Source: Saccharomonospora piscinae
GTDB lineage: Bacteria > Actinomycetota > Actinomycetes > Mycobacteriales > Pseudonocardiaceae
Assembly: GCF_005862235.1 (NCBI RefSeq)
Contig: NZ_VCEK01000002.1
Coordinates: forward strand, 310,001 to 374,000
Length of the DNA: 64,000 nt
Direction: 5' to 3'
Positions 1 through 64,000 of the stretch are shown in pieces (the stretch's first letter is position 1; the number at the start of each line of letters is the position of its first letter). The notes below the pieces were generated by a model. The model was given only the letters and a program-made list of their open reading frames with translations. It ran no database searches and was not told the origin of the DNA. The position numbers were made by a program, and so were the translations under genes.

Positions 1-1971
1 ACGTTGCGGCTCTCGTTCGCGGATCGCGTCGCAGCGCTCCCCCACGCCACGCGCCTGCTCGTGACCGTCGCCGCGGCCGACGGCACCGGCGATGCCGCGA
101 CCGTGCTCGCGGCCGCCACCACCCTGGGTGCGGGACCCGCCGACCTGACCGCGGCCGAGCGGGCCGAGCTGCTGGAGTTCCGGGAGACCCGCCTCGAGTT
201 CCGCCATCCCCTCGTGCGCGCCGCCGCGTGCGGGGCGGCGTCGGTGACCGAACGGCTCACCGTGCACCGGGCGCTGGCCGCCGCACTCACGGCACCGGAG
301 GACGCCGACCGCAGGGCGTGGCACCTCGCGTCCGCCACCACAGGGCGGGACGCCGACGTCGCCGCCGCGCTGGAAAGCACCGCCGAACACGCACGGGCCA
401 GGGGCGGCTCCGTCGCGGTCGCCTCCGCCTACGAGCGGGCCGCCGCGCTGAGCACCACCGCGTGCGAGAGGACGCGCAGACTGGTGGCGGCAGCCCGGGC
501 GGCGGCGGACGCGGGCCAGCCCGACCGCGCGCTCGATCTCGTGCGGCAGGCCGAGCGGTACTGTCCCACCCCGGCCGCGGGAGCGTGGACCGCGATGATC
601 CACGCCGTGATCGCCGACGACCAGGACCGATCCGGCGAGTCCTACCGGGTGTTGACGGACGCAGCCCATGCCGTCGCGGCCGACGATCCCGAACTGGCCG
701 GCGGCCTGGTGTTCTGGGCCGCGCACTCGGCGTGGACGGCGAACGAGCCGGCGTTGATGGAGCAGGCCGCGCAGCTCGCGCGACGGTGGGAGCTGCCCAC
801 GGCCTCGTCGGCGTGGCGCCTGGTGCGGGCGGGCAGGGGCACGGCGACGGCGCGCAGGTCCGCGTTACGGGAGCTACTCACCGACGCCGGCACGCTGTTC
901 GGCGGGTGCTGCGACCGGCCGCTGGCCCTGCGGGGCCGGACGACGGTCGCCGAGTGGCACCTCCTCGCAGGCGACCACCTTCAGGCTCGAACGGTCGCCG
1001 ACGACGTCGTGCGTGCCGCCAGGGCCGAGTGCGCGGCGGGCGTGCTCGCCCCGGCACTGGCGGTGCTCGCGGACGCGGAACTGAGGCTGGGCCTGCACGC
1101 GCAGGCCCGCGCCACGGCCACCGAGGGGCTGCGCCTCGCCGAGGAGAGCAGCCAGGCCCGCGCGGTGTCGGCGTTGTCGGGAGTGCTGGCGCGCCTGGCG
1201 GCGCTGGCCGGAGACACCGAGGCGCTCTCGGCGCACGCGCCGCGCGCCGACGTCGGCGACGCCACCCACGCACTCGCCTCACTCGATCTGGGCCACGGCA
1301 GGCACGACGCCGCGGTGCAGCGACTGGTCACCGTGTCCGCCGACACGCCACGCGACGCGGCGGATCTGGCCGAAGCGGTGGCGCGCGCACACCACACCGG
1401 GGCCGACGCGAGCTGGTGGCACGACGTCCGCGAGCGGGCGGAGCGCGCGGTCGCCGGACTCGACCCGGCCGGGGCCGTGGCGCTGCGCGGCCTGGCCCTG
1501 CTGGCCGAAGCGCGCTCGGCGGAGGAAGCCGACGCCCTGTTCACCCGCGCTCTCGACGCCCATGACGCCGAGCCACGGCAGGTCTTCGAGCGCGCCCGCA
1601 CCGACCTGGCGTACGGCGAGTGGTTGCGGCGCAGGCGGAGGGCGACGGAGGCACGGACTCACCTGCGCGCCGCCGTAACGGGGTTCGAGAGCCTGGGCGC
1701 GCGGCCGTGGTCCGCACGAGCGCGCACGGAACTGCGCGCGAGTGGGGAGAGCCTCGTCAGCGCTCCCACACGCGCTGCCGACGTCGAGGCCCGGCTCACC
1801 CCGCAGGAGCGGCGCATCGTCGGCCTCGCGGCCACCGGCCTGAGCAACCGGGACATCGGCACCCGGCTGTTCCTCAGTCCGCGCACCGTCGGTTACCACC
1901 TGTACAAGGCGTATCCGAAGCTGGGGGTGTCGTCGCGGGGAGAGCTGGCCGGGCTCGGCCTGGCGGGCTGA
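1..1971 (+). CDS. LuxR-family transcriptional regulator, C-terminal part (5' truncated by window)
   Basis: The frame is open from the first base, so the true start lies upstream of the window. What remains is an all-helical middle region rich in Ala and Arg, like the MalT/LAL regulators after their ATPase domain. A C-terminal LuxR helix-turn-helix follows (LTPQERRIVGLAATGLSN then RDIGTRLFLSPRTV, last 60 residues). Known LAL regulators carry an N-terminal ATP-binding module; that part would be upstream and cannot be confirmed here. The gene reads toward the acidic hypothetical at 2002, with about 30 bases between them. The regulated pathway is unknown. Confidence 0.85.
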   Translation, partial: TLRLSFADRVAALPHATRLLVTVAAADGTGDAATVLAAATTLGAGPADLTAAERAELLEFRETRLEFRHPLVRAAACGAASVTERLTVHRALAAALTAPEDADRRAWHLASATTGRDADVAAALESTAEHARARGGSVAVASAYERAAALSTTACERTRRLVAAARAAADAGQPDRALDLVRQAERYCPTPAAGAWTAMIHAVIADDQDRSGESYRVLTDAAHAVAADDPELAGGLVFWAAHSAWTANEPALMEQAAQLARRWELPTASSAWRLVRAGRGTATARRSALRELLTDAGTLFGGCCDRPLALRGRTTVAEWHLLAGDHLQARTVADDVVRAARAECAAGVLAPALAVLADAELRLGLHAQARATATEGLRLAEESSQARAVSALSGVLARLAALAGDTEALSAHAPRADVGDATHALASLDLGHGRHDAAVQRLVTVSADTPRDAADLAEAVARAHHTGADASWWHDVRERAERAVAGLDPAGAVALRGLALLAEARSAEEADALFTRALDAHDAEPRQVFERARTDLAYGEWLRRRRRATEARTHLRAAVTGFESLGARPWSARARTELRASGESLVSAPTRAADVEARLTPQERRIVGLAATGLSNRDIGTRLFLSPRTVGYHLYKAYPKLGVSSRGELAGLGLAG

Positions 1972-2001
1972 GCAGCGGCGGGTCGTGTCACACTGCGCAC
2001 C

Positions 2002-3039
2002 GTGGAGTACCAACTCACCGCCGAACTCGCGTCCCCGCTCGCGACACCGGACCTCGACCCGCTCCAGCGGGTCGGCGTCGTCGCGCTGCTGGACGAGCGG
2101 TTGAGCGCGCTGGCGGGAATCGAGGGGCCGGACGGCGTCGAGATCGTCCCGGTGGAGCACTCCGTCGAGGCACACGCCGGTGGCGCGGTGGTGAGCTGGC
2201 TGCTCGACGCGCCCGCGCTGGTGTTCGCCGAGGACGCCACGCGCGCCGTGCTGGAGCAGCTCGTCGAGGAGATCGACCTCCTGCACGGCTGGGAGGTCAA
2301 GCACTGCGCCGTGACGGCGACCGACGACCAGTTGGAGACGGCGCTGGCCGCCTCGGCCGCCCCGGACGGTGCCCACGCGACCGCCGGTGACGGCACCGGG
2401 TGGGCCGCCGATGTCAACATCGCCGTGTCGGAGGCCGAGCTGGCCGAGCGCAGGCAGCGGTTGCTGCGGTCGGGGCCCCACCTGCGAGCCTTTGACCCGG
2501 ACGTGTTCGGCGAGCTCGACGACGAGCAGGCCCGGTACGCGGCGGGAGCGCTGCTGCACGGCGTCGAGTTGCTCGTCGACGAGGTGTTCGGCGATGTCCA
2601 GCTGCTGGATGACGAGGACGCCACCGTCGACGAGGTCGACGCGCTGTGGGCGCTGGACGAACTGCCGCCGGAGTACGCCGACCGCTACACCGCCCTGTTC
2701 GCCAAGCAGTTCCTGGTCACGACGACGATTCTCGGGCACCGGCTGACGCGGGACGGCTGGGACGGTCCGCTGTGCGTGGCTGAGGCACTGGCGTTGCGCA
2801 TTGCGGCGGCGCGCGCGGAAGTGGAACTCGACCTCGCCGACGTACTCGATCCCGACGACGTCGAGGTGGTCTTCGCCCGGTTCGCCGAGGTCGCGCTGGC
2901 CGGGCTCGACGACGAGCCGCTGTTCGACGTCGCCGAGGCGGATCTGCCCGATGACCTGGCGTTCGACCGCTGGTTCCAGCCCAGGGCACGGCCCGACGGC
3001 ACCCCGCCGCCCCATCCGTACCTCGCCGACCAGGACTGA
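2002..3039 (+). CDS. acidic hypothetical protein (345 aa)
   Basis: I do not recognise this protein. It is strongly acidic, rich in Asp, Glu, Ala and Leu, with no signal peptide or membrane segment visible, so probably cytosolic. The start is GTG at 2002. A CACACT box ends 7 bases before it, a weak version of the leaderless pattern seen elsewhere in the window. Coding style (third-position G/C) is normal for the region. A hairpin terminator follows at 3056. Confidence 0.75.
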   Translation: MEYQLTAELASPLATPDLDPLQRVGVVALLDERLSALAGIEGPDGVEIVPVEHSVEAHAGGAVVSWLLDAPALVFAEDATRAVLEQLVEEIDLLHGWEVKHCAVTATDDQLETALAASAAPDGAHATAGDGTGWAADVNIAVSEAELAERRQRLLRSGPHLRAFDPDVFGELDDEQARYAAGALLHGVELLVDEVFGDVQLLDDEDATVDEVDALWALDELPPEYADRYTALFAKQFLVTTTILGHRLTRDGWDGPLCVAEALALRIAAARAEVELDLADVLDPDDVEVVFARFAEVALAGLDDEPLFDVAEADLPDDLAFDRWFQPRARPDGTPPPHPYLADQD

Positions 3040-3055
3040 GTCGCACCGCTATGAC

Positions 3056-3087
3056 GTGAATTGTCCTTTTCACTTCGGACAATTCAC
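3056..3087 (+). terminator. intrinsic terminator hairpin
   Basis: Perfect 11-bp inverted repeat (GTGAATTGTCC with its complement) around a 10-base loop, followed by a pyrimidine-rich stretch. It lies 17 bases after the stop of the acidic hypothetical gene and is unusually A/T-rich for this genome. Confidence 0.65.
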
Positions 3088-3174
3088 CTTCTTTCGGCTT
3101 GGGCTCCCCGGGTGAATGACTCCGGTGATCGACGCCCGCAATAACCGAAACAGCTTTCGATTACAAGACTGCAC

Positions 3175-3257
3175 AGCATGATCTCTCCCCTTTAGCGTTC
3201 GGCGCTATCACCGTCAACCCTGCTCGGTGATATTCACACCATCGGGAGAGATCAGCT
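3175..3257 (+). promoter_or_regulatory. 5' leader hairpin hiding the protease ribosome binding site
   Basis: TGATCTCTCCC at 3179-3189 pairs perfectly with GGGAGAGATCA at 3244-3254. After one bulged A (3178), AGC 3175-3177 pairs with GCT 3255-3257, directly before the ATG at 3258. The 3' strand contains the only evident Shine-Dalgarno, GGGAGAG. An inner hairpin, TATCACCG (3206-3213) with CGGTGATA (3225-3232), sits inside. The arrangement suggests control of translation by folding; the trigger is unknown. Confidence 0.55.
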
Positions 3258-4193
3258 ATGAAACGACCTCTCATTCGATCCCTCGTCGCCGGGATCGCCC
3301 TCGCGGGCGGCTCGGCGGCGCTCGCCGCACCCGCGGGAGCGGCCACCGACCCGGTCGCGTCGGCACTCGACGACGTCACCGGGCAGGCGGCGGCCGTCGT
3401 GGCAGGCGAGCAGGACAGGATCGAACAGTACTGGAGCGCGGAACGCATGGAGGCGGCGAAGCCCGCCGAAGAGCGATTCCTCGGCTCCGGCAAGGCCGGT
3501 GCGGTGACCGCGCGGGCCGAGGCGGCGGCGGCGGGCGGCGTGAGGGCGGCGGCCGAGCCGGAGACCCCGCAGCCTCGGCTCGGCAAGGTGTTCTTCACCC
3601 TGGGCGGCACCGATTACGTGTGCTCCGGCACGGCCACGGAGAGCGGAAACGGCGACGTCGTCACCACCGCGGGCCACTGCCTCAACGAGGGCCCGGGTGA
3701 CTTCGCGACCAACTTCGCGTTCGTGCCGGCCTACGACAACGGCGACACTCCCTACGGGACGTGGACGGCCGAGCACCTCTACGCGCCGACCCAGTGGGCC
3801 CAGTCCGGTGACTTCAACTACGACGTGGGCTTCGCCGTGATGAACGAGAACGGTTCGGGCGACAGCCTCACGGACGTCGTCGGGTCGTATCCCATCGCGT
3901 TCGACCTGCCGCGCGGACTGTCCTACACCGCCTACGGCTACCCCGCGGCGTCCCCGTTCGACGGCGAGGAACTGTACTCCTGCACCGGAACCGCGCGGGA
4001 CGACTGGCTCGGTTCCAACGACCAGGGCCTGACCTGCGACATGACGGGCGGCTCCTCGGGCGGCGGCTGGATCACCGACGGTCAGCTCAACTCGGTGAAC
4101 AGCTTCAAGTACACCTTCGACCCGAACACCATGTACGGGCCGTACTTCGGTTCGGTGGCCCAGTCGGCCTACACCACGGCCGCCTCGGCCTGA
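3258..4193 (+). CDS. secreted trypsin-like serine protease (S1 family)
   Basis: Extracellular serine endopeptidase. An N-terminal signal peptide (KR near the start, hydrophobic core, Ala-rich cleavage region ending near residue 30) precedes a roughly 80-residue stretch that may be a propeptide. The catalytic triad is visible: His in TTAGHCL near residue 139, Asp in YDVGFAV, and Ser in TGGSSGGGW near residue 266. Paired cysteines (VCSG/GHC and CTG/CDM) fit disulfides in an exported enzyme. The start at 3258 has GGGAGAG seven bases upstream, which is buried in the leader hairpin. Substrate is unknown. A strong terminator separates it from the convergent DUF6328 gene. Confidence 0.9.
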   Translation: MKRPLIRSLVAGIALAGGSAALAAPAGAATDPVASALDDVTGQAAAVVAGEQDRIEQYWSAERMEAAKPAEERFLGSGKAGAVTARAEAAAAGGVRAAAEPETPQPRLGKVFFTLGGTDYVCSGTATESGNGDVVTTAGHCLNEGPGDFATNFAFVPAYDNGDTPYGTWTAEHLYAPTQWAQSGDFNYDVGFAVMNENGSGDSLTDVVGSYPIAFDLPRGLSYTAYGYPAASPFDGEELYSCTGTARDDWLGSNDQGLTCDMTGGSSGGGWITDGQLNSVNSFKYTFDPNTMYGPYFGSVAQSAYTTAASA

Positions 4194-4204
4194 CCGGCAC
4201 GACT

Positions 4205-4241
4205 CCGGGAGGGGCGCGGTGACATCCCGCGCCCCTCCCGG
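4205..4241. terminator. bidirectional terminator between convergent genes
   Basis: Perfect 14-bp inverted repeat, CCGGGAGGGGCGCG with its complement, loop 4219-4227, ending where the stop codon of the minus-strand DUF6328 gene begins. Confidence 0.75.
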
Positions 4242-4729
4242 TCATTGCCAATCCTCGCGGTCCTCGCGGTCCTCACGGTCGTCGCGCAGCCACCTCGGCA
4301 CCACGAACCACAGGACGGTGAACAGGCCACCGAGCACGGCCGCCAGTGCCACCATGGCGGCGATCCCGAAGACGACCTTGCCGATCAGCGCCACGGTCAG
4401 CGTGATCGCCACCGCCAGGCAGGCGAGACCAGCCACCACCAGCCGGTTGCCGACCCGCAGGATCGCCGTGCGGCGACCCTCGCGAAACAGCACCCGATGC
4501 CACGCCGCCGGCGCCGTGAGCAGTGCGGTCGCCGCCGCCGTGAACAACACGGTCACCAGGTACAGCGACTTCTCGAACCCACTCGCCTCGCGGAACGGCG
4601 ACGTGAACGCCACGGCGAGCAGGAACCCGAAGAGGATCTGCCTTCGGCCTGGGCGACCCGCAGCTCACCGAGCAGCTCGTTGACGTTGCGCGTGAGCTGC
4701 TGGTGCCGGGCTTCGCCCTCGTCGGTCAC
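4242..4729 (-). pseudogene. DUF6328-family membrane protein gene with a one-base frameshift
   Basis: The N-terminal part starts at GTG 4729 and reads through NELLGELRVAQAEG. It then runs into a wrong frame near 4639-4645. The correct continuation (ILFGFLLAVAFTSPF and three further membrane helices, ending in a charged RED-repeat tail) is in the neighbouring frame down to the stop at 4242. The span is 488 bases, one short of 163 whole codons, so one base is missing. The start overlaps the EamA gene stop as GTGA, indicating translational coupling. It may be a true recent pseudogene or a sequencing error. DUF6328 proteins are small membrane proteins of unknown role. Confidence 0.75.
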
Positions 4730-5673
4730 CGGCCCGCACCCACCGGTTCGGGATCCAGCACCACCTTCGTGGGGCGGGAGCGCTCGTGCCAGCCCAGCGC
4801 CGTGATCGAGCAGACCACCACGACCAGCCCCAGCCACTGCGTCACCGTGAGATCGGCGTCGAGCACCGTGACACTGATGATCGCCGCCGTGACGGGGAAC
4901 GCGAGCTCGGCCAGCGTGGCCCGTGCGGCGGGCGTGGCCTGCATCCCCACGTAGTACAGGCTCAGGGCCAATAGTCCGGGAACCAGCGCCAGGAGCACCA
5001 GGCCCGTGGCGTTGTCCCAGCCCACGGCGAACGGGCTGCCCTGCGCGGCCACGATCACCGCCGCCACCGGAAGCCCGATCGTGAACCGCAACGCGGTGAC
5101 GTCCCGGGGCCGCAGCGACGCCGACACGAACCGGCCGAGCACGGTGCCACCTGCCCACAGCGCCGCCGCGCCCAGCGCGAGCAGTGCGGTGCGCAGCGCC
5201 GACACCTCGACGTCGAGCGGGTCCGAGAACGAAAGCAGCCAGGCGCCCACCAGCGCGGGCATGGCGAACACCAGGTATCCCGCACGGAGTCGTTCGCCGA
5301 GGAGCGCGAACGCGGCGACCATCGCGAACAACGGCTGGAACTTCTGCAGCACCAGCGGCGTCACCGGATCGCCCGTCTGGAAGGCGGCGGTGAACAGGGC
5401 GGTCGCCAGCGCGGAGGCGCCGCCACCGATCAGCAGCACGGCGCCCCACTCCCTCGGCCCGCAGCGAGCCAGCGCTCGTAGCGCCGAGGGCAGGAACGGC
5501 AGGAGGACCACCGCGACGATCAGGTGCTCCCAGAACACCACCGTCGCCGCGGGCAGTTCCTCGGCCAGCGGCAGGCGGAGCAACCCGTCGGTGCCCCACA
5601 ACCCCGCCGCGATCGCCACGAGCCACGTCCGGTCGGTACCCGTGGTCCGACCCATTCCCGCCGTCGTCATCAC
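4726..5673 (-). CDS. EamA/DMT-family transporter
   Basis: Drug/metabolite transporter superfamily permease of the EamA type with about ten hydrophobic helices in two repeats, at the cytoplasmic membrane. Substrate is unknown; family members export amino acids, sugars or toxic metabolites. The GTG start at 5673 lies exactly 6 bases after a TAGCCT box (5680-5685), so translation is probably leaderless; two ATG codons follow at once. Its stop overlaps the start of the DUF6328 gene. Confidence 0.85.
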   Translation of the reverse strand: MMTTAGMGRTTGTDRTWLVAIAAGLWGTDGLLRLPLAEELPAATVVFWEHLIVAVVLLPFLPSALRALARCGPREWGAVLLIGGGASALATALFTAAFQTGDPVTPLVLQKFQPLFAMVAAFALLGERLRAGYLVFAMPALVGAWLLSFSDPLDVEVSALRTALLALGAAALWAGGTVLGRFVSASLRPRDVTALRFTIGLPVAAVIVAAQGSPFAVGWDNATGLVLLALVPGLLALSLYYVGMQATPAARATLAELAFPVTAAIISVTVLDADLTVTQWLGLVVVVCSITALGWHERSRPTKVVLDPEPVGAGR

Positions 5674-5679
5674 GCTCCC

Positions 5680-5685
5680 AGGCTA
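5680..5685 (-). promoter_or_regulatory. -10 box for leaderless EamA gene
   Basis: TAGCCT, 6-base gap, then GTG 5673. Confidence 0.5.
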
Positions 5686-5774
5686 CGAGCCATCGCCCGG
5701 TTGACCACGGAGTGGACGCCACGGACGGGCGACACCGCGTTGCGGCCCGGTGTGGCGTCTGGTTAGCACGACAT

Positions 5775-6353
5775 ATGCGCACCCGAATCAGCACCGTTCT
5801 CACGACACTCGCGACGGCAGCCACGATCACGGCCGTGACGGCCCCTGGCGCCGCCGCCGCACCCGAACCCGTGACGTTCACGGCCGTCCTCGGAACGTTC
5901 GAGTCCGACCTCCAGGGCGGCACGGCCGTCACCTACGACACCGCGCTCGTCCCGCGCGGCGGCGTCGCGGGTGTCTCGTCGCTGACCTCTCCGGCACGAG
6001 GCACCGTCACCGAGTTGACGGTGCGCGGGCTGCTGCCCGACCGGCAGTACGGCGCCCACGTACACGTCAACCCGTGCGGTGCCACCGGCGAGGCGGCGGG
6101 ACCGCACTACCAGCACGTGCCCGACCCGGAGCAGCCCTCCACCGACCCGGCCTACGCCAACCCGGAGAACGAGATCTGGCTCGACCTCACCACCGACTCG
6201 GAGGGCGCGGGCAAGTCCCGGTCCGAGGTCGCCTGGACCTTCGGTGAGCGCAAGCCCGCGTCCGTGGTGATCCACGAACGTCACACCGCCACGGGCGAGG
6301 GCGAGGCAGGAGCCGCGGGCGCCAGGCTGGCGTGCGTCGACGTCGACTTCTGA
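5775..6353 (+). CDS. secreted Cu/Zn superoxide dismutase-like protein
   Basis: Signal peptide (MRTR then a hydrophobic, Ala-rich stretch to about residue 30) followed by a SOD-like beta domain. The metal region GAHVHVNPCG then GPHYQHVPDP gives the expected histidines, and VVIHERH gives a late copper-type ligand. Two cysteines (NPCG and LACVD) can form the conserved disulfide. It departs from classical SodC in spacing, so catalytic activity is not certain; a redox-inactive SOD-fold protein is an alternative. ATG 5775 is chosen because it begins the signal peptide. A terminator follows at 6364. Confidence 0.75.
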   Translation: MRTRISTVLTTLATAATITAVTAPGAAAAPEPVTFTAVLGTFESDLQGGTAVTYDTALVPRGGVAGVSSLTSPARGTVTELTVRGLLPDRQYGAHVHVNPCGATGEAAGPHYQHVPDPEQPSTDPAYANPENEIWLDLTTDSEGAGKSRSEVAWTFGERKPASVVIHERHTATGEGEAGAAGARLACVDVDF

Positions 6354-6363
6354 CCACGATCGA

Positions 6364-6395
6364 CCCGCGGTGCCAGGGAACTCCAGCACCGCGGG
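6364..6395 (+). terminator. terminator hairpin after SOD-like gene
   Basis: Perfect 10-bp inverted repeat CCCGCGGTGC with its complement, 12-base loop, starting 11 bases after the stop. Confidence 0.65.
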
Positions 6396-6412
6396 CTCGA
6401 TACTCGGGTGAG

Positions 6413-6442
6413 TTAACTGAGCAGTCAGTTAATTGATAGGCT
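6413..6442 (+). promoter_or_regulatory. palindromic operator plus -10 box of the TetR-yqeB operon
   Basis: TTAACTGA (6413-6420), a 4-base gap, then TCAGTTAA (6425-6432) form a perfect inverted repeat. A TAGGCT box follows at 6437-6442, exactly 6 bases before the GTG start at 6449. A dimeric regulator bound here would cover the promoter spacer, so autorepression by the TetR protein is likely. Confidence 0.65.
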
Positions 6443-6448
6443 GGGCCG

Positions 6449-7051
6449 GTGCCCCGCCCTCCTGATCCCGCCAGGGCCGCAGCACGCAGGGAAGCCGTCA
6501 CCGCGGCAGCGGCACGGCTGTTCGCCGAGCGCGGCTACGAGAACACCTCGGTGACCGACCTCGCCCGCGCGGCGGGACTGTCCTCGGGCAGCGTCTTCTA
6601 CCACTTCCCGGACAAACGCGCGGTCTTCCGTTCGCTGTTCGAGCGCGACCTTCCCCAGTGCCGGGAACTCGTCGAGCGGAGCCTGGACACCGACGACCCG
6701 CTGGAATCGATCCTGGGCATGGTCGACGCGCTGGGAGCCGAAGCACTCGACCCCACGGCGCCGGGCATCATGGTGGAGCTGCTGCGCCAGGTGGACAGGG
6801 ACCCCGAACTGGCGCGCATCGTGAGCGAGAACGCCTCCGTGCTCCACCACGGTTTCGCCACGCTGCTCCGGCGCGCCATCGAGTCCGGGACCGTCGATGG
6901 CGGGCTCGACCCCGACGAAGCCGCGGCCTGGATCCAGGCCGTGATCGACGCCGCGTTCCTCAACGCGGAGAACGATACCGACCCGCGCCCCATGCTGCGC
7001 CTGATCGTCGGCCGGTTCCTCGCCGCGCCGACCACCGGAAAGGCCACTTGA
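6449..7051 (+). CDS. TetR-family transcriptional repressor
   Basis: N-terminal TetR DNA-binding domain: AAARLFAERGYENTSVTDLA, then AAGLSSGSVFYHFPDK with the usual YYHF-like end, residues about 15-62. A helical ligand-binding domain follows. The GTG start at 6449 is probably leaderless. The stop overlaps the ATG of the YqeB-like gene (TGATG), so the two are co-translated. The palindrome at 6413-6432 in its own promoter is the obvious binding site. Ligand unknown. Confidence 0.9.
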   Translation: MPRPPDPARAAARREAVTAAAARLFAERGYENTSVTDLARAAGLSSGSVFYHFPDKRAVFRSLFERDLPQCRELVERSLDTDDPLESILGMVDALGAEALDPTAPGIMVELLRQVDRDPELARIVSENASVLHHGFATLLRRAIESGTVDGGLDPDEAAAWIQAVIDAAFLNAENDTDPRPMLRLIVGRFLAAPTTGKAT

Positions 7052-7800
7052 TGACCGACACTCCGGCCGCCGTGACCGTGCGCCAGCACACGGCGGTCTC
7101 GTTCCTGCTCGTGCTCGTCCCGCTCGTGCTGGGCGCCGCGCTCGGTCTCGTGGTAGACCCCCTCGTCAACTGGTTGATCGACAGGGTGGACAGCGCACCG
7201 GCACCGCTACGACTGGCCGCCGAGCTGCCGCCTGCCTGGGCTGCGGCGGCCCTCGCGGCGGTCGGCACCGGCGCGGGCGTGTGGCTCGCGCACCGCGCCC
7301 GGGCGGAGGCGCTGACCCTGACCGTCGGACCCGACGAGGTGCGGCTCACCCAGAACGGCGCGCAGCGGTGCGTGTCCAGGGCCGCCGTAGCCGAGGTGTT
7401 CCTCGACCGGCGCGACCTCGTCCTGCTCGACGCGCGCGCCCGGCAACTCGCCCGCCACGACGCGAGGGAACTGAACCCCGAGGCCGTGGGCGCCGCGTTC
7501 GCGCGCTTCGCCTACCCGTGGTGCGGGACCGAGGACCCGCACGAGAGCGAGTTCCGGCGCTGGGCCGACGGTGACCCGGCACTGACGGACGAGCTCCACG
7601 GCCTGCTGCGGTCGCGGGCGGACGCGGTGCTGAGCAAGGACACCACGCGCGCCACCGAACTGGCCGACAGTGCCCGCGAGCGGGGCATCGTCGTCCGGGA
7701 TCGGGACGGTGCCCAGCAGTACCGTTGGCTGGTCGCTGCACGACTCCAGGGACGGGGTGGTGGAAAAGATGAGGACTTACCACGCGGAAGTCAGCCGTGA
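7051..7800 (+). CDS. YqeB-like membrane protein
   Basis: Two N-terminal transmembrane segments (residues about 20-40 and 65-85), then a soluble domain containing TVGPDEVRLTQ and FLDRRDLVLLD, resembling the PH-like domain of Bacillus YqeB. Start and coupling to the TetR gene are clear. The natural end of the family is probably near QQYRWL. The remaining 20 or so residues look non-conserved and overlap the next gene, so the 3' end may have been altered. Function unknown. Confidence 0.65.
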   Translation: MTDTPAAVTVRQHTAVSFLLVLVPLVLGAALGLVVDPLVNWLIDRVDSAPAPLRLAAELPPAWAAAALAAVGTGAGVWLAHRARAEALTLTVGPDEVRLTQNGAQRCVSRAAVAEVFLDRRDLVLLDARARQLARHDARELNPEAVGAAFARFAYPWCGTEDPHESEFRRWADGDPALTDELHGLLRSRADAVLSKDTTRATELADSARERGIVVRDRDGAQQYRWLVAARLQGRGGGKDEDLPRGSQP

Positions 7801-8146
7801 CGGTAGGTTCTGGCTCATCACGGTTCGCGAGATCGAACGATCGACCCAGGCTCTCCGCTACAAGGATGTACGGGCGATGGCGAGCGAACTCAACGAGATC
7901 ATGGAAGATCTCGGCAGTGACGAGTACGAGCTTGAGATCGACGTGCAACTGCCGAGATCCGTGAAAGATCACCAGGATCGCGCCGACGTTCTGCGCCGGG
8001 CCGCTCAGCGCAAGCAGGCGGAAGCGGCCGCCGAAAGTCGTGCGGCCGTGCAGGAATTGCTGTCCATGGGGTTGTCGCAGCGCCAAGCGGGGGACGTGCT
8101 CGGCGTGTCGTTCCAGCGCGTGAGCCAGTTGGCGAAATCGAGCTAG
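7769..8146 (+). CDS. orphan HicB-like antitoxin-type protein with C-terminal HTH
   Basis: The N-terminal half (YHAEVSRDGRFWLITV, then TQALRYKDV) matches the degenerate RNase-H-like fold of HicB antitoxins. The C-terminal half (GLSQRQAGDVLGVSFQRVSQ) is a helix-turn-helix. ATG 7769 is chosen for its fit to the family and GGTGG just upstream; GTG 7757 and 7760 are alternatives. It overlaps the end of the YqeB-like gene by at least 32 bases. No HicA toxin lies nearby, so it is more likely a solitary DNA-binding regulator. A hairpin follows directly. Confidence 0.65.
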   Translation: MRTYHAEVSRDGRFWLITVREIERSTQALRYKDVRAMASELNEIMEDLGSDEYELEIDVQLPRSVKDHQDRADVLRRAAQRKQAEAAAESRAAVQELLSMGLSQRQAGDVLGVSFQRVSQLAKSS

Positions 8147-8148
8147 CT

Positions 8149-8173
8149 GCCGGTTGCGGTAACCGCATCCGGC
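8149..8173 (+). terminator. terminator hairpin after HicB-like gene
   Basis: GCCGG and TGCGGT pair with ACCGCA and CCGGC around a single A; starts 3 bases after the stop. Confidence 0.5.
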
Positions 8174-8223
8174 GGTGGTGGCGCCACCCGTCGTTACCTT
8201 AGGCTCGGGGCTCGGTCACGAGT

Positions 8224-8826
8224 ATGGGGGATTCGATGAGCCAGGCCGAGGACGCACCGCAGAAGACCGGCTGGGGCGAACTGGGACACAAGTGGATCAC
8301 CGCGATCGCCGGGCTGATCACCGCGCTCGCGGGAGCAGGATTCTTCCTCGGCCGCTCCACCGCACCGGAGACACCCTCGTCGCCCGACGCGAACGCGGCC
8401 GCGCCGGTCACGGTGACCGTCACGGTGCCGGCGGGAAACGACCCCGGCACCGAGGCTTCCACCGCTCCGGTGGACACCGACTCCGACCTCCGCTGGGAGG
8501 GAAAGCTCAACTGGAACGGCTACGGGACCGGCTACAACCTCGACCTGGTTCCCCCGACGTACACCGACGGCCGGTACCTCAGCGGGACGCTGACCGGGCT
8601 GGAGTCCTACGGTGACGCGGCGCAGATCGCGGTGTGGAAGTCCGGCTCGTTTCCCGGCAGGGCGGACTGTGCCGAGGCCGTCGACACGGAAGGCACCGAC
8701 CACATCTCGACACTGGAGGAGGGCAACCAAGTCTGCGGCCGGACCTACGAGGGCCGCGTCTTCCGGCTCGAAGTCATCGCCGCCGGCAGTGACTTCAAGG
8801 CGGAGGGCGTCGTGTGGGAGAAGTGA
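8224..8826 (+). CDS. membrane-anchored hypothetical protein
   Basis: I do not recognise the family. One transmembrane segment (WITAIAGLITALAGAGFFLG, residues about 22-42) is followed by a Thr/Ser/Pro-rich linker and an extracytoplasmic domain with three cysteines. This is the pattern of a small extracellular domain tethered to the membrane. Starts at ATG 8224 or 8236 are both possible. A TAGGCT box lies at 8200-8205. Confidence 0.65.
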   Translation: MGDSMSQAEDAPQKTGWGELGHKWITAIAGLITALAGAGFFLGRSTAPETPSSPDANAAAPVTVTVTVPAGNDPGTEASTAPVDTDSDLRWEGKLNWNGYGTGYNLDLVPPTYTDGRYLSGTLTGLESYGDAAQIAVWKSGSFPGRADCAEAVDTEGTDHISTLEEGNQVCGRTYEGRVFRLEVIAAGSDFKAEGVVWEK

Positions 8827-8909
8827 CCTACAAACCGGCGATACAGCACCGTGGGCTGACGGGTCATGCCCACCGACCCGCACGTCGCGCGCCCACGCCT
8901 GCGGTGACA

Positions 8910-10058
8910 ATGGAGGGCGTGACCGCGACCCTGACCACGCCCGCGCTGCGGATCGGCCCCTACGCCGTCGACCCGCCCGTTGTGCTCGCCCCGATGGCGG
9001 GCATCACCAACGTCGCGTTCCGGCAGCTCTGCCAGGAGTACGGCGCCGGGCTCTACGTCTGCGAGATGATCACAGCGCGTGCCGTGGTGGAGCGCCACCC
9101 GGGCACGATGCACATGATGACCTTCGCCGAGGGTGAGCGTCCGCGATCCATGCAGCTCTACGGCGTCGACCCGAAGACGATGCGCGAGGCAGTAAAGATC
9201 GTCGTCGGCGAGGGGCTGGCGGATCACGTCGACGCGAACTTCGGCTGCCCCGTGGCGAAGGTGACCCGCAAGGGCGGCGGGGCCGCTCTGCCGTTCAAGC
9301 GCAGGCTGTTCGCCGACATCGTCCGTGCCTCGGTGGAGGCCGCTGAGCCCGCAGGGGTGCCGTTCACGGTCAAGTTCCGCGTGGGCATCGACGACGAGCA
9401 CCACACGTACCTCGACGCGGGCCGGATCGCCGAGGCGGAGGGGGCCTCGGCCGTGGCCCTGCACGCCCGCACGGCGGCGCAGCGCTACTCGGGCCAGGCG
9501 GACTGGTCGCGGATCGCGCGATTGAAGGAGGCGGTCACCGGCATTCCGGTGCTCGGCAACGGCGACATCTTCACCGCGTCGGACGCGCTGCGCATGATGG
9601 CGCAGACGGGCTGCGACGGCGTCGTGGTGGGGCGCGGCTGCCTGGGCAGGCCGTGGCTGTTCGGGGAGCTGGAGGCGGCCTTCGCGGGCAGGCCGGTGCC
9701 CGAGGGGCCGAACCTGGGCGAGGTGGCACGGGTGCTGCGCCGCCACGCCGACCTGCTGGTGCGGCACGACGGTGTGGACAAGGCGATGCGCGACCTCCGC
9801 AAGCACATGGCCTGGTACTTCATGGGCTTTCCCGTGGGCTCCTCGCTGCGCCGCCGGTTCGCGATGGTGTCGGCACCGGACGAACTGGACGAGTTGATCG
9901 GGCAGCTCGACCACGACGCCCCGTTCCCCGCCGACGCGCTGGGACCGAGGGGCCGGCAGGGTTCCCCCGGGAAGGTCACCCTGCCGCACGGCTGGCTGGA
10001 CGACCCCGACGACCCGTGCGTTCCCGAGGGCGCCGACCTCATGCACTCCGGCGGCTGA
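8910..10058 (+). CDS. dusB: tRNA-dihydrouridine synthase
   Basis: FMN-dependent reduction of uridine to dihydrouridine in tRNA D-loops, cytosolic. Visible are the TIM-barrel start LAPMAGITNVAFRQL, the catalytic Cys motif NFGCPVAKVTRKGGG, and the FMN phosphate region GNGDIFTASDA with VVGRGCLGRPWLF. Length (about 382 aa) fits actinobacterial DusB-type enzymes. The start is uncertain: ATG 8910, or GTG 8919, which lies 7 bases after GACAAT (8906-8911). In the second case ATG 8910 would sit inside the promoter. Confidence 0.92.
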   Translation: MEGVTATLTTPALRIGPYAVDPPVVLAPMAGITNVAFRQLCQEYGAGLYVCEMITARAVVERHPGTMHMMTFAEGERPRSMQLYGVDPKTMREAVKIVVGEGLADHVDANFGCPVAKVTRKGGGAALPFKRRLFADIVRASVEAAEPAGVPFTVKFRVGIDDEHHTYLDAGRIAEAEGASAVALHARTAAQRYSGQADWSRIARLKEAVTGIPVLGNGDIFTASDALRMMAQTGCDGVVVGRGCLGRPWLFGELEAAFAGRPVPEGPNLGEVARVLRRHADLLVRHDGVDKAMRDLRKHMAWYFMGFPVGSSLRRRFAMVSAPDELDELIGQLDHDAPFPADALGPRGRQGSPGKVTLPHGWLDDPDDPCVPEGADLMHSGG

Positions 10059-10097
10059 CCGGCTCGACCCGAGCGGTGACGGCGGCCACTGCGACTC

Positions 10098-10119
10098 ACT
10101 GACAACGAGCGTTGTCAGT
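10098..10119. terminator. 22-bp perfect palindrome after dusB
   Basis: Arms ACTGACAAC and GTTGTCAGT with loop GAGC, 39 bases after the dusB stop. Probably a terminator without a U-tract. The symmetry and size also suit a TetR-type operator. The remaining bases to 10340 hold the LCP gene promoter region and nothing else evident. Confidence 0.5.
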
Positions 10120-10340
10120 CGGCACCAAAAGTGAACCCCCGGTGGGCCGATCACGTGACGGGGGCCACGAACCAGCACCCTCCGTCGATAGTGACCGCCC
10201 AGTACAGCAACGCTGCGTAAAAAGTTCACACCGTGGTGTCGTCACGAACGGCGGATATCCGTACGATAACGAAAACCGTCCTCGCGGCGATCAACAAGCA
10301 GACAGAGCCCGGTAAGGGAACCTGAGCGAAGGGAGCGTGC

Positions 10341-13004
10341 GTGTCCGACGACCGCGGCACTCCCGGACTTACCTCGCAGGCGGAGGAATGGCGAGCGCAG
10401 GCCCGGCGCAACCGTGAGGAAGCCGAGCGCAAGCGCCGCCGCGCGCTCGACACGCAGGGCGGGATCAGCGTCGCCGAGATGCTCGCCCGCCACGCCGCCG
10501 AGCAGCAGCCGTCCGGCACCAACGGTCATGCCGGTTCCGCCCGGCAGCAGCGGCGTGCCACACAGCAGGTCGAGTCCGCCGTCCCCGGCAGTTCGAGCGC
10601 CGCGAGTGCCGCCGCGCCGCCGTCCCGCCGATCGCGGCGCGCCGCCGACGAGCACGTCGGCACCCCCGCCCCGCCGGAGAAGAACGGCCGCCGTAACGGC
10701 GGTCCGGGTCCTGCCGGGCTCCCGCAACGCACCGCACCGGAGCCACCGCAGTCCCTCGCGCGGCCGCACGGCACCCCGAGCGCCCCGCACGCGGGCCGAC
10801 CCGTTGCGCCGCCTCCCGCACCGGCGCCCCCGGCAACGACCCCGCCCCCGGCGACCACCCCGCCGACCCCGCCGAACCCACCGGCTCAGCCGCCGCCCCC
10901 GCTCGCGCGCCGGGAGGTTCCGAGACCCGAGCCGAGCCGGCCCGAACCGCCTTCGCGACGTCGCCAGGGGCCGCCGGAACCTCCGCGCCCCGACAACGGG
11001 CACCCGCGTCCGAACGGATCGCCGCCGCGCGGCTTCGAGCCCGGGCGCTCCGGTCACTTCGCCCTGCCCGATCCCCCCTCCGAGGAACCGCCCCGGCATG
11101 TGCCCGCCAGGGGGCGCGGCGCCGTGGCCGAGCCACCACCACCCGGTCGCCCCCCGAGCCGGGGCCCACAGCCGCCGCCGCGCAACCCACGCCCCGCCCG
11201 CGGCGCGCCGCCGCCACTACCGCCGCCGCCACCGCCGCTGGGTGGCCCCGATGTCGCCGCGCTCGACGCGCCGGAACGGCCTGGCGCTACCCCGCCCCCG
11301 CCCTCGCGCACACCCGCGCCACCCCGCGAGCCCCGGCCGCAGGGTGACAACCGCACCCGGCGGCGTCCTCCGATAGCGCCACCAGCGCCACCCGCGCCAC
11401 CCTCGGTGTCCGCCCCGCCGACGCCTCAGGCGCCCGCCGCGCAGCCCGCGCCGGAGGACTCCGAGGTCGCGCCGGAACAACCGCCGACGCAGCAGGCACC
11501 CGTACCGCCCCGCCCGCGCCGCCGTCCCGGCCAGGAGCGTGCCGAGCGCTCGCTCGAGGACCGGCTCACCATGACCGACCAGCTGGAGCCGGTCGACGAC
11601 GCCACGCGGGGCCGCCGCAAGATCGACGAGTCGCTGGCCCGGTTCTCCGCCGCGCACGACGAGCTCGAGGCACAGGAACGCAAGAAGCGGCAGAAGCGCC
11701 AGAAGCTGTTCGACCAGACCATGACCGCGTTGCAGCGGGTGGTTCCGGCCAAGTCCCACAAGCGCAACACCTCCCGGCGCAACCACACCGACCCCGACGA
11801 CGATGGGGAACCCGCACCGGCCGCTTCCCCACCCGAGAACGACGACACCCCGGACACGGCGAACACAGCGAACACAGCGGACACCGCGAACAACTCGAAC
11901 ACGGCACGGCGGAGCGAACGCAAGGTACTCGCGTCCCGTGCGGGCGCGGTGGTGATCGCCGCGTTGGTACTGCTCACCAGCGGGGTCGGCTGGGGCGCGA
12001 AGACCTGGTTCGAGGGCCAGTTCAACGAGATCGTCGCGCTCGACGAGAACTCCGACGACATTCGCAAGGCCACCGCACAGCTCGGCGACGAGAACTTCCT
12101 GATCGTCGGGTCGGACACCCGGGCCGGTGCCCGGCCACAGGACAACGTGGGGACCACCGAGAACGTCAAGGGAGCGCGGTCCGACACCCTGATGCTGGCG
12201 CACATCCCGGAGGACCGCACCAGGGCCGTCGTCGTCTCCTTCCCCCGTGACCTGGAGATCACGCGGCCGGAGTGCCAGCGGTGGGACTCCACCACGGGTT
12301 CGTACGGCGAGCCGCTGCCCCCCGAGGAGGCCGTGAAGCTCAACTCCGCGTTCAACGCGGGTGGTCCCCGGTGCGTGACCAAGGTGATCCAGCAACTGTC
12401 CGGCATGAAGATCAACCACTTCGTGGGCATCGACTTCCAGGGATTCAAGGGCATGGTCGACGCCGTCGGCGGCGTCACCGTGCATCTCGACGAGCCCATG
12501 GAGGACGCCGAGCTGGGCCTCATCGTGGCCGAGACGGGCGATGTGCTGCTCAAGGGCGACCAGGCGCTGAACTTCGTGCGCGCCCGCAAGGTCTACAGCG
12601 ACCCGACGTTCTCCGACTACGGGCGCATGCAACGGCAGCAGCAGTTCCTCTCCGCCCTGCTCGGCAAGGTGCTGTCCGGCGACGTGCTGCTCGACATGGG
12701 CAGGCTGACCGGCTTCGTGCGGGCGTTCGCGAACTCGACGTTCGGCCAGAACATCGGCGTCGACCAGATGCTGACGCTCGCGCAGTCGATGCGCGGGATG
12801 GACGCGGGCAAGGTCACCTTCCTCACCGTCCCGACGGTGGGGGAGCCGAACGAACGCGGTAACGAGGTACTGCTGGAGGCCGACACCGACCAGCTGTTCG
12901 AGACCCTCATCGAGAACACCCCGCTGCCGGGCGAGGAGCCGGAACCGGGGCAGGGGACGGGTGCGGGCGTCGGGACGTCGCAGCAGGCCGCCGCCCCGGC
13001 GTAG
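10341..13004 (+). CDS. LytR-CpsA-Psr (LCP) family protein with long Pro-rich N-terminus
   Basis: LCP enzymes transfer polyprenyl-linked polymers (arabinogalactan or wall teichoic-acid-like glycans) to peptidoglycan. The protein has four parts. Residues 1-400 are Arg/Pro-rich and low complexity. Residues about 420-470 are charged and helical. One transmembrane segment (AGAVVIAALVLLTSGVGWGA) lies near residues 534-552. An extracytoplasmic LCP domain covers about 590-850, with GSDTRAG, RSDTLML, VSFPRDL and the late RARKVYSDPTFSDYGRMQRQ motif. The GTG start at 10341 is preceded by GAAGGGAGC. At 887 aa it is much longer than typical LCP proteins, because of the cytoplasmic extension. Confidence 0.88.
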   Translation: MSDDRGTPGLTSQAEEWRAQARRNREEAERKRRRALDTQGGISVAEMLARHAAEQQPSGTNGHAGSARQQRRATQQVESAVPGSSSAASAAAPPSRRSRRAADEHVGTPAPPEKNGRRNGGPGPAGLPQRTAPEPPQSLARPHGTPSAPHAGRPVAPPPAPAPPATTPPPATTPPTPPNPPAQPPPPLARREVPRPEPSRPEPPSRRRQGPPEPPRPDNGHPRPNGSPPRGFEPGRSGHFALPDPPSEEPPRHVPARGRGAVAEPPPPGRPPSRGPQPPPRNPRPARGAPPPLPPPPPPLGGPDVAALDAPERPGATPPPPSRTPAPPREPRPQGDNRTRRRPPIAPPAPPAPPSVSAPPTPQAPAAQPAPEDSEVAPEQPPTQQAPVPPRPRRRPGQERAERSLEDRLTMTDQLEPVDDATRGRRKIDESLARFSAAHDELEAQERKKRQKRQKLFDQTMTALQRVVPAKSHKRNTSRRNHTDPDDDGEPAPAASPPENDDTPDTANTANTADTANNSNTARRSERKVLASRAGAVVIAALVLLTSGVGWGAKTWFEGQFNEIVALDENSDDIRKATAQLGDENFLIVGSDTRAGARPQDNVGTTENVKGARSDTLMLAHIPEDRTRAVVVSFPRDLEITRPECQRWDSTTGSYGEPLPPEEAVKLNSAFNAGGPRCVTKVIQQLSGMKINHFVGIDFQGFKGMVDAVGGVTVHLDEPMEDAELGLIVAETGDVLLKGDQALNFVRARKVYSDPTFSDYGRMQRQQQFLSALLGKVLSGDVLLDMGRLTGFVRAFANSTFGQNIGVDQMLTLAQSMRGMDAGKVTFLTVPTVGEPNERGNEVLLEADTDQLFETLIENTPLPGEEPEPGQGTGAGVGTSQQAAAPA

Positions 13005-13020
13005 CGAAAAGGCCAGGTCC

Positions 13021-13077
13021 GGTTCACCCCGGGTTCATCTCGCGGTGCGGCGCGGGCGTCAACCCCGGACGTAGAGT
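13021..13077 (+). promoter_or_regulatory. PHO box and -10 box upstream of phoU
   Basis: Two 11-base direct repeats, GGTTCACCCCG (13021-13031) and GGTTCATCTCG (13032-13042), match the GTTCACC-type PhoP repeat of actinomycetes. A TAGAGT box (13072-13077) follows and lies 7 bases before the phoU ATG. Activation by PhoP under phosphate limitation is inferred. Confidence 0.65.
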
Positions 13078-13084
13078 GAGCCCC

Positions 13085-13756
13085 ATGCGCGAGGCTTACC
13101 ACGTCGAACTCGAGAACCTGGCCACGAAGCTGGCCGACATGTCCGTCCAGGTGGCGGACGCCATGGAGCGGGCCACGACGGCCATGCTCGACTCCGACCT
13201 GGAGCTGGCGGAACAGGTCATCAGCGACGACACCCTGGTCGACGACGCGCGCGCCGACTGCGAGGAGCAGGCGTACGCGCTGCTCGCGCTGCAGGCGCCG
13301 GTCGCGACAGACCTGCGGGTCGTGCTCGCCGCCATCCACGCCGCCGAGAGCCTGGAACGGATGGGCGATCTCGCCCTGCACGTCGCCAAGGCGGCACGTC
13401 GCAGGCACCCCGACCCCGTTCTGCCGCAGGACGTGCGGAAGTACTTCTCCGACATGGGCGCCATCGCGGTGCGCCTGGCGCGCAGGACCGAGCAGGTGAT
13501 CCGGACCCGCGACGTCGAGGCGGCCCGCAGCATGGAGGAAGACGACGACCAGGTCGACGACATCCACCGCCACCTGTTCAGCGTGATCATGGCGAAGGAC
13601 TGGGAGCACGGGGTGCCCACCGCGGTGGACATCACGCTGCTCGGCAGGTTCTACGAGCGCTACGCCGATCACGCCGTGTCGGTGGCTCGCCGGATGGTGT
13701 TCGTGGTCACGGGCCGTATGCCGGGCTACTCCAGCGCCGAGTCCGACGCTGTCTGA
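13085..13756 (+). CDS. phoU: phosphate transport regulator PhoU
   Basis: Two tandem PhoU three-helix units (start MREAYHVELENLATKL; second unit from about residue 120), with metal-binding E/D-rich stretches such as NxxxD and ExxxD patterns. It is 223 aa, the normal length. PhoU couples the Pst transporter to the phosphate two-component system and restrains uptake. It lies upstream of pstSCAB on the same strand, but about 250 bases and a separate promoter divide them. The ATG at 13085 is probably leaderless and has a PHO box upstream. Confidence 0.93.
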   Translation: MREAYHVELENLATKLADMSVQVADAMERATTAMLDSDLELAEQVISDDTLVDDARADCEEQAYALLALQAPVATDLRVVLAAIHAAESLERMGDLALHVAKAARRRHPDPVLPQDVRKYFSDMGAIAVRLARRTEQVIRTRDVEAARSMEEDDDQVDDIHRHLFSVIMAKDWEHGVPTAVDITLLGRFYERYADHAVSVARRMVFVVTGRMPGYSSAESDAV

Positions 13757-13883
13757 GTTGGCCCGAAAGGATGCTTGCCGCACACCGGACGTCCATGTTG
13801 TGTCCCGCTTCCGGCCGAATGGGCGCTAACGGAGCGTCACGTCCGTGTGATGTCGCCGTGATGTTCGCCGGATGTCCGGTGTC

Positions 13884-13938
13884 GTTCAGCTTCCGTTCAC
13901 CAACACTGTTCTGCGGTGTCACGTCCCGCCCATAGCGT
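13884..13938 (+). promoter_or_regulatory. PHO box and -10 box of the pst operon
   Basis: GTTCAGCTTCC (13884-13894) and GTTCACCAACA (13895-13905) are adjacent 11-base repeats of the PhoP type. A TAGCGT box lies at 13933-13938. The spacing puts the repeats just upstream of the -35 position. Confidence 0.65.
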
Positions 13939-14003
13939 CCAGCATCGTGAGCATTCCCCGTGGTCGGCCGCAGCCGACCGCCCCCTTTCGGAAGAGGTCA
14001 ACT

Positions 14004-15101
14004 GTGAAGCGTTACCCCCTGGGCCGTGTGATCGCTCTCCCGGCGGCCGCCGCGCTCACCTTCGGCATCGCGGCCTGCGGGTCGGCCAACGAGGAGAGCA
14101 GCGGGCAAGGCGGCGACGGTTCGGGCCTGTCGGGCACCATCTCCGGCGCAGGCGCCAGCTCGCAGGAAGCCGCGCAGAAGGCGTGGCAGGCCAGCTTCCT
14201 CGACGCCAACCCCGACGTCACGGTGAACTATGACCCGATCGGCTCCGGCGGTGGCCGGGAGCAGTTCGTCAGCGGTGGCTCCGACTTCGGTGGCACCGAC
14301 GCGTTCCTCGACGACGAGGAGCTGGCCGGTGCCCAGGAGCGGTGCGGCGAGGTCGTGGAGATCCCCACCTACGTCTCGCCCGTCGCGGTGGTCTTCAACC
14401 TGGAGGGTGTCGAGGAGCTGAACCTCAAGCCCGCCACGATCGCCAAGATCTTCAACCAGGAGATCACCAACTGGAACGACCCGGAGATCGCCGCCGACAA
14501 CCCGGACGCCGACCTGCCGGACCAGGCGATCACGCCGGTCAACCGCTCCGACGAGTCCGGCACCACCGAGAACTTCGTCGAGTACCTGACGGCCGCGGCG
14601 CCGGAGGACTGGCCGCACGAGGTCAGCGGTGACTGGCCGGTGCAGGGCGGCGAGGCCGCACAGGGCACCTCGGGTGTCGTGCAGGCCGTCGCCAACGGCA
14701 ACGGCGCGATCGGCTACGCCGACGCCAGCATGGCCGGCGACCTCGGCACCGTGAAGGTGGGCGTCGGCGAGGAGTTCGTCTCGTACTCGCCCGAGGCCGC
14801 CGCGAAGGTGCTGGAGGTGTCCGAGCGCATCGAGGGTCGCGGCGACTACAGCTTCGCCTACGAGCTGGCTCGGGACACCACCGAGGAGGGCACCTACCCC
14901 ATCGTGCTCGTCTCGTATGCTCTGGCCTGCGCGAACTACGATGACGCCGACACGGCCGAGGTCGTGAAGGCGTACTTCGACTACATGATCAGCTCCGAGG
15001 GCCAGCAGGCGTCGGCGGAGAACGCCGGCTCCGCGCCGATCTCCGACGCCCTGCGTCAGGAGCTCCAGCCCGCGGTCGACGCGATCGGCTCCGGCAGCTG
15101 A
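14004..15101 (+). CDS. pstS: phosphate ABC transporter substrate-binding lipoprotein
   Basis: Extracytoplasmic phosphate-binding protein anchored by lipid. A signal peptide ends in a lipobox, GIAAC, near residue 27. The mature part has PstS features: ISGAGASSQEAAQ at the N-terminus (phosphate-binding SGA/S loop), SGGSDFGGTDAFL, and NRSDESGTTENF. GTG 14004 is chosen because GAAGAGG lies 6-7 bases before it and the signal peptide begins properly there. An in-frame GTG at 13947 would add 19 residues. A strong hairpin after the gene likely limits read-through into pstC. Confidence 0.95.
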   Translation: MKRYPLGRVIALPAAAALTFGIAACGSANEESSGQGGDGSGLSGTISGAGASSQEAAQKAWQASFLDANPDVTVNYDPIGSGGGREQFVSGGSDFGGTDAFLDDEELAGAQERCGEVVEIPTYVSPVAVVFNLEGVEELNLKPATIAKIFNQEITNWNDPEIAADNPDADLPDQAITPVNRSDESGTTENFVEYLTAAAPEDWPHEVSGDWPVQGGEAAQGTSGVVQAVANGNGAIGYADASMAGDLGTVKVGVGEEFVSYSPEAAAKVLEVSERIEGRGDYSFAYELARDTTEEGTYPIVLVSYALACANYDDADTAEVVKAYFDYMISSEGQQASAENAGSAPISDALRQELQPAVDAIGSGS

Positions 15102-15119
15102 CGCTGACAACCGCAGCCT

Positions 15120-15155
15120 GTCCGGGTGGTCACCCAGTGAGGTGACCACCCGGAC
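15120..15155 (+). terminator. strong hairpin between pstS and pstC
   Basis: Perfect 15-bp arms (GTCCGGGTGGTCACC and complement) with a 6-base loop. Lying inside the pst operon it probably causes partial termination, giving more PstS than membrane subunits, or protects the pstS transcript 3' end. Confidence 0.75.
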
Positions 15156-15189
15156 GCCGTGTTCAGGCCAGCACCAGAAGGGATGGCAA

Positions 15190-16134
15190 TTGCCCACCAC
15201 AGCGGATAGGTCGCGCGCGCGGAGGGTGCCGCAGCGGCCAGGGGACCGCCTCTTCGCTGGCGCCTCCACCGGCGCGGGCGTACTGATCCTCGTCGTCCTC
15301 GCGGGAGTCGCGGCGTTCCTCGTGGTGGAGGCGTGGCCCGCACTCGTCGCCCCCGCCGAGGACATCCCGGACGGCGAGGGACTGGCCCTCTACATCTGGC
15401 CACTGCTGTTCGGCACCGTGCTGTCGGCGGTGTTCGCACTGCTCATCGCCGCCCCGCTCGCGGTGGCGATCGCGCTGTTCGTCACCTACTACGCGCCGCG
15501 CCGCATCGCTCAGATCCTCGGCTACGTCATCGACCTCCTCGCGGCCGTGCCGAGCATCGTGTACGGCCTGTGGGGGTTCAACCAGCTCGCACCTCTCACC
15601 GTGGAGCCGACGGGCTGGCTGGCCGACAACCTCGGCTTCCTGCCGTTCTTCGAGGGCCCGCCCTCGGCGACGGGCCGCACGATGCTGGTCGCGATCATGG
15701 TGCTGGCCGTCATGATCCTGCCGATCATCACGGCGGTCGTGCGGGAGGCGTTCCGCCAGACGCCGAGGCTGCACGAGGAGGCGTCGCTCGCGCTCGGCGC
15801 CACCCGCTGGGAAATGATCAGAATGGCGGTGCTGCCGTTCGGCCGGTCGAGCATCATCGGCGCCTCCATGCTCGGCCTGGGTCGCGCGCTCGGCGAGACC
15901 ATGGCGGTGGCGATCGTGCTCTCGGTCTCCGGCGGCGTCACCTTCAACCTCATCGGCACCGGTAACCCGGGCACCATCGCGGCCAACATCGCGTTGCAGT
16001 TCCCCGAGTCCACCGGTATCGCCGTCAACACGCTCATCGCGTCCGGCCTGGTGCTCTTCGCTCTGACGCTGGTCGTGAACATGATCGCCCGTGCGGTCAT
16101 CGAGCGGCGCAAGGAATTCTCGGGGGCCAACTGA
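15190..16134 (+). CDS. pstC: phosphate ABC transporter permease PstC
   Basis: Inner-membrane permease of the Pst phosphate importer with about six helices and the ABC-permease coupling loop (EEASLALGATRWEMIRMAVLPF). The TTG start at 15190 is preferred because AGAAGGGA ends 6 bases before it and no better ATG/GTG fits the family N-terminus. The stop overlaps the pstA start (TGATG), so the two are translationally coupled. Confidence 0.94.
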   Translation: MPTTADRSRARRVPQRPGDRLFAGASTGAGVLILVVLAGVAAFLVVEAWPALVAPAEDIPDGEGLALYIWPLLFGTVLSAVFALLIAAPLAVAIALFVTYYAPRRIAQILGYVIDLLAAVPSIVYGLWGFNQLAPLTVEPTGWLADNLGFLPFFEGPPSATGRTMLVAIMVLAVMILPIITAVVREAFRQTPRLHEEASLALGATRWEMIRMAVLPFGRSSIIGASMLGLGRALGETMAVAIVLSVSGGVTFNLIGTGNPGTIAANIALQFPESTGIAVNTLIASGLVLFALTLVVNMIARAVIERRKEFSGAN

Positions 16135-17222
16135 TGTCGACACCGACAAGCTCTCCCGACATGGACAACACCGACCTCCACACGCCGCTCTCGGGCGTGC
16201 CACTCACGCACGGGCAGCTACCGAAGTACACGCCGTGGCTTGTGCTCGCCGCGGCGGTGCTCGCCGGACTCGGACTCTGGCTCGCGGGCTGGAACGTCGT
16301 GGCCGCCGCGCTCGCGGCCGCCGTCGCCTACACCGTCGTCGTGTACGGGTGGTCGCGCGCGGTCGAGGGCGCGCGCAAGGCCAAGGACCGGCTCGTCACC
16401 GCCGTCGTCACCGGCTCGTTCCTCCTCGCGCTGCTGCCGCTGATCTCCGTGGTCGTGACGGTCCTGTCGAAGGGCCTGGCCCGCTTCGACGCGGAGTTCT
16501 TCACGTTCTCGATGCGCGGCATCCTCGGCGAGGGCGGCGGCGTCTACCACGCCATCATGGGCACGCTGATCATCACCGGGCTCGCGGCACTGATCTCGGT
16601 GCCCGTCGGCATGCTGACAGCGATCTACCTGGTGGAGTACGGGCGCGGCAGGCTCGCCAAGGCGATCACCTTCTTCGTCGACGTCATGACCGGCATCCCG
16701 TCGATCGTGGCCGGTTTGTTCGCCTACGCACTGTTCGCGCTGATCTTCGGACCGGGCGTGCGCATGGGCATCATGGGAGCCATCGCGCTGAGCGTGTTGA
16801 TGATCCCCGTGGTGGTGCGGTCGACGGAGGAGATGCTCAAGCTCGTCCCCAACGAACTGCGCGAGGCCTCGTACGCGCTGGGCGTGCCGAAGTGGCGCAC
16901 TATCCTCAAGGTCGTGCTGCCCACGGCCCTGGCCGGGATCGCCACCGGTGTCACACTCGCCATCGCGAGGGTGATCGGTGAGACGGCACCGCTGCTGGTC
17001 ACGGTGGGCATCACGACGAGCGACAACTTCGACCCCTTCGACGGGCGGATGGCCACGCTCCCGGTCTTCGCGTACTACCAGTACGTCGCGCCGGGAACCC
17101 CGCCCGAACCCGCGCTCGAACGGGCCTGGGCAGCCGCGCTGCTGCTCATCATCATCGTGATGGCGCTCAACCTCGTGGCCCGGCTCATCTCCCGGCTGTT
17201 CGCACCGAAGACCCGCGGCTGA
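16134..17222 (+). CDS. pstA: phosphate ABC transporter permease PstA
   Basis: Second permease of the Pst complex. It has a hydrophilic N-terminus (about 35 residues), then multiple helices and the coupling loop [20 protein letters not shown]. Its ATG overlaps the pstC stop. Two extra N-terminal helices (residues about 38-75) precede the standard six-helix core, giving 362 aa. Confidence 0.94.
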
Positions 17223-17244
17223 CGCGGCAAGGATTGGAAGCACA

Positions 17245-18024
17245 GTGGCAAAGCGCATCGAGGTCAAGGACCTCGACATCTACTACGACAAGTTCCTCGC
17301 CGTGCAGGGCGTGTCGATGACGATCCAGCCACGGTCGGTCACCGCGCTGATCGGGCCCTCCGGCTGCGGCAAGTCGACGTTCCTGCGCACGCTGAACCGC
17401 ATGCACGAGCTGGTACCCAACGCGCGGGTCGAGGGTCAGATCGTCATGGACGACCAGGACCTCTACGCGCCGAACGTCGACCCCGTGCGGGTCCGCACGC
17501 AGATCGGCATGGTCTTCCAGCGGCCCAACCCGTTCCCCACGATGTCGATCTACGACAACGTGGCGGCCGGGCTCAAGCTCAACAGTGCCAAGATGAAGCG
17601 CTCGGAGATGGACGACCTCGTCGAGCACTCGCTGCGGTCGGCGAACCTCTGGAACGAGGTCAAGGACCGGCTGAACAAGCCGGGGTCCGGCCTCTCCGGC
17701 GGGCAGCAGCAGCGCCTCTGCATCGCGCGGGCGATCGCGGTGCAGCCCGACGTGTTGCTGATGGACGAGCCGTGCTCGGCGCTCGACCCGATCTCCACGC
17801 AGGCCATCGAGGACCTGATGCTGGACCTCAAGGCCAACTACACGATCGTGATCGTCACGCACAACATGCAGCAGGCCGCCCGGGTGAGCGACGAGACCGG
17901 GTTCTTCAACCTCAAGGGCGTGGGCGAGCCCGGCGAGCTGGTGGAGATCGACGAGACCACGAAGATCTTCTCGACGCCGCAGAACAAGGCCACCGAAGAC
18001 TACATCTCGGGCCGCTTCGGCTGA
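17245..18024 (+). CDS. pstB: phosphate ABC transporter ATP-binding protein PstB
   Basis: Cytosolic ATPase that powers the Pst importer. Walker [10 protein letters not shown] (residues about 34-42), Q-loop VFQRPNPFP, signature [14 protein letters not shown], Walker [14 protein letters not shown] and switch VTHN are all intact. 259 aa is the normal length. GTG start, 22 bases after pstA. A repeat-derived hairpin shared with the convergent mshD gene follows. Confidence 0.96.
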
Positions 18025-18030
18025 GCGCGC

Positions 18031-18106
18031 GGCGTAGGTGCCGTGAAGGCCACCTTCACTGCGTCTCGTGCAGCGAGGGTGGCCTTCGCGGCACCCCACC
18101 TACGCC
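18031..18106. repeat. dispersed palindromic repeat, copy 1 (also bidirectional terminator)
   Basis: Left unit CCGTGAAGGCCACC with TTCACTGC (18041-18062), loop GTCTCGT, inverted right unit 18070-18091. The stem is extended outward by GGCGTAGGTG (18031-18040) pairing with CACCTACGCC (18097-18106), which includes the mshD stop codon. It lies between the convergent pstB and mshD genes. Confidence 0.8.
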
Positions 18107-19038
18107 GCGTACTGCACGTCGGTCTCGACGACCTCGAAGCCCAGCTTGCGGTAGACGGCGACGGCGGGGGCGTTGTCGCCCTCGACGTAGAGCACGACCT
18201 GGCGAAGGCCCCGGTCGCGGAGGTAGCGCAGGCCGGCGAGGGTCAGCGCCCTGCCGAGCCCTCCACCCTGCGCGTCGGGGTCCACGCCGACGACGTAGAC
18301 CTCACCCACCGGCAGCCCGTCGAACCGGTGCGGGTTCGGTGGATGCACCTTGGTCCAGTGAAAGCCGATCACCGTGCCGTCGGCGTTCTCGGCGAGGAAG
18401 AACCCCTCGGGGTCGAACCAGCGCTCGCGCTCGGCGGCCTCCAGGGCGCCCACGTCGAACGCACCCTGCTCGGGGTGCCAGTCGAAGGCCCGCGCATTGA
18501 CGTCGATCATCGCCTGCTCGTCGGCTCCCGGCACGAAGGTGCGCAGCCGGACCCCCTCGGGCAGGCGCGACTCCCCCCAGTCCCGCCCTGCCGTGGACAC
18601 TCCCATGACCAGCAGTTCCCGCGCCCGCGTGAGGCCGAACCGCTCGGCCAGGCGAGCCGCGCCGGGGTGGTCGCCGTGGGCCCAGACGCGGACGTCCGGT
18701 CGCGCCTGCCGCAGCACCTCCCCGAGCACCGCCGCCCCGTGGCCCTGGCGCCGATTCGCCGGATGCACCACCAGCTCCGCGACCTGACGCCCGAAGGCGT
18801 CGCCGTGGATGTCGAGATGCGCGTACGCGACGAGCGCGCCCGTCGGACCGTCGGAGCAGAGCAGGTGACGCGGGCCGGAGAACTCGCCCGGCAACGCGGA
18901 TTCCGCCGAGCCCGCCGTGTCCCCCGCGTCTTCGGCCACCTCGGGACGGCCGTCCGTGTCGCGGGCCGCGAGCAACAGGTTCCTCACCTCGTCGGCGCGG
19001 CCACCGTCCAGTTCATCGACCCACACGAAGTCACGCAT
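18100..19038 (-). CDS. mshD: mycothiol synthase
   Basis: Acetyl-CoA:Cys-GlcN-Ins acetyltransferase, the last step of mycothiol synthesis, cytosolic. Two GNAT domains are present. The first is about residues 5-140, with LVVHPANRRQGHGAAVL. The second is about 150-300, with VYVVGVDPDAQGGGLGRAL for acetyl-CoA binding. 312 aa is typical. The gene follows glnR on the same strand, but TAGGGT at 19045-19050 lies 6 bases before ATG 19038, suggesting its own leaderless promoter. Confidence 0.93.
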   Translation of the reverse strand: MRDFVWVDELDGGRADEVRNLLLAARDTDGRPEVAEDAGDTAGSAESALPGEFSGPRHLLCSDGPTGALVAYAHLDIHGDAFGRQVAELVVHPANRRQGHGAAVLGEVLRQARPDVRVWAHGDHPGAARLAERFGLTRARELLVMGVSTAGRDWGESRLPEGVRLRTFVPGADEQAMIDVNARAFDWHPEQGAFDVGALEAAERERWFDPEGFFLAENADGTVIGFHWTKVHPPNPHRFDGLPVGEVYVVGVDPDAQGGGLGRALTLAGLRYLRDRGLRQVVLYVEGDNAPAVAVYRKLGFEVVETDVQYAA

Positions 19039-19044
19039 GAGCCA

Positions 19045-19050
19045 ACCCTA
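19045..19050 (-). promoter_or_regulatory. -10 box for leaderless mshD
   Basis: TAGGGT, 6-base gap, then ATG 19038. Confidence 0.5.
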
Positions 19051-19078
19051 GCCGGGATGGGGGGCCCGGCCGGACCGA

Positions 19079-19816
19079 TCAGCGGCGTGAGATCGCCGCG
19101 GACTCGCTGGCCGGTACCCCCGGTGTGACGGCCTTCGCCTTCCCGGGACGCTCGAACTTGTAGCCCACGTTGCGCACGGTGCCGATCATCTGCTCGTGCT
19201 CGGGCCCCAGCTTCGCCCGCAGGCGCCGCACGTGGACGTCCACGGTGCGCGTACCGCCGAAGAAGTCGTAACCCCACACCTCCTGGAGCAGCTGCGCCCG
19301 GGTGAAGACCCGCCCCGCGTGCTGAGCGAGGTACTTGAGCAGCTCGAACTCCTTGTAGGTCAACTCCAGCGTGCGCTTGCGCAGCCGGGCTGTGTAAGTG
19401 GCCTCGTCGATCACCAGGTCGCCGACGCGCAGCTCCGCGTCCGCGGCCGCCGAGGCACCCTCCCGGGTGGTGGCCAGCCTCAATCGGGCGTCAACCTCCG
19501 CCGGACCCGCCGAGGGGAGCACAATGTCGTCGGTGCGCCATTCGGAACTGAGCGCCACCAGCCCGCCCTCGCCGACCACCGCGATCACCGGGACGGACGC
19601 CTCGGCCTCGCCGGCGCCCTTGAGCAGGCGGCACAGGCTCTTGGCCGACGCCAGGTCGCTGCGCGCGTCGAGGACGATGACGTCCCGATGTCCGGCGTCG
19701 AGGAGGGCGGTGACCTCCGGCGCGCGCACCCGTACCGTATGCGGGAGCAGGTCGAGCGCGGGCAGGACGGAGGTGGCGTGCGGTTCCGTTGTCAGTACCA
19801 ACAACTCCAGGCTCAT
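19079..19816 (-). CDS. glnR: OmpR-type response regulator GlnR (global nitrogen regulator)
   Basis: The N-terminal receiver-like domain (residues 1-115) keeps [10 protein letters not shown] but lacks the normal acidic pocket, as in atypical GlnR receivers that are not phosphorylated. The C-terminal winged helix (residues about 130-225) contains [20 protein letters not shown] and the recognition stretch [18 protein letters not shown]. GlnR activates or represses nitrogen assimilation genes (glnA, amtB, nir). Position next to mshD and pst agrees with glnR loci in Streptomyces and mycobacteria. ATG 19816 is preceded by GAGGTGG. Confidence 0.88.
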
Positions 19817-19968
19817 CGCCACCACCTCGTCCGAGACGTGTCTCTTCGACCACCGAAACGGCGTTCCGGTTCAATCGAGAATAGCCCCGGCTCCCGCTGC
19901 CGCAGCAGTTCTGGAACCGGCGTCACACCATTTCGGGCTCGGCGCAACATGGCTTTAACAGAACGGAT

Positions 19969-20844
19969 GTGATTGTGAACACCGCGGTAACCGGAACGGC
20001 GCAGGCGGGCGGGACGAAGAGCCGGCGCCGCGGCAAGCGCATCGTGATCGTGCTGGTCGTGCTCGTCGGACTGCTGGTGGGCGCCGACTTCGCGGCGGCG
20101 ACCTACGCCGAACACACGGTGTCACAGAAGGCGCGGGAGCAACTCGGCCTCAGCCAGGATCCGGCCGTCACCATTCACGGGTTCCCGTTCACCACCCAGG
20201 CCCTCGCGGGCGAGTACGGCCATATCGCGCTGTCCGCCGACGGCGTCGCTGTGCAGCAGCTCCGCGACCTCTCCGTACGGGCGGACCTGCACGACGTCGA
20301 CGCCCCGCTGTCGGATCTGACCTCGGGCAACGTCTCCGACATCGCCATCGGCAGACTCACCGGCGAGATCACACTGAAGGCCAGCGACATCGCCGGGGTC
20401 GCACCGCTGACGAACATCGACGACCTCAGCATCGAACCGTCGTCCAAGGCGTACGTGCTGCACGGCGAGGGCGTCGACGACGAGCGGGCCGCCCAGATCG
20501 ACGACGACGGCGACGACTCCAGCGAGGGCGTGCGCCTGTCGGGCAAGGTCGACGTCGCCGGGGAGCGCATCGAGATCTTCGCTTTCGCCATGATCGAACT
20601 CGAGGGCACGACGATCCGCATCACGCCGCACCGCCTGCAGTTCGGCAACGACCAGGAGACGACCGTGGTGCCCGACGAGGTCCAGCAGGCTCTGCTGCCC
20701 AACTTCGAGGCCGACATCAACGCGGGCGAGATGCCGTTCACCGTCACCCCCACCGCGATCCGCGTCGAGTCGGGTTCGCTCACGTTGCACGGCGAGGCCC
20801 GTGACGTGACCTTCGCCGGTGTCGCGGGTGCCTTCGGCGGCTGA
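19969..20844 (+). CDS. LmeA-like (DUF2993) phospholipid-binding protein
   Basis: An Arg/Lys-rich start and one N-terminal membrane segment (IVIVLVVLVGLLVGADFAAA) are followed by a DUF2993 domain beginning KAREQLGLSQDPAVTIHGFP. Mycobacterial LmeA binds phospholipids in the periplasm and supports mannan elongation; the same role here is inference. Starts at GTG 19969 or 19975. It is divergent from glnR and lies 9 bases before the thioredoxin gene, so the two are likely one operon. Confidence 0.8.
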   Translation: MIVNTAVTGTAQAGGTKSRRRGKRIVIVLVVLVGLLVGADFAAATYAEHTVSQKAREQLGLSQDPAVTIHGFPFTTQALAGEYGHIALSADGVAVQQLRDLSVRADLHDVDAPLSDLTSGNVSDIAIGRLTGEITLKASDIAGVAPLTNIDDLSIEPSSKAYVLHGEGVDDERAAQIDDDGDDSSEGVRLSGKVDVAGERIEIFAFAMIELEGTTIRITPHRLQFGNDQETTVVPDEVQQALLPNFEADINAGEMPFTVTPTAIRVESGSLTLHGEARDVTFAGVAGAFGG

Positions 20845-20853
20845 GGCGCGGCG

Positions 20854-21282
20854 ATGGCCGGAGTCTGGGTGCTGGGGGGCACGCTCGTGCTGGGCGTGCT
20901 CGCTGGAATCGTGCTCACCACTCGGGACGGGAGGATTCGCCGCGGTATGAACCAGCCCCAGGGCACCGCTCCACCGGAGTCCGTGGCGGACGCGCTGGTG
21001 CCCGGAACGGTCACGCTCGTGCAGCTGTCCACCACGTTCTGCGCGCCCTGCCGGCAGGCCAGGGCCGTGCTCGCGAGGGTCGCCGAGACCACCGACGGTC
21101 TCGCGCACGTCGAGATCGACGTCGCCGAGCGGCCCGAGGTCGCGGAGGCACTGCGCGTGCTGCGTACCCCCACCACGATCGTGTACGACGCCGGCGGTGC
21201 CGAGTTGCTGCGCATCGGCGGTGTGCCGAAGACCGCCGCCCTCCGGGACGCGCTGGCCCCCCACGCCCGTCCCACAGAATGA
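20854..21282 (+). CDS. membrane-anchored thioredoxin-fold protein
   Basis: An N-terminal transmembrane helix (residues 3-22) and a thioredoxin fold with active site FCAPCRQA and the cis-Pro loop LRTPTTIVYD. The redox-active CxxC suggests thiol-disulfide exchange. Since only the N-terminus is membrane-bound, the side of the membrane is unclear. Synteny with the mycobacterial thiX position supports orthology. It precedes the cysteine leader peptide and sulfur operon. Confidence 0.85.
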   Translation: MAGVWVLGGTLVLGVLAGIVLTTRDGRIRRGMNQPQGTAPPESVADALVPGTVTLVQLSTTFCAPCRQARAVLARVAETTDGLAHVEIDVAERPEVAEALRVLRTPTTIVYDAGGAELLRIGGVPKTAALRDALAPHARPTE

Positions 21283-21311
21283 ACTTCGTTCCCGCTGGGA
21301 GATCGACTGAG

Positions 21312-21317
21312 TACGCT
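21312..21317 (+). promoter_or_regulatory. -10 box for leaderless cysteine leader peptide
   Basis: TACGCT, 6-base gap, then GTG 21324. Confidence 0.6.
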
Positions 21318-21323
21318 GGGCGT

Positions 21324-21419
21324 GTGGACCGGCTACCGACTCACCTGCTGACACGGCGTCGCGCGATCGACCTGTGCCGGGTGCGGAGCAGCCTGTGTCC
21401 GTCGAGCGTCCCGAGGTGA
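21324..21419 (+). CDS. cysteine-responsive leader peptide (31 aa)
   Basis: A small frame from GTG to TGA encodes MDRLPTHLL then TRRRAIDLCRVRSSLCP. The RRRAIDLCRV...CP pattern is that of the actinobacterial leader peptides found before sulfur-assimilation genes. Cysteines at residues 18 and 25 could stall ribosomes when cysteine is scarce. A -10 box sits 6 bases upstream, so the mRNA would start at the GTG. The stop lies 28 bases before the DUF4395 gene, which has GGAGGTGAC before its ATG. Inferred role: coupling cysteine supply to expression of the downstream three-gene operon. Confidence 0.7.
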   Translation: MDRLPTHLLTRRRAIDLCRVRSSLCPSSVPR

Positions 21420-21447
21420 TTCCGGAGTTCGACCACTCGGAGGTGAC

Positions 21448-21882
21448 ATGCCCGCAGGAGCACCGGTGGACCCCCGTGGCCCGCGGTTCGCGGCCGTGAT
21501 CACCACCGTCGTCCTCGCGGTCGTGCTGCTCACCGGCTGGTGGCCGCTGCTCGCCGCACAGACCGCCGTGTTCGCGCTCGGAGCCTTCGCGGGCCTGCGG
21601 GTGGCGCCCTACGCCGTGCTCTACCGGGTGCTGCTCGCCCCGAGGCTGCCGGCGACGACCGAGCGGGAGGACGCCGCGCCGCTGCGCTTCGCCCAGGCCG
21701 TCGGGTTCGCGTTCGGTCTGGTCGGCACCGTGGGCTATGCCCTCGGTGTTCCCGTGCTCGGCCTCGCCGCGACGGCGTTCGCCCTGTTCGCCGCGTTCCT
21801 CAACGCGGCGTTCGACTTCTGTCTGGGTTGCGAGGTGTATCCGCTGCTCCGGCGGGTCACACCACGAACCGGACGCGCGTGA
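21448..21882 (+). CDS. DUF4395 membrane protein
   Basis: Small membrane protein with about four hydrophobic helices and a conserved CLGCEVY motif near the C-terminus (FDFCLGCEVYPLLRR). The CxxC-like cysteines fit a link to sulfur or thiol chemistry. The strong GGAGGTGAC lies before ATG 21448. First gene of the sulfur operon behind the leader peptide. Exact function unknown; sulfur-compound transport or thiol transfer is a guess from context. Confidence 0.8.
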   Translation: MPAGAPVDPRGPRFAAVITTVVLAVVLLTGWWPLLAAQTAVFALGAFAGLRVAPYAVLYRVLLAPRLPATTEREDAAPLRFAQAVGFAFGLVGTVGYALGVPVLGLAATAFALFAAFLNAAFDFCLGCEVYPLLRRVTPRTGRA

Positions 21883-21940
21883 CGCGCGGCCGGCAACCCG
21901 GGCCGTCCCAGTTTCCGACACGAAGAAAGTGAGTGCCGCC

Positions 21941-22777
21941 ATGAGCCGTGACGACGTGCTGGTCACCACCGACTGGGCCGAGGAGAACCTCGACACCCAG
22001 GGTGTGGTTTTCGCCGAGGTCGACGAGGACACCACCGCCTACGACGGCGGCCACATCCCCGGCGCCGTCAAGATCGACTGGAAGAACGAGCTGCAGGACC
22101 CGGTCCGCCGCGACTTCGTCGACAGGGCGGGGTTCGAGAAACTGATGTCCGAGAAGGGCATCGGCAACGACGACCTGGTGGTCCTCTACGGCGGAAACAA
22201 CAACTGGTTCGCGGCCTACGCGTACTGGTACTTCAAGCTGTACGGCCACGACAAGGTGAAGCTGCTCGACGGCGGGCGCAAGAAGTGGGAGCTCGACGGC
22301 CGCGCCCTTTCCACCGACCAGGTGACGCGGGAGCGCACGGACTACTCGGCGCGCGAGCAGGACCACTCCCTGCGCGCGTTCCGCGACGAGGTCGTCGACG
22401 CGATCAACACGAAGAACCTGGTGGACGTGCGCTCGCCCGACGAGTTCTCCGGCAAGCTGCTGGCCCCGGCGCACCTGCCCCAGGAGACGGCCCAGCGCGG
22501 CGGTCACATCCCCAGCGCGATCAACGTGCCGTGGTCGAAGGCGGCCAACGAGGACGGCACGTTCAAGTCGGCCGAGGAGCTGGAGCGGCTGTACCAGGAG
22601 GCGGGGCTCGACACCTCCAAGTCGACCATCGCCTACTGCCGGATCGGCGAGCGCTCCAGCCACACCTGGTTCGCGCTGCACGAACTGATCGGGCTGTCGG
22701 ACGTGAAGAACTACGACGGATCGTGGACGGAGTACGGCTCGCTGGTGGGCGTGCCGGTCGAGACGGGAGCGCAGTGA
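21941..22777 (+). CDS. thiosulfate sulfurtransferase (CysA2/SseA-type rhodanese)
   Basis: Two rhodanese domains. The N-terminal inactive one has GHIPGAVKIDW and YGGNNNWFAAYAYW. The C-terminal catalytic one has LVDVRSPDEFSGK and active-site Cys near residue 233 in YCRIGERSSHTWF. It transfers sulfane sulfur, for example from thiosulfate or 3-mercaptopyruvate to thiophilic acceptors. ATG 21941 is chosen as the family start; an in-frame GTG lies at 21929. Its stop overlaps the DUF1416 start (TGATG). Confidence 0.92.
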   Translation: MSRDDVLVTTDWAEENLDTQGVVFAEVDEDTTAYDGGHIPGAVKIDWKNELQDPVRRDFVDRAGFEKLMSEKGIGNDDLVVLYGGNNNWFAAYAYWYFKLYGHDKVKLLDGGRKKWELDGRALSTDQVTRERTDYSAREQDHSLRAFRDEVVDAINTKNLVDVRSPDEFSGKLLAPAHLPQETAQRGGHIPSAINVPWSKAANEDGTFKSAEELERLYQEAGLDTSKSTIAYCRIGERSSHTWFALHELIGLSDVKNYDGSWTEYGSLVGVPVETGAQ

Positions 22778-23082
22778 TGACGGACGGATGTGGCGCACCG
22801 GCGCAGACGGCGACGGCCGCCGACGAGGACACCGGCGGCCAGGTCGTGGTGGCGGGCACGGTCACCGGCGCGGACGGCCCGCTCGGCGGCGCGTTCGTGC
22901 GGCTGCTCGACGAGTCGGGCGAGTTCACCGGCGAGGTGCAGGCGTCGCCGCAGGGCGACTTCCGCTTCTACGCGGCACCCGGCGCATGGACGGTGCGGGC
23001 GCTGCACCGGTCGGGCAACGGTGAGGCCGGAGTGCGGGCTCAGGGCCCCGGAGTCCACCGGGTCGAGGTCGCGGTCGGCTGA
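22777..23082 (+). CDS. DUF1416 protein (SseC-like)
   Basis: A 101-aa cytosolic protein with an N-terminal MTDGCGAP cysteine motif and a transthyretin/CarboxypepD-like beta-sandwich (VTGADGPLGGAFVRLLD, then SPQGDFRFYAAPGAWTVR). It is always paired with CysA-type rhodanese in actinobacteria, hence the name SseC, and probably receives or supports sulfur transfer. It is translationally coupled to the rhodanese. A dispersed repeat hairpin follows. Confidence 0.85.
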   Translation: MTDGCGAPAQTATAADEDTGGQVVVAGTVTGADGPLGGAFVRLLDESGEFTGEVQASPQGDFRFYAAPGAWTVRALHRSGNGEAGVRAQGPGVHRVEVAVG

Positions 23083-23088
23083 CGGCGT

Positions 23089-23143
23089 TGCCGCGAAGGC
23101 CACCCTCGCTGCGTCTGATGCAGTGAAGGTGGCCTTCGCGGCA
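23089..23143. repeat. dispersed palindromic repeat, copy 2
   Basis: Left unit 23091-23112 and inverted right unit 23120-23141 around loop GTCTGAT; the outer 16 bases pair perfectly. It lies 7 bases after the DUF1416 stop and can act as its terminator. Confidence 0.75.
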
Positions 23144-23199
23144 CACCTGTGTGGGCCGGCTCTCACGCACCGGGGGCGGTCGGCGTGGCGGCCGAGCGT

Positions 23200-23205
23200 T
23201 ATCCT
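23200..23205 (+). promoter_or_regulatory. -10 box for leaderless 31-aa membrane peptide
   Basis: TATCCT, 6-base gap, then GTG 23212. Confidence 0.55.
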
Positions 23206-23211
23206 TCGGCC

Positions 23212-23307
23212 GTGGAGTTTTTCTTTACAGCGTTGATGATCTTGGTCGTGGTCGCGTCCCTGTGGTTCGGCGTCTACGTCCTCTACCGCCTGTACACCGA
23301 CAACTAG
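23212..23307 (+). CDS. 31-residue single-span membrane peptide
   Basis: The frame from GTG to TAG encodes MEFFFTALMILVVVASLWF then GVYVLYRLYTDN. It is one hydrophobic helix with a short positively charged and polar tail, so probably a membrane microprotein with its C-terminus inside. A perfectly spaced -10 box and the small gap (21 bases) to the nitrobindin gene support expression. No known family; related short membrane peptides are often missed in annotation. Confidence 0.55.
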   Translation: MEFFFTALMILVVVASLWFGVYVLYRLYTDN

Positions 23308-23328
23308 AGCGGCGAGTCACGACACGAG

Positions 23329-23940
23329 ATGACCAGCGGCGACGACGCGATCCGGGCTGCCGCCGAGCGGGCCGAGAACACAGCGCACCGAAACCTTCCG
23401 CAGTTCGACGATCTGCCGATTCCCAGCGACACGGCCAATCTGCGCGAGGGCCCGAGCCTCGACGACGCCTGCCTCGCGCTGCTGCCGCTCGTGGGCGTCT
23501 GGCGCGGTGAGGGCGAGGTCAGCTACCCCACGCTCGATCGCACCTACCGGTTCGCGCAGCAACTCACGATCTCCCACGACGGCAGGCCGTTCCTCCACCA
23601 CGAGGCGCGGGCGTGGCTGCTCGACGACGACGGCGAGGTGTTGCGCCCCGCCGCGCGGGAGACGGGCTGGTGGCGTCCCCGGCCGGACGACACCATCGAA
23701 CTCCTGCTCACCCACCACACGGGCGTGCTGGAGCTCTACTACGGCAGCCCACGCGGCCAGACCGCCTGGGAGCTGGCCACCGACGCCGTGGTGCGGTCGG
23801 TCAGCGCCAAGGAGGTCACCGCGGCCAAGCGCCTCTACGGCCTCGTCAACGGCGATCTCGGCTACGTCGAGGAGCGGGCCATGATGGGGCAGCCGATGAC
23901 GCCGCACTGCTCGGCGATGCTGCGGCGCGTGGTCGGCTGA
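23329..23940 (+). CDS. nitrobindin-like heme protein (THAP4/FABP-like)
   Basis: A ten-stranded beta-barrel family with the signature GVWRGEGEVSYPT (here starting near residue 51). The late histidine in MTPHCSAMLRRV fits the axial heme ligand of bacterial nitrobindins, which scavenge peroxynitrite or bind NO. Cytosolic. Synteny places it where M. tuberculosis has its nitrobindin (Rv0813c, from memory). Enzymatic role here is inferred. Confidence 0.85.
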   Translation: MTSGDDAIRAAAERAENTAHRNLPQFDDLPIPSDTANLREGPSLDDACLALLPLVGVWRGEGEVSYPTLDRTYRFAQQLTISHDGRPFLHHEARAWLLDDDGEVLRPAARETGWWRPRPDDTIELLLTHHTGVLELYYGSPRGQTAWELATDAVVRSVSAKEVTAAKRLYGLVNGDLGYVEERAMMGQPMTPHCSAMLRRVVG

Positions 23941-23972
23941 CGGTCGGGCTTACCCGCCCCGCCCGCGCCCCC

Positions 23973-24821
23973 TCAGGCGTACTGCGCCTCGTAGGCCTCA
24001 CACAGTTCGGTGTGGATCGCCGTGGAGTCCGCCAGCGCCACGCCGTCGAGGGTGTGGACGCGCGTGACCTTCCGCACGGACGAGGCCAGGAACACGCCGT
24101 CGGCCGTCGCGAGTTCGTCGCCGGGGACGGGCTCCATCTTCACGGTCCAGCCCGCGGCCTCGGCGGCCCGGAAGACGCTGCGCTGGGTGGTGCCCGGCAG
24201 GATGCCGACCGTGGGCGGCGGCGTGTAGAGCGTGCGCCCCTTCGCGACGAGCACCGTGGAGGTCGGCCCCTCCAGCACGGACCCGTCGGTGGCCGTGAAG
24301 ATCACGTCGTCGGCGCCGCGACGGTCCGCCTCGCGCAGCGCGGCCAGGTTCACCGCGTACGACAGGGTCTTGGCGCCTAGCAGCAACCACGGCGCGCGCT
24401 CGGCGACGTCGGGCCCGAACCCGCGGTCGAGCGTGACCACGCCGATGCCTTCGGTCCGGGCTCGCTTGACCTTCTCGTCGATCTCCATGCCCAGCGCGTA
24501 GCCGAACGGCCCGGCGTCGGGGTCGCCCTCCGAGCCCCGCGTGGCGACGAGTTTCACCGCGATCTCCGACGAACCCTCCCAGTTGTCGATCACCTGCTGG
24601 GCCGCCTGCTCCCACAGCTCCAGATCGGGTTCGGGCAGGTCCAGCATCGCGGCGGACTTCGCGAGCCGGTCGAGGTGCGGGCCCAGCTCCCTCGGCTTGC
24701 CGTCCACGACGAGGATCGTCTCGAAGATCCCGTCGCCCCGGAGCACACCGGTGTTGTCCACCCGGACGTAGGGCTGGCTGGGGTCACCGAGAGTGCCGTC
24801 GAGGAAGGCCAGTACGCGCAT
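23973..24821 (-). CDS. class IV PLP aminotransferase, aminodeoxychorismate lyase-like
   Basis: Fold-type IV PLP enzyme. The catalytic Lys is in LLLGAKTLSYAVNL (residue near 158), with the cofactor-binding E and loop in GSVLEGPTSTVLVAK and GILPGTTQRSV. Probably 4-amino-4-deoxychorismate lyase (PabC) for folate; branched-chain or D-amino acid aminotransferase is an alternative with the same fold. The adjacent folate-binding YgfZ-like gene, read divergently, agrees with a one-carbon role. Leaderless start: TACGGT at 24828-24833, 6 bases before ATG 24821. Confidence 0.75.
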   Translation of the reverse strand: MRVLAFLDGTLGDPSQPYVRVDNTGVLRGDGIFETILVVDGKPRELGPHLDRLAKSAAMLDLPEPDLELWEQAAQQVIDNWEGSSEIAVKLVATRGSEGDPDAGPFGYALGMEIDEKVKRARTEGIGVVTLDRGFGPDVAERAPWLLLGAKTLSYAVNLAALREADRRGADDVIFTATDGSVLEGPTSTVLVAKGRTLYTPPPTVGILPGTTQRSVFRAAEAAGWTVKMEPVPGDELATADGVFLASSVRKVTRVHTLDGVALADSTAIHTELCEAYEAQYA

Positions 24822-24827
24822 GGCTAC

Positions 24828-24865
24828 ACCGTACTCACCCGTCCTCGGCGGGTTCAGCCTACGAT
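24828..24865. promoter_or_regulatory. divergent pair of leaderless promoters
   Basis: TACGGT (24828-24833, minus) and TACGAT (24860-24865, plus) each lie 6 bases before the ATG of the aminotransferase and YgfZ-like genes. The two start codons are only 50 bases apart, so the -35 elements must interleave. Confidence 0.6.
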
Positions 24866-24871
24866 CGGGTC

Positions 24872-26002
24872 ATGGCGTATGAGTCTCCACTGCTGAGGCG
24901 TCCCGGCGCCGTCGCACCCCCCGAGGACCACCCCGAGGCCGGCGTGCCGTGGCACTGGGGCGACCCCTTCGCCGAACAGCGCACGGCCAGCCGTGGCGCC
25001 GCGGTCGTCGACCGGTCGCACCGGGAGATCATCACGGTGGCGGGCGAGGAGCGGTTGTCCTGGCTGCACCTGGTCATCTCCCAGCACGTCACGGGCCTGC
25101 CGGAGGGCGAGGGCACCGAGGCGCTGGTACTGGACAGCCACGGCCGCATCGACGCACACCTGGTGCTGGCGCACGTCGGCGACACCGTGTACTGCGACAC
25201 CGACCGCGGAGCCACCGCCACCAGTGCCCTGCCCCGTGGCGCCGACAAGCAGTCGCTGCTCGAGTACTTCGAGGCGATGAAGTTCTGGTCGAAGGTGGAC
25301 ATTCGCGAGGCGACGGACGACTGGGCCCTGTTGAGCCTGCTCGGCCCCGAGGTGCCCGCGTTGCTGACCCGGCTCGGCATCGAACTGGGCCAGGGACCGT
25401 ACGCGGCGGGGCACTTCTCGGGGGTGATCGCCCGGCGAATGCCGTGGCCCGGCCCTGCCAGCGTGGACCTGCTGGTGCCGAGAACCGAGCTCGGCGAGTG
25501 GTGGACCCGGATCACCGACGCGGGCGCGCGACCCGCTGGAAGCTGGACCTACGACGCCCTGCGCGTGGAATCCCTGCGGCCGAGGCTCGGCGTGGACACC
25601 GACGAGCGCGCCATCCCGCACGAGGTGAACTGGATCGGCTCGGCCGCGCACGTGGCGAAGGGCTGCTACCGGGGGCAGGAGACCGTCGCGAAGGTACACA
25701 ACGTGGGCAAGCCACCTCGCTCGATGGTGTTACTGCACCTGGACGGCTCCCAGGAGATCTACCCGGAGACCGGCGATCCCGTGCTGCTGGGCGAGCGCAC
25801 CGTGGGCCGGGTGGGCAGCGTGGCGCAGCACCACGAACTGGGTCCCATCGCGCTGGCACTCGTCAAGCGGTCCACCGCGCCGGACGCCGACCTCGTCGCG
25901 GGTACCGACGACGGGGCCGTCCAGGCCGCCATCGACCCGGACTCGCTGCCGAGGGAACACATCGCGCTCGGCAGGGAGGCGGCCCAGCGTCTTCGAGGCT
26001 GA
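24872..26002 (+). CDS. YgfZ/GcvT-type folate-binding protein
   Basis: Aminomethyltransferase-fold protein that uses tetrahydrofolate to support repair or assembly of certain Fe-S enzymes, cytosolic. The diagnostic YgfZ motif KGCYRGQETVAKV is near residue 263, and HEVNWIGS precedes it. 376 aa fits actinobacterial members. The ATG at 24872 is probably leaderless. Confidence 0.88.
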   Translation: MAYESPLLRRPGAVAPPEDHPEAGVPWHWGDPFAEQRTASRGAAVVDRSHREIITVAGEERLSWLHLVISQHVTGLPEGEGTEALVLDSHGRIDAHLVLAHVGDTVYCDTDRGATATSALPRGADKQSLLEYFEAMKFWSKVDIREATDDWALLSLLGPEVPALLTRLGIELGQGPYAAGHFSGVIARRMPWPGPASVDLLVPRTELGEWWTRITDAGARPAGSWTYDALRVESLRPRLGVDTDERAIPHEVNWIGSAAHVAKGCYRGQETVAKVHNVGKPPRSMVLLHLDGSQEIYPETGDPVLLGERTVGRVGSVAQHHELGPIALALVKRSTAPDADLVAGTDDGAVQAAIDPDSLPREHIALGREAAQRLRG

Positions 26003-26053
26003 ACCACACCCGCCCCACTGGTGGATTCCGTCGTCGTAGAGCAGGATGACCCC

Positions 26054-26635
26054 GTGATCGAAGTCCGGCCCGGCGGCCGCCGCCGGATCGACCGAGTGCT
26101 GGCGCCCGGCTACGTGCGCCACCTCGACCAGTTGCCCATGTCGACGCTGCGCGAACGGCGTAACGAGGCGGCGCAGGAGGAGACGGACCTGTCGTATCTG
26201 CGGCGGCTGCTCCACGCCCGGATCGACATCGTGCGGGCCGAACAGCAGCGCCGCTCCTCCGGCAACCACACGAGCGTGGTGGACCAGCTCACGGCGATCC
26301 TCGCGGACAACGCCCTGGGCCCGGCCACCGGCTCGGGCCGTTACCAGGGCATGGAGCCGTCCCGGGCCGGCGAGTACCGCCGCAGCGCCGAGGCACTCGT
26401 CGGCAACGCCGACCTGTCCGACGTGACGTCGCTGTCCGAGGCCACACTGGCCGAGACGCTGGACAGCTACCGCGAGCAGGAGAGTTCCGTCTCGAAACGG
26501 CGACGCGAGGTGCAGGCCGTCGTAGATTCGTTCAACGGGGAGATCGCACGCCGCTACGCGCAGGGCGCGGCGTCGGTCGACGAGTTGTTGAACAGCGAAC
26601 GCGGCCAGGCCGAGCCCGGCGCGGGACAGGACTGA
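26054..26635 (+). CDS. rsiG: RsiG-like anti-sigma factor (AmfC family)
   Basis: In Streptomyces RsiG binds sigma WhiG when c-di-GMP is bound and so controls sporulation. Each of two antiparallel helices carries the c-di-GMP motif E(x3)S(x2)R(x3)Q(x3)D. Here the second copy is exact (E-SSV-S-KR-R-REV-Q-AVV-D). The first is E-TDL-S-YL-R-RLL-H-ARI-D, with His in place of Gln. GTG 26054 has CAGGAT 6 bases before it, a near-canonical leaderless box. The sigma partner is not in the window. Confidence 0.75.
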   Translation: MIEVRPGGRRRIDRVLAPGYVRHLDQLPMSTLRERRNEAAQEETDLSYLRRLLHARIDIVRAEQQRRSSGNHTSVVDQLTAILADNALGPATGSGRYQGMEPSRAGEYRRSAEALVGNADLSDVTSLSEATLAETLDSYREQESSVSKRRREVQAVVDSFNGEIARRYAQGAASVDELLNSERGQAEPGAGQD

Positions 26636-26647
26636 GACGAAGAGCTG

Positions 26648-27577
26648 ATGAGTGACGCGACGAGCAATCCCGTGCTGGTCGAGGTGGTCCGTTCGGGTTT
26701 CGTGGAGAGCGTGCACCGGGGCTCGATCGTGGTGACGGCGCCCGACGGGACCGTGCGCACCGCGATCGGGGACGTCGACACCCCGGTGTTTCCCCGGTCG
26801 GCGAACAAGCCGTTCCAGGCCCTCGGCATGCTGAACGCGGGGCTGGAGCTCGGCGATGCCGATCTCGCGCTGGCCGCCGCGTCGCACACCGGTGAGCGGG
26901 GTCACGTCGAGCGCACGCGGGCGATGCTCGCGGCGGCCGGGCTCGACGAGGGCCACCTGCACTGCCCGCCCGACCCGACGCGCGCCGCCATGAACTGCTC
27001 GGGCAAGCACGCCGGGATGCTGACGACGTGCGTGCAGCGGGGCTGGCCCACCGGGACCTACACCGATCCCGATCACCCGTTGCAGCGCACCATCGCCGAC
27101 ACCGTCGTGGAGCTGACCGGCGAGAAGATCGCCGCGGTCGGTGTGGACGGCTGTGGCGCTCCGCTGTTCACGTTCTCGCTGACGGGCCTGGCCAGGGCGT
27201 TCTCGGCGGCGGCTCGCACCAGGGTCGGCACGGTGATGCGCGAACACCCGTGGCTCGTCGCCGGAACGGGCCGCGAGGACACGCTGCTGATGCTGGCGGT
27301 GCCGGGCCTGCTCGTGAAGGCGGGCGCGGAGGGGGTCCACGCGATGACGCTGGCCGACGGCACGACGGTGGCCCTCAAGGTCGACGACGGCGCCTCCCGC
27401 GCGCGGGGCCCGCTGCTCGCGGCCGCACTGCACGCGGGAGGCGCGGTGCCCGCCAACCCCGCCGCGCGGTCGGTGATCGACGGTCTCGGCAGGGGTGTGG
27501 GGCTGGTGCGAGGCGGCGGCCGTGAGGTCGGCGAGCTGCGCGTCAGCGCGGCGGCCGGGCGGGCACTCGCTAGTTGA
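26648..27577 (+). CDS. asparaginase of the AnsII (Rhizobium-type) family
   Basis: Hydrolyses L-asparagine to aspartate and ammonia; this family is unrelated to the E. coli asparaginases. Nucleophile-type motifs are visible: FPRSANKPFQAL (SxxK) near residue 50 and NCSGKHAGML near residue 120, plus VDGCGAPLFTF. Cytosolic, 309 aa. It starts 12 bases after the RsiG-like gene. Its 3' end overlaps the convergent hypothetical gene by 8 bases. Confidence 0.82.
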   Translation: MSDATSNPVLVEVVRSGFVESVHRGSIVVTAPDGTVRTAIGDVDTPVFPRSANKPFQALGMLNAGLELGDADLALAAASHTGERGHVERTRAMLAAAGLDEGHLHCPPDPTRAAMNCSGKHAGMLTTCVQRGWPTGTYTDPDHPLQRTIADTVVELTGEKIAAVGVDGCGAPLFTFSLTGLARAFSAAARTRVGTVMREHPWLVAGTGREDTLLMLAVPGLLVKAGAEGVHAMTLADGTTVALKVDDGASRARGPLLAAALHAGGAVPANPAARSVIDGLGRGVGLVRGGGREVGELRVSAAAGRALAS

Positions 27578-28475
27578 ACCGCTCCCGGGAAGCGAGATCG
27601 CCCCAGTAGTCGCGCAGGTTCTCGAACGCCTCCGCAACGTCCTCCACCGCATCGCGACGCAGCCCGTCCAGGATCGCGTGGACCTCGTCGGCGGTGGTGT
27701 CGGTGGCGAGCACGGGGTCCTCGATGAGCTGCACGAGCCCTCCGTAGTCCAGTTCCACCGCCGAGTCCGGGTGGAAGCTGTTCAGCCAGCGGTTCGTCTC
27801 GGCGAGAACGCGCGTCGGGCCCGCGTCGCCCAGCGCGTCACGCACCAGCTCCTCGGCCTCCGCGATCCGGGGGCGCGCCTCCGCCATCGCGGCCCGCCAC
27901 GAGACCTCGCGGATCGGGTCGGACGGTCCCGTGCCCAGGACGATGCGCCGTTCGTCGGGCTCGACGATCGTGAACCACGGCAGCGGCACCATCCAGTTGG
28001 TGGACAGGACGTGCATGGTGGACCCGTACAGGTCCCGCAGCGCCACGTTGGCGCGAGACTTCACGGCCTCCGGGGTGAACCCGCCCGCGTCGAGGACGGC
28101 GGCACGCAGCGCGGGATGAGCGTCGTCGAGGAAGCTGGACAGCGCGGCGGCCGAGCGCACCCGGATTTCCAGCGGGCACACGAGCGGTTCGCTGCCGAGG
28201 TCGATCGACTCGTCACTCAACGGCACCTCGCCGGGATCGAGCACGAGCACGTCCGTGCGCAGGCTCGGCCCCGCCCTGCCGTCGGGCATCTCCGCGGGCA
28301 GTGAGTGGGCGGCCGACACCTGTGATTTCAGCCATAGCCACTGCTCGCGTTCGATGGCCTCGTTCGGCGTCATCTCCGACCGCTCGACGGCCGCGACCAG
28401 CGCGTCGTCGGGCGGATCGCCGAAGGACGACAGCGGTTCGTACACCCTGAGATAGGCCGCGAACGGACGAAGCAC
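27570..28475 (-). CDS. conserved hypothetical protein (301 aa)
   Basis: Soluble, Glu/Ala-rich, no membrane segment or signal. Features include LRPFAAYLRVYEPLSSFG at the start and a W-rich middle (STNWMVPLPWFTIVEPDER). I do not recognise a domain. GTG 28475 is chosen because it begins this conserved-looking N-terminus, with CACGAT 6 bases upstream as a possible leaderless box. It is divergent from the DUF3073 gene, a neighbour relationship I recall from related actinobacteria. Confidence 0.7.
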   Translation of the reverse strand: MLRPFAAYLRVYEPLSSFGDPPDDALVAAVERSEMTPNEAIEREQWLWLKSQVSAAHSLPAEMPDGRAGPSLRTDVLVLDPGEVPLSDESIDLGSEPLVCPLEIRVRSAAALSSFLDDAHPALRAAVLDAGGFTPEAVKSRANVALRDLYGSTMHVLSTNWMVPLPWFTIVEPDERRIVLGTGPSDPIREVSWRAAMAEARPRIAEAEELVRDALGDAGPTRVLAETNRWLNSFHPDSAVELDYGGLVQLIEDPVLATDTTADEVHAILDGLRRDAVEDVAEAFENLRDYWGDLASRERFN

Positions 28476-28681
28476 CCGAGAATCGTGACACGCCCCGCGC
28501 GCCCGCCCGGCACCGGCTGTCCGTCGCGGGCCCTCGCGGGATACTGTCAGCGTTCGCACACCGTGCCACGTCGCATCCGCACCCTTCGGCACGGTACGGT
28601 GTGTCTAGGAAAAGTAGTCGAGACGACGCGGGGCCGCCGATTTCCCCCGGCCGCCCCGCCCCTGTGCAAGGGGGTCGAGCC

Positions 28682-28867
28682 ATGGGGCGCGGCCGAGCTA
28701 AGGCCAAGCAGACAAAAGTGGCCCGGGAGCTCAAGTACAGCGTTCCCACCACGGACTTCGATGCACTGCAGCGCGAGCTGTCGGGCACGTCGTCCGACAG
28801 CCACGAGGACGAGGACCGGTACGAGAACGACCCGTACGACGACGGGTACGACGACTACCGCCGTTGA
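28682..28867 (+). CDS. DUF3073 small protein
   Basis: A 61-aa protein beginning MGRGRAKAKQTKVAREL then KYSVPTTDFDALQREL, ending in an Asp/Tyr-rich acidic tail. This is the actinobacterial DUF3073 family (Rv0810c-like). A basic head and acidic tail suggest nucleic-acid or ribosome contact, but the role is unknown. AAGGGGG lies before the ATG. A TACGGT box (28595-28600) predicts a 5' leader of about 75 bases that contains a G/C-rich hairpin. Confidence 0.88.
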   Translation: MGRGRAKAKQTKVARELKYSVPTTDFDALQRELSGTSSDSHEDEDRYENDPYDDGYDDYRR

Positions 28868-28877
28868 GCCGACGCGG

Positions 28878-28920
28878 ACGCGAGGGGGAACCCGGGGCCG
28901 ACTCGAGTTCCCCCTCGCGT
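28878..28920 (+). terminator. terminator hairpin after DUF3073 gene
   Basis: Perfect 14-bp arms ACGCGAGGGGGAAC and complement, 15-base loop, starting 11 bases after the stop. Confidence 0.75.
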
Positions 28921-28970
28921 TCGCGTGTCCGGCCTGACCGGCTCCCGGAGCGCGCCGTCACGGCACCACC

Positions 28971-28976
28971 TAAGCT
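28971..28976 (+). promoter_or_regulatory. -10 box for leaderless oxidoreductase gene
   Basis: TAAGCT, 6-base gap, then GTG 28983. Confidence 0.55.
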
Positions 28977-28982
28977 GCCCGC

Positions 28983-29876
28983 GTGGACGAGCAACTGAGG
29001 GTCGGGCTCGTGGGCGCGGGTTCCTGGGCTCGCCGGGTCCACGCACCCGGCATCGCCGATCATCCCGCCACCGTGCTCAGTGCCGTGTGGACGCGCAGAC
29101 CCGAGGCCGCGCTCGCGCTGGCGGACGAACACGGCGCCACGGCCTGCGACTCGTTCGACGCCCTGCTCGACACCGTGGACGCGGTGGCCTTCGCCGTGCC
29201 GCCGTCGGTGCAGGGCGAGCTGGCCGTGCGCGCAGCGCAGGCGGGTAGGCACCTGATCCTGGAGAAGCCGCTCGCGACCGACGTCGAGCAGGCGGAACGG
29301 CTCGCGCACGCGGTGTCCGAGGCGGACGTCGTGGCGCTGCTCATGCTGACCCTGCGCTACGCCGTGCGAACCCGCGACTGGCTGGCCGGGCTCGCCGCGG
29401 CGGGCGGCTGGACCGGCGGGACCGCACGGTGGCTGTCGGGGGCCTTGCTGGGGGAGAAGTACGGCAACGCCGCGTGGCGACACGAGCTTGGCGCGCTCGG
29501 CGACATCGGGCCGCACGTGTTCGACCTGCTCGACGCCGCACTCGGAGAGATCGACTCGGTGGTCGCGGCGCGCCGGGACGCGGCGGGTACCTGGCAGGTG
29601 CTGGTGGAGCACGCGGGCGGTGCCACCAGTGCGGTGACCCTGGCGTCCCGGCTGCCGATCCGGCCGACGGCCATCGAGTTCGCCGTGTACGGCGAGTCCG
29701 GGTTGCGCACCCTCGGCCGCGAACCCGACGGCGAGTCGGCGTCGTTCACCGCGCTGCTCGACGACTTCGCCGCGATGATCGACAGTGGCGTGCGCGAGCA
29801 CCCCTGCGACGTACGCCGGGGAGTCCACCTGCAACGGGTGCTGGCCGCCTGCGAGACCGCCGCGGGGGTGCGGTGA
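28983..29876 (+). CDS. Gfo/Idh/MocA-family NAD(P)-dependent oxidoreductase
   Basis: N-terminal Rossmann fold (VGLVGAGSWARRVHAPGI, residues 5-22) with the family EKP motif (LILEKPLATD). A C-terminal alpha/beta domain has GDIGPHVFDLLD carrying the likely catalytic His. It probably oxidises or reduces a sugar or cyclitol; the substrate cannot be told. Leaderless GTG start. The stop codon lies inside repeat copy 3. Confidence 0.85.
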   Translation: MDEQLRVGLVGAGSWARRVHAPGIADHPATVLSAVWTRRPEAALALADEHGATACDSFDALLDTVDAVAFAVPPSVQGELAVRAAQAGRHLILEKPLATDVEQAERLAHAVSEADVVALLMLTLRYAVRTRDWLAGLAAAGGWTGGTARWLSGALLGEKYGNAAWRHELGALGDIGPHVFDLLDAALGEIDSVVAARRDAAGTWQVLVEHAGGATSAVTLASRLPIRPTAIEFAVYGESGLRTLGREPDGESASFTALLDDFAAMIDSGVREHPCDVRRGVHLQRVLAACETAAGVR

Positions 29877-29894
29877 AGGCCACCTTCACCGCAC
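29868..29894. repeat. dispersed palindromic repeat, copy 3 (between convergent stops)
   Basis: A single, fully symmetric unit with 12-bp perfect arms (GTGCGGTGAAGG and complement) and a 3-base loop. It contains the TGA of the oxidoreductase gene and ends one base before the arfB stop, so it can terminate both. Confidence 0.75.
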
Positions 29895-30320
29895 TCAGTC
29901 GTCGCGCGAACGGCGGTGGCGCTTCACCTGTGCCCGGTGCTTCTTGCTCGCGAGGCGGCGTTCCTGCGAACCCCGGGTGGGGCGGGTCGGCCTGCGCTTC
30001 TTCGGCGGCGGCGCGGCGGCCTGCCTGAGCTGGGCGGCCAGCCGTTCCCGGGCGGCGCGCCGGTTGGCCCGCTGCTCGCGGTGCTCACCGGCCACCACGG
30101 TGAGCACGCCACCGGTGAGCCGGCCCGCGAGCCGGGCCAGCAGCCGCGCGCGCAGATCCTCGGGCACCGAGGGCGAGCGCCGCACGTCGAAGGAGAGCTC
30201 CACCCGCGAGGACGTGGTGTTGACGCCCTGCCCACCGGGGCCGGAGGCCCGCGAGAACCGCTCCGACAACTCCGCCTCGGCGATCACCAGGCGGGACGTC
30301 ACACGCAGCGGCTCGGACAC
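29895..30320 (-). CDS. arfB: peptidyl-tRNA hydrolase ArfB (ribosome rescue)
   Basis: Class-I release-factor-like domain with the catalytic GGQ (SRASGPGGQGVNTTSSRVEL, residues about 23-42) and no codon-recognition domain. A C-terminal Arg/Lys-rich tail binds the mRNA channel of stalled ribosomes. 141 aa matches YaeJ/ArfB. The GTG start lies 4 bases after the purM stop, so it is in the pur operon transcript. Confidence 0.92.
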   Translation of the reverse strand: MSEPLRVTSRLVIAEAELSERFSRASGPGGQGVNTTSSRVELSFDVRRSPSVPEDLRARLLARLAGRLTGGVLTVVAGEHREQRANRRAARERLAAQLRQAAAPPPKKRRPTRPTRGSQERRLASKKHRAQVKRHRRSRDD

Positions 30321-30324
30321 GGGA

Positions 30325-31395
30325 CTAGAAGCGCGGGTGGTCGCCGGTCAGGGTGACGCGCGGGCCCTCGGGGTCCTCCGACGGCCGGACCTCGCCGAGT
30401 ACCCACGCGGGCACGTGCCGCGCCGTGAGCACCGCGAGCGCGCGGTCCACGTCCTCGGGCGACACGACGACCACCATGCCGACACCCATGTTGAAGGTGC
30501 GCTCCATCTCGGCGCGCTCGACGCGACCGCGCTGGGCGATCATCGCGAACAGCGGATCGGGGGTCCACGTGTGGCGTTCGAGCTGGGCCACCAGCCCGTG
30601 CGGCATCACCCGCTCCAGGTTGGCGCGCAGCCCGCCCCCGGTGACGTGCGCGAAGGTGCGCACGTTGGCCTCCGCCACGAGGGCGAGGCAGTCCTTCGCG
30701 TAGATGCGGGTCGGTTCGAGCAGTTGCTCACCGAGGGTCCGGCCGAACTCCTCGACATGGCCCTCCAGCGGCATCCGCGCGATGTCCAGCAGCACGTGCC
30801 GCGCGAGCGAGTAGCCGTTGGAGTGCAGGCCCGTGGCTGAAAGCCCGATCACCACGTCGCCGGGGCGCACCAGCTCCGGGCCGAGCACCGCCGACGCCTC
30901 GACGACACCGACCCCGGTGGCGGAGAGGTCGTAGTCGTGCTCGCCCATCATGCCCGGATGCTCGGCGGTCTCACCGCCGAGCAGGGCGCAGCCCGCCTGC
31001 ACACAGCCTTCGGCGATACCGGCGACGATCGCCTCGATCCGCTCCGGCACCACCCTGCCCACCACGATGTAGTCCTGGAGGAACAGCGGCTCGGCCCCGG
31101 TCACCACCAGGTCGTCCACCACCATCGCGACCAGGTCGATACCCACGGTGTCGTGCTTGTCCATCGCCTGCGCGACCGCGATCTTGGTGCCGACGCCGTC
31201 GGTGGAGGACGCGAGCAGTGGCTCGGTCCACCGGCCCGCCTTCAACGCGAACAGCCCGGCGAACCCGCCGACACCGCCCACCACCTCGGGCCGGGCCGCC
31301 CTGGCTGCGTGCGGCTTGAGCAGTTCGACCGCTCGGTCGCCTGCGTCGATGTCGACACCGGCTGCGGCGTACGTGGCGCGCGCGGACTCGCTCAC
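30325..31395 (-). CDS. purM: phosphoribosylformylglycinamidine cyclo-ligase
   Basis: AIR synthetase, fifth step of de novo purine synthesis, cytosolic. Visible: YAAAGVDIDAGDRAVELL, the FAGLFAL segment, GVGTKIAVAQAMDKHDTVGI for substrate and ATP, and GGGLRANLERVMP. 356 aa is normal. GTG start, 32 bases after the purF stop. Confidence 0.96.
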   Translation of the reverse strand: MSESARATYAAAGVDIDAGDRAVELLKPHAARAARPEVVGGVGGFAGLFALKAGRWTEPLLASSTDGVGTKIAVAQAMDKHDTVGIDLVAMVVDDLVVTGAEPLFLQDYIVVGRVVPERIEAIVAGIAEGCVQAGCALLGGETAEHPGMMGEHDYDLSATGVGVVEASAVLGPELVRPGDVVIGLSATGLHSNGYSLARHVLLDIARMPLEGHVEEFGRTLGEQLLEPTRIYAKDCLALVAEANVRTFAHVTGGGLRANLERVMPHGLVAQLERHTWTPDPLFAMIAQRGRVERAEMERTFNMGVGMVVVVSPEDVDRALAVLTARHVPAWVLGEVRPSEDPEGPRVTLTGDHPRF

Positions 31396-31427
31396 GAAAG
31401 AGGCTCCATCCTCAAGAACGTTCTCGG

Positions 31428-32957
31428 CTAGGGACGCCGGACGGCATCCTCGGCACCGTACCCCGGTGACGCGCCGGACAAGCGGGACGGCTCGTGCCGC
31501 GACTCGGTCGCGTCACCCGCGCCGAGATTCTCCAGCACGTGCTTGCCGATGAGTTCCTCGTCGGGCAGCGGGATGGGGTAGCTGCCGTCGAAGCACGCCG
31601 CGCACAGCCGGGAGGCCGGCTGCTCCGAGGCGGCGACGAGGCCGTCCAGCGACACGTAACCCAGCGAGTCCGCGCCGATGGAACGGCGGATGCCGTCCAG
31701 GTCGGCGCCGTTCGCGACCAGTTCCGCGCGGGACGCGAAGTCGATGCCGTAGAAGCAGGGCCAGCGCACGGGCGGCGACGCGATCCTGACGTGGACCTCC
31801 AGCGCGCCGGACTCGCGCAGCATCCGCACGAGCGCGCGCTGCGTGTTGCCGCGCACGATGGAGTCGTCGACCACCACCAGCCGCTTGCCGCGGATGACCT
31901 CGCGCAGCGGGTTCAGCTTGAGACGGATGCCCAGCTGCCGGATGGTCTGTGACGGCTGGATGAACGTGCGTCCCACGTAGTTGTTCTTCACGAGCCCGGA
32001 GCCGTACGCGATACCGGAGCCCTGTGCGTAGCCGATGGCGGCGGGGGTTCCCGACTCGGGCACCGGGATCACCAGGTCCGCGTCGGCCGGGTGCTCCTCC
32101 GCGAGCCTGCGGCCGATGTCGACGCGGGTGGCATGCACGCTGCGACCCGCGATGGTGGTGTCGGGGCGCGCGAGATAGACGTACTCGAACACACAGCCCT
32201 TGGGCTCGGGGTTCCCGAACCGGGTCGACCGCAGCCCGTCCGAGTCGATGGCGATCAACTCACCCGGCTCGACCTCGCGTACGAAGGACGCCCCGACGAT
32301 GTCGAGCCCCGCGGTCTCACTCGACACGACCCAGCCGCGCTCCAACCTGCCGAGCACGAGCGGGCGGACCCCGTGCGGATCGCGAGCCGCGTACAGCGTG
32401 TCCTCGTCGGCGAAGACCAGGCAGAACGCGCCGCGCACGCTCGGCAGCAGTTCCGCCGCCGCGGCCTCGATGCCCCGATCGGTGGCGGCGTGGGCGAGCA
32501 GCCCGCACAGCAGGTCCGAATCGGTGGTGGCACCGCCACCCGCGACGGCACCCACCTCGCGCGCGCGCTCGTGCAGCTCGTGCGTGTTGACGAGGTTGCC
32601 GTTGTGCCCCAGTGCCAGCCCGGTGTCGGCCCTGGTGCTGCGGAACACGGGCTGGGCGTTCTCCCAGGAGCCGCCCCCGGTGGTGGAGTAACGGCAGTGG
32701 CCGACGGCCACATGCCCCTGCAACGACGACAGCACCTGCTCGTCGAAGACCTGGCTGACCAGACCGAGATCCTTGAACACGACGATCTGCCTGCCGTCGG
32801 ACACCGAGATGCCCGCGGCCTCCTGTCCCCTGTGTTGCAGGGCGTACAGGCCGTAGTACGTCAGCTTGGCGACGTCCTCACCCGGCGCCCACACGCCGAA
32901 GACACCGCATTCCTCCCGAGGCTCCGGCTCGACCTGCTCCGCCTCGACCTGATCCAC
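31428..32957 (-). CDS. purF: amidophosphoribosyltransferase
   Basis: First committed step of purine synthesis: PRPP plus glutamine to phosphoribosylamine. A short propeptide ends in EE before the N-terminal nucleophile Cys (ECGVFGVW, Cys17 from this start). The PRPP loop VVDDSIVRGNT is intact. GTG 32957 is chosen because AGGGAG lies about 8 bases before it and TAGACT at 32994-32999 puts the transcript start near 32986. The longer frame to GTG 32993 would begin upstream of that transcript. Confidence 0.93.
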   Translation of the reverse strand: MDQVEAEQVEPEPREECGVFGVWAPGEDVAKLTYYGLYALQHRGQEAAGISVSDGRQIVVFKDLGLVSQVFDEQVLSSLQGHVAVGHCRYSTTGGGSWENAQPVFRSTRADTGLALGHNGNLVNTHELHERAREVGAVAGGGATTDSDLLCGLLAHAATDRGIEAAAAELLPSVRGAFCLVFADEDTLYAARDPHGVRPLVLGRLERGWVVSSETAGLDIVGASFVREVEPGELIAIDSDGLRSTRFGNPEPKGCVFEYVYLARPDTTIAGRSVHATRVDIGRRLAEEHPADADLVIPVPESGTPAAIGYAQGSGIAYGSGLVKNNYVGRTFIQPSQTIRQLGIRLKLNPLREVIRGKRLVVVDDSIVRGNTQRALVRMLRESGALEVHVRIASPPVRWPCFYGIDFASRAELVANGADLDGIRRSIGADSLGYVSLDGLVAASEQPASRLCAACFDGSYPIPLPDEELIGKHVLENLGAGDATESRHEPSRLSGASPGYGAEDAVRRP

Positions 32958-33041
32958 CGAACGGCTCCCTACATCCGAGAACGGGCCGCCCACAGTCTAG
33001 GCCCGTCGGCCCAGGGGCGACCCGTTCCGGTGATGTGATGT

Positions 33042-33506
33042 TCAGGCCGGCGCGCGCAACCAGCGCGCCTGTCCTCGGTTGCCGCTCACCCAGCAGCCCT
33101 TCCCCGACGAGCGGGACGCGGGCCGGTGCGCGCTGTCCGGCAGGTCGAGCAGTGCGTCGACCACCTCGCGCATGGCACCGTCGCGGCGCCACAGCACCGT
33201 GCCGGGGGAGAGCACGTCGGCCTCGCCCTCGGGCAGGCGCATGGCGGTAACCTCGTCCTCGGCGTCGAGCCGGACGACGTCGATCACGGTTCCGTGAACC
33301 CTGATGCCGACGATCGTGATGATCTCACCCTGCGGGTCGCGGGGGTGGATGAACTTGTAGCCACCGGCGATGAGCCTGCCGAGCACCTCGTCGACCGCCG
33401 CCGCGTCCGCGACGGCGGTGTCCGGTTCGCCGCGGTCGCCCCAGTCGTCACAGTCTTCGGTTCGCCGGGCCTCCGCGATGTCCGAGCCGTCAGCCCGCGA
33501 CGTCAT
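33042..33506 (-). CDS. hypothetical protein of the accessory island
   Basis: A 154-aa soluble protein, acidic N-terminal half, with FIHPRDPQGEIITIVGIRVH and VIDVVRLDAEDEVTAMRLP. I do not recognise the family. ATG 33506 is chosen because it overlaps the end of the DUF397 gene by 17 bases, as in a coupled pair. Together with DUF397 and the Scr1-type regulator it forms a minus-strand group. An accessory role in that toxin-antitoxin-like module is inferred from position only. Confidence 0.65.
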   Translation of the reverse strand: MTSRADGSDIAEARRTEDCDDWGDRGEPDTAVADAAAVDEVLGRLIAGGYKFIHPRDPQGEIITIVGIRVHGTVIDVVRLDAEDEVTAMRLPEGEADVLSPGTVLWRRDGAMREVVDALLDLPDSAHRPASRSSGKGCWVSGNRGQARWLRAPA

Positions 33507-33729
33507 CGAACTCACCGGCCTTCGCTCCAGCCAGGAACGCGGCGATCTCGGCCTTCGTGTAGACCAGCGCGGGTCCGTGCGGATCACGGGAGTTGCGGAA
33601 GGCGATCTCGCCCGAGGTCAGCCGTGCGACCTCGACGCAGTTGCCCATCGCGCCACTGTAGGAACTCCTGCGCCAGGTCACGTCCGCCAGCGTGTCGGCG
33701 GAAACCCCGTTGCGCATCGTGTTCTCCAT
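33490..33729 (-). CDS. DUF397 protein
   Basis: A 79-aa protein with the DUF397 core TWRRSSYSGAMGNCVEVA, then IAFRNSRDPHGPALVYT and a C-terminal helix. In Streptomyces DUF397 proteins pair with XRE/DUF5753 regulators and have been described as part of Scr1/Scr2-like toxin-antitoxin systems. ATG 33729 is preceded by AAGGTGAGG. Its upstream region carries the two palindromes at 33769 and 33817. Confidence 0.85.
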   Translation of the reverse strand: MENTMRNGVSADTLADVTWRRSSYSGAMGNCVEVARLTSGEIAFRNSRDPHGPALVYTKAEIAAFLAGAKAGEFDDVAG

Positions 33730-33768
33730 GATCCTCACCTTCCCGACTTCCCTGTTGGAGGATGCATC

Positions 33769-33838
33769 TGCACGTGCATTCAATTGTGCACGGACTGTAT
33801 CACCGCCTTCTGCAGATGTGGATGCACGTGCATCCACA
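33769..33838. promoter_or_regulatory. paired TGCACGTGCA operators upstream of the DUF397 gene
   Basis: TGCACGTGCA occurs at 33769-33778. It occurs again at 33823-33832, at the centre of a perfect 22-bp palindrome (33817-33838). The copies are 54 bases apart, about five helix turns, with a GTGCAC half site at 33787-33792. They lie between the DUF397 gene and the Scr1-type regulator, whose product is the obvious candidate to bind them. Confidence 0.6.
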
Positions 33839-33910
33839 CGCGCAAGCAAGATTAATCACAGAGTGATCCAGGGCACTATGCGCAACCCGAGCCGGGTCCC
33901 GTGGTGACGC

Positions 33911-34799
33911 TCAGCTCTCCGCGAGCAACTTCGCGATCATCTGACGGGACCGCTCCGGCGTCTCAGCGTCCACCGCGAGCCGGTCGAGCGCCCGCCCGAC
34001 CAACTCGATCTCCTCCGGCTTCTCCAGGGAGAATCCACCGGCGATGTGGTCGACATAGCCGATGCTCGGCAGTTCCGCCTCGACGAACCGCAGCAGTGTG
34101 AAGGCACCCTCGGCCGCGTACCCGCTGCGGTCGTACGGCACCACCTGCACCGTCACGTGGGGCATCGCCGTGTGGTCGAGCAGGCTCGCCAACTGAGCCC
34201 GGTAGACCGCGCGACCCCCCGATGGGGCGGTGGATCACGGACTCGTCGAGCACCGCCCAGAGCCTCGGTGGCTGTGGCCGGTGCAGCATCCGCTGCCGCC
34301 GCATGCGCAGCGCGACCCTGCCCTCGGCATCCGAACTGGCCGCGTCGGGCAACCCGTGCGTGATCACCGCGCGGGCGTAGTCCTCCGTCTGCAGCAGCCC
34401 GGGCACGAACTGGAGTTCGTACGTCTGGATCCGGGAGGCCGCTTCCTCCAGCCCCAGGAACGGTTCGAACCACCGGGGCATGAAGTCGTTGTACTTCTGC
34501 CACCAGCCGGGCTGGTTGGCCTCCTTGACCATGTGCAGCAGCACCGCGCGCCGCTCGTCGGTCTCGCTGAGGCCGTACATCGTGAGGAGGTCCGCGACGT
34601 CGCGCTCCTTGAAGCCGACGCGCCCCAGCTCCAGCCTGCTGATCTTCGAATCCGACGCGCGGATCTGGTATCCGGCGTCGCTACGGCTGATGCCGGCGTC
34701 CTCGCGAAGGCGCCGGAGCTGGCCACCGACGATCATTCGACGAGCGGTGGGGGTGCTGTGGTCGGCGGAGCCGCCCCCGGAACCGTCTCGCGCAGCCAT
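33911..34799 (-). pseudogene. Scr1-type XRE/DUF5753 regulator gene with a +1 frameshift
   Basis: An N-terminal XRE helix-turn-helix (GGQLRRLREDAGISRSDAGY, then KISRLELGRV) is followed by a DUF5753 domain (FVPGLLQTEDYARAVI, MRRQRMLHRP). After VIHRPIGG, at 34215-34220, a run of six C (G on the coding strand) shifts the frame. With five, the protein would continue RAVYRAQLASLLDH into the intact C-terminal half, which lies in the next frame and ends at 33911. The span of 889 bases is one more than 296 codons. This is a homopolymer sequencing error, a slippage-switchable gene or a recent inactivation. Confidence 0.8.
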
Positions 34800-34965
34800 G
34801 TGAGCCTGTCCGTTCCTTCCTCGTCGTCCGTCGAACGCCGGTCGCGGCTGGTGCATGGTACCCGAGGAAAACACCTGATCATCGAAACTACTCCGTGAGT
34901 CCCCCGCGTCAAGAAGAGGGTTCTCTATTGTTCGTGGTTATGGGTAAATACGTGTTAACGTGTGC

Positions 34966-34971
34966 TAAACT
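34966..34971 (+). promoter_or_regulatory. -10 box for leaderless tnpA
   Basis: TAAACT, 6-base gap, then ATG 34978. Confidence 0.55.
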
Positions 34972-34977
34972 GTACGC

Positions 34978-35544
34978 ATGAAGCTGAAGGAGTGGGCGCG
35001 TGAGCAGGGTGTCTCGTATCGAACCGCGCTGAACTGGTTTCACGCGGACACGCTGCCCGTACCCGCTCGTCAGCTTCCGACCGGCACAATCCTGGTCGAA
35101 CAACCGAAGGAATCGACCGGCCGCACCGTCGCGTACTGCCGCGTGTCCAGCGCCGACCAGAAAGACGACCTGCACCGGCAGGCCGGTCGTGTCGCCGAAG
35201 AGTGCAGCAAGCGCGGCATCACCCTGAACGCGACCATCACCGAAGTCGGGTCCGGGATGAACGGAAATCGCGCCAAGCTCGCGAAACTCCTCGCCGACCC
35301 CGAGGTCTCCTGCATCGTGGTTGAGCACCGCGACCGGCTGGCCCGATTCGGCGTCGAGCACCTGGAAGCCGCACTGTCCGCGACCGGGCGCACCATCATC
35401 GTGCTCAACAACGATGAGGTTGCTGACGACTTGGTTCGCGACATCACGGAGGTGCTGACCAGCATGTGCGCACGCCTCTACGGGCGCCGGTCGGCGAAGA
35501 AACGCGCCCAGAACGGCGTTGCCGCGTGCGCTGCGGAGCCGTGA
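34978..35544 (+). CDS. tnpA: IS607-family serine recombinase/transposase
   Basis: An N-terminal MerR-like winged helix (MKLKEWAREQGVSYRTALNW) is followed by a serine-resolvase catalytic domain: AYCRVSSADQKDDLHRQ with nucleophile Ser, VEHRDRLARFG, and the long C-terminal helix. 188 aa is typical, with DNA-binding at the N-terminus as in IS607 rather than resolvases. Catalyses excision and insertion. The start appears leaderless. The stop overlaps the tnpB start as GTGA. Confidence 0.93.
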   Translation: MKLKEWAREQGVSYRTALNWFHADTLPVPARQLPTGTILVEQPKESTGRTVAYCRVSSADQKDDLHRQAGRVAEECSKRGITLNATITEVGSGMNGNRAKLAKLLADPEVSCIVVEHRDRLARFGVEHLEAALSATGRTIIVLNNDEVADDLVRDITEVLTSMCARLYGRRSAKKRAQNGVAACAAEP

Positions 35545-36899
35545 TCGTGACCGAGGTGATCCAGGCGTACCGGTTTGCGCTCGAGCCGGATTCGCAGCAG
35601 GAAGACCAACTGCGGTCGCACTGCGGCGCCCAGCGATTCGCCTACAACTGGGGACTCGCACGTGTGAAGGCGGTCATGGACCAGCGTAAGGCCGAAGCGT
35701 CCTACGACATCCCGGCCGAGGAGCTAACACCGTCGATCTCGTGGTCGGCGTACTCGCTGCGCAAAGACTGGAACGAAGCCAAGGGTCGCGTCGCGCCGTG
35801 GTGGGGCGATAACTCCAAGGAGGCGTATGCCTCTGGCCTGGCGAACCTCGCGACCGCGCTGAAGAACTGGAGCGGCTCGACCAAGGGCAAACGCAAGGGA
35901 CCGAAGGTCGAGTTTCCCCGGTTCAAGGGCAAGCGTCACACCTGGTCGTGCCGGTTCACCACCGGCTCGTTCGGCCTCGCCGAGACGGACCGTCGTCATG
36001 TGAAACTGCCGCGCATCGGCACGGTGCGCACCCACGAGTCCACCCGCACACTCGCCCGGCACGTGGAGCGCGGGACCGCGACGATCCGGTCCGCAACGGT
36101 GAGTTTCCGTTCCGGCCGGTGGTTCGTGTCGTTCTCGGTGAAGATTCAGCGCAACGACCCGCCACCCGCCGACCCGGACAGCGCCGTGGGTGTTGACCTG
36201 GGTATCAAGTCTCTCGCCGTGCTCTCCACGGGCGAGGTTGTGCCGAACCCGCGCCACCTCGAAGTCGCGCAACACGAGCTCCGCCGGTTGCAGCGCCAAG
36301 CGTCCCGTCGGGTCGGACCGGACAAGCGAACGAAGCAGAAGCCGTCGAACCGGTGGCGCAAGACTCAAGCCCGAATCAACCGGCTGCACGCGTTCATCGC
36401 GAACGCCCGCCGAGACGGTCTGCACAAGCTCTCCAGCCGACTCGTGCGCGAACACGGTTCGATCGTGCTGGAAGACCTCAACGTCGAGGGCATGATGTCC
36501 AACCGGCGCTTGGCACGGCACGTTGCCGGGGTCGGCATGGGCGAGTTCCGACGTCAGATCGAGTACAAGGCAGCCTGGTCCGGCGTACACACCCACGTCG
36601 CGTCCAGGTGGTACCCCAGCTCGAAAACATGCTCCGACTGCGGCGCGGTGAAAGCCAAACTGCGCCTGTCCGAGCGTGTCTACCAGTGCGAACACTGCGG
36701 CACGGTTCTCGATCGAGACCTCAACGCCGCACGTAACCTCGCTGCTCTTGTTGAGCGCGACACCTCTTCGGCGAGTTGCGTCGTGAGGCTAAACGAGCCC
36801 GCTGGAAACCCGCGTAAGCCCACCCGTGGTGGCAATGGGTATCGCCACGGGAAGGCCCACGCGGGTCAACGCCAGCGCGGCAACGCGCTGGTTCGGTGA
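35541..36899 (+). CDS. tnpB: TnpB RNA-guided nuclease of IS607
   Basis: TnpB proteins cut DNA guided by an RNA from the element's right end and promote its retention. The RuvC triad is complete: Asp219 in GVDLGIKSLAVLS, Glu311 in IVLEDLNVEGM, Asp393 in LDRDLNAARNLAAL. The zinc ribbon (CSDCG, then CEHCG) lies between the last two. The N-terminal helix-turn-helix/REC-WED part includes AYRFALEPDSQQEDQL. GTG 35541 overlaps tnpA; GTG 35547 is possible. All expected residues remain, so the nuclease may be active. Its C-terminal coding bases also form the putative guide RNA. Confidence 0.92.
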   Translation: MIVTEVIQAYRFALEPDSQQEDQLRSHCGAQRFAYNWGLARVKAVMDQRKAEASYDIPAEELTPSISWSAYSLRKDWNEAKGRVAPWWGDNSKEAYASGLANLATALKNWSGSTKGKRKGPKVEFPRFKGKRHTWSCRFTTGSFGLAETDRRHVKLPRIGTVRTHESTRTLARHVERGTATIRSATVSFRSGRWFVSFSVKIQRNDPPPADPDSAVGVDLGIKSLAVLSTGEVVPNPRHLEVAQHELRRLQRQASRRVGPDKRTKQKPSNRWRKTQARINRLHAFIANARRDGLHKLSSRLVREHGSIVLEDLNVEGMMSNRRLARHVAGVGMGEFRRQIEYKAAWSGVHTHVASRWYPSSKTCSDCGAVKAKLRLSERVYQCEHCGTVLDRDLNAARNLAALVERDTSSASCVVRLNEPAGNPRKPTRGGNGYRHGKAHAGQRQRGNALVR

Positions 36900-36944
36900 A
36901 CGTTCTTACACGTCTTCCGAACGGTTTCGCACAGGATGCGACTA
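36801..36944 (+). ncRNA. putative TnpB guide (omega/re) RNA scaffold
   Basis: Nested hairpins overlap the 3' end of tnpB. The outer stem is CCCGCGT (36807-36813) with ACGCGGG (36859-36865). The inner stem is CCCGTGG (36821-36827) with CCACGGG (36845-36851). A further 8-bp hairpin, CCAGCGCG/CGCGCTGG (36872-36891), has a GCAA tetraloop of the GNRA class. Known omega RNAs occupy exactly this place, and the guide would begin where the element ends. The 3' boundary is not known. Confidence 0.5.
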
Positions 36945-37328
36945 CTACAACAACCGCACGATCGGCAGTAACGGCCCGAGGTCGGCCCGGGTGCCGGAGG
37001 CGCTGACTCTGCCCGACGTGACCGCGTCCGTCCATTCGCGATACCCGAGGGCGAGTGCCAGCCAGGTGGCCGGATCGGTCTCCACGACGTTGGGCGGCGT
37101 GCCCCGCGTGTGCCGGGGCCCTGCCACACACTGCACCGCGGCGTGCGGGGGCACCCGCACCTCGACGCTGCGCCCCGGCGCGACCGTCGCGAGCGTGCGC
37201 AGGCTCAGCCGCACCGCGCGGGCCAGGTCGGCGCGCGCGGGCTCCGGCGCCTCACCCGCGAGCCAGGGCCGCACCGCCTCGCAGGCGGCACGCAACTCGC
37301 CGGGATCCACCGCGCGTGAAGAGGGCAT
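36945..37328 (-). CDS. sterol-carrier-family (SCP2-like) protein
   Basis: 127 aa. The conserved core [20 protein letters not shown] continues [19 protein letters not shown], as in actinobacterial sterol carrier family proteins beside purF (Rv0807-like, from memory). Probably a cytosolic lipid-binding or structural protein; function unproven. Leaderless start: TACTGT at 37335-37340 lies 6 bases before ATG 37328. The IS607 right end abuts its stop codon without breaking it. Confidence 0.8.
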
Positions 37329-37334
37329 GTTCCC

Positions 37335-37340
37335 ACAGTA
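37335..37340 (-). promoter_or_regulatory. -10 box for leaderless sterol-carrier gene
   Basis: TACTGT, 6-base gap, then ATG 37328. Confidence 0.5.
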
Positions 37341-37393
37341 GGCTGCACGTCAGCAGGCGCCAGCAGGCACGGGACGCGACGTGGGGGCAGCAC

Positions 37394-38005
37394 ATGGCCG
37401 AGCGCGACGACTCACACCGCCTCGTGCCGGAACAGCCGGCCGCGGTCCGCAAACCCGAGATCACGCCGGAGATGCGGGCCAACGCCCGCGCCAATCCGAA
37501 CAGCTGGCTGTACGTCATCGACGAGGCGTTCGATCCACACGGCAACGTGCCGTCGTGGGCGGTCATCGGCGCCTACCCGGTCAACGCCGGGGGCGAGATC
37601 ATCGACGACTTCCACTTCAACGACCGGTACCTGCCGTCGCCGCAGGCGCTCGGCTTTCCCGCGCCGAGCACTGATCTGGAGTACCTGCTGCAACTCGTCC
37701 ACGCCCGGCACCGGCCGGAGGAGGACCTCGCGCGGGCGGTGCTCGACGCGGAGCTGTTCGTCTTCGCCTACACGCCGTCGCAGCGCACCCTGGTCGGGAC
37801 GTTCGACCTCGACGGCGACGTGGTGGTGCCCGCCTACACCGCGCGCTCGCTCGCGCCGCGCGACTGGCCCTGCGCTCGCGCGGTGCGAGGCAGGGACGTC
37901 GTGGACCTACTCGGAGGCAGTTCTCTCGCGTTGAACGCCCAGGAGGTCATCTCCGCCGTGGTGACCGCCGAGGAACTCGAGCGCGCGCTCCGCACGTCTC
38001 GATAG
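37394..38005 (+). CDS. type VII secretion-associated family protein
   Basis: A 203-aa soluble protein with ITPEMRANARANPNSWLYVI then DEAFDPHGNVPSWAVIGAYP. This resembles the SseB-like family labelled type VII secretion system-associated in actinomycetes. No signal peptide. GGGGGCAG precedes ATG 37394. The ESX-like locus of this window lies 20 kb away, so a direct link is uncertain. Confidence 0.6.
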   Translation: MAERDDSHRLVPEQPAAVRKPEITPEMRANARANPNSWLYVIDEAFDPHGNVPSWAVIGAYPVNAGGEIIDDFHFNDRYLPSPQALGFPAPSTDLEYLLQLVHARHRPEEDLARAVLDAELFVFAYTPSQRTLVGTFDLDGDVVVPAYTARSLAPRDWPCARAVRGRDVVDLLGGSSLALNAQEVISAVVTAEELERALRTSR

Positions 38006-38096
38006 CCGAACCGCACCCTCCGTTCGTCGGAAAATTGGCTTGAAAATTACCCACTCGGACTAAAAGTTTCACGCCAACTAGTGACAACCTCGGCGT

Positions 38097-38160
38097 GCTG
38101 TGCCCACAATCAACGCCCGAACCGCCACTTTGGGTGAACGGTTCGTAGCGAGGGCACAGC
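38097..38160 (+). promoter_or_regulatory. structured 5' leader of the GH25 gene
   Basis: The outer stem GCTGTGCCC (38097-38105) pairs with GGGCACAGC (38152-38160). The inner stem CGAACCG (38118-38124) pairs with CGGTTCG (38139-38145) and closes on a GGGTGAA loop. The outer 3' strand contains part of the GAGGG ribosome binding site used by ATG 38163. A riboswitch or thermometer is possible; c-di-AMP riboswitches precede many wall-lytic genes, but I could not confirm that consensus. Confidence 0.45.
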
Positions 38161-38162
38161 GG

Positions 38163-39053
38163 ATGAAAGGACGACTCCCGATGGGTATCGGACGGAGAAG
38201 GTGGCGGGCAGCAGCCGCTGCCGCCGTCGCCGGGTCCCTCAGCGCGCTCCTGCTCGGCGCGCTGGCTCCCGCGGCGGCCGAGGTGGCTCCCGACACGGAG
38301 CGCCCGGGGCACGGCACGCACAACCACGCACTGGGTTCACAGATCAGGAAGGTCGAGGGCGACGGTTCGACCGCGCGGACCAAGCAACGGGCACTGCAAC
38401 CGCAGGGCCTCAACTCGGACGGCGCCGACGCCTACGCGACCGTTCCGGGCATCGACGTCAGCAGCTGGCAAGGGAATGTCGACTGGAATTACTGGTGGGG
38501 ACAGGGCAAACGGTTCGCGTACGTCAAGGCGACCGAGGGAACGACCTACGAGAATCCCTACTTCGCGCAGCAGTACAACGGTTCCTACAACGTGGGGATG
38601 ATCCGCGGCGCGTACCATTTCGCGCTGCCAAACAACTCCTCCGGCGCTGCCCAGGCCAACTTCTTCGTCGACAACGGCGGCGGGTGGTCGGCTGACGGCA
38701 AGACGCTGCCCGGCGTCATCGACATGGAGTACAACCCGTACGGCTCCACCTGCTACGGCAAGTCGCAGTCCCAGATGGCCGCCTGGGTCCGCGACTTCCA
38801 CGACACCTACTACTCCCGCACGGGGCGCCACCCCGTGATCTACACGTCGACGAGCTGGTGGAACCAGTGCGTCGGCACCGCGGGTGACTTCTCCAGCACC
38901 TCGCCGCTGTGGGTGGCCCGCTACGCCTCGTCCGTCGGTGAACTGCCCTACAACTGGGGCTACCACACCTTCTGGCAGTACACGTCCACTCCGATCGACC
39001 AGAACACCTTCAACGGCTCCTACAGCCGCCTGCAGGTGCTCGCCACCGGCTGA
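38163..39053 (+). CDS. secreted GH25 lysozyme (muramidase)
   Basis: Cleaves the MurNAc-GlcNAc bond of peptidoglycan outside the cell. A signal peptide (RRRWR, then Ala-rich core to about residue 40) precedes a 50-residue linker and a GH25 barrel. The barrel has the catalytic Asp in GIDVSSWQG, KATEGTTYENPYF, and the DMEYN pair. Starts: ATG 38163 with GAGGG, or ATG 38181 with AAAGGA 9 bases upstream; the first is kept because its ribosome site lies in the leader stem. Cysteines 'TCYG' and 'NQCVG' fit one disulfide. A terminator follows at 39071. Confidence 0.9.
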   Translation: MKGRLPMGIGRRRWRAAAAAAVAGSLSALLLGALAPAAAEVAPDTERPGHGTHNHALGSQIRKVEGDGSTARTKQRALQPQGLNSDGADAYATVPGIDVSSWQGNVDWNYWWGQGKRFAYVKATEGTTYENPYFAQQYNGSYNVGMIRGAYHFALPNNSSGAAQANFFVDNGGGWSADGKTLPGVIDMEYNPYGSTCYGKSQSQMAAWVRDFHDTYYSRTGRHPVIYTSTSWWNQCVGTAGDFSSTSPLWVARYASSVGELPYNWGYHTFWQYTSTPIDQNTFNGSYSRLQVLATG

Positions 39054-39070
39054 CTTCCGGTTTCCCTGCC

Positions 39071-39111
39071 GACGGAGGGCACTCATCCCGCGTGGATGGG
39101 TGCCCTCCGTC
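39071..39111 (+). terminator. terminator hairpin after GH25 gene
   Basis: 18-base arms beginning GACGGAGGGCAC pair with one mismatch around a 5-base loop. Confidence 0.75.
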
Positions 39112-39242
39112 GTCGTGCGCCGCCGAGCAGGCAGAATGCGCCGGACATCCACCCTTGTGGGGGAACCGCGGCCCCCCGAAGTGACGTCTGAGCACAGACA
39201 GGCGCACCACTGGGGCGCGACGCTACGGAAGGCAGCAGTTCT

Positions 39243-40304
39243 ATGACGTACCCACAGCAACCCGGACAGCCTCCGTACGGGCAGCAGCCGGGTGGACCGT
39301 ACGGCGCCCCACCGTCGGGTGGCTTCCCTCAGCAGGGCGGGCAGTATCCCCAGAGCGGACAGTATGCGCAGTATCCCCAGGGTGGGCCGTACGCGGGCGC
39401 ACCCGGTTACCCGCAGCAGTACCCGTACAACGCGCAGCAGGGTGGCTACGGGCAACCGCCGCAACCGCCGAAGAAGAACCGGACCGGCCTCTGGATCGGG
39501 CTCGGCGCCGGTGCCGTGGCCGTCGTGGCGTTTCTCGTGACCGGCCTGCTCGCACCGGGATTCCTGCTCGGTGACGACGAGGACTCCGACGGCTCCGCCT
39601 CGGGTGGCGACGACACGACCGGGCAGCAGACGGGAGGCCAGGGCAACGACCCGAGCGCGCTGGCCCAGCAGATCAGCGCCGCGTTGACCTCCGGCGACAC
39701 GGCGACATTGCAGGGGCTGACCTGCGCGGGCGCCACCGAGATGGTGGCGGGCGCCGTCCAGCAGGCCGGCACGTTGGGCCAGGTGGCGATGACGGGCCAG
39801 CCGCAGGTGTCGGGCCAGCAGGCCACCACCGAGGGCACCGCCACCGTCGACGGCTCGGAGTACGCGGTCACCGCCACGTTCGCGCAGGAGAACGGCAACT
39901 GGTGCTGGCAGGACGTCCAGCTCGGAGCCCAGACCCCCGGCGCGGGCGGCACGAGTGACCTGCCGGGTGTCCCGAACGAGTCCGGAGCGCCGACGGGCAC
40001 CGGAGACGAGGGCACCACCGGCGACGGCGGCGGAGACGCCCAGACGTTCCTCGACGAGTTCGGCGCCGCCCTGGAGGCCGGTGACGAAGGGGCGCTCACC
40101 GGAATGCTGTGCGAGGGCGCCAGCGAGGACGCGAAAGAGTCTGTGGAGCAGGCGTTGGCCGCGGACGACTCCTACACCGCCGAGGACGTCACCGCCTCCG
40201 ACAGCCTCGCCGAAGCCACGTTCGTCGGGTCAAAGGGAGAGCTGATCGTCCTCGCCGACAACTTCGACGGGCACTTCTGCGCATACGGCGCGATCTACTA
40301 CTGA
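39243..40304 (+). CDS. Pro/Gln/Gly-rich membrane protein with extracytoplasmic repeat domain
   Basis: Residues 1-75 are a cytosolic low-complexity tail (QPPYGQQPGG type). One transmembrane helix (GLWIGLGAGAVAVVAFLVTG) follows near residues 81-101. An extracytoplasmic part has two related segments, each with a helix start like ALAQQISAALTSGDTATLQG and EFGAALEAGDEGALTGMLC. They resemble DUF4878/lumazine-binding-like domains. Function unknown; such proteins are common in actinomycetes. GGAAGG lies 9 bases before ATG. Confidence 0.75.
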   Translation: MTYPQQPGQPPYGQQPGGPYGAPPSGGFPQQGGQYPQSGQYAQYPQGGPYAGAPGYPQQYPYNAQQGGYGQPPQPPKKNRTGLWIGLGAGAVAVVAFLVTGLLAPGFLLGDDEDSDGSASGGDDTTGQQTGGQGNDPSALAQQISAALTSGDTATLQGLTCAGATEMVAGAVQQAGTLGQVAMTGQPQVSGQQATTEGTATVDGSEYAVTATFAQENGNWCWQDVQLGAQTPGAGGTSDLPGVPNESGAPTGTGDEGTTGDGGGDAQTFLDEFGAALEAGDEGALTGMLCEGASEDAKESVEQALAADDSYTAEDVTASDSLAEATFVGSKGELIVLADNFDGHFCAYGAIYY

Positions 40305-40329
40305 GCCACCACCGAAACGGGGTGGCGGC

Positions 40330-40376
40330 GGGTGTCGTTCCTCCCGCGCACCGGCCGCGCGAGAGGAACGACACCC
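40330..40376. terminator. bidirectional terminator before purL end
   Basis: Perfect 14-bp arms (GGGTGTCGTTCCTC and complement); lies between convergent genes, ending 4 bases before the purL stop. Confidence 0.8.
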
Positions 40377-40379
40377 GGC

Positions 40380-42680
40380 TCAGGCGAACAGTGCGGGCAG
40401 CGTGCTCTCCCAGGCCGCCCGCAGCTCCGCCAGCGGGAAGTCGGCGACGTCCTGGATCTGCACGGTGTCCGACTCGGGATCGACGATCCCGGTCCTGCGC
40501 CACGGCAGGCCGCGCGCGGAGCACATCTCCGTGAACCGCAGTTCCTCGGTGCGGGGCACGGCGACGAGCACCCGGCCCGCCGACTCGGAGAACAGCTGCA
40601 CGAACGGGTCGGCGTCGGGGTCGAGGACGATCCGCGCCCCGCTCTGGCCGATCAGAGCCATTTCGACCACGGTCTGGGCCAGCCCGCCGTCGGACAGGTC
40701 GTGGGCCGCGGAGATCATGCCGTCGCGGGAGCCCGCCACGAGGATCTCGGCCAGCAACCGCTCGCGTTCCAGGTCCACCTCAGGCGGCAGCCCACCGAGG
40801 TGGCCGTGCAGCACGTGCGCCCAGGCCGACCCGCCGAACTCGTCGCGCGTCTCGCCGAGCAGCAGCAGGCTCTCGCCCGCCTCGGCACCGATCCCGGTGG
40901 GGATGCGGCGGCGGACGTCGTCGATGACCCCGAGCACGCCCACCACCGGAGTGGGCAGGATGGCCTGCTGTCCGGTCTGGTTGTAGAAACTCACGTTGCC
41001 ACCGGTGACGGGCACCCCGAGCTGGGCGCACCCGTCGGCGAGACCGTGAACGGCGCGCTCGAACTGCCACATCACACCGGGATCGCGCGGGGAGCCGAAG
41101 TTGAGGCAGTTGGTCACGGCCATCGGCATCGCGCCGCCGGTGGCCACGTTGCGGTACGCCTCGGCGAGCGCGAGCTGCGTACCGCGATACGGGTCGAGAT
41201 GGACGTAGCGGCTGTTGCAGTCGGTGGACACCGCCACCCCGCGGCCGGTGGACTCGTCGACACGCACCATGCCGGAGTCAGAGGGCTGCGACAGCACGGT
41301 GTTGCCCCGCACGTAGCGGTCGTACTGCTGCGTGACCCACTCCCGCGAGGCCAGCTCGGGCGAGGAGATCATGCGCAGCAGCGTGTCGCGCAGCTTGTCC
41401 GGTGTGGACGGCCGGGGCAGCGAGCCGGGCGTCGCGGCCTGGACGTCGTCCTGCTCCTTCGGCCTCGCGTACGGCCGGTCGTAGACCGGTCCCTGATGGG
41501 CCACGGTGCGCGGCGGCACGTCCACCACCGTCCTGCCGTGCCAGTCGATGACCAGCCGCTCGCCGTCGGTGACCTCACCGATCTCGGTGGCGGTGACGTC
41601 CCACTTGCGGCACACCTCCATGAAGGCGTCCACATCGGAGGGACGGACCACGGCACACATCCGCTCCTGCGACTCACTCGACAGGATCTCGGCCGGTGTC
41701 ATGCCCTCGGCCCGCAACGGAACCCGGTCGAGGTCGACGTGCATCCCGCCGTCGCCCGCGGCGGCCAGCTCGGAGGTCGCGCACGCCAGCCCCGCACCGC
41801 CGAGGTCCTGGATGCCGACCACGAGCCTGCCCGCGAACAGTTCGAGGCAGCACTCGATGAGCACCTTCTCGGTGAACGGGTCACCGACCTGCACGCTGGG
41901 CAGCTTCTTGCGACCTCCGGAGTTCTCGTCGCCCGAGAACTCCTCGCTCGCGAGGACCGAGACGCCGCCGATGCCGTCGAGTCCGGTGCGGGCACCGAAC
42001 AGAATGATCTTGTTGCCCGCGCCGGAGGCATGGGCGAGATGCAGGTCGTCGACCCGCATCGCGCCGACGCACAGCGCGTTGACCAGCGGGTTGCCCGCGT
42101 AGCTCGCGTCGAAGACCACCTCGCCGCCGATGTTCGGCAGCCCGAGGCAGTTGCCGTAGCCGGCGATGCCCGCCACGACCCCGGGCAGCACCCGGCGCGT
42201 GTCGGCGGCGTCGGCGGGCCCGAAGCGCAGCGGGTCGGCCACCGCCAGCGGCCGGGCCCCCATCGCCAGGATGTCGCGCACGATGCCGCCGACACCCGTG
42301 GCCGCGCCCTGATACGGCTCTACATAGGACGGGTGATTGTGGCTTTCGACCTTGAACGTGACGGCCCAGCCGTCGCCGATGTCCACCACGCCCGCGTTCT
42401 CGCCGATCCCGGCGAGCATCTTCTGCCGCATCTGGTCGGTGGTGGTCTCACCGAAGTAACCCAGGTGCTTCTTGGACGACTTGTACGAACAGTGCTCGCT
42501 CCACATCACCGAGTACATGGCGAGTTCCGCGTCCGTGGGCCTGCGGCCCAGGATCTCGCGGATGCGCGCGTACTCGTCGTCGGCCAGCCCCAGCTCGGCG
42601 TACGGCTGGGCGAGGTCCGGGTTCTGCGCGGCGTCGGCGGTCGTATCGACGGCGGGGGTGTCCACGTGAGGTGCTGCCAC
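40380..42680 (-). CDS. purL: phosphoribosylformylglycinamidine synthase, large subunit
   Basis: ATP-dependent conversion of FGAR to FGAM; the short-type PurL (766 aa) works with PurQ (glutaminase) and PurS. Visible: [38 protein letters not shown] with the ATP/Mg site, and the [11 protein letters not shown] and [10 protein letters not shown] segments of the second repeat. GTG 42680 has TAGTCT (42687-42692) 6 bases before it, so it is transcribed separately from purQS and probably leaderless. Confidence 0.96.
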
Positions 42681-42686
42681 GGCACC

Positions 42687-42692
42687 AGACTA
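42687..42692 (-). promoter_or_regulatory. -10 box for leaderless purL
   Basis: TAGTCT, 6-base gap, then GTG 42680. Confidence 0.55.
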
Positions 42693-42706
42693 ACCGCCGC
42701 CTCTCG

Positions 42707-43396
42707 TCAGGCCGACGTGACCAGCGTCTTCACCGCGTCCAGTGCGGAGAAGAACACACCGAGCCCGTCGTCGGACGGCCCCGTGAGGGCGTCGATCGCG
42801 TGCTCCGGATGCGGCATCAGGCCGACGACCCTGCCGTTCTCGCTGCACACGCCCGCGATGTCCCGGCGGGAGCCGTTGGGGTTGCCGTCGACGTAGCGGA
42901 ACACGACGCGCCCTTCGCCCTCCAGCCGGTCGAGCGTCGGGTCGTCGGCGACGTAACCCCCCTCGCCCGACTTGAGCGGGATCAGCACGTCCGCGCCCTC
43001 GTCGTAGCGGGTGGTCCAGCTCGTGGTGTTGTTCTCGACCCGCAGCCACTGGTCGCGGCAGACGAAGTGGAGCCGGTCGTTGCGCACGAGCGCTCCCGGC
43101 AGCAACCCGGCCTCGCAGAGGATCTGGAAGCCGTTGCAGATTCCGAGCACCGGCATGCCGCGCCGCGCCGCCGCGACGACCGAGGTCATGACGGGCGCGA
43201 ACCGCGCGATGGCACCGCAGCGCAGGTAGTCGCCGTACGAGAATCCGCCGGGGACGACGACCGCGTCGACTCCCTTGAGGTCCTGGTCCCCGTGCCACAG
43301 CGGCACGGCGTCGGCCTCCGAGCGCGTCACCGCCCTGGCCGCGTCGACGTCGTCGAGCGTGCCGGGGAACGTGATGACTCCGACCCGGGCGCTCAC
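42707..43396 (-). CDS. purQ: phosphoribosylformylglycinamidine synthase, glutaminase subunit
   Basis: Class-I glutamine amidotransferase supplying ammonia to PurL. The nucleophile Cys is in [10 protein letters not shown] (near residue 88). The His/Glu pair is in GLMPHPEHA. 229 aa. GTG 43396 overlaps the purS stop as GTGA, so it is translated with purS. Confidence 0.95.
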
Positions 43397-43632
43397 GAGT
43401 CGAGCCTCCGGACCGTCCACTGCTCGATCACGGGATTCGCGAGGAAGCCCTCGGCGATCTCGGCGAGGACCTCGTCGTCGACGTCGTCGTCGACCTCCAG
43501 CTCGAAGTGCTTGCCCTGCCGCACGGCGGCGACACCGGAGAAGCCGAGCCGACCGAGCGCGCCGGCCACAGCCTGGCCTTGGGGGTCGAGGATCTCGGGC
43601 TTGGGCATGACGTCGACGACTACTCGGGCCAC
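43393..43632 (-). CDS. purS: phosphoribosylformylglycinamidine synthase subunit PurS
   Basis: A 79-aa ferredoxin-like subunit bridging PurL and PurQ ([36 protein letters not shown]). GTG 43632 has AGGAG 9 bases upstream. TACGCT at 43674-43679 gives a short leader of roughly 35 bases. Confidence 0.94.
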
Positions 43633-43983
43633 GACAGGGTGCTCCTAGACTCTGCGCAGGTCAGTGCGCGTAGAGCGTAACTCAGGGGCCGAGAAGCCCC
43701 CGACACCCCTCGGCCCCTGAGTCGTGTCCATCACCCGACCGACAACAGTGAGACGTATGGGTCCCGGACCCCGTTGCCCCCGCGGCGGCAATCACCAGCG
43801 ATTCGCCGGATCGGCGCAACGACGGACACCTCTGGGCACCCTGCGTAATCACCGGGCCGCGCAGTGCCGCCCCACGCTGCCGCCCCAAGCTCGGCCGACC
43901 CTTGCCGCCGCAGCGCACCTCGCTCTACTCTCGTTCGGGACCACGGACCTGATCCGGTATTTCGGACACATTGGGGTGGCGCG
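43633..43983. other. gene-free divergent region between purS and the U32-like gene
   Basis: Holds the purS promoter (TACGCT, 43674-43679), the hairpin at 43680-43722 and, further right, about 260 bases with no convincing coding frame, tRNA or repeat. The U32-like gene's promoter should lie here, but I see no clear box. Confidence 0.5.
43680..43722. terminator. 14-bp hairpin just upstream of the purS promoter
   Basis: ACTCAGGGGCCGAG pairs perfectly with its complement around a 15-base loop. It abuts the purS -10 box, so it may insulate purS from upstream minus-strand transcription. No minus-strand gene lies upstream of it, which is odd. Confidence 0.6.
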
Positions 43984-44949
43984 GTGGAACGGTCACGTAC
44001 TTTCCTGCACTCACTGGGGCTGCCGTCCCGGGACCCCGGCGAGCTGCCGAGCAGCACGAAACGGTTCCCGGACGGCGCCCAGTACCGCATCGAGATCCCC
44101 AGCGTCGAGGGCGTCGAGGCCACGGAGGCCGTCCTCGACGAGGCCAACGCACGCGGTGTCGTCGTCCACCGGCTCTCCCAGGGCAGTGGCGGCATGCTGC
44201 TCACCCGCACGGAACTGACCGCGATGGCCGCGCTGGCCGAAGCTCGCGGCGTGGAGCTGAGCCTGTTCGCGCGCCCGCTCGCGGCGTGGGACATCGGCGC
44301 GGCGTCGCGCTCGCCCGGTGGCGGCCCGGTCGCCGCGCAGGCGCGCGGCACCGACCAGCTCGTGTACGTGCTGGAGGACATCCGCCGCACCGCCGAGTCC
44401 GGAATCCGCAGCGTGCTCGTGACCGACCTCGGCGTGTTGTCCGTCGCCTCGGCCATGCGTGCGGCGGGTGAGCTGCCCGCCGACCTCCAATTCAAGATCA
44501 GCGTGCAGATGGGGCTCGCCAACCCGGCGTCGATCCGCATCGCGCAGCACTACGGCGCCGACACCTACAACGTGCCCACCGACCTCACCCTGGCCCAGCT
44601 CGCGGCGATCCGCGCGGCGGTGGACATCCCGCTCGACCTCTACGTGGAGGCGCCCGACGAACTCGGCGGCTTCGTCCGGCACTTCGAAATCGCCGAGATC
44701 GTGCGCGTCGCCGCGCCGGTCCATCTCAAGTTCGGGCTGTGCAACGCACCGAACATCTACCCGAGCGGCAGCCACCTCACGAGCACCGCCGTCCGTCTCG
44801 GCCGCGAGCGGGTCCGGCGTGCGGAGCTCGGTGCGGAGATCCTCGCGCGCTACGCGCCGGACGCCGTGACGTCCCCGCTCGCCGCGGCGGGCCTGGCCGT
44901 GCCCACCGTCCCGACCACCGTGCCCGACGAGCCGAGGAGCGCCACGTGA
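43984..44949 (+). CDS. U32-peptidase-like TIM-barrel protein
   Basis: A 321-aa cytosolic protein resembling the U32 family in SVLVTDLGVLSVASAMRAAG, ISVQMGLANPASIRIAQHYG and LKFGLCNAPNIYPSG. Unlike classical U32 members the first barrel strands look reduced, and the usual Cys-rich cluster is absent. GTG 43984 has GGGGTGG nearby. It overlaps the enolase-type gene (GTGA), so the two proteins act in one pathway. Substrate unknown; U32 relatives modify RNA or quinones, and none is known to me beside a mandelate-racemase-type enzyme. Confidence 0.6.
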   Translation: MERSRTFLHSLGLPSRDPGELPSSTKRFPDGAQYRIEIPSVEGVEATEAVLDEANARGVVVHRLSQGSGGMLLTRTELTAMAALAEARGVELSLFARPLAAWDIGAASRSPGGGPVAAQARGTDQLVYVLEDIRRTAESGIRSVLVTDLGVLSVASAMRAAGELPADLQFKISVQMGLANPASIRIAQHYGADTYNVPTDLTLAQLAAIRAAVDIPLDLYVEAPDELGGFVRHFEIAEIVRVAAPVHLKFGLCNAPNIYPSGSHLTSTAVRLGRERVRRAELGAEILARYAPDAVTSPLAAAGLAVPTVPTTVPDEPRSAT

Positions 44950-46109
44950 AGATCACCGGGATCGAGACCGCCGTCATGGGAACGCCCTGGCGCGACCTCA
45001 CCTTCGTGCGGGTCACCACCGACGACGGGCTCAGCGGCGTCGGCGAGACGAGGATGCTCGGCCACACCGAGGCACTGCGCGGGTATCTCGCGGAAGCCGT
45101 TCCCCGGCACGTCGTCGGCGCCGACCCCTTCGACATCGAGTCGCTCGTGCAGCGCATGAAACGCGGCGACTACGGCAGGCCCGGCGAGATCGTGATGTCC
45201 GGCATCGCCTGCGTCGAGATGGCCTGCTGGGACATCGTCGGCAAGGCGCTGGGCCAGCCGGTGTGGCGGCTACTCGGCGGGAAAGTGCGGGATCGGGTCA
45301 AGGCGTACGCCAACGGCTGGTACACCGTCGAGCGGACCCCGGAGGAGTTCCACGCCGCCGCCCGCCGGGTCGTCGAGCGCGGCTACCGCGCCCTCAAGTT
45401 CGACCCGTTCGGGCCGGGGATGTGGGAGCTGGAGCCTGCCGAGCGCACCCGGTCGATCGCGCTGGTGGAGGCCGTGCGCGACGCCGTGGGCCCCGACGTG
45501 GAGATCCTGGTGGAAATGCACGGCCGGTTCGCCCCCGGCGAGGCCGTGCGGATCGCCCGCGGACTCGCCGAGTTCGATCCCGGCTGGCTGGAGGAACCGG
45601 TGCCGCCGGAGAACCTCAAGGCGCTGGCCAAGGTCGCCGGGCAGGTGAGCGCCCCCGTCGCGACCGGGGAACGTGTCCACGAGCGCGCCGAGTTCCGCGA
45701 ACTGTTCGAACTCCAGGCGGCCGACGTCGTCCAGCCGGACATCGGCCACCTCGGCGGCATCCTGGAAACCCGCAAGCTGGCCGCCACGGCCGAGACCCAC
45801 TTCGTGCTGGTCGCGCCGCACAACGTGGGTGGTCCGGTGCTGACGGCGGCGAACCTGCACCTGGCGGCCTGCACCCCGAACTTCACGATCCAGGAGCACT
45901 TCAACGACTTCGCCGACGAGCACGTCAAACAGGCCGCACCCGGCCTGCCGCCCGTGGAGGACGGCTACTTCACGCTGCCCACGGCTCCCGGGCTCGGCGT
46001 GGAGCTGGACACCGACTTCGTGGCCGAGCATCCGTTCCAGGCCGCGCGGTTCGACCTGTTCGCCGAGAACTGGCAGTTCCGGGGCGCCAGGGCGGGCACC
46101 GGTCTCTGA
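44946..46109 (+). CDS. enolase-superfamily enzyme (mandelate racemase/dehydratase type)
   Basis: N-terminal capping domain, then an enolase barrel. Visible: KFDPFGPGMW with acid-base Lys near 151; metal ligands in ILVEMHGRF, WLEEPVPP and ATGERVH; and late His in VAPHNVGGP near 291, as in sugar-acid dehydratases such as galactonate dehydratase. This suggests removal of water from a polyhydroxy acid; a racemase is possible. It is coupled to the U32-like gene and faces an IclR regulator, so a small inducible catabolic unit is likely. Confidence 0.8.
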   Translation: MKITGIETAVMGTPWRDLTFVRVTTDDGLSGVGETRMLGHTEALRGYLAEAVPRHVVGADPFDIESLVQRMKRGDYGRPGEIVMSGIACVEMACWDIVGKALGQPVWRLLGGKVRDRVKAYANGWYTVERTPEEFHAAARRVVERGYRALKFDPFGPGMWELEPAERTRSIALVEAVRDAVGPDVEILVEMHGRFAPGEAVRIARGLAEFDPGWLEEPVPPENLKALAKVAGQVSAPVATGERVHERAEFRELFELQAADVVQPDIGHLGGILETRKLAATAETHFVLVAPHNVGGPVLTAANLHLAACTPNFTIQEHFNDFADEHVKQAAPGLPPVEDGYFTLPTAPGLGVELDTDFVAEHPFQAARFDLFAENWQFRGARAGTGL

Positions 46110-46131
46110 GCGTGGCGCGGGCCCCGGCGGC

Positions 46132-46902
46132 TCACGCGAGCGGGCTGCCGCCGAGTCGCCGCGTGAGTTCGGCGGCGCCCCGGCGCACCAACTCCTCCCA
46201 GACCCGCCACGCGGCGTCGGTGTGGCGCGAGGTGGGAATCGAGATGCTCATGCCTGCGACCCACGCACCGTCCGCGGCCACGACCGGCGCCGCCACACAC
46301 CCGGCGTCGGGATTGGACTCGCTGCGTTCGTGGGCCACACCGGTGCGGCGGATCGCCGCGAGCTGCTCGCGCAGCACGGCACGCGAGGTGATGCTGTGCT
46401 GCGTGAGCGCGACCAGGCGCCTGCCCCCCAGCCGAGCCGACAGCTCGTCGTCGGTCAGTCCCGCGAGCAGGACCTTGCCCACCGCCGTGCAGTGCGCGGG
46501 CAGGCGCCTGCCGACCTCCGAGATCAGGCGCACCGAGTGAGTAGAGTCCACTTTGGATACGTAAACGACGTCGAGTCCGTCGAGGACCGCGACGTGGACC
46601 GTCTCCCGGCACTCCGCGGCGACCTGCCTGGCGACGGCGTCGGCCTCGGCCGCGAACTCAAGGCGCTGCTGATAGCGAGACCCCAGCTCCAGCAGCTTGG
46701 GCCCGAGCGCGTACGTGGTCTCCTCCCCGGTGTGGCGAACCAGGTAGTGGCGCTGCACCAGTGTGGTGAGCAGTTCGTGCGCGGTGGAGCGCGGCATCCC
46801 GGCCCGGCGCCCGATCTCGCTCGCCGACAGCGTCACGTCCTCACCGAGGAAGAGTTCGAGCACGTCGGCGGCCCGCGACACAGCGGGCACCAGTCGGACC
46901 AT
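46132..46902 (-). CDS. IclR-family transcriptional regulator
   Basis: N-terminal winged helix (AVSRAADVLELFLGEDVTLS, then IGRRAGMPRSTAHELL) and a C-terminal effector domain (LDGLDVVYVSKVDS, LPAHCTAVGKVLLAGL). 256 aa. Convergent with the enolase-type gene and therefore its most likely regulator. ATG 46902 is 6 bases after TACCGT (46909-46914), so probably leaderless. Confidence 0.9.
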   Translation of the reverse strand: MVRLVPAVSRAADVLELFLGEDVTLSASEIGRRAGMPRSTAHELLTTLVQRHYLVRHTGEETTYALGPKLLELGSRYQQRLEFAAEADAVARQVAAECRETVHVAVLDGLDVVYVSKVDSTHSVRLISEVGRRLPAHCTAVGKVLLAGLTDDELSARLGGRRLVALTQHSITSRAVLREQLAAIRRTGVAHERSESNPDAGCVAAPVVAADGAWVAGMSISIPTSRHTDAAWRVWEELVRRGAAELTRRLGGSPLA

Positions 46903-46908
46903 CCGTCC

Positions 46909-46914
46909 ACGGTA
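46909..46914 (-). promoter_or_regulatory. -10 box for leaderless iclR-type gene
   Basis: TACCGT, 6-base gap, then ATG 46902. Confidence 0.5.
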
Positions 46915-46960
46915 GCCGACCCCACCGGGCGCCAGGACCGACGGCGGTGCCGGTGGGGTG

Positions 46961-47041
46961 CCGCTAAGGCCACCCTCGCTGCACCACAGGCAGTGAGGGT
47001 GGCCCTCACTACGTCTCACGCAGTCAGGGTGGCCTTCGCGG
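46961..47041. repeat. dispersed palindromic repeat, copy 4 (three units)
   Basis: Unit a at 46961-46982, inverted unit b at 46990-47011 and inverted unit c at 47020-47041. The b-c linker contains GTCTCAC, like the loops of copies 1 and 2. Two alternative hairpins (a-b or a-c) can form. It lies after the minus-strand membrane gene at 47058 and before the IclR promoter. Confidence 0.75.
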
Positions 47042-47057
47042 CATCCCCTCGCCGGGG

Positions 47058-47606
47058 TCAGGCGGCTCGCCGCAGCGCCCGGCCGACACCGGGCAGAGAC
47101 ACGACCACGCTCGGCAGCAGCCACAGCAGCAGCGCCACCACCGGCAGCACCACGTAGATCATCCCCTGCTCGGCAACGCCCTCGGACAGCAGGACAGCCA
47201 CCGCGTAGCCCTGGTAGGCCACCACCAGCCACGACAACGCCGTCAACGCCGGGCGCACCAGCGCGATCCGCAGCGGCAGCAGCACCGCCAGAGTCGCCAC
47301 GACGAGGGCGACCACGATCGTCACCACAGCGCAGACTCCCGCCGCCGCGTTCGGGTCCTCGGGGAAGACCAGCCCGAGCAGCGACAGCACCAGAGCGATC
47401 CCGAGTTCGTCACCGGTGGTCCAGCCGGTCCAGACGACGGCGCTGCCGAGACACGAGTAGATGACCGCGGGCACGAACAGCACCGCCGCCAGCGACACCA
47501 GGCGGCTGCCCCGCTCGGGAGCGACCACCGCGGTCTCCTCCGCCGGAGCCGGACCGCTGTCCTCCGGCGCGGAGTGCTGCTCCTGAGGCTGGAACCAGTT
47601 GGCCAC
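47058..47606 (-). CDS. multi-pass membrane protein (paralogue of the next gene)
   Basis: 182 aa: a Pro/Glu-rich cytosolic head of about 30 residues, then about five hydrophobic helices ending LLLWLLPSVVVSLPGVGRAL. The GTG start at 47606 has GGGAG about 8 bases upstream. It shares layout and the helix-4/5 pattern (VALLLWLLPSVVV vs VTFLLWTVPTVVV) with the protein encoded at 47687, so the two arose by tandem duplication. Function unknown. Confidence 0.7.
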   Translation of the reverse strand: MANWFQPQEQHSAPEDSGPAPAEETAVVAPERGSRLVSLAAVLFVPAVIYSCLGSAVVWTGWTTGDELGIALVLSLLGLVFPEDPNAAAGVCAVVTIVVALVVATLAVLLPLRIALVRPALTALSWLVVAYQGYAVAVLLSEGVAEQGMIYVVLPVVALLLWLLPSVVVSLPGVGRALRRAA

Positions 47607-47686
47607 CGACGACTCCCTGCCGGACGAGATCCCTGTGCACCCGAGGCGACACACTACCTCGCGGTAGGTCCGGCCGGCCCCCGGAG

Positions 47687-48325
47687 TCAGCGGCCGGGTC
47701 GCGTCCGCCCGCGCATGGCCCTGCCGACCGGAGGCAGCAGCACCACCACGGTCGGTACCGTCCACAGCAGGAAGGTCACGAGCGGGATCAGCGTCAGCGA
47801 ACCCGCGTCCTCGGTCAGCAGGTAGACCAGCGCGTACACGTAGTACGCCACCACGACGCAGCCGAGTCCGCCGAGCGCCCGGCGCACCGCGTTGAGCCGC
47901 GCGAACAGCGCGAGCACCAGCACGCCTGCGAGGCAGGCGACCGTCGTCGTCGTGGCGACGGCGAAGGAGATGTCGCCGGTGACCCGGTGGGTCACGGCGG
48001 CTCCGACCAGGGAGAGCAACAGGCCGTACTCGCCCTCGCTGTCGGCGGTGCCGCCGCCGATCCACCCCACCGCGGCGCCGGCGAAGGCCATCAGCACCGC
48101 GGGCACGAACAACGCGGCCGCGACGTACGCCGTCGCCGGGCTCGCGACGCCCTGGCGTGGATGTCCCGGGAAACCGGGATAGGCCGGGTGGCCGGTGGGC
48201 GCGACGCCCGGCGACAGGCCCGGCGGGTAGGGCGGCTGCGCACCGTACGGGTATCCCGGCGCGGGATTCGGGGGACCGTGGTGTCCGTGCGGATACCGCG
48301 GATACCACTGCTGCGGCTGCCCCAT
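47687..48325 (-). CDS. multi-pass membrane protein with Pro/Gly/His-rich head
   Basis: 212 aa: a 60-residue cytosolic head rich in Pro, Gly, Tyr and His, then about five membrane helices and a basic tail (RAMRGRTRPGR). It is paralogous to the downstream protein by the shared VALFVPAVL-like first helix and VPTVVVLLPPVGRAM end. GGGGACGAG precedes ATG 48325. Function unknown. Confidence 0.7.
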   Translation of the reverse strand: MGQPQQWYPRYPHGHHGPPNPAPGYPYGAQPPYPPGLSPGVAPTGHPAYPGFPGHPRQGVASPATAYVAAALFVPAVLMAFAGAAVGWIGGGTADSEGEYGLLLSLVGAAVTHRVTGDISFAVATTTTVACLAGVLVLALFARLNAVRRALGGLGCVVVAYYVYALVYLLTEDAGSLTLIPLVTFLLWTVPTVVVLLPPVGRAMRGRTRPGR

Positions 48326-48399
48326 CTCGTCCCCTGCCTGCCGACACGTGCCGTGTGCCGTGGCGTTTCTAGCACGCGGCCCCGGCCGGGGAGGGCACC

Positions 48400-49878
48400 T
48401 CAGCGGGAATGTCGCCCATGCAGTGTCGCGATCAGCCTGCTCACGATCCGGTCGGTCTTCTCCGAGCGCGCGAAGGTGGTCAGCGCCAGCGGCATCGCGA
48501 ACCGCTGCCGCGCGATCGCCTTCGACCGGGCGAACTCCCGCAGCCCCTCCGGGCCGTGGATGCGTCCGAATCCCGAGTCACCGACACCGCCGAACGGCAG
48601 CGTGGCGATGCCCGCGAACGACAGCGGCGCGTTCACGGCCGTCATGCCGGTGCGCAGCCGCCGGGCCAGCTCCATTCCCCTGCGGCGGGAGAACACCGTC
48701 GAGCCGAGGCCGTAGGCGGAGTCGTTGGCCTTCGCCACGGCCTCGTCCATGTCGGCCACCCGGGTGATCGTGACCGTGGGGCCGAAGGTCTCCTCGCGCA
48801 CCGCGGCCGAGTCCTCGGGCACGTCGACCAGGACGGTCGGGCCGGCATACCGGTCACCGACGGAGTCCGCCCCGCCGACCAGTGCCCTGCCGCCCCTGGC
48901 GAGGGCGTCGGTGAGGTGCCGTCGCACGACGTCGAGCTGCGAACGCATGGTCATGGGACCGTAGTGCTCGCCGGCTCTGACGCCCCGCGCTCGCTCGGTG
49001 ACCTTGGCGACGAAGTCGTCGTACACGGCCGCGTGCGCGTAGACCCGCTCCACCCCCACACAGGTCTGGCCCGCGTTCGAGAAGGCGCCCCACACGGCGG
49101 CGTCGGCGGCGGCGTCGAGGTCGGCGTCCGCGTCCACGAGCAGCGGGTCCTTGCCCCCGGCCTCGATGACCACCGGGGTGAGCCGCTCGGCGGCGGCAGC
49201 CATGATTTTCTTTCCGGTGGCGGCCGAGCCGGTGAAAGCGATCTTGTCGACGTCCGCGCGCGTGAGCGCGGCCCCCGTGTCGCCGAATCCCGTGACCACC
49301 TGGAGAACCGGGTGCTCCGGGACCGCCTCGGCGAAGGTGCCTGCCAGCCAGGCGCCCACGCCGGGGGTGTACTCGCTGGGTTTGAAGACCACCGCGTTTC
49401 CGGCGGCCAGCGCGTAGCCGATCGAGCCGAGCGGGGTGAACACCGGGTAGTTCCACGGCCCGATGACGCCGACGACGCCGAGCGGCTGGTACTCCACCGT
49501 GGCCGCCTGGTTGGCCAGGAGGAGACCGGGAGAGCGGCGGGCGGAGCCGAGCACCTTGCGTGCGTTGCGTGCGGCCCACTCGATGTGCTCGATCGCCAGC
49601 ACGATCTCCAGCTGCGCGTCACCGGTCGGCTTGCCGGTCTCGGCCTTGACCAGGTCGCACAGTTCGGGCATGCGCCGCGCGAGGATGCCCTTCCACCGGC
49701 GCAGGCGCTCGGCGCGCCCGGCAAAGCCCAGGCCACCCCACCACGCGGCGGCCCGCCTCGCGCGCCCGACGGCGGCGGCGACGTCCTCGGCGGAATGGAC
49801 GGGGTGGGTTCCCACGACCTCGTCGGTGGCCGGATCGAGCGAGGGGAAGGTCTCGACGGCCTGCGCGGTGCTCGTCAT
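48400..49878 (-). CDS. aldehyde dehydrogenase (succinate-semialdehyde type)
   Basis: NAD(P)-dependent oxidation of an aldehyde to its acid, cytosolic. Visible: cofactor loop GVIGPWNYPVFTPLG, IAFTGSAATGKKI, general base in VIEAGGKDPLLV, and nucleophile Cys in NAGQTCVGVERV. 492 aa. It is closest in style to actinobacterial succinate-semialdehyde dehydrogenases, but substrate is not certain. ATG 49878 lies 6 bases after TACGCT (49885-49890). Confidence 0.9.
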   Translation of the reverse strand: MTSTAQAVETFPSLDPATDEVVGTHPVHSAEDVAAAVGRARRAAAWWGGLGFAGRAERLRRWKGILARRMPELCDLVKAETGKPTGDAQLEIVLAIEHIEWAARNARKVLGSARRSPGLLLANQAATVEYQPLGVVGVIGPWNYPVFTPLGSIGYALAAGNAVVFKPSEYTPGVGAWLAGTFAEAVPEHPVLQVVTGFGDTGAALTRADVDKIAFTGSAATGKKIMAAAAERLTPVVIEAGGKDPLLVDADADLDAAADAAVWGAFSNAGQTCVGVERVYAHAAVYDDFVAKVTERARGVRAGEHYGPMTMRSQLDVVRRHLTDALARGGRALVGGADSVGDRYAGPTVLVDVPEDSAAVREETFGPTVTITRVADMDEAVAKANDSAYGLGSTVFSRRRGMELARRLRTGMTAVNAPLSFAGIATLPFGGVGDSGFGRIHGPEGLREFARSKAIARQRFAMPLALTTFARSEKTDRIVSRLIATLHGRHSR

Positions 49879-49884
49879 GCTGGA

Positions 49885-49890
49885 AGCGTA
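49885..49890 (-). promoter_or_regulatory. -10 box for leaderless aldehyde dehydrogenase gene
   Basis: TACGCT, 6-base gap, then ATG 49878. Confidence 0.55.
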
Positions 49891-49936
49891 GAGACGGGAC
49901 AGTGGAGCTGACAATTCGCCAACAGTGGGAGCTGAC

Positions 49937-50572
49937 GTGAAGCTCGTTCATTTCGGCCACTCCTGCGTGCTCCTGGAAACGGCGCACGCCCGGCTGCTGT
50001 TCGATCCGGGTGCGTTCTCCAGCGGCTTCGACGCCGCGCGCGACCTCGACGCCGTGCTGATCACCCACCAGCACTACGACCACATCGACACCGAGAAACT
50101 GCCCGCACTCCTGGCCGCCAACCCGCAGGCCCGGCTCATCGTGGACCCCGGCACCGCCGAGACGGTCGAGAAGCTGGACCTCGACGCCACCACGGCGAGG
50201 CCCGGCGACACGCTCGACATCCACGGCACCAGGATCTCCGTCGTCGGCGGGCAACACGCCACGATCCACGCCGACATCCCCGTCATCCCGAACGTGGGCT
50301 ACGTCGTCGACGACGGCGCCTTCTACCACCCCGGCGACGCGCTGTTCGTTCCCCAGCAGCGCATCGACGTTCTCGCCCTGCCGACGGCAGGACCCTGGCT
50401 CAAAGCGGCGGAGGCCGTGGACTACCTGCGCGCCGTCGCACCGCGGCTGGCGATTCCCGTCCACGAGGCGGCGCTGTCCCGCCCCGCCATGCACATCGGG
50501 CTCTACACCAATCTGGCCCCCGACGGCACGGAGGTCCGCACCGCACCTCGCGGCGAGCCGATCACCCTCTGA
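49937..50572 (+). CDS. metallo-beta-lactamase-fold hydrolase (UlaG-like)
   Basis: A binuclear metal hydrolase of the UlaG/YtnP-like branch. It starts VKLVHFGHSCVLLET, has the metal motif ITHQHYDHID near residues 46-55, HPGDALF and a late His in PVHEAALS. 211 aa. Substrate unknown. GTG 49937 is preceded by GGGAG. Divergent from the aldehyde dehydrogenase, 58 bases between starts. Confidence 0.85.
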   Translation: MKLVHFGHSCVLLETAHARLLFDPGAFSSGFDAARDLDAVLITHQHYDHIDTEKLPALLAANPQARLIVDPGTAETVEKLDLDATTARPGDTLDIHGTRISVVGGQHATIHADIPVIPNVGYVVDDGAFYHPGDALFVPQQRIDVLALPTAGPWLKAAEAVDYLRAVAPRLAIPVHEAALSRPAMHIGLYTNLAPDGTEVRTAPRGEPITL

Positions 50573-50580
50573 TCGGTACC

Positions 50581-51507
50581 TCAACCACGGGCACGTTCCT
50601 CCGTCGCCACGGAATCATCGTCGTCCTCACCAACCAGCGCGTTGATGCGCCGCTCCTCGCGCATCGACCGCACCGCGGCCAGCAGCGCCGCCACGATCAG
50701 CGCACTCAGCCCGGCGTAGGCCACGACCACCACGGCGACGGGCGCGCCGAGCGCACTCAGCAGCAGCCAGCCGTTGGTGAGCACGATCAGCCCGCCCGCG
50801 GCGGCACCCAGCAGGCGCGGTGGCACCCGGCGTACGAGCACGGCACCGATCGGCGCGGCCAGGACACCCCCGATCAGCAGCCCGGCCACCACGGCGAAGT
50901 TCATGCCGTGCAACGACAGCGCGGCCAGAAACGCCAGGCTCGCGGCCAGGGTGACCACGAACTCCGCCGCCTGCACCGAGCCCACGACCTTGCGCGGTTC
51001 GAGCCGCCCGCTCGACAGCAGCGTCGTGGTGGCGACCGGGCCCCACCCGCCGCCACCCGCCGCGTCGACGAACCCCGCCACGAACCCCAGCGGCGCGAGG
51101 AACCGCGCGCCAGGCCGCTTGTCCGTGATCAGCTTGCCCAGCCGCAGGAACGCGAAGCGCACCAGCACGTACAGCCCCAGCGCGAAGAGGATCACGCTCA
51201 TCCAGGCGATGGCGAAGTCGCCGGAGAACGACACGAGCAGCAGCGCGCCCAGCACCGCGCCCACCACACCGGGACCGGCGAGGATTCCCACGGTCCGCCA
51301 GTCGACGTTGCGGAACTTCCAGTGCGACACCCCCGAGGCCAGCGAGGTCCCGACCTGGGCGAAGTGTGCCGAGGCCGAGGCGATCGCCGGCGCCGTGCCG
51401 AACGCGACCAGCGCCGTCGTGGACGTCATGCCGTAGCCCATGCCGAGTGTCCCCGCGACGAACTGCGCGAGGAACCCGGCCAGCCCGACCAGCAGTAGCG
51501 TCATCAT
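50581..51507 (-). CDS. TauE/SafE (TSUP) family permease
   Basis: Membrane transporter with about eight helices in two repeats. It begins MMTLLLVGLAGFLAQFVAGT and has GFVAGFVDAAGGGGWGPVATT in the middle, the two TSUP signatures. Family members export sulfite or organosulfonates or move other anions; the actual substrate is unknown. It lies 13 bases after purB on the same strand, so possibly co-transcribed. An acidic C-terminal tail (EDDDDS) is cytosolic. Confidence 0.85.
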   Translation of the reverse strand: MMTLLLVGLAGFLAQFVAGTLGMGYGMTSTTALVAFGTAPAIASASAHFAQVGTSLASGVSHWKFRNVDWRTVGILAGPGVVGAVLGALLLVSFSGDFAIAWMSVILFALGLYVLVRFAFLRLGKLITDKRPGARFLAPLGFVAGFVDAAGGGGWGPVATTTLLSSGRLEPRKVVGSVQAAEFVVTLAASLAFLAALSLHGMNFAVVAGLLIGGVLAAPIGAVLVRRVPPRLLGAAAGGLIVLTNGWLLLSALGAPVAVVVVAYAGLSALIVAALLAAVRSMREERRINALVGEDDDDSVATEERARG

Positions 51508-51519
51508 GACGCGGGCTCC

Positions 51520-52950
51520 CTAGAGAATCGGGCCGGGCTCGTACGACGCCGCCTCGGGGAAGCGCCGCACGACGTCCTTGACCCTGGCGACCACGTCCGC
51601 AACCTGCGCGCCCGCCATCCCGGTGAAGGCCAGCCGGTCGGCGAGCAGCGCCGTCAGCCGATCCGCGTCCAGCGGCAGGCGTTCGTCGGCGGCGAGCCGC
51701 TCGACCAGGTCGTTGTCCTGCTGCGCCTGCTCGCGCATGGCGAGCGCCACCGCGACGGCGTGCTCCTTGATGGCCTCGTGTGCGGTCTCCCGCCCCACTC
51801 CCTCGCGCACCGCGGCCATGAGCACCTTGGTGGTGGCGAGAAACGGCAGGTAGCGCGCCAGCTCCCGGTCGACCACGGCGGGGAACGCGCCGAACTCGGC
51901 GAGCACCGTCGCGAAGGTCTCCAGTAGGCCGTCCAGCGCGAAGAAGGCGTCCGGCAGCGCGACCCGGCGCACCACCGAGTCGGAGACGTCGCCCTCGTTC
52001 CACTGGTCGCCGGCCAGCTCTCCGATCATGGCGAGATGGCCGCGCAGCACCACGGCGAGCCCGGTGACGCGCTCACACGAACGGGTGTTCATCTTGTGCG
52101 GCATCGCCGAGGAACCGACCTGCCCCGGCTGGAACCCCTCGGTCACGAGTTCGTGGCCCGCCATCAGCCGGATCGTGGTGGCCAGGTTCGCGGGCGCGGC
52201 GGCGACCTGCACCAGCGTCGACACGACGTCGAAGTCCAGCGACCTCGGGTACACCTGCCCGACGCTCGTCAGCACGCGCTCGAAGCCGAGGTGACCCGCG
52301 ACCCGCCGTTCCAGCTCCGACAGCCGCGCCGCGTCGCCGAGCAGGTCGAGCATGTCCTGCGCCGTGCCCACCGGGCCCTTGATCCCGCGTAGCGGGTAGC
52401 GCGCGATCAGCTCGTCGAGCCGGTCGAAGGCGACCAGCAACTCGTCGGCCGCCGTCGCGAACCGCTTGCCGAGCGTCGTGGCCTGCGCGGCGACATTGTG
52501 GGAACGACCCGCCATGACGACCTCGCCGTGCTGGGTGGCCAGCTCGGCGAGGCGGGCCAGCACGGCGGCCACCCGCACCCTGAGGTGTTCCAGCGACCGG
52601 CGCACCTGCAACTGCTCGACGTTCTCGGTCAGATCACGCGAGGTCATGCCCTTGTGTACGTGCTCGTGGCCCGCGAGTGCGTTGAACTCCTCGATCCGAG
52701 CCTTGACGTCGTGGCGGGTGACCCGCTCCCGCCGCGCGATCGAGTCGAGGTCCACCGTGTCGAGCACGCGCTCGTAGTCGGAGAGCACGCCGTCGGGCAC
52801 GTCGACTCCGAGTTCGCGCTGGGCCCGGAGGACCGACAGCCACAGGTCTCGTTCGAGTCTCACCTTGTGCTCCGGTGACCACAACCTCACCAGTTCGGGT
52901 GAGGCATAGCGGCCGGCGAGCACGTTCGGGATGCGGGGCTTGTCGGTCAC
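51520..52950 (-). CDS. purB: adenylosuccinate lyase
   Basis: Fumarase/aspartase superfamily enzyme acting twice in AMP synthesis (SAICAR and adenylosuccinate cleavage). Visible: HEHVHKGMTSRDLTEN, AGRSHNVAAQATTLG with catalytic His, and the signature loop GSSAMPHKMNTRSCE. 476 aa. GTG 52950 has TAGCCT (52957-52962) 6 bases before it. Confidence 0.95.
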   Translation of the reverse strand: MTDKPRIPNVLAGRYASPELVRLWSPEHKVRLERDLWLSVLRAQRELGVDVPDGVLSDYERVLDTVDLDSIARRERVTRHDVKARIEEFNALAGHEHVHKGMTSRDLTENVEQLQVRRSLEHLRVRVAAVLARLAELATQHGEVVMAGRSHNVAAQATTLGKRFATAADELLVAFDRLDELIARYPLRGIKGPVGTAQDMLDLLGDAARLSELERRVAGHLGFERVLTSVGQVYPRSLDFDVVSTLVQVAAAPANLATTIRLMAGHELVTEGFQPGQVGSSAMPHKMNTRSCERVTGLAVVLRGHLAMIGELAGDQWNEGDVSDSVVRRVALPDAFFALDGLLETFATVLAEFGAFPAVVDRELARYLPFLATTKVLMAAVREGVGRETAHEAIKEHAVAVALAMREQAQQDNDLVERLAADERLPLDADRLTALLADRLAFTGMAGAQVADVVARVKDVVRRFPEAASYEPGPIL

Positions 52951-52956
52951 ACGGTC

Positions 52957-52962
52957 AGGCTA
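52957..52962 (-). promoter_or_regulatory. -10 box for leaderless purB
   Basis: TAGCCT, 6-base gap, then GTG 52950. Confidence 0.55.
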
Positions 52963-53034
52963 GCCACGAGTAGCCGCCTGGACCCAGCTCAGGGTGAGTC
53001 CTTGCGGCATTCGTCCCACTCCGTGCGACAGCGG

Positions 53035-53640
53035 TTAACTTAGCGCATCGCGGAGCATACGCGCAGCGACGGACCGGGGATCCGGCTCGACCGCGACGAG
53101 CGCGTTCACCACCGCCCCGTCCACCAGCGCGATGAGCCGTTCGAGCCGCGCCGCGTCCACGTCGAAACCCGACCGCACGAAGATCTCGCTCAGCAGCTCC
53201 CGCAGCTCGGCCGACAGCACCCGCATGAGCGGGCGCAGGTGCGGGCGCCGCCCCGTACCCACGAGCCGCTCGTACCGCAGGATCACGGCCTCCTCGTGCG
53301 GATCGGGGCCGAGCAGCAGATCGAGCACCAGCTCCACGACGGCGTCCACGCCGCGGTTCTCCGTGGCCAGCTCCGCGAGCCGCTCACGTCCGGCGGCCAG
53401 CTCCGCCCGCCCGTAGCGCTCCACCGCCGCACAGACCAGGTCGTCGAGCGAGTCGAAGTAGTAGGTCGTCGACGCCAGCGGCAGCCCGGCGCGTTCGGCG
53501 ACCGCGCGGTGCCGTACCGCGCCGAACCCGCCCTCCACCAGCAACTCGGCCGCGGCCGCGGCAAGTGCGGAACGGCGGCGCTCGCCCTTCGGCGTACTTG
53601 CTGTATTCGCGGCACTGGCGGCACTGCCTCCGGACGTCAT
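53035..53640 (-). CDS. TetR-family transcriptional regulator
   Basis: N-terminal DNA-binding helices (RRSALAAAAAELLVEGGFGA, then RHRAVAERAGLPLASTTYYF, residues about 20-60) and an all-helical ligand domain, 201 aa. ATG 53640 is chosen; an upstream TTG at 53649 is possible. It lies 84 bases before purB on the same strand. Target and ligand unknown. Confidence 0.88.
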   Translation of the reverse strand: MTSGGSAASAANTASTPKGERRRSALAAAAAELLVEGGFGAVRHRAVAERAGLPLASTTYYFDSLDDLVCAAVERYGRAELAAGRERLAELATENRGVDAVVELVLDLLLGPDPHEEAVILRYERLVGTGRRPHLRPLMRVLSAELRELLSEIFVRSGFDVDAARLERLIALVDGAVVNALVAVEPDPRSVAARMLRDALS

Positions 53641-53658
53641 ACCGGACAAGTCTGCCAG

Positions 53659-54408
53659 CTACCGGGCGACCGTCTCGGCCACGGACCTGGCGAGCCCGTC
53701 CACCGCACCGGCCAGGGACGCCGTCCCGCCCGTCTCGCCCGGTGTGGTGATCACCGTGACCGTCCTGCCGTCGGGCAGTGTCCCCGCATCGGGGGCGCTC
53801 ACCGCGCTACCGGTCGGCAGGTCGGGACGCGCCACCTGGTCTCGCGGCACCAACAGCACCGACACGGCACCCTCGGACAGCGGAAACGCCGCGGCGGAGC
53901 CGCCAGCCACGCAGTAGGGGCTCGGCACGGCCTCGCCGGCCGGGTCGATCGGGAGCTCGCCAGCGAGGGCGGTGGCGAGCCCCCGATCAACCGTCTCGCA
54001 CCCGGAGGTGCTTCCGGCCCGAGGGCCGTCCTCCCCCGTCGGCTCGCCGCCCTGCTTCGTCGAGCCGTCGGGGAAGTTCTGGGCGCCGGGTCGCCCCGGC
54101 GTACTGTGCTCACGCTCGTCCCCGCCGCCGGGTTGCCCCGACTCAGGAGTTTTTCCCAGCACCTGTCCCGAGTCCGTCGTTTCCCCAGGCCCGAGCGCCG
54201 TCGTGGGTTCGGAGGGACCGGGACCGCCCACGGCGACCCCCACGAGCGCTCCCGCCAGCACCACGACGGCCGCCACCCCTGCCCCGAGCGAGCGGCGCCG
54301 CGCGGTGGCACGGCGCGACGCCGCGGTGACGTCCTCGACGTCGAAGGACGCCTCGGGCGGTTCGCCCACCGCGTCGTGCATCAGCTGTTCGAACCGGCGC
54401 TCATCCAC
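53659..54408 (-). CDS. putative membrane-anchored anti-sigma-type protein
   Basis: A 249-aa protein with a short cytosolic N-terminus (VDERRFEQLMHDAVGEPPE, residues 1-45), one transmembrane helix (SLGAGVAAVVVLAGALVGVA, near 40-60), a Pro/Gly/Thr-rich extracytoplasmic linker and a C-terminal domain with two cysteines (SGCETV, SPYCVAGG). It overlaps the sigma-factor gene by 8 bases, so is made with it. The layout is that of an anti-sigma factor, but no HxxxCxxC zinc motif is visible. Confidence 0.65.
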   Translation of the reverse strand: MDERRFEQLMHDAVGEPPEASFDVEDVTAASRRATARRRSLGAGVAAVVVLAGALVGVAVGGPGPSEPTTALGPGETTDSGQVLGKTPESGQPGGGDEREHSTPGRPGAQNFPDGSTKQGGEPTGEDGPRAGSTSGCETVDRGLATALAGELPIDPAGEAVPSPYCVAGGSAAAFPLSEGAVSVLLVPRDQVARPDLPTGSAVSAPDAGTLPDGRTVTVITTPGETGGTASLAGAVDGLARSVAETVAR

Positions 54409-54922
54409 GTGTGTCCACCTCCTCGCCCAACACCGCCCGCAGCTTCGCCAGGCCTCGCGAGGTCTGGCTCTTGACGTTGCCTTCGCTGCACCCGAGCGTG
54501 CGCGCCACACCGCTCACGTCGAGTCCCTCGAAGTACCGCAGCACCAGGACCGCACGCTGTTTCGACGGCACGTGCGCCAGCGCGGCACGCAGGTCGGCCC
54601 GTGTGCTCACGGTCTCGGCCAGCGCGTCGCGACGGCCCGCCTGTGCCGCCACCGGTTCCGGCACCTCGTCCGTGTGCCGCTCCCGGCGCCACGGACGACG
54701 CGACTCGTCGATGGCCGCACGCACCAGCGTCTTGCGCACGTACGCGTCCACCGCTCTCCGGTCGCGGATCTTGCGCCACCGGCGGTGCAGCGACACGAAC
54801 GCCGTCTGCGCGAGGTCGTCGGCGCGGTGCCAGTCCCCGCACAGCAAGTACGCCGTCCGGCGCACGGAGTCCCGCTTCGCGGCGAAGTACTCCGCGAACT
54901 CCTGGTCGTCATGGTGAGCCAC
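54401..54922 (-). CDS. SigE-family ECF RNA polymerase sigma factor
   Basis: Region 2: AAKRDSVRRTAYLLCGDWHR then ADDLAQTAFVSLHRRWRKI. Region 4: AALAHVPSKQRAVLVLRYFE then LGCSEGNVKSQTSRGLAKLR. 173 aa, as in Streptomyces SigE-family sigma factors. GTG 54922 has GGAG 9 bases upstream. The partner membrane gene overlaps its end. No autoregulatory promoter motif was identified. Confidence 0.9.
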   Translation of the reverse strand: MAHHDDQEFAEYFAAKRDSVRRTAYLLCGDWHRADDLAQTAFVSLHRRWRKIRDRRAVDAYVRKTLVRAAIDESRRPWRRERHTDEVPEPVAAQAGRRDALAETVSTRADLRAALAHVPSKQRAVLVLRYFEGLDVSGVARTLGCSEGNVKSQTSRGLAKLRAVLGEEVDTRG

Positions 54923-55056
54923 GCGGATGTCTCCGGTCGGTCGTGTTGTCGACGGTGGAGACGGAACACCCCCGCTCCACGGTTGCACGTGGAAGCAGTC
55001 TCACCCATTCGAGGGGTCACGGCGAGTCCGCACCGGAATGTGGTGTCATCGATGCC

Positions 55057-56109
55057 GTGACCGACTCGACCGACACCCCGCCCCTGGACTTCCGCTCGGA
55101 CACCGTGACGCGGCCGGACCAGCACATGCGCACGGTGATGGCGGACGCCGAGGTCGGCGACAACGTCATCGACACCGATCCCACGATCCGCGCGCTGGAG
55201 GAACGGGCGGCGCAGACGCTGGGGATGCCGTCCGCGCTCTGGACGCCGAGCGGCACGATGGCCAACCTGGTGGCACTGTCCACGCACCTGCGGCGTGGTG
55301 ACCGGTTCCTCGCACCACGCGGGGCGCACGTGCTGGTGAACGAACTCGGCTCCGCGGCGTGGCTGGCCGGGGGCATGCCGGACCCCCTCGACCACGACGC
55401 GGGCCCCGGCCGCCCCAGCCCGGAGGCGGTCCGCGCCGCCGCGGGGGGCACCGGCCCGTACTACACGCTGCGCACGACGTTGTTGTCGCTGGAGAACACC
55501 CACAACGCGGCCGGTGGCGCGGTGACCCCTCCCGACGAGCACGCCCGGCTCGTGGCCGCCGCGCGGGAGGCGGGCCTGCGGGTTCACCTCGACGGCGCCC
55601 GGCTCTGGCACGCCGCCACGGCACTCGCGGTCCCGCCTGCGGCGCTCACGGTCGGCGTCGACAGCGTGGCGGCGTGCTTCAGCAAGGGACTCGGGGCACC
55701 CGTCGGCTCGGTCGTGGCGGGCAGCGAGGAGTTCGTCGAGCAGGCCCGCCGGATGCGGCAGATGCTCGGGGGCGGCGTGCGGCAGGGCGGTGTGCTGGCG
55801 GCGGCCTGCCTGCTCGCGCTCGACCGCGTCGACGACCTCGCCGCCGACCACGCCAGGGCCACGGCGCTGGCGGAGGGCCTCGCCGACCGCGGCTGGGACG
55901 TCGTGCCACCACAGACCAACATCGTGCTCGCCGGTGTCCCCGACGTGAACGCCGCGCTCGACACGCTGCGCGCGCTGGGCATCCTCGTCCTGCCCATGGC
56001 CGGCAAGGTCCGGTTCGTGCTCCACCGCGACCTCACCGACGACGACGTGACCGAGGCCCTGCGGCGCATCGACGCGGGCACCGGCGACGGAACGCCGAGC
56101 CCGGCATGA
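55057..56109 (+). CDS. ltaE: low-specificity L-threonine aldolase
   Basis: PLP fold-type I enzyme cleaving threonine or allo-threonine to glycine and acetaldehyde. Visible: DFRSDTVTRPDQHMRTVMAD, NTHNAAGGAVTP, HLDGARLWHAATAL, and catalytic Lys in CFSKGLGAPVGS. 350 aa. GTG 55057 is the start that fits the family. The end overlaps the HAD gene (ATGA). Confidence 0.9.
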   Translation: MTDSTDTPPLDFRSDTVTRPDQHMRTVMADAEVGDNVIDTDPTIRALEERAAQTLGMPSALWTPSGTMANLVALSTHLRRGDRFLAPRGAHVLVNELGSAAWLAGGMPDPLDHDAGPGRPSPEAVRAAAGGTGPYYTLRTTLLSLENTHNAAGGAVTPPDEHARLVAAAREAGLRVHLDGARLWHAATALAVPPAALTVGVDSVAACFSKGLGAPVGSVVAGSEEFVEQARRMRQMLGGGVRQGGVLAAACLLALDRVDDLAADHARATALAEGLADRGWDVVPPQTNIVLAGVPDVNAALDTLRALGILVLPMAGKVRFVLHRDLTDDDVTEALRRIDAGTGDGTPSPA

Positions 56110-56699
56110 CCTGGATCGTCTTCGACTACGGCGAGGTGCTCTGCGCTCGCACCGAGGCGTTGCCGCGGCTCGCGACCCGGCTCGGCGTCCCACTCGCGGA
56201 CTTCGAACCCGCCTACTGGGGCAACCGCGACATCTACGACCGGGGAGCGGCCGACGAGACGTACTGGAAGGCGGTGGCGGCCGGGGCGGGCGCCGACCTC
56301 GACACCGTGGACCTCGGCGCGGTCGAGGACCTGACCCGGCTCGACATCGAGGGCTGGTCACGCCTGGACCCCGCGTCGACCGCGCTGCTCGACGACCTCG
56401 CCAGGGACGGGGCGTCGCTCGCGCTGCTGTCGAACGCACCCGCGTCCTTCGCGCGGTTCGCCGAGCGGCAGCCGTGGGCGCGGCACTTCCACACCCGGGT
56501 GTTCTCCGCCGACGTCGGGTGCGCCAAGCCCGACCCGGATATCTTCGCGCTGCTCACCGACAGGCTGGGCGCCGCGCCCTCCGACTGTGTCTTCTTCGAC
56601 GACCGCCGGTCGAACGTGGCGGGCGCGCGAGCGGCCGGGCTCCGCGCCCACCTGTGGCAGGGGGCGCAGGCCGCCCGGCAGCGACTGGCGGGCGGCTGA
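56106..56699 (+). CDS. HAD-superfamily hydrolase
   Basis: Subfamily IA phosphatase fold. Motif I is VFDYGEVLC (Asp nucleophile, then DxG instead of the usual DxD, as in some FDxGxVL members); motif II is SNAP; motif III is CAKPDPDIF; motif IV is FFDDRRSNV. A helical cap lies in residues about 15-85. 197 aa. Replacement of the second Asp suggests altered chemistry. Coupled to ltaE; substrate unknown. Confidence 0.85.
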   Translation: MTWIVFDYGEVLCARTEALPRLATRLGVPLADFEPAYWGNRDIYDRGAADETYWKAVAAGAGADLDTVDLGAVEDLTRLDIEGWSRLDPASTALLDDLARDGASLALLSNAPASFARFAERQPWARHFHTRVFSADVGCAKPDPDIFALLTDRLGAAPSDCVFFDDRRSNVAGARAAGLRAHLWQGAQAARQRLAGG

Positions 56700-56723
56700 G
56701 CGGCCAGAACCGGTGAGGACCGG

Positions 56724-56909
56724 TCAGGAGCGCAGCTGCTTCTTGCCCTTGTCGCTCTTCATCGCACCGTAGGCAGCGGCACCGAGGAAGACGCCGCCGC
56801 CGATCACCGCGATCCAGAACACGGCTTCCACGAGGAAGCCGACCACGGCTCCGATGACGACGAACGCCAGCCACGCGAGAAGCAGGCCGCCGACGATCTT
56901 CCAGAACAT
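56724..56909 (-). CDS. small two-span membrane protein (61 aa)
   Basis: MFWKIVGGLLLAWLAFVVIG then AVVGFLVEAVFWIAVIGGGV form two hydrophobic helices, followed by a basic tail ending KKQLRS. GGAGG lies 6 bases before ATG 56909. No family recognised. It stands alone between the HAD gene (convergent) and the aminotransferase. Confidence 0.75.
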   Translation of the reverse strand: MFWKIVGGLLLAWLAFVVIGAVVGFLVEAVFWIAVIGGGVFLGAAAYGAMKSDKGKKQLRS

Positions 56910-57023
56910 GATCCCTCCGCTTTCGTAGGTCTCATCCCAGCGTGTCACGAAACCACGCCCCACCGCCGCAGGCGGAGCGGACAATCAGGGACATCTCCGG
57001 GTCGCCCGGATGCCGGGGTGGGT

Positions 57024-57045
57024 GCAGCGAAGGTGGCCTTCACGG
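57024..57045. repeat. dispersed palindromic repeat, copy 5 (half unit)
   Basis: A single unit GCAGCGAAGGTGGCC with TTCACGG, 5 bases after the aminotransferase stop. The partner unit is missing, so it cannot form the full hairpin. Confidence 0.65.
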
Positions 57046-57049
57046 CACC

Positions 57050-58213
57050 TCACAGCCAGGCACCGATCCGGCGCACCGCCTCGGCCAGATCCGACTCGGC
57101 GCCCGCGAACGACAGGCGCACGAAGCTCCCGCCGTGGACCGGGTCGAAATCCACGCCCGGCGTGATGGCCACGCCCGTGTCGTCCAGCAGCCCGCGGCAC
57201 CACGCGAGGCTGTCGGTCGTGTGGGCGGACACGTCGGCGTAGGCGTAGAAGGCACCGTCCACCGGCGCCACCCTGCCGAAGCCGATGTCCGCCAGCGCGG
57301 GAAGCAGCAGGTCCCGGTTGCCCCGGTAACGCCGCACGTGCGCGTCCAGTTCGGCGTAGGACTCCTCGGTGAAGGCCGCGACCGCCGCGCGTTGCGCCAG
57401 CGCGGGCGGACAGATCGTGAAGTTGCCCGTCAGCACGTCCACGGCGCGACGCAGCCGCCGCGGCGCGAGCAACCACCCGAGCCGCCAGCCCGTCATCGCG
57501 AAGTACTTCGAGAACGAGCCGAGCACCACGGCCTCGTCCGAGGTCTGCCACGCACAGCCGACCTCGGCACCGTAGGAGACACCGTGGTAGATCTCGTCGC
57601 TGACGAGCTGCACCCCGCGTTCGGCACACCAGCGCGCGATCGCCGCCAGCTCGGAGGCGGGCAACACCGTGCCGGTGGGGTTGCTGGGACTCGCGACGAT
57701 CACGCCGTCGAGCGGGCCCAGCCCGTCGAGCAGCTCGGTCGTCGGCTGGAACCGCGTGCGCTCGTCGGTGTCGAACTCCACGACCTCGCAGCCGAGCGAA
57801 GCCAGCAGGTTGCGGTACGCGGGGTAGCCGGGCCGCGCCATCGCCACCCGCGCGCCCGCGTCGAACGCGGCCAGGAAGGACAGCAGGAACCCGCCCGAGG
57901 AGCCCGTGGTGACGACGACGTCGTCCGGCGAGACCGAAAGCCCGTACTGCCGCGCGTAGTGCCCGGCGATCGCCTCCCGCAACTCGGGGATTCCCAGCTG
58001 AACCGTGTACCCGAGGTCGGCGCCGTGCAGTGCCCGCTCGGCAGCGGCCAGTACCGGGCGCGGGGCGGGGGCCGTCGGCTGGCCCGCGCACAACGCGATC
58101 ACGTCCCCGTGCGTACGACTGCGGTCCTGCGCCGCCGACAGCACCTCCATGACGTGGAACGGCGCCACGGCACTGCGCCGGGACGGGCCAGGGAACACTG
58201 CGGGATCGAGCAT
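57050..58213 (-). CDS. class I/II PLP aminotransferase
   Basis: Aspartate-aminotransferase-superfamily enzyme. Visible: TTGSSGGFLLSFLAAFDAG for cofactor phosphate, SPSNPTGTVLP, SDEIYHGVSY, catalytic Lys in LGSFSKYFAMTGWRLG and Arg in GGSFVRLSFAG. 387 aa, cytosolic. Amino acid substrate not certain. ATG 58213 follows TAGAGT (58220-58225) by 6 bases, separating it from the ESX-like genes upstream on the same strand. Confidence 0.88.
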   Translation of the reverse strand: MLDPAVFPGPSRRSAVAPFHVMEVLSAAQDRSRTHGDVIALCAGQPTAPAPRPVLAAAERALHGADLGYTVQLGIPELREAIAGHYARQYGLSVSPDDVVVTTGSSGGFLLSFLAAFDAGARVAMARPGYPAYRNLLASLGCEVVEFDTDERTRFQPTTELLDGLGPLDGVIVASPSNPTGTVLPASELAAIARWCAERGVQLVSDEIYHGVSYGAEVGCAWQTSDEAVVLGSFSKYFAMTGWRLGWLLAPRRLRRAVDVLTGNFTICPPALAQRAAVAAFTEESYAELDAHVRRYRGNRDLLLPALADIGFGRVAPVDGAFYAYADVSAHTTDSLAWCRGLLDDTGVAITPGVDFDPVHGGSFVRLSFAGAESDLAEAVRRIGAWL

Positions 58214-58219
58214 GCCGCC

Positions 58220-58225
58220 ACTCTA
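58220..58225 (-). promoter_or_regulatory. -10 box for leaderless aminotransferase gene
   Basis: TAGAGT, 6-base gap, then ATG 58213. Confidence 0.55.
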
Positions 58226-58243
58226 GGCACGCGGGTGCCCACC

Positions 58244-59389
58244 TCAGTAGCCCTGGTAGCCACCGCCCTGCGCCATCGACTTGAGGCCGGGATGTCCCTC
58301 GAACCCGCCGTAGCGGTCGAACGTGTACCGGACCCCGGCGATGATGTTGTCAACCGGGTCCCAGATGTCTCCGTGGCCGGGCAGCTTGTGCGCGTCGAAC
58401 GTCGGGTCGATGCACTGCATCAACCCCTTCGACGGCGTGCCCTTCGCCGCGTTCGAGTCCCAGTCGTTGAGCGCGTGCGGGTTGCCGCCCGACTCCTTCT
58501 CGATGATCGTCCAGATCTCGTCGATGTTGTCCTCGGTGACCGGGATTCCGTTGGCCCGCAGAATCTCGATGGCCTCGCGGATCCACTGCTCGACGTTGCC
58601 CGGCGGGGGACCGCTGCTGGGTGGCGGCCCGCTGGCGCCGTATCCGGCCAGACCGCCCCCGGACCCACCACCGCCTCCGGCGTCGCCCCCTCCGGCACCG
58701 GCACCGCCACCTGCTCCACCGCCGGTGATGCCTCCGGTCGCGGTCTGCTGCGACTGTGCCGAGGACGGTTCCGGCACACCGGCGAATCCGTCACCGATCT
58801 CTGTTTTCATGAGCTCCTGCGCCCGTCTGATCGCGTCGTGGGACTGACGCAGCAGATCGTCGATCCGCTGTGCGGCGTCCGTGGCGGTGCGGCTGTTCTC
58901 CCGGCCCGCCGCCGTGATGAGCGCCTCGGCCGTCGGTGACGGCGGTGAGGGCCGGTCGCCGTTCTCGTACTCCCGCATCGCCGCGGCCGCCGCGTCCGCC
59001 TGCCGCTGCGCCTCGCTGTTGCGGTCGTCGATCGTCCGCCTCGCTTCCTGCCTGACGTCCTCGATCTCCCGCTTGACCGTGGCGAGTGTGTCCTGCAACG
59101 CCGTCAGTTCGACCGCGACCTCGTCGAGCTTGTCGCGGACCCTGGCCCCCGCCTCGGCGATCTTGCTGACGTAGTCGAAGAACGCGTCCGCCGCGGGACC
59201 GGACCACACCCCGCCGTCCCGTAGCGGAGCCGCCGCGTTCGACAGCTCGCTCGTCTGGTCGCTCGCGTCGCGTGACGCGGCGTCGAACTGGCGCGCGACC
59301 TCCTGGATCTCCGAGGGACGCACCTTCTCGACCCTGGCGGCCTTCCGCTCGAGTTCCGCCCACTCCGCCGGGATACCGGCCCCGGTCAT
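58244..59389 (-). CDS. WXG100-like/lytic transglycosylase fusion, probable ESX substrate
   Basis: Residues 1-190 are a helical hairpin of WXG type (GGVWSGPAADAFFDYVSKIA) with a long coiled coil. Residues about 200-255 are a Gly/Ser-rich linker. The C-terminal 120 residues form an SLT domain: WTIIEKESGGNPHALNDWDS with catalytic Glu, then GLMQCIDPTFDAHKLPGHGD and NIIAGVRYTFDRYGG. It has no signal peptide, so export by a type VII system with its own WXG domain is inferred. It would act on peptidoglycan outside the membrane. ATG 59389 overlaps the preceding gene's stop (TGATG). Confidence 0.82.
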   Translation of the reverse strand: MTGAGIPAEWAELERKAARVEKVRPSEIQEVARQFDAASRDASDQTSELSNAAAPLRDGGVWSGPAADAFFDYVSKIAEAGARVRDKLDEVAVELTALQDTLATVKREIEDVRQEARRTIDDRNSEAQRQADAAAAAMREYENGDRPSPPSPTAEALITAAGRENSRTATDAAQRIDDLLRQSHDAIRRAQELMKTEIGDGFAGVPEPSSAQSQQTATGGITGGGAGGGAGAGGGDAGGGGGSGGGLAGYGASGPPPSSGPPPGNVEQWIREAIEILRANGIPVTEDNIDEIWTIIEKESGGNPHALNDWDSNAAKGTPSKGLMQCIDPTFDAHKLPGHGDIWDPVDNIIAGVRYTFDRYGGFEGHPGLKSMAQGGGYQGY

Positions 59390-59700
59390 CAGAGGTCCCT
59401 CGCCGTCAGGTTGTCCGCCGCCACCGCGTCGGCTTCCGACGTGGCCGCCACGGCGTTGCGCAGCGCCGCACTCGCCGCGCCGACCCGGCGCGCGGCCGTG
59501 TCGAACTCGGCACGCATGCCCTCGGTGAACGCCTCCACGGTGCCTGCCATCCGATCGGGCTCGTCGGGGTCCTCGACGTCGCCGAACGGACTCTCCCCCG
59601 AAACGCCGTTCAGCCGTTGCCTGGCGGCACGGAAGTCCTCGGCGACACGATCCACGCGCTGCGCCGTGATCGTCATGGACTCGGCGTCGTACACCGGCAC
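59389..59700 (-). CDS. WXG-like ESX substrate/partner protein
   Basis: A 103-aa all-helical protein with no signal peptide (MTITAQRVDRVAEDFRAARQ, then EAFTEGMRAEFDTAARRVGA), the size of an Esx/WXG family member, but I see no clear WXG. GTG 59700 is preceded by GGGGAGG about 10 bases upstream; an internal ATG would shorten it by 8 residues. It is coupled to the transglycosylase fusion and is likely its secretion partner. Confidence 0.65.
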   Translation of the reverse strand: MPVYDAESMTITAQRVDRVAEDFRAARQRLNGVSGESPFGDVEDPDEPDRMAGTVEAFTEGMRAEFDTAARRVGAASAALRNAVAATSEADAVAADNLTARDL

Positions 59701-59796
59701 GGTTCTCAGTCCTCCCCTGAGCACAACCCCAGCACAACAACCCGCCCTCGGCCGGGCACGCGTTCCTGGGACGCCGGGCCGCGCTGCCCGGTTCCC

Positions 59797-60573
59797 TCAC
59801 ACCTCGTCGAGCAGTTCCCACACTCGTTGCGCCAGCAGTGCGTTGTCGGCCGGTGTCACCGTCGCCCAGTCGCGACCGTCGCCACCGGGCACGACCTGCA
59901 CCAGGTAGCGGCCCGCGTCCGTGTCGTGAAACGCCACGACACGACCCGCTCTGCGTGCCCTTCCGTCCCGGTCGAGCCGCTGTGCGCCGAACTGCCCGCG
60001 CGCGGTCATGCCGAACAGCATCCCGGCGAGTTCCTGCGCCTGCCACAAGTCGACACCGCGATCCTCCAGCGCCGTCACCAGCGCCTTGGCATCCCCGCGC
60101 GCGTCGGCGTCGGCGTCGGTGAGCACGTCGTGCGGCACGCTCACGGAGCAGCCGACCCCCGGCGCCAGCTCCCCGGCCACCGACACGGCCGACTCCACCA
60201 GCGCGGAGTCGCGCGCGGGGAGGAGCCACAGCTCGTCGCCGTCGACCACGCCGAGCACCGCCTCCCGCCCCGAACTCGCGGCGAGCCCGGAGATCCGCCG
60301 GTCCGTCCACGCCCACACGTCCACGCTCACGCGCGGTCGAACGAGCAGATGCAACAGATCGGCCAGTTCAGGGGGGACGTCTCGACCCCGGACGAGGCCC
60401 CTTCCGGACAGCGACTCCCACGCCTGCTCCGCGAATCCCGCGCGCTCCCGGTGGGTGCGTCCCGGGCTGGGGACGTCCAGTGCGACGTGACGCCGGGGCA
60501 GTCCGAGGTGCTCCCAGAGCACGTCGAACTCCAGAGTGGACAGCACCACCCCGCCGCCCGCCAGCGTGCTCAC
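59797..60573 (-). CDS. EspG-family ESX secretion chaperone
   Basis: EspG proteins bind the PPE partner of PE/PPE pairs in the cytosol and deliver it to the secretion machine. The sequence begins VVLSTLEFDVLWEHLGL and has VDVWAWTDRRISGLAASSGR and AGRVVAFHDTDAGRYLV, typical of actinomycete EspG. 258 aa. GTG 60573 overlaps the PPE-like gene's stop (GTGA), agreeing with a direct chaperone-client link. Confidence 0.82.
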   Translation of the reverse strand: MSTLAGGGVVLSTLEFDVLWEHLGLPRRHVALDVPSPGRTHRERAGFAEQAWESLSGRGLVRGRDVPPELADLLHLLVRPRVSVDVWAWTDRRISGLAASSGREAVLGVVDGDELWLLPARDSALVESAVSVAGELAPGVGCSVSVPHDVLTDADADARGDAKALVTALEDRGVDLWQAQELAGMLFGMTARGQFGAQRLDRDGRARRAGRVVAFHDTDAGRYLVQVVPGGDGRDWATVTPADNALLAQRVWELLDEV

Positions 60574-62258
60574 AGCCTGCCGTCCGCCCCGTCGTCCCCG
60601 ATCACGTCGGGAGCCACCATGCGCTGATCGGTGAACAGGTCACTGTCGTCGACACCGAAGCGGCGCACGTGCTCGCCGTCGTCCTCCTCACCGGGGGCTG
60701 CCCGCTCCAGGTACGCGTCCCGGCGCGAGGAGCCGGACTGGCCCAGCCGTTCGGAGCTGCGCTGCACGCGCGCCTCCTCCTCCGGGAGGTCGCCGACCGC
60801 CAGCGGGTGCGGTGACCGCGCTGCCTGCGGCGCGCTACGCCCGACACCGCGCCCCCCGCGTTCTCCGCCGCTCAGCGCACCCGCGACCCCGCCGGCCCCC
60901 AGCGCCGCGATGCCGCCACCGAGGTCGTTGGCCGACAGCCCGCCTCGCACGCCCGGAGTACCCGAGCCGCTGCTCGCACCCGGCGCTGCCGGACCCGGCG
61001 TGACCGCGCCCGTGGTCGTGCCCCGGCCCAGTGGCGCGGCATCAGGAGTGTCCGGCGTGCGGGCGCCACCTCCGCCGGGAGGCACAGGTACCACCGGGGA
61101 CGGGGAACCGCCGACCGCGCCCACCCCCGGCCGGACCGACCGGTTCGCGGGATCCGAGGCGGCATCCGCACCACCCGGCCCCGCCGATGTTCCCGGAGCA
61201 CCGGGGGAGCCCGGAACACCGGCACCGGTCGCCGGGGGCGGGACCGGAGCGGAGGTGCCCTGCTTCACCGGGCCGCCTCGCTGGGCGCGTTCCGATGCGG
61301 CCGCACCGGCGGCGGCTCCCACAGCCCCGGCCGAGGCACCGGCGGCAGCTCCCGACGGGCCCGCCGAGGAACCCGCCGCCGACGGTGCGGTGGCGCTCGG
61401 TGCGGGTGCGGGTTGCGGCACGCCGATGGTGCCGCGGCCCGAGCCGGTCGCGGGACCAGCCGGACCGGGAGTGGGCGCGCCCGCGACCGGCGGCACGACC
61501 GAGGACGGCACGACACCGCTGCCCGAGGGCGTGTGCTGTGGCACCGGGGTCGCGGACGGCCCGGACACCGGTGGCGCGCTCGCACCCGGCGCACTCGCAC
61601 CCGGCGCACTCGCGGCCGTGGTGACGTCACCGGGTCCGCCACCCGCGTTGATCGACTCCGGCACCGGCTCGGCCAGCTCGGCCACGAGCCGCGCCGGAGC
61701 TCCCAGTTCCGGCGCGGCGGCCAGATTCGCCCCGCTGTCGTGCGCGTAGGCGTTCAGTGCCTGAATCGCCTGCTCACGCGCTTCCATCGCGCGCTCCAAC
61801 GTCCTGACCTGATCGACCTCGAACCCCAGCAGGCTGGCGGCGAAGTCGAGGATTCCGGGCTCGCCGGTACGCGCCCGCAGCGCCCCGGGATCGGGCAGTG
61901 AGTGCAACGCCCGGTTGAACGCCTCTCCCTGCGCGAAGACGCGCTCGGCGGAGTCGGCGACCTTCTCACCCGCGTCCTCCGAGAAGTCCGCCTCGCGACG
62001 CACGGCCGAGGACGCCCGCTCGCCCGCGGCGCCGCCCCACTCCACACCCAGCTCCGTGAGTTTCCGGCGCAACGTCGCGTCGGTTTCCGCGAGCGCCCGG
62101 GACACGGTCTGCAACGCGGCCACCGCCTCCGAGATCCCCGCGATGCCCCGCCCCGCGCGGAACAGTTCGATCTCGTCGGCGAGCATGCCGTTGGTGTAGC
62201 CGGTGAACCGGTGCTCCCGAATCCTCTCGGCGTGGGCCGAGATGTCGACGTCGTTCAT
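60570..62258 (-). CDS. PPE-like protein with long Pro/Ala/Gly-rich tail
   Basis: Residues 1-185 are an all-helical PPE-like domain (YTNGMLADEIELFRAG, WGGAAGERASSAVRREADF with WxG-like turn). The remaining 370 residues are low complexity (Ala, Pro, Gly, Ser), probably an extended wall-spanning tail. 562 aa, no signal peptide. Flanked by the PE-like and EspG genes, it is the expected client of EspG. Confidence 0.75.
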   Translation of the reverse strand: MNDVDISAHAERIREHRFTGYTNGMLADEIELFRAGRGIAGISEAVAALQTVSRALAETDATLRRKLTELGVEWGGAAGERASSAVRREADFSEDAGEKVADSAERVFAQGEAFNRALHSLPDPGALRARTGEPGILDFAASLLGFEVDQVRTLERAMEAREQAIQALNAYAHDSGANLAAAPELGAPARLVAELAEPVPESINAGGGPGDVTTAASAPGASAPGASAPPVSGPSATPVPQHTPSGSGVVPSSVVPPVAGAPTPGPAGPATGSGRGTIGVPQPAPAPSATAPSAAGSSAGPSGAAAGASAGAVGAAAGAAASERAQRGGPVKQGTSAPVPPPATGAGVPGSPGAPGTSAGPGGADAASDPANRSVRPGVGAVGGSPSPVVPVPPGGGGARTPDTPDAAPLGRGTTTGAVTPGPAAPGASSGSGTPGVRGGLSANDLGGGIAALGAGGVAGALSGGERGGRGVGRSAPQAARSPHPLAVGDLPEEEARVQRSSERLGQSGSSRRDAYLERAAPGEEDDGEHVRRFGVDDSDLFTDQRMVAPDVIGDDGADGRL

Positions 62259-62314
62259 CTCGTGTCCTTCTCTGGGCGAACGGCGGTCCTGCTGGGTCGT
62301 GCTGCTAGCGGGTG

Positions 62315-62755
62315 TCAGCCTCCGGCGGCGTCGCCGAGGGCGGCGGCGTTGCCGTCGTCCTCGGAGAGGTAGCGGCGACCCGCGGCGCGCAGCTGGTCGG
62401 CCAACCCCTGCAGTCCGTGGACATAGGCCATGACCCGGCTGGCGTAGGAGTTCTCACCGTGGCTGACGACGGCGTTCCACGCCTCGGCGGCCTCCTGGGA
62501 GACGATGTCGTCGGCGGGGGCCTTGATGTTCAGCGCTCCCACCTGCTCGGTCACCTTGCGTTCGAGTGCCTTGGCCTGTTCCTCGATAACGTCGGCCACG
62601 GCGACGATCCGGTCGGGGGACACGGCGATGTCGCGCACGACCGGCACACCCGGAACGTCCGGAACTGCGGAATCACCGATGTCACCAAGGCTGTCAACGC
62701 TGTCACTGCCCTGTTCCGGAAACGCCGCCCACGGCGACGCGGCTTCTCCTGACAC
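62315..62755 (-). CDS. PE-like ESX protein
   Basis: 146 aa: a disordered N-terminus (about 40 residues) and a helical hairpin (VVRDIAVSPDRIVAVADVIE, then AEAWNAVVSHGENSYASRVM). Position before a PPE-like gene and size fit a PE-type partner. GTG 62755 has AGGGGG 7 bases upstream. First gene of the locus; 163 bases to purD on the same strand. Confidence 0.65.
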   Translation of the reverse strand: MSGEAASPWAAFPEQGSDSVDSLGDIGDSAVPDVPGVPVVRDIAVSPDRIVAVADVIEEQAKALERKVTEQVGALNIKAPADDIVSQEAAEAWNAVVSHGENSYASRVMAYVHGLQGLADQLRAAGRRYLSEDDGNAAALGDAAGG

Positions 62756-62918
62756 TGCACACCCCCTGCTACCGACAGTAGCCAGTCGACTTCTCTGCGC
62801 AGGCTATCAAGCCCCACGTGACCGTGGCCTGAAATTCTCGCAGCGAAAGGCGGCATTCGGTGCACATTCCCAGGTCAATTCGCGAAGGAAAACCGCGCGC
62901 CCGAACCGAACGGTTCCG

Positions 62919-64000
62919 TCAGTGCGCCGGAACGGACAGTTCTCCCCGCGCCGCCCTGACCGCGATGTCGGAACGGTGGTGCGCGCCGGGCAGATGCACC
63001 TTCGCGACACGCGCGTACGCCTGGTCCCTGGCCTCGGCGAGGTCGGAGCCGACCCCCACCACCGAGAGCACCCGACCGCCGCTGGACACGATCGCACCGT
63101 CGTCCCTCCGGCGCGTGCCCGCGTGCAGCACACCCTCGGCCTCACTGCCCGTGATGACGTCTCCGGTGCGGGGGCGGCCCGGGTAGCCGTCCGCCGCGAC
63201 GACCACCGTCACCGCGGCACCGTCGTCCCATTCCAGCGGCGGCTGCTCGGCCAGCGTCCCCGTGGCGGTCGCGTGCAGCAGCCGCACCACCGGGGTGTGC
63301 AGCAGAGCCAGCACGGCCTGGGTCTCCGGGTCGCCGAACCGGCAGTTGAACTCGATCACCTGCGGACCGGACGAGGTCAACGCCAGCCCCGCGTACAGCA
63401 GTCCCGAGAACGGCGTGCCCCGGTCGGCCAGCTCGGCCACGACGGGCGCCACGATCGACGACACGACGCTGTCCACCAGCCCGTCGGGAGCCCACGGCAG
63501 CGGCGCGTACGCGCCCATTCCCCCCGTGTTCGGTCCCGCGTCGTCGTCGCCGACCCGCTTGAAGTCCTGCGCCGGAAGCAGGGGCACCACGGTGCGCCCG
63601 TCGACGAGGCAGAACAGCGAGGCCTCGGGGCCGTCGAGGAACGACTCCAGTACCACGGGATGGCCGCCGTCCAGCAGCATCAGCGCGTGTTTCCGGGCAC
63701 GCGCGGGGTCCTCGGTCACGACCACACCCTTGCCCGCGGCGAGCCCGTCGTCCTTGACCACCCACGTCGGTCCGAACCGCGCGAGTGCGGCGTCGAGGTG
63801 AGCGGGGTTGTCCACCACCTCGCTGCGGGCCGTCGGCACCCCGGCCGCGACCATGATCTCCTTGGCGAACGACTTCGAGCCCTCGATCCGGGCCGCGTCG
63901 GCGCCGGGACCGAAACACGCCACCCCCGCGGCCCGCACCGCGTCGGCCGCACCCGCGACCAGCGGCACCTCGGGCCCGATCACCACGAGGTCGGCCTTCC
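62919..64000 (-). CDS. purD: phosphoribosylamine-glycine ligase, 5' end outside window
   Basis: GAR synthetase of purine synthesis, ATP-grasp fold. Visible: [31 protein letters not shown] (ATP-grasp), [19 protein letters not shown], and [15 protein letters not shown]. The N-terminal 60 or so residues lie beyond the window end. The C-terminus and stop at 62919 are complete. Confidence 0.95.

Follow-up and report, generated by a model that had tools for sequence, protein, structure and literature searches.

Introduction

Why does one short palindrome recur at gene ends along the chromosome of a soil bacterium, and is it there as a transcript-end signal, as a mobile repeat, or as both? RAYT transposases are often held responsible for short palindromic repeats located at the ends of genes. 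The question is raised by a 64-kb window, i.e., the whole stretch of DNA analysed, where an earlier note had described a palindromic unit at five intergenic sites and regarded it as REP/MITE-like and as a possible long terminator stem. The explanation found fairly probable here is that these elements belong to a REPIN-like family of hairpins dispersed in Pseudonocardiaceae, namely bidirectional transcript-end hairpins, REPIN-like in form and homogenised by a RAYT-independent process. It is built on their position, their fold, the covariation of the long stem and a sequence that is uniform within, and specific to, each genome at sites that are partly shared.

Palindromic Units within the Window

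All nine units at the five sites were confirmed in the window sequence, against a mean of 0.04 and a maximum of 1 over 100 shuffles, with 17-nt cores starting at 18043/18073, 23093/23123, 29873, 46963/46993/47023 and 57027, two of the nine carrying one mismatch. Two sites consist of two inverted units. Element 1 (18037..18095) comprises a + unit (18040-18062), the spacer GTCTCGT (18063-18069) and a - unit (18070-18092), is flanked by convergent genes, i.e., an ABC ATPase gene ending at 18024 and a GNAT acetyltransferase gene ending at 18100, and folds at -55.1 kcal/mol (z -8.6). Element 2 (23087..23145), with a + unit (23090-23112), the spacer GTCTGAT (23113-23119) and a - unit (23120-23142), lies 3' of a DUF1416 gene in tandem context (fold -54.8, z -10.1); near the stop codon of this gene, six of six congeners carry, by eye, another hairpin, that of congener G111 folding at -43.8. 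The remaining sites depart from the pair. Element 3 (29868..29894) is a single unit with a short stem and a 3-nt loop (fold -26.1, z -5.2), which contains the stop codon of a gene ending at 29876 and faces a convergent gene that ends at 29895. The sites at 18037 and 29868 are indeed the two convergent ones, in agreement with the earlier note. Element 4 (46957..47045) has three units (+ 46960-46982, - 46990-47012 and - 47020-47042) separated by the spacers ACCACAG and GTCTCAC, and lies 3' of a minus-strand gene ending at 47058 (fold -77.6, z -8.8). Element 5 (57022..57048), again a single unit, lies 3' of a minus-strand aminotransferase gene ending at 57050 (fold -22.3, z -4.7). All five thus fold strongly, with z from -4.7 to -10.1. 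A known RNA family was rejected: scanned against Rfam at the gathering cut-off, the window and three loci gave no match.

Unit Architecture and Genome-Wide Copies

Across the source genome, the exact 17-nt core occurs 102 times against none for the reversed control pattern, and the 10-mer GAAGGCCACC 212 times against 27, which excludes both chance frequency and restriction to the window. Clustering of matches gave 45 genomic clusters, of which seven, intragenic and all with two mismatches, were left out; the 38 kept include two lone units with two mismatches. The source genome was covered by 34 stretches, of which 18 are continuous with the window on a single contig, the other 16 being picked for listed matches.

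The functional object is the unit pair, a 23-7-23 nt hairpin. In full form it is a 59-bp near-palindrome of two inverted 23-nt units flanking a 7-nt spacer, i.e., both the inverted doublet forming a hairpin that is typical of REPs and REPINs and an inverted repeat running almost from end to end, in line with the terminal inverted repeats expected of MITEs. The +- dimer is the most frequent arrangement, and the repeat also occurs as one unit or as three to four units at 30-nt steps, the period of 30 nt corresponding to one unit and one spacer. The unit alone is palindromic too (7-12 bp stem, 3-nt loop). Core position 16 differs between the two units in 29 of 31 pairs, and the stem is weakened by this mismatch. 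Concerning the spacer, the 7 nt noted earlier stand, but the GTCT said to begin it was found in only 17 of the 31 pairs (within the window, these are the spacers at 18063 and 23113 and one of the two in the element whose first unit starts at 46960). A spacer starting with GTC, which yields CGTC, occurs in 21 of the 31, while most Prauserella copies have GTT; altogether spacers start mainly with GTCT, GTTG or GTTC, the unit foot reads CGTT, CGCT or CGTC, and no GTAG tag was found at the foot in the pairs examined.

Integron attC sites are also 59-base palindromes at gene ends. With core sites at their outer ends and cassettes sharing one orientation, they were set aside on this general background.

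Conservation of the Long Hairpin

In an alignment of 89 elements, 95.0% of cells in the long stem are paired, against at most 53.1% when the alignment is slid, both sides change in 13 of 23 pairs, and the covariation score reaches 0.254 against 0.105 when shuffled (0/500). As the family patterns used to select the rows hold the outer 10 nt constant, it is the inner columns 20-27 that are unbiased for covariation. The unit-level hairpin, with a score of 0.113 against 0.102 shuffled (8/500), was rejected as the conserved structure: it is the paired-unit hairpin that is better kept across species.

When relatives were searched with a covariance model built on the long hairpin, matches were found in 78 of 150 Pseudonocardiaceae genomes at E<=1e-4, 58 of which also pass E<=1e-7 (best 36 scored candidates per genome). 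Class-wide, 3 of 296 genomes matched at E<=1e-7 among the best 18 scored candidates per genome, two of the three being Pseudonocardiaceae; family and class counts, both covering both strands, are given at different thresholds (E<=1e-4 and E<=1e-7, respectively). What is new, and was not foreseen at first reading, is that related versions, specific to most of the genomes sampled, run through the family. In the open-licence literature no description of this repeat in Pseudonocardiaceae was recognised, which is weak evidence of absence.

Placement Relative to Genes and Transcript Ends

The location at gene ends extends well beyond the window. With genes called by a codon-usage caller built for the analysis and not by an annotation, the 38 elements of the source genome fall into 18 convergent, 18 tandem and 2 divergent gaps, where intergenic length predicts 14.8% convergent and 31.9% divergent (p 2e-6 and 2e-4, respectively), and of the 45 edges measured, 37 are at 0-50 nt from a stop codon. 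In 11 other genomes, sampled from top-scoring matches (50 of 51 distinct places used, one 60-nt match being left out), 34 of 50 are convergent and 3 of 50 divergent. As for the long terminator stem proposed in the earlier note, position and folding agree with it and the U-tract does not: at least three U in 8 nt were found in only 3 of 52 flanks, below the intergenic background of 12.8%, whereas a canonical intrinsic terminator has its stem-loop followed by such a tract. What is present is a stable stem lacking a U-tract within 50 nt of the stop, the hallmark of I-shaped terminators. Whichever side is transcribed, the RNA would form a single stem about 23-27 bp long, in most cases at 0-50 nt past the stop codon, and the element most likely acts as a U-less, bidirectional hairpin at which the transcripts of the two adjacent genes have their 3' ends, with a role in termination and/or as a block to 3' exonucleases; that RNA polymerase stops at the element is inferred.

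A stem stopping exonucleases has been proposed as the role of many REPs. A rather unlikely alternative is that the element serves essentially as such a stabiliser, Rho terminating further on and exonucleases trimming the transcript back to the long stem; it overlaps with the preferred reading, which allows both roles. The missing U-tract and the strong stems suit it, as do the available parts of two sources, where highly structured, U-poor 3' ends of Streptomyces may represent either I-shaped terminators or the ends of transcripts terminated by Rho (PMC8269248) and termination through Rho is described as dominant in mycobacteria (PMC12288462), but closeness to stops in both directions fits termination equally well.

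It could also be that the palindrome works at the DNA level, as a cruciform or as a site bound by a nucleoid or repair protein, the RNA hairpin being incidental. This would account for a palindrome kept both ways and for wobble pairs devoid of strand asymmetry: at tandem sites of the source genome, G-U and A-C pairs are balanced when counted on the sense strand (16:18), so that there is no sign of RNA-level fine-tuning and selection through sense-strand wobble was rejected for this genome. In the tally of wobble and stop distance, 3 of 34 paired matches of the source genome lie in called genes and are chance matches, 3 of 14 are likewise intragenic in G053, and the type-2 row was not used since type-1 copies were mixed in. 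Rarity in divergent gaps and tight spacing to stops nevertheless suggest transcript ends, and a DNA-level site is considered improbable.

Genome-Specific Uniformity and Occupancy of Sites

Identity within a genome is 0.84-0.98 in 13 of the 15 groups having at least two copies, and is lower between most groups. From a set of 102 loci, the 80 that were assigned to a species entered the analysis. The exceptions are G054 (0.73, two families) and G031 (0.66, two copies), and three Prauserella genomes (G020, G084 and G106) share almost one version (0.93-0.97). In P. flavalba compared with its congener G053, copies are closer to paralogues than to orthologues at six of six shared sites. Ordinary terminators converging independently, without any copying, would leave room for what is seen in congener G111, where many hairpins are unique and some contain related words such as GAAGGCCACC; such an origin is contradicted by a sequence uniform per genome and different between most genomes, as well as by the exact cores absent from the control, and is regarded as extremely improbable. 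In G111, a strong hairpin is present at four of the seven mappable element sites (of 14), which is no higher than the 0.67 of 12 other convergent gaps having one; special hairpin replacement at the sites of the source genome was therefore rejected.

The uniform copies could also belong to a selfish non-autonomous MITE or REPIN served by an unrecognised transposase, its position at gene ends reflecting purging from genes and promoters. The exact core at high copy number in only 1 of 12 genomes of the genus, the mosaic and long forms, and the single-unit relics are in keeping with this, as are hairpins present in one of two sister species, namely F265615 (a related type) and an extra type-2 copy in L136 absent from L119, the pattern that transposition or deletion would give, and also type 1 in L112 versus another hairpin in L172. 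Yet both sister species are occupied at 22 of 22 sites in one 300-kb region, eight of them structurally remodelled, and at 9 of 10 further pattern-picked sites. Among 18 comparable outgroup sites, judged by eye, six carry the outgroup's own version at a common position, five an unrelated hairpin and seven no clear hairpin. No clean insertion with a target-site duplication was recognised by eye at the sister or outgroup sites compared. Given also that convergent gaps are favoured even over tandem ones, a selfish element appears somewhat unlikely. The REP-like half of the REP/MITE-like label is borne out by form, as are the placement at 3' ends and the spread over the genome. The MITE-like half is not borne out, given the shared occupancy of the sister species, although a few hairpins of related types occur in one species only.

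Search for a Mobiliser

A true REP or REPIN moved by a RAYT would explain paired inverted palindromes forming hairpins at gene ends, as well as copies uniform within genomes and mostly different between them. A search for PF01797 (Y1 transposase) across 13 genomes, however, gave no match in the element-rich Prauserella G084, G106 and G020, nor in G053, and the full copy of the source genome is an IS200 (NF033573) without match to the REP transposase model, the nearest elements found being about 1.9 and 5.6 kb away; no RAYT gene bordered by the repeat was found in this search. With the unit foot lacking GTAG as well, this origin is largely refuted and very improbable, and neither RAYT nor IS200 was retained as mover.

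Returning to the preferred reading, i.e., transcript-end hairpins homogenised independently of RAYTs, copying or conversion between dispersed copies would keep each genome's copies alike, possibly aided by template switching inside the palindrome, which could lead to loss or gain of 30-nt units, arm correction and in-place inversion. The copying enzyme is probably not a RAYT. The uniform per-genome versions suggest that bacteria can copy and harmonise message-ending signals. A more specific proposal, tentative and short of probable, is that RAYT-free machinery copies or converts hairpins of about 55 nt between dispersed sites, resulting in a concerted evolution of the transcript ends of the family; if true, many species would each have a standard terminator of their own, its sequence being rewritten while the sites stay in place. 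Many Pseudonocardiaceae genomes combine a fixed geometry, a genome-specific sequence and partly shared sites, and the tested Prauserella do so without a Y1 transposase. A natural experiment is offered by the sister species whose copies have been remodelled, by genomes that carry the elements or lack them (G084, G106, G020, G053 and the source genome being element-rich, G014 and G111 element-poor) and by a covariance model for finding them; the uniformity of REP-like repeats could thereby be tested apart from RAYTs, and candidates for bidirectional end signals in Pseudonocardiaceae could be catalogued.

Comparison with Known Systems

DNA-uptake-sequence terminators are inverted pairs of a repeated word of 10-12 nt. 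The present elements resemble them as inverted pairs of a repeated word and differ in that entire 23-nt arms are repeated. Such terminators are mentioned in the portion of PMC2267715 available.

Compared with REPINs and GTAG REPs with RAYT, as presented in the accessible part of PMC3116915, the elements likewise join two palindromic units in inverted orientation into a hairpin, and are extragenic, of high copy number and uniform within genomes, with relic-like singlets. Unlike REPINs, they have no GTAG, no RAYT found, a fixed 7-nt spacer, a bias towards convergent gaps and an occupancy mostly conserved between sister species. The CGTC REPs, in the available text of PMC3733652, share inverted dimers and convergent or co-directional gaps, and the hetero-dimer preference of some of their families is a further likeness; CGTC occurs at the unit foot in the source genome, most Prauserella copies having GTT there instead of GTC. 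They have no dedicated transposase, the one family searched for here being PF01797, and their stems of 8-9 bp, loops of 4-5 nt and CCA tails contrast with the 7-12 bp and 3 nt described above and with elements in which, where examined, no CCA tail was seen. A word search of that same available text found none of the actinobacterial names tried; untagged REP-like families in M. tuberculosis are mentioned there. Finally, the GC-strong stem near the stop and devoid of a U-tract is shared with I-shaped terminators and the HS-U-lack ends of Streptomyces, which, in the available parts of PMC8269248 and PMC12288462, are treated as a structural class, while here one sequence is repeated across the genome and homogenised.

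Occurrence and anatomy of the repeat

What sets the hairpin family apart, REPIN-like as it is in form, is a uniform and genome-specific sequence at addresses that are partly shared, without RAYT, the Y1 transposase tied to REPs and REPINs. In the window of Saccharomonospora piscinae, the nine units at five sites described in the earlier note are indeed present, namely at 18037-18095, 23087-23145, 29868-29894 (single unit), 46957-47045 (three units) and 57022-57048 (single unit), and they far exceed chance, with 0.04 units expected. The genome-wide count likewise bears out a repeat, with 102 exact copies of the core GYGARGGCCACCYTCRC in the 4.9 Mb genome and 0 for the reversed control. Among 150 Pseudonocardiaceae genomes, the core is matched in 34, many exact copies being found only in S. 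piscinae, Prauserella shujinwangii (54), P. endophytica (259) and P. flavalba (269), the last also a member of this family. Within its own genus, S. piscinae is alone of 12 genomes in having the core at high copy number (0-3 copies in the others), and in a phylum-wide sample 15 of 396 genomes match, i.e., S. piscinae and 14 genomes with one match each.

Scanning 744 kb of the S. piscinae genome gave 45 hit clusters, from which seven intragenic two-mismatch chance matches were removed to leave 38 elements. The step from one unit start to the next is 30 nt (31 in one case). Within a cluster, + units precede - units (+-, ++-, +--, ++-- or a lone unit), one cluster printed +-+- being two strands called at one place. 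Paired units span about 59 bp and together read as a near-palindrome, the outer ends of which approximate GGTGCC...GGCACC. Core position 16 is unlike between the two units in 29 of 31 pairs (p 5e-7, assuming both letters equally likely), which makes the palindrome imperfect, and elements occur in both orientations; a preference for hetero-dimers is known in other REP families too, without obvious explanation (PMC3733652).

Structure and position relative to genes

Structure was tested on an ungapped alignment of 89 elements from five genomes. In the long hairpin (two inverted units around a 7-nt spacer), 95.0% of cells are paired and 13 of 23 pairs changed on both sides, pair counts in which selection on RNA is not separable from palindrome correction in DNA. 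Since the rows were selected by outer-arm columns, the inner columns carry the weight, and double changes are found in inner columns 20, 22, 23 and 24. The long hairpin lies above 500 of 500 shuffles on all five measures, an excess that can arise without structure when sequences are related. The hairpins formed by the two units singly do less well (85.9% paired; covariation 0.113 vs. 0.102), three of the measures being reached by 8, 88 and 277 of 500 shuffles. A sense-strand bias of G-U over A-C, sought at tandem sites of S. piscinae, came out even (16:18).

The 38 elements occupy 18 convergent, 18 tandem and two divergent gaps, while convergent and divergent gaps make up 14.8% and 31.9% of intergenic length, respectively (convergent excess, p 2e-6; divergent scarcity, p 2e-4). 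A stop codon lies 0-50 nt from 37 of the 45 measured edges of paired elements, and the unit at 29868 itself supplies the stop codon of the adjoining gene. Predicted folds of the five window elements have z from -4.7 to -10.1. No U-tract was found beside the elements, at least three U in 8 nt occurring in 3 of 52 flanks vs. a background of 12.8%. U-poor strong stems occur at Streptomyces 3' ends (PMC8269248) and are named I-shaped in mycobacteria (PMC12288462), the reference list of the latter review holding titles on both sides of the U-tract requirement. As to function, a hairpin that serves transcript ends in both directions is the most likely reading, termination at the elements, like the means by which copies stay alike, being what we infer.

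Comparison of sister species and an outgroup

P. flavalba and P. endophytica share 93.4% identity over about 300 kb, and their common gaps hold hairpins of two types, both with the 23-7-23 geometry, i.e., type 1 (GTGAAGGCCACC...) and type 2 (CCCAAGGCCACC...TTTGTTGC), the latter (CCCCAAGGCCACCTTTGTTGCGTTGAACGCAACAAAGGTGGCCTTGGGG) lying mainly in convergent gaps of both species (loci L206-L220 and L221-L237). Two of 24 rows were left out, namely F28258, a third hairpin type with copies in P. endophytica only, and F71616, a half-match by chance in P. endophytica. Type 1 or 2 occupies all 22 remaining sites in both sisters, at least eight of them remodelled: the type switches at F70990, the spacer carries about 60 nt of inserted, structured sequence in P. 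endophytica only at F10753, F91421, F159310 and F293589, such an insert is oppositely oriented between the sisters at F164709, and unit number differs at F117600 and F154011. At ten further, pattern-picked loci, type 1 is found in both sisters at nine; one of the nine has lost a unit, and one has an additional hairpin, of type 2, in P. flavalba only. At the tenth (L112/L172), a different hairpin takes its place in P. flavalba. At F265615 (near 365650 of contig C1), only P. flavalba carries one more hairpin built to this plan (CCCCAAGGCACTGTGGTCGCGTTGAAC...), P. endophytica showing an apparent stem foot that suggests a deletion or an empty site. Whole-copy turnover thus exists, as a minority.

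The insert form is regular in length, measuring 92-106 nt from outer arm to outer arm in 14 of 17 cases and 133-134 nt in three. Examples of this long form, with the insert (GCGGCGCGCAGCGTCTCCGTTTGGGTGGTGG...), lie at L076:14538-14652, L227, L234 and L213; an insert-like hairpin occurs without arms as well, and inversion in place is seen between the two species. Inner arms are variable yet mutually matching in 44 of 51 elements of P. flavalba, 34 of 42 of P. endophytica and 8 of 13 of P. shujinwangii.

The outgroup G053, with the same genus code as the sisters and about 84% identical across its longest aligned match, has its own version of the hairpin, GGTGAAGGGCACCTTTACTGCGTTCAACGCAGTAAAGGTGCCCTTCACC. 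At the 18 comparable of the 22 sites, it carries this version at six, an unrelated hairpin (read by eye) at five and none clear at seven. At all six shared sites, type 2 in P. flavalba at three, the P. flavalba and G053 copies are 0.60-0.86 identical, below their own paralogues (0.91-0.94 and 0.82-0.89, respectively). In this small set of six sites, orthologues are less alike than paralogues, as is seen in concerted evolution or where the hairpin at one address is replaced again and again.

Distribution across the family and class

In a search with a covariance model built on the long hairpin, 78 of 150 Pseudonocardiaceae genomes matched at E<=1e-4 and 58 at the stricter E<=1e-7, with at least 13 matches in 42 genomes and at least 36 in 18. 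In a class sample at E<=1e-7, three of 296 genomes matched, namely S. piscinae, G045 of the same family and G756 from outside it. Arms in the matches read are mostly uniform and genome-specific, e.g., ATGCAGGGAAGGACGCCTTACCTGC in genome G057 and AGTACGTGAAGGCCCCCTTCACTGC in genome G054, and the spacer GTTNAAC or its kin recurs. Identity within a genome is 0.84-0.98, except in G054, which has two families (0.73), and in G031, with its two copies (0.66); the three Prauserella species have nearly one common version (0.93-0.97). In G054 (L299-L303), the two uniform families, around GTGAAGGCCCCCTTCAC and GCGAAAGCCACTTTCGC, at times lie side by side. Of 50 matches placed, 34 are in convergent, 10 in tandem and three in divergent gaps, two in called genes and one at an edge.

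Relation to known repeat classes and mobile genes

The hairpin family departs from RAYT-linked REPs on two defining tests and from CGTC REPs in their size rules, and is thus placed in neither class. The PF01797 profile found no Y1 transposase in P. endophytica, P. flavalba, P. shujinwangii or G053. S. piscinae gave one partial match and one full match, an IS200/IS605 transposase gene (G000:C4:159916-160278; L051), from which the nearest repeat elements found are about 1.9 and 5.6 kb off.

The congener G111, without the high-copy core, has many different hairpins in use; of 14 S. piscinae element sites, seven were comparable and four have a strong hairpin there, not above other convergent gaps. 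A second repeat was seen in gene gaps at L031 and L032 (contig C4) and other stretches of S. piscinae, with kin in G111 (L241, L252); its unit (CCGTGTCCGCAGCCTGCGTAG) is about 21 nt long and recurs in tandem, accompanied by inverted partners. Coding sequence included, GTGTCCGCA[CG] matches 63 times in 744 kb of S. piscinae and 11 times in 434 kb of G111.
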